Position numbers and translations under genes: made by a program
Shown: in pieces, positions 1 through 32,113 of the stretch
Position numbering within the stretch: the first letter of the stretch is position 1
Layout of the letters: each line of letters starts with the position of its first letter
Source of the DNA: Promicromonosporaceae bacterium
GTDB taxonomy: Bacteria > Actinomycetota > Actinomycetes > Actinomycetales > Cellulomonadaceae
DNA: 32,113 nt
Direction: 5' to 3'
Assembly (NCBI GenBank): GCA_009783295.1
Contig: WRHK01000045.1
Location: forward strand, 1 to 32,113
Notes under the pieces: generated by a model
Told to the model about the DNA's origin: nothing
Seen by the model: only the letters and a program-made list of their open reading frames with translations
Database searches by the model: none

Positions 1-1455
1 ATCGGGCGCGGTTTCGCCCAGTCCCGGCTCGCACGCGATTTCGTCCCGAGGGAGCCGCTGGCCAACCCCGGGCACCCCCGGCCCCTGCCGATCCTCAAGC
101 TCGCCGCCGGCGTGCCCGCCGCGACCGCCGAGGTAGGGGACAAGCGCGGAGTGCTGATCGGGTACACGTCCGGGTTCGCGGAGCGGCCGGTGACGTGGGA
201 CCCGTGGTTCGGGCCCGAGGTGGTCGAGGGGTCCGGGCTGGTGCCGATCGTCGGCGGGCTCGGGGCGGGCAAGTCGTTCTTCGCAGGCGGCGTCATCTAC
301 AAGACCGGCGCCCAGGGCGTGCCGTGGACGGTGCTCGACCCGTCCGGGCGACTCGGCGCGCTGGCGGACCTGCCGGAGTTTCACGGCGTGGCGACGGCGA
401 TCAACCTGCTCCAGTCCGAGCCGGGCGCCCTCAACCCCTACGCGCTGGTGCCCGAACCGTCGCGCTCGTGGTTCGTCGACGAGGCCGACCCGATGCGTGC
501 GCTCGCGCTGGCCAAGTCGGCCGCCGAGGCGCAGCGTCGCGACCTGGTGACGGACACGCTGATCTGGTGCCTGCCGCCGGAGGACCAGGCCAACGGCGAG
601 GTGAAGTCGGTCGTGCGCGACGCCGTCTCCCGGTCCGAGGCGCGCCCGCACTCCACGATCCACGGCGTCATGCAGGAGCTGCAGCACAACCCCGACGGCG
701 ACCGCGAGCTGTGCGCCCGCGTGCTGCGGCGCCTGCACGAGGCCTCCGAGCGAGAGCTCTCGCGCCTGTTCTTCGCGACGCCGTCGTCGGGCAACCACGG
801 CGACCCGCTGAGCGATCGCCGGATGACGTTCTTCAGCCTCAAGGGGCTCGCGCAGATCGACGAGGGCAAGCCGAAGGCCGACTGGTCCTACGACGAGCTC
901 ATGTCGCGCCCGGTGATGTCGCTCGCCGCGTGGTCGGCGCTGCGGTCGGTGTACCGGGTCGACGTCAACAACCGCAAGGGCATGTTCCTCGACGAGGCGC
1001 ACGAGATCACCGCCGTCTCGACCGGCCGCACCCTGGTACAGAAGGTCGCCACGGACACCCGCAAGCACAACATCGCGGCGCTCGTCTCGACGCAGAACGC
1101 GGCGAACGTCATCGGGCAGAACATCAACAACTTCGTGGGGGCGGCATTCGTCGGCAAGACGACCGACGAGGAGGCGCAAGAGCAGAACTGTCGGCTGCTC
1201 GGGCTGCCGGCCGGCGTCGGGTACGAGGCGGAGTTCGCCAAGCTCTCGCGCCGGTCGCGGCGGTCAGAGGACAAGGGCGTGCCGCGCGAGTTCATCTTCC
1301 GCGACGGCATGGGCGGCGAGGACGGCAAGGGCGGCGTCGAGAAGATCACCGTCGACTACTCCAACCACGAGCGGCTGACGTCGGCCCTGAACACGACCGC
1401 CGACCCGACCAAGCGCCGACAGCTCGAGCTCGTGGCGGAGGACGGTGCAGCGTGA
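1..1455 (+). CDS. VirB4-like conjugation ATPase, 5' end outside the window
   Basis: The reading frame is open from base 1, so this is the C-terminal 484 residues of a longer protein; an internal ATG at 112 should not be taken as the start. A Walker A P-loop (GGLGAGKS) is encoded at 253-276 and a Walker B/DEAH-type box (FLDEAHE) around 985-1005, followed by a sensor-like segment (ALVSTQNAANV). This order and spacing match VirB4/TraC/SCO6880-type ATPases that energise T4SS-like conjugation channels at the inner face of the membrane. It is the first visible gene of a coupled operon: its TGA overlaps the next ATG by one base (TGATG at 1453-1457), and GGAGGA at 1437-1442 may serve that start. VirD4-like coupling ATPases share the fold, but the position directly before a VirB6-like gene favours VirB4. 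Confidence 0.82.
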   Translation: MGRGFAQSRLARDFVPREPLANPGHPRPLPILKLAAGVPAATAEVGDKRGVLIGYTSGFAERPVTWDPWFGPEVVEGSGLVPIVGGLGAGKSFFAGGVIYKTGAQGVPWTVLDPSGRLGALADLPEFHGVATAINLLQSEPGALNPYALVPEPSRSWFVDEADPMRALALAKSAAEAQRRDLVTDTLIWCLPPEDQANGEVKSVVRDAVSRSEARPHSTIHGVMQELQHNPDGDRELCARVLRRLHEASERELSRLFFATPSSGNHGDPLSDRRMTFFSLKGLAQIDEGKPKADWSYDELMSRPVMSLAAWSALRSVYRVDVNNRKGMFLDEAHEITAVSTGRTLVQKVATDTRKHNIAALVSTQNAANVIGQNINNFVGAAFVGKTTDEEAQEQNCRLLGLPAGVGYEAEFAKLSRRSRRSEDKGVPREFIFRDGMGGEDGKGGVEKITVDYSNHERLTSALNTTADPTKRRQLELVAEDGAA

Positions 1456-3515
1456 TGCGCCGCCTCGCCGCCGTCGTCCTGGTCGCGCTCGGGCTGGTCG
1501 TGCTCGGGCCGGCGCTGGCTGCCAACGCCGCCCCCGTGGTGCAGGCCGGACCCTTGGCGACGAAGGCGTGCGCTGCGGCTCCCGAGCCGTCCTCGCCCCT
1601 CTCGGGCCTTCCGGGGATGCTCTACCCGAAGCCCAGGACGGCGAGCGACGCCGACCCGTTCCACAACCCTGGCGTGACGATCGCCGACGTCTACGGCTAC
1701 AACTACCAGTGGGTCGACTACGACAACGGCTGCATCCCCGGCGCCGACGCGCTGCCGAAGCTGCAGACCGGCGTCGGGAACTTCCTGATGTCGGGGAGCG
1801 CGGCGGTTTCGGCGTTCACCCACAGCCTGCTCGGCCTTGTGGTGACGCCCGACTTCATGGCTCCACTCGACGGCGTCCTGACGAGCGCGACGTCGGCCAT
1901 CAAGGGCGGGCTCTGGGACCCGTGGGTGACGGCGATCCTCATCCTCGTGGCCGCGGGCGTGCTGGTGGCGGCTTCGCGCTCCGAGATGTCGTCGGCGGTG
2001 ACGACGGTGGGTTGGGCGCTGATCGTCCTGGTCGGCGCGACGTACGTGATGAGCTACCCCGTCGCCTCGGCGCAGGCTGTCGACGGTCTCGTGCAGACGA
2101 CGGTCACGACGTCGGCGCGCGGGTTCGGCGTGAACCAGAAGATCCTCGGGCCGCCGGTCCCGGGGGCAACGCCGCGCGCGAACCCGAACGGCGCGCAGGC
2201 GGCGATCGACAGCATGTTCGACACCCTCAACCGGGACACGTTCTACGACAGCTGGCTCGTGGGGACGCTGGGCTCCTCGGACAGCGCGACGGCGCGGAAG
2301 TACGGTCCCGACCTGTTCAAGGCGTCGCACCTGACATGGAGCGAGGCGTTGAAGGTGCGTGACGATCCAGCCGCGGGCCAGACGATCGTCGACGCCAAGA
2401 AGGCCCTGTGGGTCAAGACTGCGGCCGCCGTCGAAGGCGAGGACTCCGCCGCCTACCAGCAGCTCACGGGCAACAACGGGCGCTGGGACGCCGCCGGGAC
2501 CGTGGTGCTGCGGGTGGGGCTGATGATGCCGTTCCTCATGGTCGCGGCGATCTTCATCGTGATCGCCTACGTGGCGACGCGGGTGTTCGTGCCGCTCGCG
2601 CCCGGGTTCGGCGTGGTGGGGCTGATGTTCTCCGCGCAGGGCTGGGTGATCGCCGTGCTCAAGCAGGTCGGGCGGTTCATCATCCTCGGGCCGGTGTTCT
2701 TCGTGGCCGCGCTGGCGAACCTGCTGCTCGACAACGCCGTGCTGAGCTCGACGCTCGCGTTCGCGCTCCAGCTCGTGATCGTGGCCGCGATCCCGTTCAT
2801 CCTGTTCAAGCTGCTGCGTCCTGGCCGGGCGGTGCCCGGCGCTCGGGGTGCGCGACGGATGGCACGGTCCGGGCTCGGGACGCTCGTCAACGCGTTCGCC
2901 ACGCGGAAGGCCGTCGCGGGCGGGGTCGACGACGCGAAGAAGAAGGCCGACGACGCCGATGCGGCGAACCTGCGGAGGGACGCGGCTCCCTACCGGATCG
3001 CGTACGGCCGGAACGCGCCGGTGGCCGCCGGCGACACGATGGCGCTGCCGGTGGGGTTGCGGCCGCGTGAGCTGGGGGCTGGGGCGCTGAACTACCCGGA
3101 GCTTCCTCGCCGGACTCGGCGGGAGTTCGCTCTTGTGGGTGCGCCGGTGTCCACCGATGGGGCGAATGTCGGTGGCGCCGTTCGCGGGCTGGGGGCCCAC
3201 ACTGCTAGCTCCGGTGAGGGACTGATCGCACATGGGCCGGCCGCGTCGCCGAGCACGGACGTGAGCCGCGGGTCCCGGGCCTCGAGGCTCCCGAGCCACC
3301 CGGCACTCCGCCCCGACGACGGCGACCTCGATCTCTCGGCGCCAGCGGACCGGAACGCGGCACCCCAGCAGCTGATCGACCGCGGGTTCACGCTGCCGTC
3401 CGGGGTGCACGAGGCGTCGACGACGCTCGACCCTGACGGGAACCCGGTCTTCGAGATCTGGCGGCCGCCGGCGGTCGAGCAGGGCAGCACGGACGAGTCC
3501 GAGGGGTACCGCTGA
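1455..3515 (+). CDS. VirB6/TrbL-like polytopic conjugal transfer membrane protein
   Basis: 686 residues. I place the start at ATG 1455, which overlaps the upstream stop; the frame is open much further upstream but that part is out-of-frame VirB4 DNA. The N-terminus is a signal peptide or first membrane helix (MRRLAAVVLVALGLVVLG then ALAANAAP). Two cysteines lie in the segment that follows. Hydrophobic helices follow near residues 155-175, 183-203, 350-390 (two), 407-430 and 432-455. A 230-residue hydrophilic tail rich in Arg, Pro and Ala ends the protein. Helix clusters separated by a large polar loop, next to VirB4-like and VirB8-like genes, fit the VirB6/TrbL family that forms the inner-membrane channel of T4SS. 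The family call rests on topology and context; no sharp motif is visible. The stop overlaps the next ATG (TGATG at 3513-3517). Confidence 0.7.
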   Translation: MRRLAAVVLVALGLVVLGPALAANAAPVVQAGPLATKACAAAPEPSSPLSGLPGMLYPKPRTASDADPFHNPGVTIADVYGYNYQWVDYDNGCIPGADALPKLQTGVGNFLMSGSAAVSAFTHSLLGLVVTPDFMAPLDGVLTSATSAIKGGLWDPWVTAILILVAAGVLVAASRSEMSSAVTTVGWALIVLVGATYVMSYPVASAQAVDGLVQTTVTTSARGFGVNQKILGPPVPGATPRANPNGAQAAIDSMFDTLNRDTFYDSWLVGTLGSSDSATARKYGPDLFKASHLTWSEALKVRDDPAAGQTIVDAKKALWVKTAAAVEGEDSAAYQQLTGNNGRWDAAGTVVLRVGLMMPFLMVAAIFIVIAYVATRVFVPLAPGFGVVGLMFSAQGWVIAVLKQVGRFIILGPVFFVAALANLLLDNAVLSSTLAFALQLVIVAAIPFILFKLLRPGRAVPGARGARRMARSGLGTLVNAFATRKAVAGGVDDAKKKADDADAANLRRDAAPYRIAYGRNAPVAAGDTMALPVGLRPRELGAGALNYPELPRRTRREFALVGAPVSTDGANVGGAVRGLGAHTASSGEGLIAHGPAASPSTDVSRGSRASRLPSHPALRPDDGDLDLSAPADRNAAPQQLIDRGFTLPSGVHEASTTLDPDGNPVFEIWRPPAVEQGSTDESEGYR

Positions 3516-4096
3516 TGTGGGAGGTGTTCGGGCCGATCATCCGGTGGCCGCTTTACTCGCCGCGCCGTTTCCTCGCCGTCGCGGCGGTGGCGCTGGTTGC
3601 GGTGTTCCTGATCGGCAGCGTGAACGGGCACGGCGGTCCGGGCACGGGTTCTGCGTCGCCCACCCCGCCGGTGTCTGCTGGCTCATGGGCGTCGGGTGCG
3701 CCGTCGAGCTCGAGCGCTAACCCCGTGGCGGGTGGGTTGGCTGCTGCGTCGGATGACCTCAGCGTTGACCCTGCGGCCGGTGATCCGACCGCTGCTGCCG
3801 CGGATGCTGCTGCCGCATTCGTAGCCGCCTGGGCGCGCCCGGATCGCAGTCAGGCCGCCTGGGCCGCCGGGGTGCGCCCGCTCGTGACCCACGCGCTGTG
3901 GACGACCGGGCTGAGCCTGACCGAACCGTCAAGCACCCCGGCCGAGACAGTCGCCGGGGAACCGCGGCAGGTGGCGGTCACCGCACACGAGGACGTCTTC
4001 GACGTGCCGACGACGGGAGCGTGGGTGCGCGTGCACCTCGTGCCGGGACCCGCGGCCGGCGCGTGGCTGGTCTCGACGGTCGAGCCCGGCGGATGA
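3515..4096 (+). CDS. VirB8/TcpC-like single-pass transfer protein
   Basis: 193 residues. A short cytosolic N-terminus is followed by one membrane helix at about residues 20-38 (FLAVAAVALVAVFLIGSV). Next comes a Ser/Pro/Gly/Ala-rich extracytoplasmic linker to about residue 95. A C-terminal domain of about 95 residues begins AAAAFVAAWARPD and includes a predicted beta-rich end (VRVHLVPGP...WLVSTVEPG). This layout is that of VirB8/TcpC-type NTF2-fold proteins, which brace T4SS channels in Gram-positive bacteria. The assignment is inferred from architecture and operon position between VirB6-like and M23 genes. Translation is probably coupled to the upstream gene through the one-base stop/start overlap. 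Confidence 0.6.
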   Translation: MWEVFGPIIRWPLYSPRRFLAVAAVALVAVFLIGSVNGHGGPGTGSASPTPPVSAGSWASGAPSSSSANPVAGGLAAASDDLSVDPAAGDPTAAAADAAAAFVAAWARPDRSQAAWAAGVRPLVTHALWTTGLSLTEPSSTPAETVAGEPRQVAVTAHEDVFDVPTTGAWVRVHLVPGPAAGAWLVSTVEPGG

Positions 4097-4109
4097 TCGG
4101 CATCCGACC

Positions 4110-5438
4110 ATGGAAGCGTTCACCGCAGCCGTAGCCCTCTGGGCCAAGCGCCAGGCCGTCGGATGGCTGTCGCGGCACTGGCCGAAGCTCGTGGCCGGTG
4201 TCATCGTGCTCGCGTCGGGCGGCGTGTTCCTCGGGGTGACGGCGGCCGGCCTCATCGCGAGTAGCGGGCAGGTGGCCGCCGCCTCGAACGCCTGCACCGC
4301 GTTGGGCTACACCGTCGACCAGGCGGCCTACCAGCCTGCACCGCTCAACCAGGCGCCCGCGATCCCCACCGGCGGCGCCGTGCCCGGCTTCGGTCCGAAC
4401 GACGGCGACAAAGTCGCCAACGCCCGAGCGATCGTCGCGGCGGGACAGAGTGCTGGCGTCGGCCGACGGGGCCTGATCGTGGCGATCGCGACCTCCCTGC
4501 AGGAGTCCGGCCTGCAGAACCTCAACCACGGCGACCGCGACTCGCTCGGACTCTTCCAGCAGCGCCCGTCGCAGGGCTGGGGCACGCCGCAGCAGGTCCA
4601 GGACCCGACGTATGCGGCGCTGTCGTTCTTCGGCGGGCGCACCTCCCCGCACTTCAACGCAGCGACCGGGAAGGCGTCGCCAGGCGGGCTGCTCGACGTC
4701 GCCGGGTGGGAGACGATGCCGATCACGGCGGCCGCCCAGGCGGTGCAGCGCTCGGCGTTCCCGGGGGACTACGCGAAGCACGAGGCACGCGCGACCATCA
4801 TCGTGGACGCTCTCGCCGGCGGTGCCACGCCACCGCTGCCAACACCCGCGGCAGGCTCGAGCGTCAGACCAGCGGCGCCTGCCGCGCAGCCGGCCGCCTT
4901 GACCGCGGCGGACTACCGCGCGGAGGGCGTCGACATCGCCTCGTTCTGCTCGGCGAACTTCCAGCTCGCCTCGACCACCACCTCGTCGGCTGCCAGCCTC
5001 GGCAGCGACCGCGTGATCCCCGCGGCTGCGTGGACGGCGCCTCTCCAGTCGGCGGTCACCTCGCCGTTCGGGATGCGCTTCCATCCCATCTACCACCAGT
5101 GGCGCCTGCACGCCGGGACGGACTTCCACGCCGTCGTCGGGACCCCGATCGTGGCCCCGACGGTCGGGGTCGTGGAGTCGGTGACCTGGGACTCCGGCGG
5201 CGGCCTCATGGTCATGCTCAAGCACGCGGGCGGCGTCGAGACGCTCCACCTGCACCTGTCGAAAGCCCTGGTGAAGCCCGGAGACACCGTCCAAGGCGGG
5301 CAGGTCATCGCCCTGTCCGGCGACAGTGGTGTCGGCACCGGAGCGCACTATCACTTCGAGATCCACGTCAACGGGGAGCCCGTGGACCCCGAACCGTTCA
5401 TGCTGCAGCACGGAGTGAACCTGCGAGCCTGGTCGTGA
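4110..5438 (+). CDS. Bifunctional wall hydrolase: transglycosylase-like domain plus M23 endopeptidase (VirB1-like role)
   Basis: 442 residues. A membrane helix lies near residues 28-50 (LVAGVIVLASGGVFLGVTAAG). The first extracytoplasmic domain (about 95-215) contains ATSLQESGLQN with Glu132 as the candidate catalytic acid and the SLGLFQQRPSQGWGT signature of lysozyme-like transglycosylase domains in actinobacterial transfer and NlpC proteins. An Ala/Pro linker leads to a C-terminal LytM/M23 domain with zinc-ligand pattern H334-x-G-x-D338, HLH at 380-382 and HYHFEI with H413 and H415. Together these would cut glycan strands and peptide cross-links to let a conjugation channel through the wall. 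The start lies 13 bp after the VirB8-like stop, with only a weak ribosome site. Its TGA overlaps the next ATG (5436-5440). Confidence 0.85.
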   Translation: MEAFTAAVALWAKRQAVGWLSRHWPKLVAGVIVLASGGVFLGVTAAGLIASSGQVAAASNACTALGYTVDQAAYQPAPLNQAPAIPTGGAVPGFGPNDGDKVANARAIVAAGQSAGVGRRGLIVAIATSLQESGLQNLNHGDRDSLGLFQQRPSQGWGTPQQVQDPTYAALSFFGGRTSPHFNAATGKASPGGLLDVAGWETMPITAAAQAVQRSAFPGDYAKHEARATIIVDALAGGATPPLPTPAAGSSVRPAAPAAQPAALTAADYRAEGVDIASFCSANFQLASTTTSSAASLGSDRVIPAAAWTAPLQSAVTSPFGMRFHPIYHQWRLHAGTDFHAVVGTPIVAPTVGVVESVTWDSGGGLMVMLKHAGGVETLHLHLSKALVKPGDTVQGGQVIALSGDSGVGTGAHYHFEIHVNGEPVDPEPFMLQHGVNLRAWS

Positions 5439-6100
5439 TGGACGCCGAGTACTTCATCTTCGAGGACATCAGCTGGCAGACGAAGCCGCCGCCGGCCCGG
5501 CACCCCGTGCCCGCGCGGTACGTGCCGAACCTCGAGGTGGGCGACGAGCTCACGATCGGCGTTCCCGGCCGGTACTACATCGACGGCCAGATCCTCGTGC
5601 GTACCGATCACGAGGACGTGCCGCTGCCCGGGGAGGAGACCCCGCGGGAGTCGCTGGCGTTGTGCGCCCCGCTGTACTACTGGACGTGGCAGGCCGACCC
5701 CAAGCAGACGCCGATCATGCAGTGGTGGCCGGTCGAGCACGCGTGGGTGTACCAGGATGCGGTGGCGCCTGGGTCAGAGGGGGTTGCTCAGGATCGAGAC
5801 GACGACGGCGCTCGGTCGTGGCTCGACCGGGTTCGGGCGGATGCAAACGAGCCGCCGGTGCTCTCCCCCGTGCCGGCGCGCGAGGCCGGCTCCCTGACCG
5901 GGCGAACTCTGCGCGCCCGCAACGCGTCAGGGCAGTGGTTCTGGTTCGTCGGGGTATCCGAGCCGATCAGCGTCGACGGCGACATCTGCGTGCAGGCCGT
6001 CCCGCCGTCCCACTGGTGGCTCCACCAGCTCAGCTACTACGAGGAGCTCCAGGAGAAAGTCCGGACGATCGCGCTGCATCGTTTGTTTGCCTACGCCTGA
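5438..6100 (+). CDS. Hypothetical protein, last gene of the T4SS-like operon
   Basis: 220 residues, family not recognised. The start ATG 5438 overlaps the M23 stop codon; an in-frame GTG at 5435 is an alternative. No signal peptide or membrane helix is visible, so it should be cytosolic. It is rich in Trp and Tyr (for example YYWTW, MQWWPVEHAW, SHWWLHQLSYYEEL) and acidic, which is unusual beside its hydrophobic neighbours. Being translationally coupled to the transfer operon suggests a role in transfer or its control, but that is inference. It is the last gene before a 281-bp gap with a hairpin at 6256-6295. Confidence 0.65.
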   Translation: MDAEYFIFEDISWQTKPPPARHPVPARYVPNLEVGDELTIGVPGRYYIDGQILVRTDHEDVPLPGEETPRESLALCAPLYYWTWQADPKQTPIMQWWPVEHAWVYQDAVAPGSEGVAQDRDDDGARSWLDRVRADANEPPVLSPVPAREAGSLTGRTLRARNASGQWFWFVGVSEPISVDGDICVQAVPPSHWWLHQLSYYEELQEKVRTIALHRLFAYA

Positions 6101-6255
6101 GGCTTCGAGGCGAATGTGTTGTCGCGAGACCCCTTGGCGACCCCTGTGCCGGCACGTCATCACCACCCGACGGGCCGACAGAGAGGAGTTGGGTCCCGGG
6201 TCGGCGGTGATGGATGTGGATGCCGGGGAAGTTGCCCACCGCCCGAGGTAACCGA

Positions 6256-6295
6256 GACGACGACCCCTTGGGCGGCCGCCTGCAGGGTCTTCGTC
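6256..6295 (+). terminator. Stem-loop after the T4SS-like operon
   Basis: Arms GACGACGACCC (6256-6266) and GGGTCTTCGTC (6285-6295) pair with one mismatch around an 18-base loop that holds the palindrome GGCGGCCGCC (6271-6280). There is no T-run. It is a plausible terminator separating the transfer operon from the AlbA_2 gene. The rest of 6101-6381 shows no convincing gene. Confidence 0.4.
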
Positions 6296-6353
6296 GGCTG
6301 CCCCACGCACGGCCGAACGCGCAGTGATCGCGCGGCGAGCCGGGCGAGTATCT

Positions 6354-6381
6354 GTTTAGAGGGGGGTCTAAACTGCAACTC
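6354..6381 (+). promoter_or_regulatory. Leaderless promoter with overlapping operator palindrome for the AlbA_2 gene
   Basis: A perfect 7-bp inverted repeat GTTTAGA (6354-6360), six G, TCTAAAC (6367-6373) covers a TAAACT -10-like hexamer at 6369-6374. The hexamer lies exactly 7 nt before the GTG start at 6382, and no ribosome-binding site is present. This is the spacing expected for a leaderless transcript starting on the start codon. A protein bound to the palindrome would block RNA polymerase, which suggests autoregulation by the AlbA_2-domain product or by another element regulator. No good -35 box is visible. Confidence 0.55.
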
Positions 6382-8184
6382 GTGGCGAACGTGATCGAGG
6401 GGTTTCCCTTCCAGCCAGGGAGAGAGTTGCTCGCTGATCGTGCGCGGGCTCAGGAGGCCGTCAGTGCGTGTCTAGCGACGCTGCGGACAGGGAAGCTGCC
6501 AGACGACATCGAGCGTCAGCGCGTCGACTTCAAGGAAGAGGCCGGTCGGCGCGGGGCGGGCGGCGTGCTGCTCCCTGGTTCTGCCGAGAACACCCAGGCT
6601 GCCGACCAGCTCTCTGACGAGGTTGCCTACATGGCCAACACCCCAGGTGGGGGCGCGCTGATCGTCGGGGTGGAGAACCGCAGCGGCGACCTGCTCGGGA
6701 CCGAGCTCGATCCCGAGTGGCTGCGTCACCAGATCTACCGGCGTGTCGACGTCGCGCCCGACGTCGAGGTCGTGATCGAGCGCGGTATTCGACTGTTGGT
6801 CATCTACGTGGCCGAGGCCAGGGAACCGGTCGAGGACACGGGCAACAAGATCCGCTGGCGGGTGGGGGCGGCATCGGTTCCCGTGGACCGCGGTGAGTGG
6901 TGGACCCACCGGCAGGGCCGGGCCGGGTGGGACGCGATGGCCCGCTCCAGCGAGCTTGGTGTCGAGGCTGCTACCGCGGGAGCTGTCGCGGTTGCGCGGG
7001 AGTACCTCGGGCGCCGGGATGTGTCGAATGACGTTCAGCAGGATCTCGCGAGAGCACCCATCGCCGACATGCTGCGGCAGCTCGGCGTGCTCACCGTCGA
7101 TGGTCGCCTCACCGAGGCTGGAGCACTTCTGTTCTGCCCGTCACCGCGCCCGTGGCTTACCTGGACTCGGCTCGATGTCGAGGGTGGCGACGTACTCGCC
7201 CAGCACGTCCCGCAGCAGGGGCTGAGCCTCCTGGAGCAGATCCAGCGCGTCGAGGCACTGCTAGAAGCGGCAAACGATCGCGTGACCATCCCCGGCGAGT
7301 TCGCTGAACGTGCTCTGCGTGAACTGCCCGCCCGTTCGGCCCGCGAAGCCATCCTGAACGGGATCGTCCACCGGGACTGGAACCTCCACGAACCCACGAC
7401 AGTCACCTGGGTCGAGGAGGACGCATCGCTGACCGTGGTCTCACCTGGAGGGTTCGTCGGCGGCATCACGTCCGAGAATGTGCTCACACAGCGGTACAGC
7501 CGCTCTCCGGCACTGGCTGACGCCGCCCGCGCCCTGGGACTCGTCGACAAGCAGGGCATCGGTGTCGACCGCATGTTCCGCGAGATGGTCACCCTTGGGC
7601 ATCGGCCGCCCCTAGTCATCGAGGAACCCGGGCCGCGAGTGCGCACCCGTCTGGTCGGCGGGCGTCCGGTCGTGCCTGTCGTGCGCCTGACCTCTCGCAT
7701 CCAGCCCACCGCGCGGCAGCGCGACGTCCAGGTCGCACTGGTCGTCTACACCCTGCTTTACCACCCGTTCGCGACGGCCGACCAGCTGGCAACGGTCCTG
7801 CAGCGCACCCAGGGGGAGGCTCAAGAAGCGCTCGAGACCACCTACAGGTGCGTCATCGACGAACAACCGCTGCTCACGCCCTACAAGGACACATGGCTCC
7901 TGTCCTTGACTGCGCGCCGGCTCCTGGTCACCGCGCGGACCGATCAAGATCTGCTCCGCCGCCTCCGGGTGCTCTGGTACCAGGCGCCCGAACCTGCCGA
8001 CGCACCGGCAGTGGTCACCGCGTGGATGGCGACTCACGACCGGATCACGTCCGGCGACTACGCCGCACTGACAGGGCTCTCAGCGGCAGGGGCCCGCGGC
8101 GTCCTCGACCGACTCGTCAACGATGGCCAACTGGTGCGGGGCGACGCTGCTGGCCGTAACGCCCACTACCTCCGCCCGAGCTGA
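6382..8184 (+). CDS. AlbA_2 (Schlafen-like) domain ATP-binding protein with GHKL-type domain
   Basis: 600 residues, GTG start. The AlbA_2 domain (about 45-160) has RVDFKEE at 47-53 and AYMANTPGGGALIVGVENR, typical of the fold shared with Schlafen proteins. A HATPase_c_4 domain (about 290-430) has REAILNGIVHRD with Asn326, then VSPGGFVGG, YSRSPALADAARALGLVDK and GIGVDRM. The C-terminal 170 residues look like winged-helix DNA-binding repeats. Such proteins are annotated as transcriptional regulators or RecG-like ATP-binding proteins; some AlbA_2 proteins are encoded in defence islands. DNA- or nucleic-acid-directed regulation is the safest reading. It stands alone between two unrelated cargo genes. 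Confidence 0.85.
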   Translation: MANVIEGFPFQPGRELLADRARAQEAVSACLATLRTGKLPDDIERQRVDFKEEAGRRGAGGVLLPGSAENTQAADQLSDEVAYMANTPGGGALIVGVENRSGDLLGTELDPEWLRHQIYRRVDVAPDVEVVIERGIRLLVIYVAEAREPVEDTGNKIRWRVGAASVPVDRGEWWTHRQGRAGWDAMARSSELGVEAATAGAVAVAREYLGRRDVSNDVQQDLARAPIADMLRQLGVLTVDGRLTEAGALLFCPSPRPWLTWTRLDVEGGDVLAQHVPQQGLSLLEQIQRVEALLEAANDRVTIPGEFAERALRELPARSAREAILNGIVHRDWNLHEPTTVTWVEEDASLTVVSPGGFVGGITSENVLTQRYSRSPALADAARALGLVDKQGIGVDRMFREMVTLGHRPPLVIEEPGPRVRTRLVGGRPVVPVVRLTSRIQPTARQRDVQVALVVYTLLYHPFATADQLATVLQRTQGEAQEALETTYRCVIDEQPLLTPYKDTWLLSLTARRLLVTARTDQDLLRRLRVLWYQAPEPADAPAVVTAWMATHDRITSGDYAALTGLSAAGARGVLDRLVNDGQLVRGDAAGRNAHYLRPS

Positions 8185-8307
8185 GCGTCCTGATGCACCC
8201 CAGAACAGCAGCTGTCGTCCCCGTCGGCCTCAGCCCGTACAACGTTGGCGGGTTTTCACCCATGCCCGACCGAGAGGTCCGCACCACGCGGCAGGATGAT
8301 CACTTGC

Positions 8308-8781
8308 ATGATCATGAGCGTGACGGAGCATTCGAGGCGTCCCTCGATTTTCACGCTCACCGGGCCAGGGGACTGGACGATCGTCGTTCCTGGGGTGCTT
8401 TCGGTTCTGGCAGGGCTTGCGGCTCTCTCGGGCGTCTTGATGGGAGACTCACCGGTCTGGGCAGTCGCCGTCGGCGTCGCGGTCACCTTCGTCTTCTGGG
8501 CAGGGGTCCTGATGGTCATCCGCGCGACGGTGCGGCTCCTGAAGGGGGATCGCTGGCAACCCCCACACGCCAGGCGACCGATTGTGCGCGTGAGGAACGG
8601 AGGCCGTGAGGTCGAGGCGCTCGGCGGAGTGGTGACGTTCTTTCGCGACGAGCGCGGTGCCACCAAGGCGAGCGTCCGCGGCGTTGCGCGGGACCGCCAT
8701 TCGCAGGCGATCACCGTGGCTCGCGCACACCTGGTCAGGTGGCAGGAGCAGACGGGCGCCGAAGTGTGGATCAAGCACTGA
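8308..8781 (+). CDS. Small two-helix membrane protein of unknown function
   Basis: 157 residues from ATG 8308. In-frame ATGs at 8296 and 8314 are alternatives; AGGA at 8293-8296 fits 8308 or 8314 best, and a TTG at 8245 is less likely. Two membrane helices lie near residues 18-40 (IVVPGVLSVLAGLAALSGVL) and 46-68 (VWAVAVGVAVTFVFWAGVLM). They are followed by an 85-residue basic, presumably cytosolic domain containing VVTFFRDERGATKASVRGVA and ending VRWQEQTGAEVWIKH. I do not recognise the family. It follows the AlbA_2 gene by 123 bp on the same strand. The start region contains the palindrome CATGATCATG (8307-8316). Confidence 0.55.
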   Translation: MIMSVTEHSRRPSIFTLTGPGDWTIVVPGVLSVLAGLAALSGVLMGDSPVWAVAVGVAVTFVFWAGVLMVIRATVRLLKGDRWQPPHARRPIVRVRNGGREVEALGGVVTFFRDERGATKASVRGVARDRHSQAITVARAHLVRWQEQTGAEVWIKH

Positions 8782-9196
8782 TCCATGGCTGGACCGCGTT
8801 CGCCCGGACGCCCATCGCCAGGGAGCGCGGTGGGCTGAGCGAGATCACACCCGCCGCCCGTGAGGGTCGGTGTGTGTCAACGACGGCCCAAGATTGACCC
8901 CTTTTCGTCGTCGACACGGTGGCCGGTGCATCACGGCGACAGGATCTCCCGGTGTCGACGACGCTCGAAATCCAGGCCGTTTCGACGGCGTCCTGGCCGA
9001 GTTTTCGACCGTCGTCGACACCCGGGCGTTCATGACGGCCGAGGCTGTCAACGACAGCTGAGGGCGACGGGATCTCGGCCCCGGTGGATATCCCGTCGAG
9101 TGGCGCATTCTCGGCCTACGCTCGTTGCTGCTCTTCGTGCTCCGGAGAGTGCGCTACTTAGCAACCACCGCGCTCGGGACAGGTTGAGGAGCTGGT
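8782..9196. other. Gene-poor gap with IS21-end-like relic and repeated TGTCGACGACG motifs
   Basis: 415 bp without a convincing gene; a 63-codon open frame at 8870-9061 has no ribosome site or recognisable features. A short hairpin (CACACC 8846-8851, GGTGTG 8869-8874) could end the upstream transcript. The segment 8875-9056 carries five copies of an 11-bp motif related to TGTCGACGACG in alternating orientation, described as a separate repeat. The start of this segment (TGTCAACGACGG then AAGATTGACCCC) resembles the ends of actinobacterial IS21-family elements as I know them, but no transposase remains. Confidence 0.5.
8875..9056. repeat. Cluster of five TGTC(G/A)ACGACG motifs, possible IS21-type end remnant
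   Basis: Copies in plus orientation are at 8875-8885 (one mismatch), 8953-8963 and 9046-9056 (two mismatches). Inverted copies (CGTCGTCGACA) are at 8906-8916 and 9010-9020. The outermost pair, TGTCAACGACGG at 8875 and CCGTCGTCGACA ending at 9020, form imperfect terminal inverted repeats (11 of 12) of a 146-bp unit, with further partial matches inward. IS21-family ends contain several transposase-binding repeats, so a decayed or non-autonomous derivative is the leading explanation. Protein-binding iterons are the alternative. I see no target duplication. Confidence 0.45.
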
Positions 9197-9823
9197 ATGA
9201 GGTCTGCCGAGTGGGTCGCTCTTGGGAGCGTCTTCGCCACTGTGCTCGTTGCAGCGATTGCCGCGACGACACAGATCGTTCTTGACCGGCAACGGCGGAA
9301 GGGAGAACGGGACCAACGCAAGGATGAGCGCTGGCTTGACCAGCGCCTCGACCTCTACGCCCGGTTCTTGGAGGGCGCCGACGAATGCATCCAGGCCAAC
9401 CGGGACCGCGCGCTCTATCTCTACTCGCTCGAGAACGGGCAGCTCGGAGAGGCTCCACCACCTGAGGACCTTCAGGGTCCGTCGTCTCCCGTGGAGGGGA
9501 TCGAGAAGTGCGCCGCTGCGCTGTCGCGGATGCGGCTCTTCGCACCGGCTGCGGTGACGGACCCGGCAGGTGAGTTCATCGAGAGGACGCGGGAGATTGA
9601 GTACTTCGGCGGCCTCGAAGTCGCCAAGGCGCACGTGTGGTGGGTCGAAACAGACCCTAACAAACCGGCTGAGTGGACCGGTAGGAGCGGGCAACGCGAG
9701 TCCGATGACCCGCGGACCGAGATCGGCGAGAAGTTGATCGCCGCGATGCGCGACGACCTTGGTGCGGACCCGGCGAGCGGTGTCAGCCTCGGAAACCCGG
9801 CCGCGCCGATCCCGTACCTCTGA
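9197..9823 (+). CDS. Single-pass membrane protein of unknown function
   Basis: 208 residues. GAGGAG at 9186-9191 is well placed for the ATG at 9197. One N-terminal membrane helix (about 5-29, WVALGSVFATVLVAAIAATTQIVL) is followed by a highly charged stretch (DRQRRKGERDQRKDERWLDQRLDLYARFL) that probably forms a coiled coil in the cytosol. A 120-residue soluble domain with no motif I recognise follows. This layout, a short anchor followed by a charged helix, is common in small actinobacterial hypothetical proteins. Its stop codon lies inside a hairpin and a strong terminator follows, so it is likely a single-gene transcript. Confidence 0.65.
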   Translation: MRSAEWVALGSVFATVLVAAIAATTQIVLDRQRRKGERDQRKDERWLDQRLDLYARFLEGADECIQANRDRALYLYSLENGQLGEAPPPEDLQGPSSPVEGIEKCAAALSRMRLFAPAAVTDPAGEFIERTREIEYFGGLEVAKAHVWWVETDPNKPAEWTGRSGQRESDDPRTEIGEKLIAAMRDDLGADPASGVSLGNPAAPIPYL

Positions 9824-9834
9824 ACCAGAGGTAC
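9814..9834 (+). other. Perfect hairpin overlapping a stop codon
   Basis: GTACCTCTG (9814-9822), AAC, CAGAGGTAC (9826-9834) form a perfect 9-bp stem with a 3-base loop that contains the TGA stop (9821-9823) of the single-pass membrane protein gene. It sits just before a second, longer hairpin and may protect the mRNA end or assist termination. Confidence 0.55.
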
Positions 9835-9836
9835 AG

Positions 9837-9873
9837 AACGCCCTTGCCGGCCGTTGTCACCGGCGAGGGCGTT
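9837..9873 (+). terminator. Intrinsic-type terminator
   Basis: AACGCCCTTGCCGG (9837-9850) and CCGGCGAGGGCGTT (9860-9873) pair over 14 positions with one imperfect pair and a 9-base loop, followed by GTTCC. It terminates the membrane protein gene ending at 9823. Confidence 0.65.
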
Positions 9874-10161
9874 GTTCCGTCCGCGCTAGTTCTGCGCGGC
9901 AAGCACGGCGCCGACGATGCTAGCGAGTGTGTCGGCGACGGTCGAGCATTTCGACGACTGAGTCGAGAGCGCGGCCCGCAGCGTCCCTCCGGTAGTCAGC
10001 GGCGTGCTTGTCTGCACGGATCGAGGTCCATGACGGGTGCGGAGGAGGTCGATAGCACCTGGTACTGCGTGTGGCCGGCGGCCTGGACGACTTCACTCGG
10101 CGTCGGCGGAGTCCAGTGCCGCCTCATGGTGGATCGGCGGAGTTCCGGGGAGGATGATCCC
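9874..10161. other. Gap of about 290 bp with possible decayed minus-strand coding sequence
   Basis: No intact gene is visible. On the minus strand, two fragments in different frames look protein-like: one at about 10130-10000 (containing SEVVQAAGHTQYQVLS) and one at about 10040-9920 (containing ADYRRDAAGRALDSVVEMLD, ending at a TAG). They could be a frameshifted remnant of a lost gene. Near its right end lies GGGGAGGA (10147-10154), the ribosome site of the HD gene. Confidence 0.3.
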
Positions 10162-10740
10162 ATGTGGCGTCGCGAGCTGGCACCCAAGATCGCGGCCGAG
10201 TACCTGTCAGGGCTCGGGCGTCGCTGGCGCCATGTGCAAGCGGTAGGCCAACGCGCCGACGAACTCGGCTCCGCCGGACTGATCTCCCCCGACGTCGTGG
10301 CCGCAGCGTGGCTGCACGACCTGGGCTACGCCGAGGAGCTGATGATGACCGGCTTCCACCCGCTCGACGGCGCAACCTTCCTCGTTGAGGAGGGCGCCGA
10401 CGCGGAGGTCGTCGGGCTCGTCGCGTTCCACACTGGCGCATGGTCCGAGGCCGAGGAACGTGAACTGTTCGCCGACCTTGCCAAGATGCCAAGGCCGGAT
10501 CCCGAGAACCTCGACGCGTTGACTCTGCTCGACCTCACCACCGGTCCCGACGGGTCCCCGACGGACCCGGAGACCCGGATCGAAGAGATCCTGAGTCGGT
10601 ACCCCGCGTCCAACCCGGTCCACCGCGCGGTCACCCGGTCGCGCGATGAACTGCTTGCTTCGGCACGACGCGCCCGCCGCCGGCTCGCCCTACCCGATGA
10701 CTGGCCGGCCGGAGTAGTGGATCGCGTGCTCGAGCCGTAG
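10162..10740 (+). CDS. HD-domain phosphohydrolase-like protein
   Basis: 192 residues. The frame is open further upstream, but GGGGAGGA at 10147-10154 sets ATG 10162 as the start. HD-superfamily metal ligands are visible: His24 (RWRHVQAVG), His52-Asp53 (AAWLHDLGYAEEL), His66 (TGFHPLDGA), a later His in VAFHTGA, and Asp in LTLLDLTTGPDG. Members hydrolyse phosphate bonds, often of nucleotides; the substrate here is unknown. The stop at 10738-10740 lies inside the 3' end of the convergent Nudix gene, giving a 51-bp antisense overlap. This is a short, single-domain HD protein without a nucleotidyltransferase or RelA partner domain. Confidence 0.78.
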   Translation: MWRRELAPKIAAEYLSGLGRRWRHVQAVGQRADELGSAGLISPDVVAAAWLHDLGYAEELMMTGFHPLDGATFLVEEGADAEVVGLVAFHTGAWSEAEERELFADLAKMPRPDPENLDALTLLDLTTGPDGSPTDPETRIEEILSRYPASNPVHRAVTRSRDELLASARRARRRLALPDDWPAGVVDRVLEP

Positions 10741-11160
10741 GCGCATCGACGGGTGCAGCTCGAGGTCTTCGATCTGCTCGGGCTCGAGCCACTCGACGAC
10801 GTCGCTCTCCGAGCTGGTCTGCTTCTCGCCTCCGACGAGCCGCGCTCGGAACGCGATCGAGAACTGCTGTCGGACCTCGCCGTCGTCGTACGCCATGACG
10901 TGGTGCGGGTTGGTGTACGTCCCCGTGATGGTGTCGACCTCGACGTCGTAGCCGGTCTCTTCCTTGACCTCGCGGACGACCGTGTCGGCGATGCTCTCGC
11001 CGGGCTCGTGGCCGCCGCCGGGGAGTGCCCACTTGCCGTTGTCGGTCTTGTGGATCATGAGGACGCGGCCGTCGTCGTCCTGCACGATTGCAACGACGGA
11101 GGGCACCACGGAGTTGATCGCCGGGGCGTTTGGGTCATCGATGTAGTCGATGCGGGCCAT
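10690..11160 (-). CDS. Nudix hydrolase
   Basis: 156 residues from ATG 11160. The complete Nudix box GX5EX7REUXEEXGU spans residues 49-71: Gly49, Glu55, Arg63-Glu64, Glu67-Glu68, Gly70. The preceding strand KWALPGGG is typical of NTP pyrophosphohydrolases of the MutT/NudF kind. The frame is open back to an ATG at 11244, but that would leave 8 bp to the divergent sigma gene. Family members I know begin near MARIDY, and a TACTCT hexamer (11173-11168) lies 7 nt before ATG 11160. ATG 11166 is another option. Substrate cannot be told from sequence. Confidence 0.85.
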   Translation of the reverse strand: MARIDYIDDPNAPAINSVVPSVVAIVQDDDGRVLMIHKTDNGKWALPGGGHEPGESIADTVVREVKEETGYDVEVDTITGTYTNPHHVMAYDDGEVRQQFSIAFRARLVGGEKQTSSESDVVEWLEPEQIEDLELHPSMRLRLEHAIHYSGRPVIG

Positions 11161-11167
11161 GCCCATG

Positions 11168-11173
11168 AGAGTA
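11168..11173 (-). promoter_or_regulatory. -10 hexamer of a leaderless Nudix transcript
   Basis: TACTCT on the minus strand, 7 nt before ATG 11160. There is no ribosome-binding site. A clear -35 box is not visible. Confidence 0.4.
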
Positions 11174-11252
11174 CGGCCAACCCTGTCGCGCCGGACGAGG
11201 CTCATGCAGGGCCGCTCGGTAAGTTCCAGCGTGTGACTGGACATCTCTAGGC

Positions 11253-11834
11253 ATGAACGACTCCGAACGCGTCGTCGGCTGGTGGCGGCTCTACGCCCAC
11301 CGGGTGCAGGCGTACGCGATGCGGCACGTCGACGCCCATGTCGCCCAGGAGGTCGTCTCCGAGACGTTCCTCACCGCCTGGCGACGCGCCAGCGACGTCC
11401 CGGACGATGTCCTGCCCTGGCTCCTGGGCGTCGCCCGCAACGTCATCCGCAACGAGCACCGCGCGGCCCGGCGCGCACTCGCCCTCACAGCACGCCTGGA
11501 CCACGTCGCCCGGCAGAACGCCGTCGGTCCACCGGTGGATGCCGCTGTCGTCGAGCGCGAACGGGTGCTGCTCGCGCTGTCCCGGCTACCCGAGCAGCAC
11601 CGCGAGGCACTGCTGCTCATTGCGTGGGACGGCCTGAGCCGCGCACAGGCCGCCGAGGTCGCGGGCTGCCGCGTCGGCACCTTCGACGTGCGCCTCTCAC
11701 GCGCCCGCCGTCAGCTCGCGGCGCTCCTTGACGACGAACCCAGCCTCGGACGCGCCGCCGTCACCCACATCCCCGCCGCTCTGGAGGGCATCGTCCCCTC
11801 CGTCGAGCAGCCCGGCCTTGGAGGTCCCCGATGA
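11253..11834 (+). CDS. ECF-type RNA polymerase sigma factor
   Basis: 193 residues. Sigma-70 region 2 (about 10-75) has the form YAHRVQAYAMRHV...AQEVVSETFLTAWRRASDVP...PWLLGVARNVIRNEHRAARR. Region 4 (about 105-160) has LLALSRLPEQHREALLLIAWDGLSRAQAAEVAGCRVGTFDVRLSRARRQL, a helix-turn-helix that reads the -35 element. The start ATG 11253 has no strong ribosome site. The next gene starts at 11831 with a 4-bp ATGA overlap and encodes a membrane protein, the usual sigma/anti-sigma arrangement. The pair lies between conjugation modules and is therefore likely mobile cargo. Confidence 0.9.
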   Translation: MNDSERVVGWWRLYAHRVQAYAMRHVDAHVAQEVVSETFLTAWRRASDVPDDVLPWLLGVARNVIRNEHRAARRALALTARLDHVARQNAVGPPVDAAVVERERVLLALSRLPEQHREALLLIAWDGLSRAQAAEVAGCRVGTFDVRLSRARRQLAALLDDEPSLGRAAVTHIPAALEGIVPSVEQPGLGGPR

Positions 11835-12982
11835 GTCTGGATGCCCTCGAGCGCGTCGCAGCGCTCTGCCCCGAACTGCCCGTCGACGCCGACGGACTCT
11901 CCCTGGCGCTCGCCGCCTTCGAGCGCGGCCTGGTCGACGAGCCGGCGACGTCGATCACTGCACGCCGCCCGGCCGCCACGCGCCGCCTTCCCGGGGCGGT
12001 GCACTGGCGCCGGCTCACGCTGGCAGGCGTCGCCGCCGTCGCAGTAACCGCCGCAGCCATCGTCCTGCCCGCACGGCTGGCCCCCAGCGACACGTCGACG
12101 CCGCAACGGCTCGGCGGGGGGCTGCTACCGGCTGCTGCCGCGGCGGACCCAGCCTGCGCGACCGCCGCCGTGGCGGAACCCCCAGCACCCGTCACCATCC
12201 CACGCGGGAAGTGGGCCACCACCCCGGTCGCGGACGTGCTGTCCCTGGTTGGCGACCGCGCACCCCAGCACATCTCCGCCTACAAGATGTTGCATCGCTG
12301 CCCGACCGCGGTGCCTGTCGCCGTCGTCTACGACGCCCGGAACGTTCGCGGTGTGAACGTGTACCGCGACGTAGCGGCAAGCGACATCACCCAGATCGAG
12401 AAGGTCGGCGATGCGCACGAAGCGGCGGTCCGGGGTGTCAACGGTTGGATCCTCGCTTGGGTGAATGAAGGCAACTACCCGCGTCAGCGGCTGACCTGGA
12501 TCGACGCATCCGGGCAACGGTGGTACGCGGAGGCCGAGAGCCTGCCGGAGGCGCAGACGGTCGCCCTCCTCGATGGACTCACCTTCGGCTCCGACGGAGT
12601 GCTCGACCCGGCAAGCGTCCCCCCGGGCTTCGCGGCAGCACCAGCGACGCCCTCGGCACCCGCCGGCGCGCCGACCTACACCTGGACCGCCGAGTACGGA
12701 ACTCCGAAGGGCGAGCCCGGTCCCGGGTACGTGTACCTCGAGGTCTCCACCCCGGCGACACTCCCCGTCGAGACGGAGGTCGCTGACTTCCGGAACCGGC
12801 TCGTCGACTTCGACGGCGTCATGGCCGCCTACTCCCCTCAGGGGCAGGGAGGCTCGGAGCTTCGCTGGGTCACGAACGGGGTCAGGTATCGCCTCGTCGC
12901 CGCCGTCGGATCCCTGGACGAGCTGCTGGCCGTCGCACGGACCGTCCGACACGCCACACCGGCGGACCCGCTGCTCCAATAG
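11831..12982 (+). CDS. Membrane-anchored anti-sigma-like partner (CU044_5270-type)
   Basis: 383 residues. A 60-residue cytosolic N-terminus is followed by a single membrane helix at about 62-80 (LTLAGVAAVAVTAAAIVL) and a 300-residue extracytoplasmic domain. No zinc-binding HxxxCxxC motif is seen in the cytosolic part, so it is not a canonical ZAS anti-sigma factor. Two extracytoplasmic cysteines (DPACATA and LHRCPT) could form a disulfide. The overlap with the ECF sigma gene and this topology support a role as regulator or signal receptor of that sigma factor; related proteins are annotated as CU044_5270 family. Function is inferred from context. A perfect hairpin follows the stop. Confidence 0.7.
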   Translation: MSLDALERVAALCPELPVDADGLSLALAAFERGLVDEPATSITARRPAATRRLPGAVHWRRLTLAGVAAVAVTAAAIVLPARLAPSDTSTPQRLGGGLLPAAAAADPACATAAVAEPPAPVTIPRGKWATTPVADVLSLVGDRAPQHISAYKMLHRCPTAVPVAVVYDARNVRGVNVYRDVAASDITQIEKVGDAHEAAVRGVNGWILAWVNEGNYPRQRLTWIDASGQRWYAEAESLPEAQTVALLDGLTFGSDGVLDPASVPPGFAAAPATPSAPAGAPTYTWTAEYGTPKGEPGPGYVYLEVSTPATLPVETEVADFRNRLVDFDGVMAAYSPQGQGGSELRWVTNGVRYRLVAAVGSLDELLAVARTVRHATPADPLLQ

Positions 12983-12999
12983 GCGTCAAGGGGCGCGAG

Positions 13000-13045
13000 C
13001 GCACTTGCGGCGGTGTCCCGAATCGGAGCGACCGCCGCAAGTGCG
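13000..13045 (+). terminator. Perfect 15-bp stem after the sigma operon
   Basis: CGCACTTGCGGCGGT (13000-13014) and ACCGCCGCAAGTGCG (13031-13045) are perfect inverted complements with a 16-base loop. No T-run follows, so termination may need a factor or be bidirectional, because the next gene is convergent (ends at 13137). Confidence 0.6.
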
Positions 13046-13136
13046 TGCCCGACGGCACAGAGCCGCGCTCGGGGCTGTCCGGTCCCGCCGGAGCGGTACA
13101 CGTTGCCTCGACGAGGTGGGCTCGCCAGACCGGCTG

Positions 13137-13682
13137 CTAGCCGTCGGCTGCGCGTTCGGTTCGGGGGTCTGCCCAGCCTCCAAGGTGGCCGACCCAGGCG
13201 ACGGCAAGCCACGGCCCACTGACCCGGAACTCGGCGCCTTCACTGGTGATGGTCGCGACGCAGCGGTCTGCCGGCCCCAGACGCCGGTCGTCAGGACTGA
13301 GTTGCACAAGCCGATGAGCCGGCACGTCCAAGTCGATACGTCGCGCGAGGCCAGGTGGAGTGATCCAGGCCGCAGTAGGGCTCATTCGCAGCCACGCCGG
13401 GTCGGCGTCCTTGCTGGGTACCCAGGCCGCGGTGCCGTCAACGACCTTGCAGGCAAACCCGCTGATCTCCTCGTGCGGATCGCGCGGGAGATGCCTGCGC
13501 GACAGCGCGTTGGGCGAGTCGACCTGTCCTTGGCCACCGCCCAGGTTCGCTGCGATCTCTAGCACGACACCAAGGGCCCACCCGATTCCGCGGAGCACGT
13601 TCCGGGCCAGTCGTAGGCCTCTGGACCGGTTGCTCGGTGGCTGCCACGTGATGACATCGCGGATGCGTGGCTGGCGGCTCAC
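13137..13682 (-). CDS. Hypothetical protein
   Basis: 181 residues with GTG start at 13682, supported by AAGGAG 8 nt upstream. The basic N-terminus (about 1-27) is followed by a moderately hydrophobic segment (VLRGIGWALGVVLEIAANLGG, about 28-48) that may be a membrane helix or amphipathic anchor. The remaining 130 residues include FACKVVDGTAAWVPSKDADPAWLRMSPTAAWITPP and RCVATITSEGAEFRVSGPWLAVAWVG, predicted to be beta-rich. I do not recognise the family. It shares strand with the membrane protein gene ending at 13774. Confidence 0.6.
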   Translation of the reverse strand: MSRQPRIRDVITWQPPSNRSRGLRLARNVLRGIGWALGVVLEIAANLGGGQGQVDSPNALSRRHLPRDPHEEISGFACKVVDGTAAWVPSKDADPAWLRMSPTAAWITPPGLARRIDLDVPAHRLVQLSPDDRRLGPADRCVATITSEGAEFRVSGPWLAVAWVGHLGGWADPRTERAADG

Positions 13683-13773
13683 GTCTCAGCTCCTTCTCTG
13701 TCCTGCCTCAGACGGCTTCCGGCCTGGCTGCGTAGGTGACCGCTCCACTGTGTCCGGACTCCTGTCCGATGAC

Positions 13774-14409
13774 TCATCGAGTCCAGCCTTGGATCCAGTC
13801 GTCATACCTGATCCACCAGTCGGCCAGGCGGCGCGAGAAGAACCTGCCGACCATGAAGGACGTCACCGCAACGAAGACGAGTGCGCATGCGACAAGGGCT
13901 CCTACGCCGAGTCCGTGATCCACGGGCATACCGAAGAGCCGTGCACTGAGCCAACCGATACCGCCGCCCAGGACGATGAACGCATAGAGCGAGACTGCAA
14001 GCAGGGTTCGGTGCCAGCCGCCACGAGAGGGTGGGCGGAACGGGTACTCGCTCCGGTACGTGCTAGGCCCAAGCGCGTCCCAAACGTCCAGAGCGAGTTC
14101 GACCACGGACGCGTCATCGTCCGCGTCGACGAGTGCCAGGGGCGTCTGCCATCGGGTCCACGCAGCATCTGCGGGTTGAAGTTCGAGCTCGTCAAGTCTC
14201 TCGAGCACCTGCTCCTCATGATCAGCAAGTGCGACGACGGCCGCGTGAAGTTGCTCATGGCGCGCCGTGACGTCAGAGTCGGGCAACCCGTCGATCCGGG
14301 GAGCGAGCGCCGTGAGGGCTACCGCGCGCCCACGGGCGAGGGCACCTGCGACCAATGCATCGGACGCGAGCGGAATCTGCCATGACTTCCTCGGCGGGAC
14401 GAGGTACAC
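13774..14409 (-). CDS. Two-helix membrane protein of unknown function
   Basis: 211 residues from GTG 14409. The frame stays open to 15231, but that upstream part runs antisense through a different frame of the XRE gene. The start is supported by TACGCT 7 nt before GTG (leaderless type). The N-terminal 120 residues are soluble, beginning VYLVPPRKSWQIPLASDALVAGAL, and hold a likely helical segment HEQLHAAVVALADHEEQVLERLDELEL. Two membrane helices follow at about 141-163 (LLAVSLYAFIVLGGGIGWLSA) and 172-192 (GVGALVACALVFVAVTSFMV), then a short tail rich in Trp and Arg. Not recognised. Confidence 0.6.
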   Translation of the reverse strand: MYLVPPRKSWQIPLASDALVAGALARGRAVALTALAPRIDGLPDSDVTARHEQLHAAVVALADHEEQVLERLDELELQPADAAWTRWQTPLALVDADDDASVVELALDVWDALGPSTYRSEYPFRPPSRGGWHRTLLAVSLYAFIVLGGGIGWLSARLFGMPVDHGLGVGALVACALVFVAVTSFMVGRFFSRRLADWWIRYDDWIQGWTR

Positions 14410-14416
14410 GCGACAG

Positions 14417-14422
14417 AGCGTA
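14417..14422 (-). promoter_or_regulatory. -10 hexamer of a leaderless transcript
   Basis: TACGCT on the minus strand, 7 nt before GTG 14409; no ribosome site is present. Confidence 0.4.
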
Positions 14423-14474
14423 GCGACGCATGCGAATCGGAGGGCTCGGCTGCAACCGCGTCCGACTCGGGACG

Positions 14475-15224
14475 CTACGTGGAAGTGGGGAGAGCCCCCG
14501 CCCAGGCTCGCTCGAACGACTCCATGTAGTGCGCAAACAGCCGCCCGCCAGGGATCCGGTTGATGTGCAGCATCGGCGAGTGCCCGGCCGGCGCACCGAG
14601 TGCATGCGGGTTCACGAGCAGCGCGTCGTCGAACCGGAACAGCGACGCGTAGAGCGTGCTCCCATGCTTCCGCGCCTCCACCCCTGCCACCCCGGTGAGC
14701 AGAGGCGCGAGGTAGTTCCACGTCAGCCGGCACCGGGCAGCCATGAGCTCGCCAATCCCCTCCTCCTCGCCCCGCAGCGCGACGGCCGCTGAGTCGGGGT
14801 CCCCGAACAGCAGTCGCACCCGCACGCCGGCTCGAGCCCGCGCAGCAAGCCGGTCCGCGAAGTCGGGAACGCTGTCGTGCAAGAAGCTCCCCGCGAACGC
14901 GAGCAGGTCGATCGCCTCCGTAGCGTTGTCGATGAGCGACTCCCACGTCGACACCGGCACCGACGCACGGCTCGGAAGCAGCTCCACGAACTCGGCCCGC
15001 GTCGCGGAGCGCGTGCGCGGGTCCGCCTCGGTCGCCGGCCAGAGGAACACATCGCTCTTGCCGAGGATGTGGGCCGCCTTCATGCGGTGGGTCCGGTGCG
15101 GCACCCGGTCCTTGGTGATCCACCGTTCGACAGTCTTCGGGTCCACCCCGACCTGCTCGCCGAACGCGGCCAGGGTCAGCCCGGCATCGGTGATCGCCGC
15201 TCGCAGCCGCTCGTTCGTCGTCAT
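14475..15224 (-). CDS. XRE-family regulator with C-terminal DUF5919-like domain
   Basis: 249 residues from ATG 15224 (in-frame GTG 15227 adjacent). Residues 3-55 form an XRE helix-turn-helix (NERLRAAITDAGLTLAAFGEQVGVDPKTVERWIT). The remainder (about 75-245) matches the DUF5919 pattern with TWESLIDNATEAIDLLAFAGSFLHD, RARAGVRVRLLFGDPDS and GSTLYASLFRFDDALLVNPHALGAPA, a phospholipase-D-like fold lacking the HKD catalytic motif. It probably senses a ligand or damage state and represses transcription. It is divergent from the pra-led replication operon, and repeated ACGTCCC sites lie in its promoter, so it is the leading candidate for the element's master regulator. No korSA-like GntR gene is seen. 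Confidence 0.8.
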   Translation of the reverse strand: MTTNERLRAAITDAGLTLAAFGEQVGVDPKTVERWITKDRVPHRTHRMKAAHILGKSDVFLWPATEADPRTRSATRAEFVELLPSRASVPVSTWESLIDNATEAIDLLAFAGSFLHDSVPDFADRLAARARAGVRVRLLFGDPDSAAVALRGEEEGIGELMAARCRLTWNYLAPLLTGVAGVEARKHGSTLYASLFRFDDALLVNPHALGAPAGHSPMLHINRIPGGRLFAHYMESFERAWAGALPTST

Positions 15225-15246
15225 CACGCACCCCCAGGGGCGTCTC

Positions 15247-15306
15247 GGGACGTTTCCTTCACGATAGGACGTCCCTAAACGTCCCGCAAAGCGGTGACGA
15301 CGTCCC
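15247..15306. promoter_or_regulatory. Operator array and promoter between XRE regulator and pra operon
   Basis: ACGTCCC occurs at 15269-15275, 15279-15285 and 15300-15306, and inverted (GGGACGT) at 15247-15253. GGGACGTTT (15247-15255) and AAACGTCCC (15277-15285) are perfect inverted repeats, and GGACGTCC (15267-15274) is a palindrome. Start-to-start spacings of 10 and 21 bp put the direct repeats on the same helix face. On the minus strand a -35 TTGCGG (15289-15284), 17-bp spacer and -10 TATCGT (15266-15261) form a promoter for the regulator, with two sites inside the spacer. This is a typical autorepression layout and could also act on the divergent pra operon. Confidence 0.65.
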
Positions 15307-15323
15307 GTCATCTCCAGGTGTCG

Positions 15324-15340
15324 TGGTTGCTGGGCAACCA
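15324..15340. promoter_or_regulatory. Inverted repeat upstream of pra-like gene
   Basis: TGGTTGC (15324-15330), TGG, GCAACCA (15334-15340) is a perfect 7-bp inverted repeat 33 bp before the pra-like start. It could be a regulator-binding site or a hairpin in the leader. Confidence 0.4.
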
Positions 15341-15373
15341 GCCCGAACGTGACACAACCGAGTGGAGATCATC

Positions 15374-15817
15374 ATGGTCATCGCAAGGCGCTTCCCGATC
15401 GCGCACGCCGCGGTCTTCCCCAACGGGGCCTTCCTGCACGGCGTCGTCGAGCCGGTCACGGACTTCCAGGCCGAGCAGCGCAAGGACGGCTCCCGTCCCC
15501 AGCAGCGCGACAAGGAGACGGGCCTGCCGATCTGGCAGTGCGCCGTGATCGACGGCGACGAGGACGCCCGCGCCCGCAGCATCGGCGTGACCGTCAAGTT
15601 CGCGACGGAGGTCATCCCGGTCCCCCCGAAGAACACCTCGGGGCTGCCGTGGACGCCGGTCGAGTTCGTCGGTCTGACGGCGATGCCGTACGTCGACACC
15701 AACGGGCAGAACCCGCGCCTCGCGTGGTCGTTCCGTGCCGACGGGTTCGCTTCCCCGGCCCCGTCGAGCCAGGCGGTACCGTCGGCCAAGCCGCCCGAGC
15801 CGAAGGCGGCCGCGTGA
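15374..15817 (+). CDS. pra: Pra-like activator of replication, integration and excision
   Basis: 147 residues from ATG 15374, with GGAG at 15364-15367; the GTG at 15362 contains part of this site and is less likely. The sequence shows the pattern I know for the actinobacterial 'plasmid replication, integration and excision activator' family (pSAM2 Pra): RRFPIAHAAVFPNGAFLHG, QQRDKETGLPIWQ, PVPPKNTSGLPWTPVEFVGLTAMPYVD and RLAWSFRADGF. In pSAM2 Pra switches on the rep-xis-int operon. Here it is the first gene of that same operon rather than a separate unit, and its stop overlaps the next ATG (TGATG at 15815-15819). The Ala/Pro-rich tail looks disordered. Confidence 0.75.
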   Translation: MVIARRFPIAHAAVFPNGAFLHGVVEPVTDFQAEQRKDGSRPQQRDKETGLPIWQCAVIDGDEDARARSIGVTVKFATEVIPVPPKNTSGLPWTPVEFVGLTAMPYVDTNGQNPRLAWSFRADGFASPAPSSQAVPSAKPPEPKAAA

Positions 15818-16182
15818 TGTCCGCCGCTGAGTTCGACGACGGCTTCGGGACCATCCGCGAGGTCCTCGAGATCGCCGGCGACGTCGTCGGTGAGGTCGAC
15901 GGTCGAGTCGACGGGCTGTACCTCACGACGCGCTCGCTCTCGGTCCACGTCAGCACCCAGGACGACGCCGAGCGGCTCGCGAAGCTGCTCGTCCTCGGCG
16001 ACGTCAGGGCGTTCGAAGCGACCGACGATCGCAGCGGGTTCACGGTGTGGTCTGGCGGCGACATCCCGGCACCACACTTCCAGGTGCTGTGCACGGGGCC
16101 GTTGACCCGACCCGTCCGGGCGTACTCACCGCTCATGGACGTCGTCATCCCGTACGACGTCGTCGGGGGCGAGGTCGCGTGA
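15817..16182 (+). CDS. Hypothetical protein in the replication operon
   Basis: 121 residues, start codon overlapping the pra stop. Acidic, with no membrane helix; begins MSAAEFDDGFGTIREVLEIAG and contains VHVSTQDDAERLAKLLVLGDVRAF and VWSGGDIPAPHFQVLCTG. Not recognised as a named family. Its place between Pra-like and FtsK-like genes, with one-base overlaps on both sides (15817 and 16182), implies it is made in fixed ratio with them. Confidence 0.65.
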   Translation: MSAAEFDDGFGTIREVLEIAGDVVGEVDGRVDGLYLTTRSLSVHVSTQDDAERLAKLLVLGDVRAFEATDDRSGFTVWSGGDIPAPHFQVLCTGPLTRPVRAYSPLMDVVIPYDVVGGEVA

Positions 16183-17639
16183 TGTTCGCCCTTCGGATCG
16201 TCTGGCTCGTGCTGAGCCGGCTCGGCACCGCGTTCTGGAACTCCATCGCCTGGACCGTCCAGTCGTGGCGCACGGTCTGCGTCTGCCTCGTGATCGGTGA
16301 CCTGCTGTTGATCACTGATCACGAGGCGGCCGGCCTCGCGGTGCTGTGGTTCGTCCCGGCATGGAGCACCGTGCGCGCCGCGTGGGATGCGGTGAGTCCC
16401 AGGAGCTACGAGACCGTTCTCGGGGGACCTCTGCGTCGCCGTGAGTGGCGCCGTCGGGTCCGCAAGGACTGGTCCAAGATCGCCCGACGGTGCGGACTCG
16501 TCTGGCCGTGGGAGAGCACGCGACGTGCGGACATCCCGCGCCTGCTGCATGTCCGCGCGCGGGGGAACACCCTCACGCTCGCGGTCCGCGCCGTCATGGG
16601 CCAGACCGTCGATGTCCTGATGGAGGCCGGCGACGCCATCGCCACCGCGGTCGAGGCTGAGGCTGTGGAGTCCCGTCGGGTTGGCCCCGGCGTCGTCGAG
16701 ATGGTCCTGACGATGCGGGAGCTCATCCACGAGCCGGCCACGCCCCGCATGCCCACCGACCTCGAGACCGAGGCGGTCACTCTTGGCCGGCGATCGGACG
16801 GGGCGCCATGGCGGCTCGACCTGAGCGGCAGGCACACCCTCGTCGTCGGTCGGTCTGGGTCGGGCAAGGGGTCCATCTTCTGGGGCATCGCGGGCAACCT
16901 GGCGCCGGCCGCGCACGCCGGCCTCGTGCGGCTGTGGGGCATCGACCTCAAGGGTGGCGTCGAGGTCGCCGTCGGCTCGGCGATGTTCTCGCACGTCGCG
17001 ATGGACGAGCAGGCCGCTCTGCGACTGCTGCGGTCGCTCAACCAGGTGATCGTGGCCCGGCAGGCGGTCATGCGCGGGCACTCGCGCACGTTCGAGGCGA
17101 CGGCGGGCGATCCTGCCCACGTTCTCCTGATCGACGAGCTCGCCGTGCTCACCGGGTACGCGGCTCGCGACGTCGTCAGCGAGGCTTCGGCGCTGCTCAA
17201 GCGGATCCTTACTCAGGGGCGTGCGCTCGGCGTGATTGTGGTCGCCTTCGTGCAGGACCCGCGCAAGGAGACCGTTGCGATGCGTGAGCTGTTCACGCAG
17301 ACGATCGCGCTGCGCGTCGCTTCGACGTCGGAGACCCGGATGGTGCTCGGTGACGGGTACGCGGATCTCGCCCCGGCGCACCGCATCGACCGGACGATGC
17401 CTGGGGCCGGCTACGTGGTGGGCAACGACGGCGTCGTCGACCGGGTGCGGGCTGACTACTGGAGCGATGACCTCATCCGGGTCGTTGCCTCGCGGTATCC
17501 GGCTCCGCCCGAGCCTCCGACGACGGCGGATGACCTGCCCGGTGAGCTCATCACGCTCACCCCGAGCAGCACGGCGCCGGTGACCCGACGCCGGACTCCT
17601 CGCACCCCGCGCGGCGGGGACGACCCGGAGTCGGCCTGA
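16182..17639 (+). CDS. FtsK/SpoIIIE-domain DNA translocase, TraSA/TraB-like
   Basis: 485 residues from ATG 16182. Two N-terminal membrane helices (about 31-45 and 49-62) precede a basic linker and an FtsK-type motor. Walker A is GRSGSGKGS (223-231, Lys229) and Walker B is VLLIDELA (314-321, Asp318-Glu319). The intervening LWGIDLKGGVEV and the later GVIVVAFVQDPRKETV are typical of the family. In actinobacterial AICEs such translocases move double-stranded DNA between mycelial cells without a VirB channel. Here it may instead also serve as coupling protein to the T4SS-like operon at 1-6100. No gamma-like DNA-reading domain is evident in the short C-terminal tail. Confidence 0.88.
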   Translation: MFALRIVWLVLSRLGTAFWNSIAWTVQSWRTVCVCLVIGDLLLITDHEAAGLAVLWFVPAWSTVRAAWDAVSPRSYETVLGGPLRRREWRRRVRKDWSKIARRCGLVWPWESTRRADIPRLLHVRARGNTLTLAVRAVMGQTVDVLMEAGDAIATAVEAEAVESRRVGPGVVEMVLTMRELIHEPATPRMPTDLETEAVTLGRRSDGAPWRLDLSGRHTLVVGRSGSGKGSIFWGIAGNLAPAAHAGLVRLWGIDLKGGVEVAVGSAMFSHVAMDEQAALRLLRSLNQVIVARQAVMRGHSRTFEATAGDPAHVLLIDELAVLTGYAARDVVSEASALLKRILTQGRALGVIVVAFVQDPRKETVAMRELFTQTIALRVASTSETRMVLGDGYADLAPAHRIDRTMPGAGYVVGNDGVVDRVRADYWSDDLIRVVASRYPAPPEPPTTADDLPGELITLTPSSTAPVTRRRTPRTPRGGDDPESA

Positions 17640-19183
17640 TGTCGGCGACCCGCGATGGCTTCTGGGGCCACTCCCCCGACGCTCCCCTCGAGTTGGGCGA
17701 CCTAGCGTCGTTCGAGGTGGAGTCCATCGTGGGTCGCCTGGCCGACCGTTCGATGCCGGCACTCGCCGACACGCTCGCCCGGGCCGGCAACTGCTCGCAC
17801 CCCGTCCGGCTCGCGGGCCGCTCGACCACGATCGACCGCCAGACGGGCGAGATCCTCAGCGTCTTCCGCTCCTCGGACGAGCCGCTTGGGTTGCTCTACA
17901 AGCCATGCGGCAACCGGCGCGACGAGGTCTGCCCGGCTTGCTCCCGGATCTACGCGCGCGACACCTTCGAGCTGATCTCGACCGGCCTCTTCGGCGGCAA
18001 GGGCGTGCGCGACTCGGTGAGCGTGAACCCGCTGCTGTTCGTCACCCTGACGGCGCCCTCGTTCGGAGCGGTGCACAGGGCGAGGAAGGGCAAGCAGCCG
18101 TGCCGGCCTCGAGCCCGGATCGGTGCCTGTAAGCACGGCGTCCGGCTGAGCTGCTGGGCCCACCACGACAACGGCGACCCCGCGATCGGCACACCGCTGT
18201 GTCCCGAGTGCTACGACGTCGACTCGGCGGCCGTTTGGCAATGGCACTCACCCGAGCTGTGGCGGCGCTTCACCATCGCCCTGCGCCGACACCTCGCGAC
18301 GGCGCTGGGTGTTCGCGAGTCAGACCTCAAGAAGCATGCGCGGCTCGAGTACGCGAAGGTCGCCGAGTTCCAGGCCCGCGGGCTCGTCCACTTCCACGCA
18401 CTGGTGCGGATCGACGGCCCCGACGGGCCCGGGTCGCCTGCACCGATCGCGGCGTCGAGGCTGACGGACGTGGTCCATGAGGCTGCCGCCGCGGCGAGCA
18501 CGACGGCGCCTCCTATCGACGGCCGCGACGTCGAGCGCGTGCTCCGCTTCGGCGCACAGACCGATGTGCGGGTCGTGCGCGAGGGCGGCGTCGTCGGCGA
18601 CCAGATCACCGCCGAGCAGGTGGCCGCGTACCTGGCGAAGTACTCGACCAAGTCGGCCGGCGTCGACCCGACCAGGCCGCTCCCCCATCACGCACGACTC
18701 ATCGAGGCCTGCCGTGTGCTCGCCGCTCGAGCCCTGGCCGGCTGCCCGTTCGAGTGCGACCAGCGTGCCGGCGACCGGCACTCGCAGCTCTGCGACGTCT
18801 GCGCCGAGAACCCCTACGCGCTGCTCGGCCGATGGTCGCGCATGCTCGGGTTCCGCGGGCACTTCTCCACGAAGTCCCGCCACTACTCGGTGACGCTGGG
18901 TGCACTGCGTCGTGCCCGACGCCGGTATCAGCGCATCGCCACCAACCCTCGCCTCGCGGCGGCCGCCAAGCTGGACACGCGCGAGCTCGAGCTCCAGCTC
19001 ATGGCCGACGACGAAGAGACCACCCTCGTCGTCGGCTCGTGGACGTACCAGGGCACGGGCTGGCCGAGGGCCGGCGACAAGGTTCTCGCCGACGCGGCCG
19101 CCGCCCGGGCTCGTGAGTACGCGCGCTGGCGAGCCGACAACCGAGCAGCACAGCATCGAGGAAGCGGGGGGAACCCGAGATGA
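17639..19183 (+). CDS. RepSA-like replication initiator (HUH-type candidate)
   Basis: 514 residues, start overlapping the translocase stop. The pattern resembles the actinobacterial 'replication initiator protein' family (RepSA of pSAM2), which starts rolling-circle replication of the excised element. A candidate HUH metal-binding motif is H251-F-H253 (GLVHFHALVRIDG) and a candidate catalytic Tyr block is Y331-L-A-K-Y335 (AAYLAKYSTKSAG). Several Cys pairs suggest zinc ribbons: CGNRRDEVCPAC near 90, the CKHG...CW/CPEC stretch near 160-190, and CPFEC...CDVC near 365-385. Its stop overlaps the xis start by 4 bp. The double-strand origin should lie nearby but I cannot place it. Confidence 0.82.
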   Translation: MSATRDGFWGHSPDAPLELGDLASFEVESIVGRLADRSMPALADTLARAGNCSHPVRLAGRSTTIDRQTGEILSVFRSSDEPLGLLYKPCGNRRDEVCPACSRIYARDTFELISTGLFGGKGVRDSVSVNPLLFVTLTAPSFGAVHRARKGKQPCRPRARIGACKHGVRLSCWAHHDNGDPAIGTPLCPECYDVDSAAVWQWHSPELWRRFTIALRRHLATALGVRESDLKKHARLEYAKVAEFQARGLVHFHALVRIDGPDGPGSPAPIAASRLTDVVHEAAAAASTTAPPIDGRDVERVLRFGAQTDVRVVREGGVVGDQITAEQVAAYLAKYSTKSAGVDPTRPLPHHARLIEACRVLAARALAGCPFECDQRAGDRHSQLCDVCAENPYALLGRWSRMLGFRGHFSTKSRHYSVTLGALRRARRRYQRIATNPRLAAAAKLDTRELELQLMADDEETTLVVGSWTYQGTGWPRAGDKVLADAAAARAREYARWRADNRAAQHRGSGGNPR

Positions 19184-19395
19184 GCAGCATGAGTGTGGAG
19201 CAGACCGCCCGCCGTCGTCTGATGACGCCGGAGGAGCTCGCGGAGTACCTGGGGGTGTCGATGTACTGCGTGTACTCGTGGTCGAGCCGCGGCGGTGGAC
19301 CGAGGGTGATCCACGTCGGCGGCCGACTGAGGTACCGGCCCGACGACGTCGAGGAGTGGCTCGACGCGGTCACCGACGACCGACGGGAGGGCTGA
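19180..19395 (+). CDS. xis: Excisionase-like MerR/HTH_17 protein
   Basis: 71 residues. RRRLMTPEELAEYLGVSMYCVYSWSSRGGGPRVIHVGGRLRYRPDDVEEWLD is the standard helix-turn-helix_17 layout of actinobacterial Xis proteins, which bend DNA at the attachment sites and steer integrase to excision. ATGA overlap with rep at 19180-19183, and GGGGGG 10 nt upstream as ribosome site. It is directly followed by int, with 2 bp between. Confidence 0.88.
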   Translation: MSSMSVEQTARRRLMTPEELAEYLGVSMYCVYSWSSRGGGPRVIHVGGRLRYRPDDVEEWLDAVTDDRREG

Positions 19396-19397
19396 CC

Positions 19398-20618
19398 GTG
19401 GTGCGCGAACGGACGGAGCCGGGGCGCTGGGGTCGGATCAGTCGCACGCAGATCGAGCTTGGCCAGTGGCGTGCACGCGCGCGGTACCGCTCCGTGACCG
19501 GCGTCGCGAAGCTGGTTGAGTCGAGCGCGTCAACGGCAGCAGGAGCAGAACGGGCCTTGGTCGCGAAGCTCGAGCGGCTTCGCGATGAGGAGATGCTGGG
19601 TGGCTCTGGCGACATCACGCCAGCGACGCTCATGACCGACGTCTTCGACCAGTGGATCGAGGAGAAGCGGGCCGGCGGCCAGGTAGTTCCGCAGTCGCTC
19701 GCCAAATACGTCGAGACGTTGGAGTTCAACCTGCGTCCGGCGTACGGGGCGCTCCGGGTCCGGGAGATGACGCCGGTCGCGGTGAACCGCGTGCTTATGG
19801 CGCTGAGCAAGGCCGGCAAGTTCGACACCGCGCGGCAGTGTCGCAACGTGATGTCGCAGGTCATGATGATGTGCGTCCGGTACGGGGCGGCGCCGTTCAA
19901 CCCGGTGCGCGATGCCGTGACCGTCCGCAAGCCGAAGAAGCACGACATCCGGACGATCGATCTCGAGTCGATCGCCATCCTGCGCAAGGCGGTCCGCACC
20001 TGGGAGGAACGACCTGCGGTGAGGGGCGTGCGGAACGTGACGATGCTTCCTCAGATCGTCGACACGATGCTCGGAACAGGGCTCCGCATCGGGGAGTGCC
20101 TTGCGCTGCGGGTCTCGGACCTTGATCTCGACGCCGAGGTGCCCACCCTCACCGTGACCGGAACGGTGGTCCGTGCCGAGGGCCGGCTCTTCCGACAGCC
20201 GAACCCGAAGTCGGACACCTCCGAACGGACGATCGCGCTCCCCGCGCTCGTCGTCACCGCGCTCCGCGAGGCGATCGCCCTTGGCCTCGACGGCGGCCCG
20301 GACGATCTCGTCTTTCCGTCGAAGGTCGGAACGCCACGCTCCCCGTCCCGGGTCCGGGAGCAGCTCAAGCAGGCGCAAGAGGGAACGGGCCTGGACGTGA
20401 GACCCCACGACTTCCGCCGCACGGTGGGTACGCAGGTCGCCAACAACACGACGCTGACATCGGCCTCGATGCTTCTCGGCCATGCGGATGAGGCGACCAC
20501 GCGGGCGCACTATGTGAAGCGCATCCGCATCGCGCCCGACGTGCGCGAGGTGATCGATCAGCTCTTCTCGACGACGGTCACGGCCCCGGCCGGCGGTGCG
20601 AAAACGATGGGAAAGTGA
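19398..20618 (+). CDS. int: Tyrosine recombinase integrase
   Basis: 406 residues from GTG 19398 (GTG 19401 also possible), with GGAGGG 7 nt upstream. Catalytic residues of the phage-integrase family are all visible: Arg230 (GTGLRIGECLAL), Lys271 (PNPKSDTSER), H337-x-x-R340 (RPHDFRRTVG), His362 (LLGHADEATT) and Tyr372 (AHYVKRIR). The N-terminus has an arm-binding region and a SAM-like core-binding domain (about 75-165, MTDVFDQWIEEKRAGG to MMMCVRYGAAPFNP). It ends 63 bp from the tRNA-Ser 3' end, which is the classic position of int next to its attachment site. It appears intact. Confidence 0.95.
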   Translation: MVRERTEPGRWGRISRTQIELGQWRARARYRSVTGVAKLVESSASTAAGAERALVAKLERLRDEEMLGGSGDITPATLMTDVFDQWIEEKRAGGQVVPQSLAKYVETLEFNLRPAYGALRVREMTPVAVNRVLMALSKAGKFDTARQCRNVMSQVMMMCVRYGAAPFNPVRDAVTVRKPKKHDIRTIDLESIAILRKAVRTWEERPAVRGVRNVTMLPQIVDTMLGTGLRIGECLALRVSDLDLDAEVPTLTVTGTVVRAEGRLFRQPNPKSDTSERTIALPALVVTALREAIALGLDGGPDDLVFPSKVGTPRSPSRVREQLKQAQEGTGLDVRPHDFRRTVGTQVANNTTLTSASMLLGHADEATTRAHYVKRIRIAPDVREVIDQLFSTTVTAPAGGAKTMGK

Positions 20619-20633
20619 TGGAGCGGGAAATGC

Positions 20634-20675
20634 GAAGGACCCCAGACCGGCAGAATTCCGGGGCTGAGGTCCTTC
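20634..20675. terminator. Bidirectional terminator between int and tRNA-Ser
   Basis: GAAGGACC (20634-20641) pairs with GGTCCTTC (20668-20675), and an inner CCGG (20647-20650) with CCGG (20658-20661). It can serve int on the plus strand and the tRNA on the minus strand, where ATTTCCC follows. It lies within the presumed element end. Confidence 0.65.
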
Positions 20676-20681
20676 TGGGGG

Positions 20682-20768
20682 CGGTAGCGGTGAGATTCGA
20701 ACTCACGGTGGACTTTCACCCACACACGCTTTCGAGGCGTGCTCCTTAGGCCACTCGGACACGCTACC
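20682..20768 (-). tRNA. tRNA-Ser (anticodon CGA), likely ICE integration site
   Basis: 87 nt on the minus strand. The 7-bp acceptor stem is GGTAGCG with CGCTACC, discriminator G; CCA is not encoded. The anticodon loop is CTCGAAA (anticodon CGA), followed by a long variable arm (GTGGGTGAAAGTCCAC) typical of type II tRNA-Ser, and a T-arm with GTTCGAATC. The integrase gene lies directly downstream of its 3' end, so the 3' half of the tRNA is the probable att core, rebuilt by the element. The other att copy is not in the window. Confidence 0.95.
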
Positions 20769-20792
20769 TAGCCGGTCGTAACCGGCCGTCCG

Positions 20793-20821
20793 AGGATACC
20801 CGCTGGAGCCTCCCTCCCCAA
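20793..20821 (-). promoter_or_regulatory. Promoter of tRNA-Ser
   Basis: On the minus strand, TTGGGG (20821-20816), a 17-bp spacer and TATCCT (20798-20793) give a good sigma-A-type promoter, starting about 18 nt before the tRNA. A short inverted repeat GCCGGT/ACCGGC (20771-20786) lies in the leader. Confidence 0.6.
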
Positions 20822-20920
20822 ATCGCGTCCACGGAGGGGTCCGATCGGCGTCACAGCCACCAGCAACCCACCCTGCGAACGAGCCGACCAAGCCCCGCGC
20901 CGAACCCCAAAAACCGCCGC

Positions 20921-20926
20921 TATCCT
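20921..20926 (+). promoter_or_regulatory. -10 hexamer of leaderless MBL gene
   Basis: TATCCT lies 6 nt before ATG 20933, and no ribosome site is present. Confidence 0.5.
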
Positions 20927-20932
20927 GCAGCG

Positions 20933-21640
20933 ATGCGCACCCTCCGCGCCCTCGAGCAGGTCGCCGACACCGTCTGGTTCGTCCAGGGTCCAGCCTCCAA
21001 CTGGACCATCCTCCACACCCTGGACGGAACCGTCCTGATCGACGCCGGATACCCGGGCGACGCGCCGGTGGTCCTCGACTCGGTCAGGGCGACGGGCGCA
21101 GACCCGAGCACGATCAAGCGCGTCTTCATCACCCACGCCCACACCGACCACATCGGCGGTCTCCCCTCGATCCTCGACAAGCTCCCCCACGTCGAGGTCC
21201 TCGCCGCGGCAGGAGAGGTCGATGCCGTCCGAGGCCCGGAACGCGAGCAGATCACCGTCGCGAAGGCGGGCACCCGCATGCTCCGCCCGAGGTTCACGGC
21301 CTGGGCCCTCGGAGCCATCCGGGCAGGCGGCACCCAGCCCGTCGTGCTCCCGGCCGCGCGGGCCTTCACCGAAAATGACCTGACAAGGGCCGGCCTCAGA
21401 GCTCACCCCGCCCCAGGCCACACCGCAGGCAGCACCGCCTACGAAGTCGTGAGCAAAGCAATCCTCGCCACCGGCGACGCCTACATCACCGACCACCCCA
21501 CGTACGCTCGCCCGCGCGCCGGGGCGATCGACGCCGTCTTCAGCTCCGACGACGCCGCCGCCCGGGCCACCGCGGCGGCACTGCCGCGCGGGTTCACGAT
21601 CCTGCCCGGTCACGGCCCGGCGGAGCGCCCCGCGTCGTAG
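20933..21640 (+). CDS. MBL-fold metallo-hydrolase
   Basis: 235 residues. The metallo-beta-lactamase signature H68-x-H70-x-D72-H73 (THAHTDHIGGLPS), His163 (PAPGHTAGS), Asp182 (LATGDAYIT) and His227 (LPGHGP) supply the two-metal site. Such proteins hydrolyse thioesters, lactones or other esters; the substrate is not predictable here. It starts the chromosomal region just right of the ICE and its TAG stop forms part of the -10-like hexamer of the next gene. Confidence 0.88.
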   Translation: MRTLRALEQVADTVWFVQGPASNWTILHTLDGTVLIDAGYPGDAPVVLDSVRATGADPSTIKRVFITHAHTDHIGGLPSILDKLPHVEVLAAAGEVDAVRGPEREQITVAKAGTRMLRPRFTAWALGAIRAGGTQPVVLPAARAFTENDLTRAGLRAHPAPGHTAGSTAYEVVSKAILATGDAYITDHPTYARPRAGAIDAVFSSDDAAARATAAALPRGFTILPGHGPAERPAS

Positions 21641-21643
21641 GCT
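21638..21643 (+). promoter_or_regulatory. -10 hexamer of leaderless sirtuin gene
   Basis: TAGGCT, whose TAG is the stop codon of the MBL gene, lies 7 nt before GTG 21651. Confidence 0.4.
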
Positions 21644-21650
21644 CCTTGAC

Positions 21651-22565
21651 GTGTCCTTCGCCGCGCGGCCGATCGCTCCCACGTACCAGCAGCGCACGTG
21701 GGTGCTGCCGGAGGACGCCGTCGTGCGGCGCGGCACCGTGCACGACGCCGCCGCGACACTCCGAGGCAGGACGATCACGGCGCTGACCGGCGCGGGGATC
21801 TCCACGGACTCCGGCATCCCCGACTACCGCAGCCCCGACTCGCCGCCGCGACACCCGATGACGTACCAGGAGTTCGTGGGCGACGAGGCGTTCCGCCGCC
21901 ACTACTGGGCCCGCAACCACGTCGGCTGGCAGCACGTGAACCGCACGCAGCCCAACGCGGGTCACCGGGCGCTCGCCGCCATGGAGCTGGCGGGCAGGCT
22001 CCGCGGGGTCATCACGCAGAACGTCGACCTGCTGCACGAGGACGCCGGCACCCGGAACGTCATCGACCTGCACGGGCGCTATGACCGCGTCATCTGCCTG
22101 ACCTGCGGCCGCGTGATCTCCCGGCAGCACCTGGCCGACCGGCTCACGGCGCTCAACCCGCACTTCCTCGACGAGGTGCTGGGCGACCGGCTGACCGTCG
22201 CCGACATCGAGGTGGCCCCCGACGCGGACGCCGTCGTCGAGCAGACGTCGCACTTCCGGCCTGCGCCGTGCGAGTTCTGCGGCGGGGTGCTCAAGCCCGA
22301 GATCGTGTACTTCGGCGAGTCCGTGCCGCGCGAGCGGGTGGAGCGCGCGTTCGCGATGGTGGACGATGCCGACGCGCTCCTGGTCGCGGGCACGAGCCTG
22401 ACGGTGATGAGCGGGCTGCGGTTCGTGCGGCACGCCGCGAAGGCGGGCAAGCCGGTGGTGATCGTGAACCGGGGCGAGACGCGCGGCGACCCGCTCGCCA
22501 CGGTCAAGGTCGAGGCGGGCGTGTCCGAGACCCTCAGCACTCTCGCTGGCCTGCTCGAGGAGTAG
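21651..22565 (+). CDS. Sir2-family NAD-dependent deacetylase (class II/SIRT4-like)
   Basis: 304 residues, GTG start. NAD-binding GAGIS (47-51) followed by DSGIPDYRS; TQNVDLLHE; catalytic His141 (DLHGRYD). A Cys4 zinc site is formed by C149/C152 (CLTCG) and C207/C210 (CEFCGG). Then come LKPEIVYFGESVP, AGTSLTVMSG and VIVNRGETRGD. These segments, and RRHYWARNHVGW, match class II sirtuins, which remove acyl groups from lysine. Its 3' end carries GAGGAG, the ribosome site for the next gene 2 bp downstream, so the two genes are likely co-expressed. Confidence 0.92.
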   Translation: MSFAARPIAPTYQQRTWVLPEDAVVRRGTVHDAAATLRGRTITALTGAGISTDSGIPDYRSPDSPPRHPMTYQEFVGDEAFRRHYWARNHVGWQHVNRTQPNAGHRALAAMELAGRLRGVITQNVDLLHEDAGTRNVIDLHGRYDRVICLTCGRVISRQHLADRLTALNPHFLDEVLGDRLTVADIEVAPDADAVVEQTSHFRPAPCEFCGGVLKPEIVYFGESVPRERVERAFAMVDDADALLVAGTSLTVMSGLRFVRHAAKAGKPVVIVNRGETRGDPLATVKVEAGVSETLSTLAGLLEE

Positions 22566-22567
22566 CG

Positions 22568-23995
22568 ATGCTGGACGCCGTCGTCGTCGGGTCGGGGCCC
22601 AACGGGCTGGCCGCCGCGGTGGTGCTCGCGCGGGCGGGGCTGGGCGTGACGGTGCTGGAGGCCGAGCCCACCGTCGGCGGCGGGGCCCGGACGCTCGACC
22701 TGGGGCTGGCCCCGGGCGTCATGCACGACGTGTGCTCGGCCGTGCACCCGATGGCGTGGGCGTCGCCGTTCTTCCGCGCGATCAGGCTCGACGTCGAGCT
22801 GCTCACGCCCGAGATCAGCTACGCCCAGCCGCTCGACGGGCAGCCGGCCGCGCTCGCCTTCCACGACGTCGACGCGACGGCGGAGCGGCTGGGGACCGAC
22901 GGCGGCGCGTGGCGCGCGCTGGTCGGCGGGCTCGCACGGGACTGGCAGGCGGTCACAGCCGTCGCGCTGGGCGACAAGCGGTCGGTGCCCGAGGGGCTGG
23001 TGGGGCCCGGAGCCCTGGCGGCGGCGATCCGGTTCGGGTTCGGGGTGCTGGAGCAGGGCACGCCCGCCTGGGACCGCCGCTTCGAGGGCCCCGAGGCGCG
23101 GGCCCTGCTCACGGGCGTGGCCGCCCACACGATCACGCGCCTGCCCTCGCTCTCGGGCGCCGGCACGGCCCTGCTGCTGGGCGCCCTCGCCCACGCCGAC
23201 CGGGGGTGGCCGATCCCGCGCGGCGGGTCGCAGTCGATCGTCGACGCGCTGCTGCTCGACCTGCGCGCCCACGGCGGCGACGTCGTCGTCTCGACGCCGG
23301 TGCGCAGCCGGCGGGACCTGCCCGCGGCCCGCACCTACCTCTTCGACACCTCGCCACGGGGGCTGCTGGGGATCCTCGGCGAGGACGCCCCGCCGTCGGT
23401 GCGGCACCGGCTCAGCGGGTTCCGCTATGGCGACGCCGCCGCGAAGGTGGACTTCGTGCTGAGCTGCCCCGTGCCGTGGGCGGACCCCGACGTCGGCCGC
23501 GCGGGGACCGTGCACGTGGGCGGCACACGCGACCAGATGGCGCACGCGGAGGGCCAGGTGCATGCCGGGCGGCACGCCGAGCGGCCGATGGTGCTGGTCA
23601 GCGACCCGGCCGTCGTCGACCCCTCGCGCGAGGTCGCGGGCAGGCGGCCCCTGTGGACGTACGCGCACGTGCCCGCCGGCTCGGACCGGGACGTCACCGA
23701 GGCGGTCACCGCCCAGATCGAGCGGTTCGCTCCCGGGTTCCGCGACGTCGTCGTCGCCTCGCGGTGCGTGCCCGCCGCCCGCATGGCCGAGCACAACCAG
23801 AACTACGTGGGCGGCGACATCGCGGCCGGTGCGGTGACGCTCTGGCAGCTCATCGCCCGCCCCAGCCTGCGCGTCAACCCCTACCGGGCGGGCGGGCGGG
23901 TGTACCTGTGCTCGGCGTCCACTCCCCCGGGACCCGGCGTGCACGGCATGGCGGGGTACCACGCGGCGCGCCGGGTGCTGCGGGAGGTGTTCTAG
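22568..23995 (+). CDS. FAD-dependent oxidoreductase, phytoene-desaturase/PYROXD2-like
   Basis: 475 residues from ATG 22568. The N-terminal Rossmann fold GSGPNGLAAAVVLARAG with acidic strand end VLEAE binds FAD, and VGGGARTLD follows. The C-terminus PPGPGVHGMAGYHAARRVL closes the FAD site as in the NAD(P)/FAD amine-oxidase and phytoene-desaturase superfamily. No carotenoid genes are near, so the substrate is unknown. The TAG stop (23993-23995) overlaps the stop of the convergent DUF4097 gene in a shared CTAG (23992-23995). Confidence 0.85.
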   Translation: MLDAVVVGSGPNGLAAAVVLARAGLGVTVLEAEPTVGGGARTLDLGLAPGVMHDVCSAVHPMAWASPFFRAIRLDVELLTPEISYAQPLDGQPAALAFHDVDATAERLGTDGGAWRALVGGLARDWQAVTAVALGDKRSVPEGLVGPGALAAAIRFGFGVLEQGTPAWDRRFEGPEARALLTGVAAHTITRLPSLSGAGTALLLGALAHADRGWPIPRGGSQSIVDALLLDLRAHGGDVVVSTPVRSRRDLPAARTYLFDTSPRGLLGILGEDAPPSVRHRLSGFRYGDAAAKVDFVLSCPVPWADPDVGRAGTVHVGGTRDQMAHAEGQVHAGRHAERPMVLVSDPAVVDPSREVAGRRPLWTYAHVPAGSDRDVTEAVTAQIERFAPGFRDVVVASRCVPAARMAEHNQNYVGGDIAAGAVTLWQLIARPSLRVNPYRAGGRVYLCSASTPPGPGVHGMAGYHAARRVLREVF

Positions 23996-24906
23996 GGCGC
24001 CAGGTAGGCGACGTCGCCGTTGGAGCTGCGGATCTCGACGGTGCGGGTCGCATCCTGCGACGTGGCACCCTGGACGGTCTGGCTGCCGTTCGAGGTGCTG
24101 ATCGTGAGCCGCACGGGCTCGCCCGTGCCGGTCACGGTGACGCGGCCGTTCGACGTCCGCGCGACGACGTTCCCGGACACCTTCTCGACGTCGATGCGCC
24201 CGTTGCTGGTCTGCGCGGACGCGTCACCGCCGACGGTGCGCACCTCCACGGCGCCGTTGCTCGTCTGCGCCTCGAGCGAGCCGCCGACGTTCGCCGCCTG
24301 GATGGTGCCGTTCGAGGTGCGCAGCGTGACGTCGTGCGCGGCGTCGCGCACGGAGATCGCGCCGTTGCTGGTGCGGGCCGTGAGGCGGCCGTCGATGTTG
24401 GCGGCCTCGATGCGGCCGTTGCTCGTGTGCAGGTCCACGTCGCCGGCCAGCCCGGAGGCCACGACCTCGCCGTTGGAGGTGCGCACCTGCACCTGCGTGC
24501 CGGCGGGCAGCGTCACGTCGAGCCCGCCCGAGCACCGCCATGAGCCCCAGCTCCATGAACCGCACTTGTGCGTCACCACGAGCCGCCCGGGCGTCGTCTG
24601 GACCGAGTAGCGCGGCGAGCGGATGCCGCTGTGCGCGACGGCGTCCACCTCGATCGCTCCCTGGCCTGCGGTGATGTGCACGTCGCCGTCGGCCACCAGC
24701 TCGACCGCCGCGACGGCGGGGTACGAGTGGTGCGTGGTGGTCGTCTTCGACATCGACAGGTCCACCAGCATCACCGCGGCCTGCGCGATGAGCAGCACGC
24801 CCAGCACCAGGCCGACGGTGAGGAAGACGCGCTTGTGGGTGCTGCTGCGCTCGGGGGCCGGCGGGGGCACCGGCGCAGGGGCGTACGTGACCGGGTAGTC
24901 GCTCAT
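23992..24906 (-). CDS. DUF4097-type membrane-anchored beta-repeat protein
   Basis: 304 residues from ATG 24906, overlapping the regulator stop (ATGA). A Pro-rich cytosolic N-terminus is followed by a membrane helix at about 33-55 (VFLTVGLVLGVLLIAQAAVML), then an extracytoplasmic domain. Residues from about 155 on contain eight TSNG and one SSNG motifs. Six successive repeats have an exact 18-residue period (TSNG then hydrophobic-x-hydrophobic), which predicts a right-handed beta-helix with Asn-Gly turns. Related DUF4097/adhesin-like proteins occur downstream of histidine kinase/regulator pairs in actinobacteria. It is probably a target or co-sensor of that system. Confidence 0.85.
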   Translation of the reverse strand: MSDYPVTYAPAPVPPPAPERSSTHKRVFLTVGLVLGVLLIAQAAVMLVDLSMSKTTTTHHSYPAVAAVELVADGDVHITAGQGAIEVDAVAHSGIRSPRYSVQTTPGRLVVTHKCGSWSWGSWRCSGGLDVTLPAGTQVQVRTSNGEVVASGLAGDVDLHTSNGRIEAANIDGRLTARTSNGAISVRDAAHDVTLRTSNGTIQAANVGGSLEAQTSNGAVEVRTVGGDASAQTSNGRIDVEKVSGNVVARTSNGRVTVTGTGEPVRLTISTSNGSQTVQGATSQDATRTVEIRSSNGDVAYLAP

Positions 24907-25559
24907 GGTCGCTGTCCGTTCTGGTCGAGCCACCTCAGGACGGCGAGCACGCGGCGGTGGTCGTCGGCGTCGGGCGGCAGGCCGAGCTTGGTGAGGATGT
25001 TGGTGACGTGCTTCTCGACTGCGGCCGGCCCCACCACGAGGCGGTCGGCGATGGCGGAGTTGGAGCGGCCCTCGGCCATGAGCCGGAGCACCTCGCTCTC
25101 GCGCGGGGTGAGCGTGTCCAGGCCCGTGCTGCGCGAGCGGGCGAGCACCTGCGTGACCACCTCGGGGTCCAGCACGGTGCCGCCGCCGGCCACGCGGGCC
25201 ACGGCGTCCAGGAACTCGTCGACGTCGGCCACGCGGTCCTTGAGCACGTAGCCGAGGCCGCGAGCGCCTGCGGCGAAGAGCTCGGCGGCGTACCGCTGCT
25301 CGACGTACTGCGACAGCACCAGCACGGGCAGGTCGGGGTGCAGGGAGCGCAGGTGGACGGCGGCGCGCAGGCCCTCGTCGGTGTGCGACGGCGGCATGCG
25401 GACGTCGGTGACGAGCAGGTCGGGCAGGTCTCCGTCGGAGAGGGCGTGGACCATCTCGTCGGCGGTGGTGTACCCGACGACGTCGTGCCCCTCGGCGGCG
25501 AGCAGGCGCGTGAGGCCGTCCAGCAGCAGGACGGAGTCCTCGGCGATCACGATGCGCAC
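24903..25559 (-). CDS. LuxR/NarL-family response regulator
   Basis: 218 residues, GTG start at 25559. Receiver domain with acidic pair Glu7-Asp8, phospho-acceptor Asp52 (LLVTDVRMPP), Ser in VLVLSQYV and Lys in YVLKDRV. C-terminal LuxR helix-turn-helix LTPRESEVLRLMAEGRSNSAIADRLVV...VEKHVTNILTKLGL. It overlaps the kinase gene by 13 bp upstream and the DUF4097 gene by 4 bp downstream, a coupled three-gene operon. Confidence 0.95.
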   Translation of the reverse strand: MRIVIAEDSVLLLDGLTRLLAAEGHDVVGYTTADEMVHALSDGDLPDLLVTDVRMPPSHTDEGLRAAVHLRSLHPDLPVLVLSQYVEQRYAAELFAAGARGLGYVLKDRVADVDEFLDAVARVAGGGTVLDPEVVTQVLARSRSTGLDTLTPRESEVLRLMAEGRSNSAIADRLVVGPAAVEKHVTNILTKLGLPPDADDHRRVLAVLRWLDQNGQRP

Positions 25560-26935
25560 GGCACCTCCACGGTGAGTCGGGTGCCGGCCCCGGCGGGGCT
25601 GTGGAGGTCGAAGCTGCCGTCGAGGGCGGCGACGCGGCCCTTGAGGCCGGCCAGACCGCTGCCTGGCGCGGCGGAGGCGCCACCGCGGCCGTCGTCGGAG
25701 ACGGACACGCGCAGGCGGCAGGAGTCGCCGTCGGGCACCAGCCCGGCGGTGACGAGCGCCGACGACGCCTGGGCGTGCTTGGCCACGTTGGTGAGCGCCT
25801 CCGCGACCACGAAGTAGGCGGCCGCCTGGGCGGCCTGGCTGGCGCCACCCAGGTCGCCGTCCACCTGGACGCGCACCGGGACGGTGCTGCGGGCCGCGAG
25901 CGCCGAGAGGGCGGCGTCGAGGCCGCGGTCGCTGAGCACGGCGGGGTGGATGCCGCGCACCAGGTCGCGCAGCTCGGCGAGCGTCTCCTTGACCTCGGAG
26001 TGGGCGTGGTCGAGGGCGGCGGCCGCGGCGGCGGGGTCACGATCGGCGAGGCGGCGGGCCACGCCCAGCTCGACGCCGAGCGCGACGAGGCGCTGCTGGG
26101 CGCCGTCGTGCAGGTCGCGCTCGATGCGGCGGCGCTCGTCGTCGGCCGCCGCGACGGCGCCGGCGCGGGTCTCGGTGAGCACGGCGGCGCGCTCGCGGGC
26201 GTCGGCGGCGTCCTGCTCGGCGGCGCGGGCGCGGCGACGGGCGACGTCGGCGGCCGACGGGCCCAGCAGCGACTCGGCGAGCTGGACCTGGACGAGCGTG
26301 CCGTACTGCGCGAGCAGCGCGGCGGTCCACAGCAGCACCACGCCGAGCGCGACGCCGATCGCCACGGTGAGCGGCCACGCCGCGTGCAGCAGGCCGGTGT
26401 GCAGCCAGTCGACGACGGCGGAATCGCGGCCCACGAACAGCAGCGCGACGGCGGCGACGGCCCCGCCTGCGGCGGCGGTGACCAGCACGACGAACACGCT
26501 GGTCAGCAGCATGGAGAGGAACGCGTAGAGGGTGGCGGCCCAGCCGCGGCCGTCGCGGCAGGCGGCCCACATCGCTGACCAGCTCTCGCGGGCCGTGCCG
26601 GGGCGGCGCTCCAGCAGCGGCGAGGGGGCGGCGAGCCGGACGGGGAGCTGCAGCTCGAGCCGGCCGCGCTCCGTGGCCCCGTACCACCGGGCGGCGGCGA
26701 GGCTCAGGGCGAGCAGCGGCACCCCGACGCCGAGCGCGGGCACCAGCGCAGCGGCCACGACGACGCAGATCCAGAGCGTGAGCCCGGCGCTGATCGCCCA
26801 CACCCACCCGACGGCGAGCTGGGCGACGGCGCGGGCGGTCGCGGCCGAGAAGGGCGCCCGGAGGAACCCCGCGGCACTGGTGAGCGCCGGAGCGACGCGC
26901 TCCTCGAGCCCCCGGGCGGCGTCGGTGCTGGTCAT
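25547..26935 (-). CDS. Sensor histidine kinase (NarL-type, 'sensor' domain)
   Basis: 462 residues from ATG 26935. The N-terminal segment FLRAPFSAATARAVAQLAVG... with several helices to about residue 225 matches the actinobacterial 'Putative sensor' membrane domain. HisKA_3 contains the phospho-acceptor His276 (RRRIERDLHDGAQQRL). The ATP-binding domain shows N-box FVVAEALTNVAKHAQ, G1 VSDDGRGGA and G2 GSGLAGLKGRVAAL. It would phosphorylate the coupled response regulator. TAGCGT 7 nt before the ATG suggests a leaderless transcript, with a palindrome at 26993-27006 upstream. Confidence 0.93.
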   Translation of the reverse strand: MTSTDAARGLEERVAPALTSAAGFLRAPFSAATARAVAQLAVGWVWAISAGLTLWICVVVAAALVPALGVGVPLLALSLAAARWYGATERGRLELQLPVRLAAPSPLLERRPGTARESWSAMWAACRDGRGWAATLYAFLSMLLTSVFVVLVTAAAGGAVAAVALLFVGRDSAVVDWLHTGLLHAAWPLTVAIGVALGVVLLWTAALLAQYGTLVQVQLAESLLGPSAADVARRRARAAEQDAADARERAAVLTETRAGAVAAADDERRRIERDLHDGAQQRLVALGVELGVARRLADRDPAAAAAALDHAHSEVKETLAELRDLVRGIHPAVLSDRGLDAALSALAARSTVPVRVQVDGDLGGASQAAQAAAYFVVAEALTNVAKHAQASSALVTAGLVPDGDSCRLRVSVSDDGRGGASAAPGSGLAGLKGRVAALDGSFDLHSPAGAGTRLTVEVPCAS

Positions 26936-26942
26936 GTCTCAC

Positions 26943-27006
26943 ACGCTAGGTGCCCGGGACCGCGCCGGACACTCCGTGCGCCCACGGGTTCTGGGTAGGG
27001 CTACCC
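26943..27006 (-). promoter_or_regulatory. Kinase-operon promoter with upstream palindrome
   Basis: TAGCGT (26948-26943, minus) ends 7 nt before ATG 26935. About 45 bp upstream is GGGTAG-GG-CTACCC (26993-27006), a perfect 6-bp-arm palindrome set within wider near-symmetry (CGGGT 26985-26989, ACCCG 27009-27013). It could be the response regulator's own binding site, or a weak terminator of the AI-2E gene that ends at 27015. Confidence 0.5.
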
Positions 27007-27014
27007 CGACCCGC

Positions 27015-28136
27015 TCACGCCTCGGCGACGGCCCCGGTGGTCTCCTCGGCCTGCTCGGGCGCGTTCTCGTCCTCGGGCTCGGCGAGGGCCGGCACCAGCT
27101 CGTACCGGGTGCGGTAGAGGTCCAGGAGCGTGAGCAGCATCGCGACGACGGGTATGGCCAGCAGCGCCCCGGCGACGCCGAACATCGCGGTGCCGAGGAT
27201 CACCGACGCGAAGCTCACCGCCGGGTGCACGTTCACGGCGCGGGCGCTGATGCGGGGCTCGATCGTGAGGTTCTCGACCTGCTGGTAGAGGATGCCCCAC
27301 CCCAGCACGATGAGCCCCAGCCACGGGTTGGGGCTCAGGGCCCCCACGAGCACGGGCAGCGCGATCGAGACGTACGTGCCGATGGCGGGGATGAACTGGG
27401 CGACGATGCCCGTCCACAGGGCCAGCGCCAGCCAGGACGGCAGCCCGATGATCGCGAACACGATGCCGCTGCACACCGCGTTGAGCGTGGCGAGCGTCAG
27501 GCGGGCGCCCACGTAGCGGCCCGTCTTCTCGGCCATGGTGTCCCAGACGACGAGCGTCGCCTCCTGCGCTCGCGGCGGGAACAGGGAGGCGATCCAGCGG
27601 CGCAGCCGCGGCCCGTCGGCCGACAGGTAGAACAGCAGCAGCGCGAACACGAACGTGGTGCCCACCGCCCCGGCGAGCGTGCCGATCACGGAGACGATGC
27701 CGCCCGCGAGCTGCCCCGCGAAGCTGGCGGCGCTGCCCGCGTTGGCCTGCACCTGGTGGAGTAGGTCGTCGAGCGAGTAGCGGATGCCGAACGAGTGGTC
27801 GGCCCAGGTCAGGGCCCGCTCGACCAGGTCGGGGATGCCCTGCACCAGCGTCGTGATCTGCTGCACCATGAGGTTGCCGAACAGCCCGAAGAACACGCCG
27901 AGGAAGGCGACGACGCCGAGCATCACGATGCCCGTCGCCGCGGCGCGCGGCATGTGCCGGGCCAGGCGGCTCACGCCGGGCTCCATGGCCAGCGACACGA
28001 ACCACGCCATGAACACGGTGAAGAGCAGCGACCCCCCGGCGCGCAGCACGAACAGGCAGACCGCCACCAGCGCGACCAGGCCCACCACCACCAGCCCGGT
28101 GCGCCAGACGTTCCGCGCCTCGAACTCGACCTTCAT
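27015..28136 (-). CDS. AI-2E family transporter (PerM-like permease)
   Basis: 373 residues from ATG 28136, with GGGAGGG just upstream. About eight membrane helices in the AI-2E_transport/PerM order: paired N-terminal helices (LVVVGLVALVAVCLFVL, LLFTVFMAWFVSLAMEPG), a long polar loop with FGNLMVQQITTLVQGIPDLVERA, then helices containing GTTFVFALLLFYLSADG, AIIGLPSWLALALWTGIVAQFIPAIG and VSIALPVLVGAL. The conserved VENLTIEPRISARAVNVHP segment is also present. Family members export small molecules or ions; a role in AI-2 signalling is not implied. An acidic C-terminal tail ends the protein. Coupled to tadA by a 4-bp overlap (28133-28136). Confidence 0.92.
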   Translation of the reverse strand: MKVEFEARNVWRTGLVVVGLVALVAVCLFVLRAGGSLLFTVFMAWFVSLAMEPGVSRLARHMPRAAATGIVMLGVVAFLGVFFGLFGNLMVQQITTLVQGIPDLVERALTWADHSFGIRYSLDDLLHQVQANAGSAASFAGQLAGGIVSVIGTLAGAVGTTFVFALLLFYLSADGPRLRRWIASLFPPRAQEATLVVWDTMAEKTGRYVGARLTLATLNAVCSGIVFAIIGLPSWLALALWTGIVAQFIPAIGTYVSIALPVLVGALSPNPWLGLIVLGWGILYQQVENLTIEPRISARAVNVHPAVSFASVILGTAMFGVAGALLAIPVVAMLLTLLDLYRTRYELVPALAEPEDENAPEQAEETTGAVAEA

Positions 28137-28681
28137 CTGCCCTCCCTGTGCAGCTCGAAGAACCCCCGCAGCAGGTCCCCGCACTCCTGCTCCCGCACCC
28201 CGCCGACCACCTCCACGGCGTGGTTGGCCCGCTGGTCGCGCACCAGGTCCCACACGGACCCCGCGGCGCCCGCCTTCGGGTCCCAGGCGCCCAGCACCAC
28301 GCGCCGCACGCGGGCGGCCACGAGGGCGCCCGCGCACATGACGCACGGCTCGAGCGTGACCACCAGCGTGCAGCCCTCCAGCCGCCACTCGCCGCCCGTC
28401 ATCGCCGCCTGCCGCAGGGCCAGCACCTCGGCGTGCGCCGTCGGGTCGCCGGTCTCCTCGCGGCGGTTGCGGCCCATGCCCAGCAGCCGCCCGTCCGGCC
28501 CGACGACGATCGCCCCCACGGGCACGTCGCCGGACGCGATCGCGTGCGTCGCCTCGTGCAGCGCGATCCCCATGAGGGCGTCCCACACGGCCCGACGCTG
28601 CGACAGGCTGACCGGCGGGAAGGCGCCCTCGGCCCACGGCAGGGCCAGGCCCCGCTGCCGCGCGCCGTCGTCGTCGCTCAC
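28133..28681 (-). CDS. tadA: tRNA-specific adenosine deaminase
   Basis: 182 residues from GTG 28681; GTG 28687 is the alternative. TadA converts A34 to inosine in tRNA-Arg(ACG). Zinc-site motifs are HAE (TAHAEVLALRQA) and PCxxC (LEPCVMCAGAL), with Glu of HAE as the proton shuttle. DVPVGAIVVGPDGRLLGMGRN and VVLGAWDPKAGAAGS are family landmarks. The N-terminus is about 30 residues longer than in enterobacterial TadA. Divergent from upp with a 62-bp gap holding a perfect inverted repeat, and followed by the AI-2E gene in the same operon. Confidence 0.93.
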   Translation of the reverse strand: MSDDDGARQRGLALPWAEGAFPPVSLSQRRAVWDALMGIALHEATHAIASGDVPVGAIVVGPDGRLLGMGRNRREETGDPTAHAEVLALRQAAMTGGEWRLEGCTLVVTLEPCVMCAGALVAARVRRVVLGAWDPKAGAAGSVWDLVRDQRANHAVEVVGGVREQECGDLLRGFFELHREGR

Positions 28682-28686
28682 GTGCA

Positions 28687-28738
28687 CACCCTACGGGCGC
28701 CGTCCCGCGCGTCCAGGCGGGGCGTCGCCCGTAGGGTG
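28687..28738. promoter_or_regulatory. Mirror-image divergent leaderless promoters of tadA and upp
   Basis: CACCCTACGGGCG (28687-28699) and CGCCCGTAGGGTG (28726-28738) are a perfect 13-bp inverted repeat. Each arm carries TAGGGT: minus strand 28693-28688, 6 nt before tadA GTG 28681; plus strand 28732-28737, 6 nt before upp ATG 28744. No ribosome sites are present. The two genes thus appear to share mirrored promoters with identical -10 regions. Confidence 0.6.
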
Positions 28739-28743
28739 GGGGC

Positions 28744-29379
28744 ATGCGCCTGCACGTCGCCGACCACCCCCTCGTCGCCCACAAGCTCACCGTCCTGAGG
28801 GACCGTGACACGCCGTCGGCGACGTTCCGCCTCCTCGTCGACGAGCTGGTGACGCTGCTGGCCTACGAGGCCACGCGACACGTGCGCGTCCAGCCGCACC
28901 AGATCGAGACCCCGGTCACCACGACGACGGGCGTGAAGCTCTCCTCGCCCAGCCCGATCGTCATCCCGATCCTGCGCGCCGGCCTCGGCATGCTCGACGG
29001 CATGACGCGCCTGCTGCCGACCGCGGAGGTCGGGTTCCTGGGCCTGCAGCGCGACGAGACCACCTACGAGGCCGTCACCTACGCCAACCGCCTGCCCGAC
29101 GACCTCACCGACCGCCAGGTGTTCCTGCTCGACCCGATGCTGGCCACGGGCGGCACCCTGGTCGCGGCCATCGACTACGTGTTCGAGCGCGGCGCCCGCG
29201 AGGTCACGTGCGTGTGCCTGCTCGCCGCCCCCGAGGGCCTCAAGGTGCTCGAGGAGGCCATGGGCGACCGGGTCGACGTCGAGATCGTGGTCGCCGCCGT
29301 GGACGAGCGGCTCAACGAGAAGAAGTACATCGTCCCTGGTCTGGGCGACGCGGGCGACCGCCTCTACGGCATCGTCTGA
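28744..29379 (+). CDS. upp: Uracil phosphoribosyltransferase
   Basis: 211 residues, the normal length. Converts uracil and PRPP to UMP in pyrimidine salvage. The PRPP-binding loop is [11 protein letters not shown] (128-138, Asp130). [13 protein letters not shown] and the C-terminal [14 protein letters not shown] uracil-binding segment are characteristic. Start fixed by the leaderless promoter and family length. Confidence 0.97.
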
Positions 29380-29410
29380 CAGCGGCCTCACCTGATACAG
29401 CCGGGGCGGG

Positions 29411-32113
29411 TCAGCCCTGGCTGTTGCCGTTTCCCTTGGTCGCGCCCTTGCCGACCCCCTGGTTGCCTTGGGAGTTCTCGGAGCGGTCGCTCGCCGGCAC
29501 GTTCGCCTGCCCCGGCGGCACGGCCTTGTTCTGGCCGTTGCCCTGCGCGGCGTTCGACGTGACCGTCGGCGCGGCCGGGACGCTCGCGACCGCGCTCGCC
29601 GCGGCCTTCGCCGCCGCGCTCACGGCCGCGCTCGCCGGGCTGGCCGGATCGCTGGGGGTGGCGGGCGGGTCCGCCGGCGGGGTCGAGTCCGTGGAGTGAC
29701 CGGAGCTCGAGCCCGGGTTCGACGTCCGCGCCGCGGGCGGCGGGACGAAGCAGCGGACGCCCTTGTACGAGACGGTGTTCTTGACCGTGAAGGTCGCGCC
29801 CTCGATGTCGCGCGACAGCTCCACGGTGACCTTGCCGTCGTGCGCGTGCCGCCAGGTGCCGAGCCCGATCGTCACGGTGCGCGGCGCGTCCGCGGTGAGC
29901 ACCACCGGCCCGGTCCACAGGCCGCGACCCGGCGTGATCCGCGCGGTGAAGGCCCGCGAGGCGTCGCCGAGCGTGACCACGAGCTGCGGCGTGTGCTTGT
30001 CGGTGCACTGCGCCGTCGCGGTGATGGTGACGTCGGTGGGCCACACGAGGGTCGCGCAGCTGGTCACCGGCGTCGGGACGGTGCCCACCGCCTTGCCGTC
30101 CGCGAGCACCACGAGCTGCGCCGTGCCGAAGCTGACCGGCACCTGCACCGTCTGGGTCTGGCCCGCGGGGACGATCGTCGTGGTCGAGCCCACCACGAAC
30201 GTGACCGGCAGCGTCGAGGCCGAGTTGTCGAGCGGCACGGCCACGACGCGCGACGACGTCTCCGTCGCCGGGTCGTACTGGCAGTCGCCGACGAACGGGT
30301 CGCCCGAGAGGGCGCCGAGCGCGGGCGCGATCACCGCGTCGCCGTACGACGCCGTCACCGGCACGGGCGGCACCTCGGGCGCGGCGGGCTGGTCGCCGTC
30401 GGTGTCGACGACGAAGCGGCTCAGCGCAAACGTCGCCGTCCCGGCGGAAAGCTGCGTGGCACCCGTGTCGATGGTGAGCGTGGCCGTGTCGCCGGGGTCG
30501 AGCGCCTTGGCGGCGCTGCTCTGCCCGGCCGCGAGCAGCGTGACGTTCATCGGCTCTGGCGAGGTGTTCGTGATCGTGCCCGCGACGCGCACCTGGCCAC
30601 CCACGTCGCCCAGCGCGACGCTGCTGGTCACGGCCCACGACGGGTCGTAGCAGTCGGTCGCGGTGAACGTGCTGGCCGGCACGGTGGTCGCGTAGTCGGT
30701 GCCCGCGACCGTGGTCGTGAGCGTCCAGGTGGCCTGGCCCGCGGGCACGCGGATGCCGTCGTGGGCCGTGAGCGTCGCGGAGTCGCCGGGCTGCAGCACG
30801 CCCGACGTCGCGCTCGAGCCGGCCGCGTCGAGGCGCACCGTCACGGGCTCCTGGGTGGCGTTGCGGTACGAGCCGGTGACGACGGCGTCGGCGGTGTTCA
30901 CGCCGCCGGTCGCGGCGCACTGCGAGGCCACGGACCCGGCCCCGTCGCCCGCGCCCTGCCACAGCGGCTGGACCGTGACGAGGGCCGAGCCGGAGACGAT
31001 GTGGTCGCCGCTCTGCGAGACCGGCAGCGCCTCGAGGCTCGCCGTCCCGGAGGCGTCGGCCGACGCCGGCGCGACGATGCTCAGGGTGCCGGCCACCTCG
31101 TCGCCGGGCGCGAGCGCGGCGGGCGACGCCGCCGTGCAGGTCACGTCCTGCGGACCGGCCTGGCCGGCGGTGCAGGTCAGGCCGCCGCCCGACCCCGCGA
31201 GCCTGGTCCCCGGGGGCAGCGTGACGTCCACGGACCAGCCGGCCGCGGCGGGCGAGTCGCCCGTGTTGACGACGGCCAGCGGCACCTCGCCGGTGCCCGG
31301 GTTGAGGAGCGCGCCGACGGCGCCCACCTGCGCGGACAGCTCGGCGCCGTACTGCGTGACGTCGGTCGGCGCCATGTCGACGGGCGTGCTGGCCACGCCG
31401 TCGGCCCACACGGAGCCGCTGATCTCGTACGTGCCGCCGTCGTGCGCCACCACCACGAACGCCGCGTCGGCGGTGTCGCCACCCGGCACGTCGCCGAGGT
31501 CGCAGAGCACGGCCTGCGGGTCCGTGGAGTCGGCGCGGCAGGCGAGGGCGTCCGTGGTGAGCGGCACGACGCTCGCCGCCTTGCCGGCGGGCGCCGTCGG
31601 ACCCTGGAGGTCCAGCCCCGGCGGCAGCATGAACCGCGCCGTGGTGCCGCGAGCCGTCTGGTCGCCCTGGTTGGTGACGCTCAGCGCCACCCGCTGCGGG
31701 ACGCGGGGCGTGAGCGGGCCGGTGCTCACCGGCTCGACGGACAGCTCCGCGGGCTGTCCCAGAGCCAGGACGGGTGCGTCGAGCAGCGGGCCGATGTCGG
31801 ACGGCGACGGGCTGGGTGCCAGCGACGGCTCCGCCGACGGCGACGCGCTCGGTGCCAGCGTGGGCGCGGCGAGGCTCACGGCCGGGGCGACGACGGCCGC
31901 GGGAGGGTTGTGCGTGGAGGTCGCGGCCTCTCCGGGGGGCGCCATCACCTGCAGCACGGTGACCACGCCGACGGCCGCGACGGCGACGGCGCCCGCCGCG
32001 GCCATGACGCTGGTGCCGCCCAGGGCCGCGCCGGCGGAGACGGCGCCGACGGTCCCGACGGTGGTGGCGGCCCCCGCAGCGGCGGTGCCGGCGGCGGCCG
32101 TGGCGGCAGCGGT
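29411..32113 (-). CDS. Large extracytoplasmic DUF11-like protein, N-terminus outside the window
   Basis: At least 900 residues; the frame remains open to the right edge, so an ATG at 32005 is probably internal. The first visible 35 residues are Ala/Thr/Gly-rich, then a membrane helix (VMAAAGAVAVAAVGVVTVL), a Pro/Ser/Ala spacer (residues rich in PSPS), and a series of beta-sandwich repeats of DUF11/CARDB type (for example VALSVTNQGDQTARGTTARFMLPPGLDL, VPLAVVNTGDSPAAAGWSVDVTLPPGTRL). The C-terminal 110 residues are a Ser/Pro/Ala and Gly/Asn-rich low-complexity tail without an LPxTG signal. It is therefore anchored near its N-terminus with the repeats outside. The missing N-terminal part should be cytosolic; a sigma-factor domain, as in some actinobacterial fusions, is a guess. 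Confidence 0.75.
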   Translation of the reverse strand, partial: TAAATAAAGTAAAGAATTVGTVGAVSAGAALGGTSVMAAAGAVAVAAVGVVTVLQVMAPPGEAATSTHNPPAAVVAPAVSLAAPTLAPSASPSAEPSLAPSPSPSDIGPLLDAPVLALGQPAELSVEPVSTGPLTPRVPQRVALSVTNQGDQTARGTTARFMLPPGLDLQGPTAPAGKAASVVPLTTDALACRADSTDPQAVLCDLGDVPGGDTADAAFVVVAHDGGTYEISGSVWADGVASTPVDMAPTDVTQYGAELSAQVGAVGALLNPGTGEVPLAVVNTGDSPAAAGWSVDVTLPPGTRLAGSGGGLTCTAGQAGPQDVTCTAASPAALAPGDEVAGTLSIVAPASADASGTASLEALPVSQSGDHIVSGSALVTVQPLWQGAGDGAGSVASQCAATGGVNTADAVVTGSYRNATQEPVTVRLDAAGSSATSGVLQPGDSATLTAHDGIRVPAGQATWTLTTTVAGTDYATTVPASTFTATDCYDPSWAVTSSVALGDVGGQVRVAGTITNTSPEPMNVTLLAAGQSSAAKALDPGDTATLTIDTGATQLSAGTATFALSRFVVDTDGDQPAAPEVPPVPVTASYGDAVIAPALGALSGDPFVGDCQYDPATETSSRVVAVPLDNSASTLPVTFVVGSTTTIVPAGQTQTVQVPVSFGTAQLVVLADGKAVGTVPTPVTSCATLVWPTDVTITATAQCTDKHTPQLVVTLGDASRAFTARITPGRGLWTGPVVLTADAPRTVTIGLGTWRHAHDGKVTVELSRDIEGATFTVKNTVSYKGVRCFVPPPAARTSNPGSSSGHSTDSTPPADPPATPSDPASPASAAVSAAAKAAASAVASVPAAPTVTSNAAQGNGQNKAVPPGQANVPASDRSENSQGNQGVGKGATKGNGNSQG

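What the first reader, a model, noticed from the sequence alone, without database searches (positions are those of the whole stretch)
1..20681. Hybrid ICE: VirB-like channel operon joined to an AICE-type FtsK/RepSA/Xis/Int module
The sequence shows a coupled VirB4/VirB6/VirB8/VirB1-like operon and, 9 kb away on the same strand, a coupled Pra-FtsK-Rep-Xis-Int operon ending at a tRNA gene. Known AICEs transfer double-stranded DNA with an FtsK-like protein alone, while T4SS ICEs use VirB channels with a relaxase and VirD4. Having both, with no relaxase visible, suggests a composite system in which an FtsK-like motor and HUH Rep may replace VirD4 and relaxase, or two elements in tandem.
Basis: partly seen in the sequence, partly recalled or inferred. 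Interest (0 to 1): 0.75.

Follow-up and report, generated by a model that had tools for sequence, protein, structure and literature searches.

The report
Mobile element joining two DNA-transfer machines
A family of mobile DNA elements in soil actinobacteria carries, inside one unit, both the single-protein DNA pump that such elements are known to use and a wall-crossing secretion channel, apparently without the two parts that normally connect DNA to such a channel, so these elements may show how the two kinds of DNA transfer relate.

Summary
The window, contig C45, carries a VirB4 C-terminal half, VirB6-like, VirB8-like and M23 hydrolase genes plus one more (1-6100), then Pra-FtsK-RepSA-Xis-Int (15362-20618) at tRNA-Ser.

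It is one kind of element, not two in tandem. In 12 related elements, exact 35-62 nt repeats at a tRNA 3' end enclose both operons (25-38 kb), with no third att copy inside; 0 of 600 control stretches had such a repeat. Both operons lie together in 6 of 12 family genomes with this VirB4 and 9 of 24 from other families. VirD4 is absent genome-wide in 9 of 14 composite hosts tested. Among genes scanned, the only relaxase-like protein is RepSA.

A predicted fold supports VirB8 and, tentatively, VirB6. Channel genes are under purifying selection. FtsK divergence tracks the channel (r 0.83-0.87) more than adjacent Rep (0.45). But T4SS carriage changes at least 5 times on the FtsK tree, so the channel is an optional module.

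Best reading: the AICE pump docks on this channel without VirD4; dsDNA transfer is favoured but unproven. Plasmids pairing FtsK with such a cassette are partial precedents. Ten open-access full-text searches showed me no such AICE.

The parts
1..1455 (+). VirB4-like ATPase, C-terminal half (contig begins inside the gene); P-loop GGLGAGKS present
   Evidence: PF12846 E 1.5e-15; a full-length relative of 905 aa matches NCBIfam TcpF of pCW3, 2.7e-20, below that model's own cut-off; motif
1455..3515 (+). VirB6-like polytopic membrane protein, 686 aa, overlaps VirB4 by 1 nt
3515..4096 (+). VirB8-like protein: N-terminal membrane helix and an NTF2-like domain, 193 aa
4110..5438 (+). VirB1-like cell-wall hydrolase, lysozyme-like stretch plus M23 peptidase, 442 aa
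   Evidence: PF01551 8e-27; lysozyme-like stretch at residue 131 and M23 histidines (motif reading by eye)
5438..6100 (+). last gene of the cassette, 220 aa, unknown function, conserved in Cellulomonadaceae copies but not detected in the other families' composites
6382..8184 (+). cargo: Schlafen/AlbA-2 + HATPase + DUF5635 protein
9844..10740 (+). HD-domain protein (true start probably further in), conserved in the AICE regulatory region
   Evidence: PF01966 3.8e-4, just under its cut-off; homologues in the same place in other composites
10690..11244 (-). NUDIX-like protein of the AICE regulatory region
   Evidence: 76-95% identical homologue in the same place in G016, G091, G148, G051; the name NUDIX is recalled from sequence, not from a family search
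11253..12982 (+). cargo: ECF sigma factor and coupled gene (anti-sigma-like, by position)
   Evidence: PF08281/PF04542 for 11253-11834; no Pfam hit for 11831-12982
14475..15311 (-). divergent HTH regulator upstream of pra, conserved in several composites
   Evidence: homologues; G016 homologue matches HTH_31 and DUF5919
15362..15817 (+). Pra-like activator of the AICE module
   Evidence: weak NCBIfam SCO3933 family match E 0.048, position, conservation; name recalled
15817..16182 (+). 121-aa gene of unknown function coupled to pra and ftsK
   Evidence: no NCBIfam hit; homologue in G148
16182..17639 (+). FtsK/SpoIIIE-type DNA motor (TraB/TraSA-like), 485 aa, Walker A at 223 and B at 314
   Evidence: PF01580 5.5e-09; motifs
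17639..19183 (+). RepSA replication initiator with HUH motif (HFH at 251, Tyr 331)
   Evidence: PF20199 1.2e-147 and PF23343 6e-07; motif
19180..19395 (+). Xis
   Evidence: PF12728 4.2e-13
19392..20618 (+). tyrosine integrase
   Evidence: PF00589 1e-19, PF22022 3.6e-11; 67% identical to the integrase of the C. humilata composite in the same tRNA gene
20625..20700 (.). right att region: terminator-like sequence plus 3' end of tRNA-Ser; probable left counterpart is C18:1578-1653 of the same genome (83% over 76 nt)
20680..20768 (-). tRNA-Ser(CGA), integration target

Best explanation
It is a single integrative conjugative element of a composite class: an AICE chassis (Pra, FtsK motor, RepSA, Xis, Int, tRNA att site) that also encodes a Gram-positive type IV secretion channel cassette (small membrane proteins, VirB4, VirB6, VirB8, VirB1-like hydrolase). 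Int/Xis excise the element at the tRNA, and RepSA amplifies the circle (inferred from the families). The FtsK protein then pumps the DNA. In elements that carry the cassette, FtsK acts as the coupling motor of the VirB4/VirB6/VirB8 channel while the hydrolase opens the wall, so VirD4 and a dedicated relaxase are not needed. I favour double-stranded DNA as the substrate, because related FtsK and RepSA proteins run cassette-less sister AICEs. Shown: one element in relatives, gene content, fold predictions, missing VirD4, purifying selection, covariation. Inferred: continuity of the window's own element across contigs, docking of FtsK on the channel, DNA passing through the channel, strandedness, mobility.
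For: One element: exact repeats of 35-62 nt at a tRNA 3' end enclose both operons in 12 of 16 regions where the test ran to completion (10 of 14, 2 of 2); no third copy in the 12; 0 of 600 control stretches. RepSA downstream on the same contig and strand in 6 of 12 family genomes with this VirB4, 8 of 18 and 1 of 6 other-family genomes. No VirD4 (PF02534) anywhere in 9 of 14 composite hosts tested; TrwC also missing from G016 and G148. Same-genus G051 keeps a decayed copy of the composite in the same tRNA-Ser. dN/dS of VirB4 0.04-0.21 in three pairs. Identity matrices over 11 composites: FtsK with VirB4 r 0.83, with VirB6 0.87; FtsK with adjacent Rep 0.45, with Int 0.00; VirB4 with Rep 0.23. 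Folds. Precedents: plasmid pRVR2 and one of Rhodococcus sp. AH-ZY2 carry a VirB4 relative in a similar gene layout within 2 kb of an FtsK/SpoIIIE gene and are typed non-mobilizable; PMC2782261 passages say six co-transcribed SLP2 genes are needed for conjugal transfer, three of them resembling SCO4127-4129, of which CmdB is VirB4-like.
Against: On an FtsK tree of 18 cassette-bearing and 14 cassette-less elements, carriage changes 6 times (at least 5 forced by starred branches) and one clade is rejected, p-AU 2e-31 (some branches are long). So the motor does not depend on the cassette and is not specialised for it. A like cassette sits at a conserved chromosomal place, without AICE genes, in three genomes of another family, and the chromosomal cmd cluster affects sporulation rather than transfer. 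5 of 14 composite hosts, the window's own among them, do have a VirD4 elsewhere in the genome. No transfer was observed. The covariation could partly reflect shared descent, and in the four Cellulomonadaceae composites Rep follows the channel as well as FtsK does. No recognisable clt: the pSVH1 motif is not significantly enriched (7 against 3.5 expected, 7 of 100 shuffles as high) and not conserved in place.
Confidence: 0.5

Rival explanations
1. The composite works like ICEBs1/Tn916 or pCW3: RepSA nicks the circle as a relaxase, and the FtsK protein is an ordinary coupling protein that delivers single-stranded DNA into the channel.
For: RepSA has an HUH motif and a Tyr. VirB4 is nearest to TcpF of pCW3 among NCBIfam models. 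Coupling proteins belong to the SpoIIIE/FtsK/HerA superfamily (PMC12857230 passages). That ICEBs1 uses a Rep-like relaxase is recalled.
Against: Rep divergence barely follows VirB4 (r 0.23) and follows FtsK only moderately (0.45) over 11 composites; RepSA of the same Pfam family also serves AICEs without the cassette.
Confidence: 0.25
2. The cassette is cargo: a protein-export or envelope machine carried by an AICE that transfers by FtsK alone.
For: T4SS carriage is gained or lost at least 5 times on the FtsK tree; chromosomal copies without AICE exist; VirB4 without a relaxase is classed as a putative protein exporter by PMC3158045 (passages); the cmd cluster affects differentiation.
Against: In every composite listed the cassette lies on the same side of the AICE module and on its strand while the cargo between varies; the cassette adjoins another FtsK on an Oerskovia RepA replicon, and a like layout lies near FtsK on plasmids; resemblance of cmd genes to SLP2 transfer genes; covariation with FtsK.
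Confidence: 0.22
3. Two independent elements accreted in tandem at the tRNA.
For: Such accretion occurs at tRNA sites; G609 has a second, inverted AICE nearby, and the C. humilata composite has an integrase remnant just outside its left end.
Against: 12 elements each with only two att copies, same order in four family groups (f1, f17, f18, f38), and same-genus decayed copies at the same tRNA.
Confidence: 0.02

Closest known systems
AICEs (pSAM2, SLP1 and relatives; Ghinet et al. 2011, PMC3218068, passages)
   Same: tRNA integration by tyrosine Int with Xis, RepSA initiator, Pra, FtsK/SpoIIIE-type Tra protein
   Different: AICEs are described as needing only the Tra protein and no genuine T4SS; here a VirB4/VirB6/VirB8/VirB1-like cassette is part of the element
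T4SS-type ICEs of Gram-positive bacteria (ICEBs1, Tn916, ICESt3) and plasmid pCW3
   Same: VirB4, VirB6, VirB8 and wall hydrolase; VirB4 nearest TcpF, VirB8 nearest TraM of pIP501
   Different: no coupling protein detected beyond the AICE FtsK, and no relaxase detected other than RepSA
plasmid transfer genes of SLP2 type and the cassette on plasmids such as pRVR2
   Same: VirB4 relative in a similar gene layout near an FtsK/SpoIIIE gene, typed non-mobilizable (pRVR2, AH-ZY2)
   Different: plasmids, not tRNA-integrated RepSA elements; the link to SLP2 rests on passages of PMC2782261, and that SLP2 transfer uses a Tra/FtsK-type gene is recalled
cmdABCDEF chromosomal cluster of Streptomyces (PMC2782261, passages)
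   Same: VirB4-like ATPase with membrane proteins
   Different: chromosomal, affects sporulation and chromosome segregation; its loss did not change transfer of an SLP2 derivative; I did not compare its sequences

Membership tests
AICE | tyrosine (or serine) integrase and att site, usually a tRNA | tested here: met
   att repeats in 12 relatives; left att of the window's element on C18 is probable only
AICE | RepSA-type (or RepAM, Prim-Pol) replication gene | tested here: met
   PF20199 1.2e-147
AICE | FtsK/SpoIIIE-type Tra protein | tested here: met
   PF01580 5.5e-09; 18 composite FtsKs interleave with 14 from cassette-less elements
AICE | transfer machinery without a T4SS | tested here: not met
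   VirB4/VirB6/VirB8/VirB1-like cassette inside the att repeats
AICE | transfer as double-stranded DNA | not testable with these tools
   needs a mating experiment
T4SS-type ICE | VirB4 and channel subunits | tested here: met
T4SS-type ICE | VirD4-like coupling protein | tested here: not met
   no PF02534 hit lies in any composite of the 14 hosts tested, and 9 of them have none anywhere. The window's own genome has one on C89, beside another recombinase and a xis-like gene; the part of its element between C18 and C45 is not fully seen
T4SS-type ICE | relaxase (MOB family) | tested here: inconclusive
   no relaxase family among 19 of 22 called genes of the G016 element scanned singly, nor among the 25 most frequent of 117 Pfam families in 119 of 128 unlabelled proteins of 10 elements (rarer families not shown); only TrwC was sought genome-wide; RepSA itself could act as one
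Gram-positive VirB8 | N-terminal membrane helix and NTF2-like domain | tested here: met
   predicted model and structural matches
VirB6/TrbL | polytopic membrane core like TrwI | tested here: inconclusive

The most novel reading that the evidence does not exclude
A whole class of AICEs moves double-stranded DNA through a genuine type IV secretion channel driven by an FtsK/TraB-type pump, with no VirD4 and no relaxase. That would be a third mode of conjugation, between mycelial TraB transfer and relaxase-dependent T4SS transfer.
Probability: 0.35. Interest if true: 0.9.

Novelty: new variant of a known kind. Interest (0 to 1): 0.72.

Why it matters
The papers I opened split actinobacterial ICEs into T4SS-type or AICE. 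Detection rules that ask for relaxase plus VirD4, or for FtsK alone, would file this class as a plain AICE, a defective ICE or a protein exporter. A 2025 review (PMC12857230, passages) leaves open whether TraB-like pumps assemble with other proteins as VirD4 does with a T4SS, and notes a proposal that the FtsK-like TcpA moves double-stranded DNA. These elements put both machines in one 25-38 kb unit, with cassette-less sister elements as natural controls, so the question becomes directly testable.

Tried and rejected
Tandem accretion of two elements: rejected by att repeats and the absence of a third copy. C18 hit as a mere shared terminator: first rejected because only 20 nt of tRNA match with one mismatch, then accepted as the probable left att, because G051 and the C. 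humilata composite, whose integrases are 76% (one fragment) and 67% identical, show a similarly short core plus terminator.

C. xylanilytica and C. humilata (L063, L064) were first taken as stand-alone cassettes; one search showed RepSA on the same contigs and the enclosing att repeats. G030, G072, G023 and G085 remain cassette carriers without a linked AICE in what I fetched.

C111 as the left continuation of the window: it carries the only VirB4 N-terminal half found in the genome, but its overlap with the window end differs by about 12%. So it is either a second copy or poor contig ends; undecided.

pSVH1-type clt motif: not significant. VirB4 profile against PDB sequences: no hit. PF03135 in the own genome: no hit, a poor probe for this VirB4. 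The Foldseek search of the VirB8 model alone had no match at E 0.001 or better (best 0.018, VirB8 domain of PrgL); the case rests on the second aligner. The covariation test in the four Cellulomonadaceae composites alone cannot separate Rep from the channel. The 11 composites leave out the window (partial VirB4), near-copies G091 and G304 first element, G199, G609 and the split G135 and G076; the Rep of G441 was called short. The tree counts split G135 and G076 as cassette-bearing, and its 14 cassette-less rows are so named because no VirB4 of this family was found by them; upstream sequence was short for some (G085, G415, G030 C18). The E016/E091 FtsK dN/dS row compared wrong genes and is not used. 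In one search the att step crashed on E609, so E609 is not counted as delimited. The chance figure (about 7e-14) rests on rough assumed densities.
Full report
WHAT IS THERE. The window is the whole contig C45 of a 3.98-Mb, 119-contig draft genome. Named genomes with its VirB4 are Cellulomonas, Oerskovia and Isoptericola; I call the family Cellulomonadaceae, as GTDB does (recalled). Positions 1-6100 hold five same-strand, overlapping or nearly abutting genes: VirB4 C-terminal half, a 686-aa membrane protein, a 193-aa protein, a lysozyme-like/M23 hydrolase and a 220-aa protein. Positions 15362-20618 hold pra, a 121-aa gene, ftsK, repSA, xis and int, ending about 60 nt before tRNA-Ser(CGA) on the other strand. 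The 9.3 kb between them carry a Schlafen/AlbA protein, an HD protein, a NUDIX-like gene, an ECF sigma pair and an HTH regulator (homologues). No att repeat was found inside the window.

ONE ELEMENT. The VirB4 C-terminal half found relatives in 10 of 150 family genomes including the own one. Fetching up to 40 kb around each of the nine showed in G148, G016 and G091, of two further genera, the window's order, VirB4-VirB6-VirB8-M23-p220 ... HD-NUDIX-HTH-Pra-FtsK-Rep-Int. Of 12 family genomes with this VirB4, 6 have RepSA on the same contig and strand downstream (own, G148, G016, G091, G150, G151), 2 have the two halves at contig ends that fit (G135, G076), and 4 do not (G023, G085, G030, G072). 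Outside the family, 8 of 18 VirB4-bearing genomes of the order sample and 1 of 6 of the class sample have RepSA within 20 kb downstream on the same strand. The samples themselves held this VirB4 at E 1e-60 in 22 of 396 and 7 of 394 genomes, each count including the own genome.

BOUNDARIES. In one search an exact repeat at a tRNA 3' end enclosed both operons in 10 of 14 regions: G148 49 nt, tRNA-Pro, 38.2 kb; G016 44, Thr, 25.7; G091 44, Ala, 25.4; G441 48, Thr, 30.7; G304 second element 45, Gly, 34.6; G433 56, Thr, 29.4; G199 42, Thr, 30.0; G349 48, Ala, 29.4; G265 43, Gly, 32.9; G488 62, Thr, 25.6. The misses were the window (contig too short), G304 first element, G415 (only 2.9 kb to the contig end) and G051 (decayed; 27+18+17 nt). 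One search added C. xylanilytica (46 nt, Ala, 28.9 kb) and C. humilata (35 nt, Ser-CGA, 33.7 kb); it crashed before testing G609. None of the 12 has a third copy at 24 nt with up to 4 mismatches. Of 600 random 900-nt stretches inside them, 0 had an exact 35-nt repeat elsewhere in the region.

THE WINDOW'S OWN LEFT END. The tRNA-Ser site is an integration hot spot in the genus: 6 of 11 genus genomes, own included, matched the locus, several with second att-like copies. C18:1578-1653 of the own genome repeats the terminator and the last tRNA nucleotides, and C18 beyond 13.2 kb aligns with the region left of the insertions in G051, G034 and G009. G051 holds a decayed composite in the same tRNA (Int to HD, plus p220, fam5 and fam8 remnants) and G009 a shorter remnant. 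Contig C111 carries the only VirB4 N-terminal half; its overlap with the window's first 212 nt differs by about 12%, so its place is probable, not proven.

NO VIRD4 OR RELAXASE SEEN ON THE ELEMENT. PF02534 is absent from 7 of 12 genomes and 10 of 18. Among the 14 hosts with a contiguous composite tested (own, G148, G016, G091, G150, G151; G441, G304, G349, G265, G433, G488, G415, G199), 9 have none anywhere, and in the other 5 the hits lie outside the composites. PF08751 (TrwC) is absent from 6 of 12 genomes, including composite hosts G016 and G148; it was not sought in the other-family hosts. The own genome has VirD4 on C89, beside a recombinase and a xis-like gene, and TrwC on C24 (C89 neighbours read by eye), so there help from another element is possible. 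In G016, 19 of 22 called genes were scanned singly without a relaxase or VirD4. For 10 elements, 119 of 128 unlabelled genes of 90 aa or more were scanned; the 25 most frequent of 117 families contain neither, and rarer families were not shown.

DOES THE PUMP WORK WITH THE CHANNEL? Across 11 composites, identity matrices correlate as follows: VirB4-VirB6 0.96, VirB4-M23 0.90, VirB4-FtsK 0.83, VirB6-FtsK 0.87, FtsK-Rep 0.45 (p 0.009), VirB4-Rep 0.23, VirB4-Int 0.13, FtsK-Int 0.00. In the six f17 elements, FtsK-VirB4 is 0.88, FtsK-VirB6 0.72 and FtsK-Rep 0.34. In the four Cellulomonadaceae elements Rep follows as well, so that subset does not discriminate. FtsK thus tends to travel with a channel several kb away rather than with its neighbour rep. 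Against this, in a tree of 32 FtsKs, cassette carriage changes 6 times (at least 5 on starred branches); it is clustered (1 of 500 shuffles as low) but not one clade. The cassette is a module that AICEs gain and lose, and the pump must also work without it.

RELATED MACHINES. VirB4 relatives occur on 87 plasmid records, 62 of them Rhodococcus, all under 60% identity and typed mobilizable (35) or non-mobilizable (52). In two of three opened records an FtsK/SpoIIIE gene lies within 2 kb; in pSM17C the neighbour is annotated as a T4SS DNA-transfer protein. There the rest of the cassette is judged by gene layout only. On an Oerskovia RepA replicon an FtsK gene adjoins the cassette. PMC2782261 (passages read) reports that six co-transcribed SLP2 genes are needed for conjugal transfer and that three resemble SCO4127-4129; deleting the chromosomal cmd cluster altered sporulation, not transfer of an SLP2 derivative. 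So pairing an FtsK-type gene with VirB4-type genes has plasmid precedents; its incorporation into RepSA-type integrative elements is what appears new.

LITERATURE. Passages of PMC3218068, PMC3158045, PMC7478629, PMC9513070, PMC8190616 and PMC12857230 treat AICEs as FtsK/TraB-dependent, mostly stating or implying no T4SS, and describe T4SS conjugation as relaxase-plus-coupling-protein systems. Ten full-text searches (seven of them aimed at this question, not 90, 91 and 99) gave no listed title, abstract start or opened passage that describes an AICE with a T4SS. The library holds open-licence papers only, and supplementary tables were not searched.

VERDICT. The mechanism (FtsK as coupling pump of the channel, no VirD4, probably double-stranded DNA) is the best-supported inference, not shown.

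Noticed in passing
L110-L116 (G277, G338, G251), cassette at joined-region coordinates about 10-22 kb: A like VirB-type cassette sits at a conserved chromosomal place between housekeeping-like genes, without AICE genes, in three genomes of another family; possibly a domesticated channel comparable to the Streptomyces cmd cluster.
   Followed up: partly
cargo regions inside the composites, e.g. L032:14262-20000, L033:1-3577, L030:14087-19888: The variable cargo of the composites includes restriction and defence-like genes: C5 DNA methylases (4 of 119 proteins), GmrSD_N (3), Eco57I (3), and in C. cellasea a nucleotidyltransferase and a patatin gene.
   Followed up: partly
window 6382-8184 and 11253-12982: Schlafen/AlbA-HATPase-DUF5635 protein and an ECF sigma factor with a coupled gene carried as cargo.
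   Followed up: no
L015 (own contig C111) 2-1593: Transposase-like genes (homologous to a G023 integrase-core protein) and a SUFU-domain gene upstream of the cassette's small genes.
   Followed up: no
L052 9301-10619 (C. alba): AICE half next to tmRNA: the composite there probably uses ssrA as its integration site.
   Followed up: no
L070 (own contig C89) 5180-12185: A VirD4-like gene with a xis-like gene and a recombinase of its own: apparently a separate conventional conjugative element in the same genome.
   Followed up: partly
window 17333, 17476, 17622 and 10564-10579: The pSVH1 TraB recognition octamer occurs three times within 300 nt at the 3' end of ftsK and as a tandem pair in the HD gene; overall not significant and not conserved in relatives.
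   Followed up: yes
window 5438-6100: The 220-aa last cassette gene has no recognisable family and was not detected in the composites of the other families.
   Followed up: no
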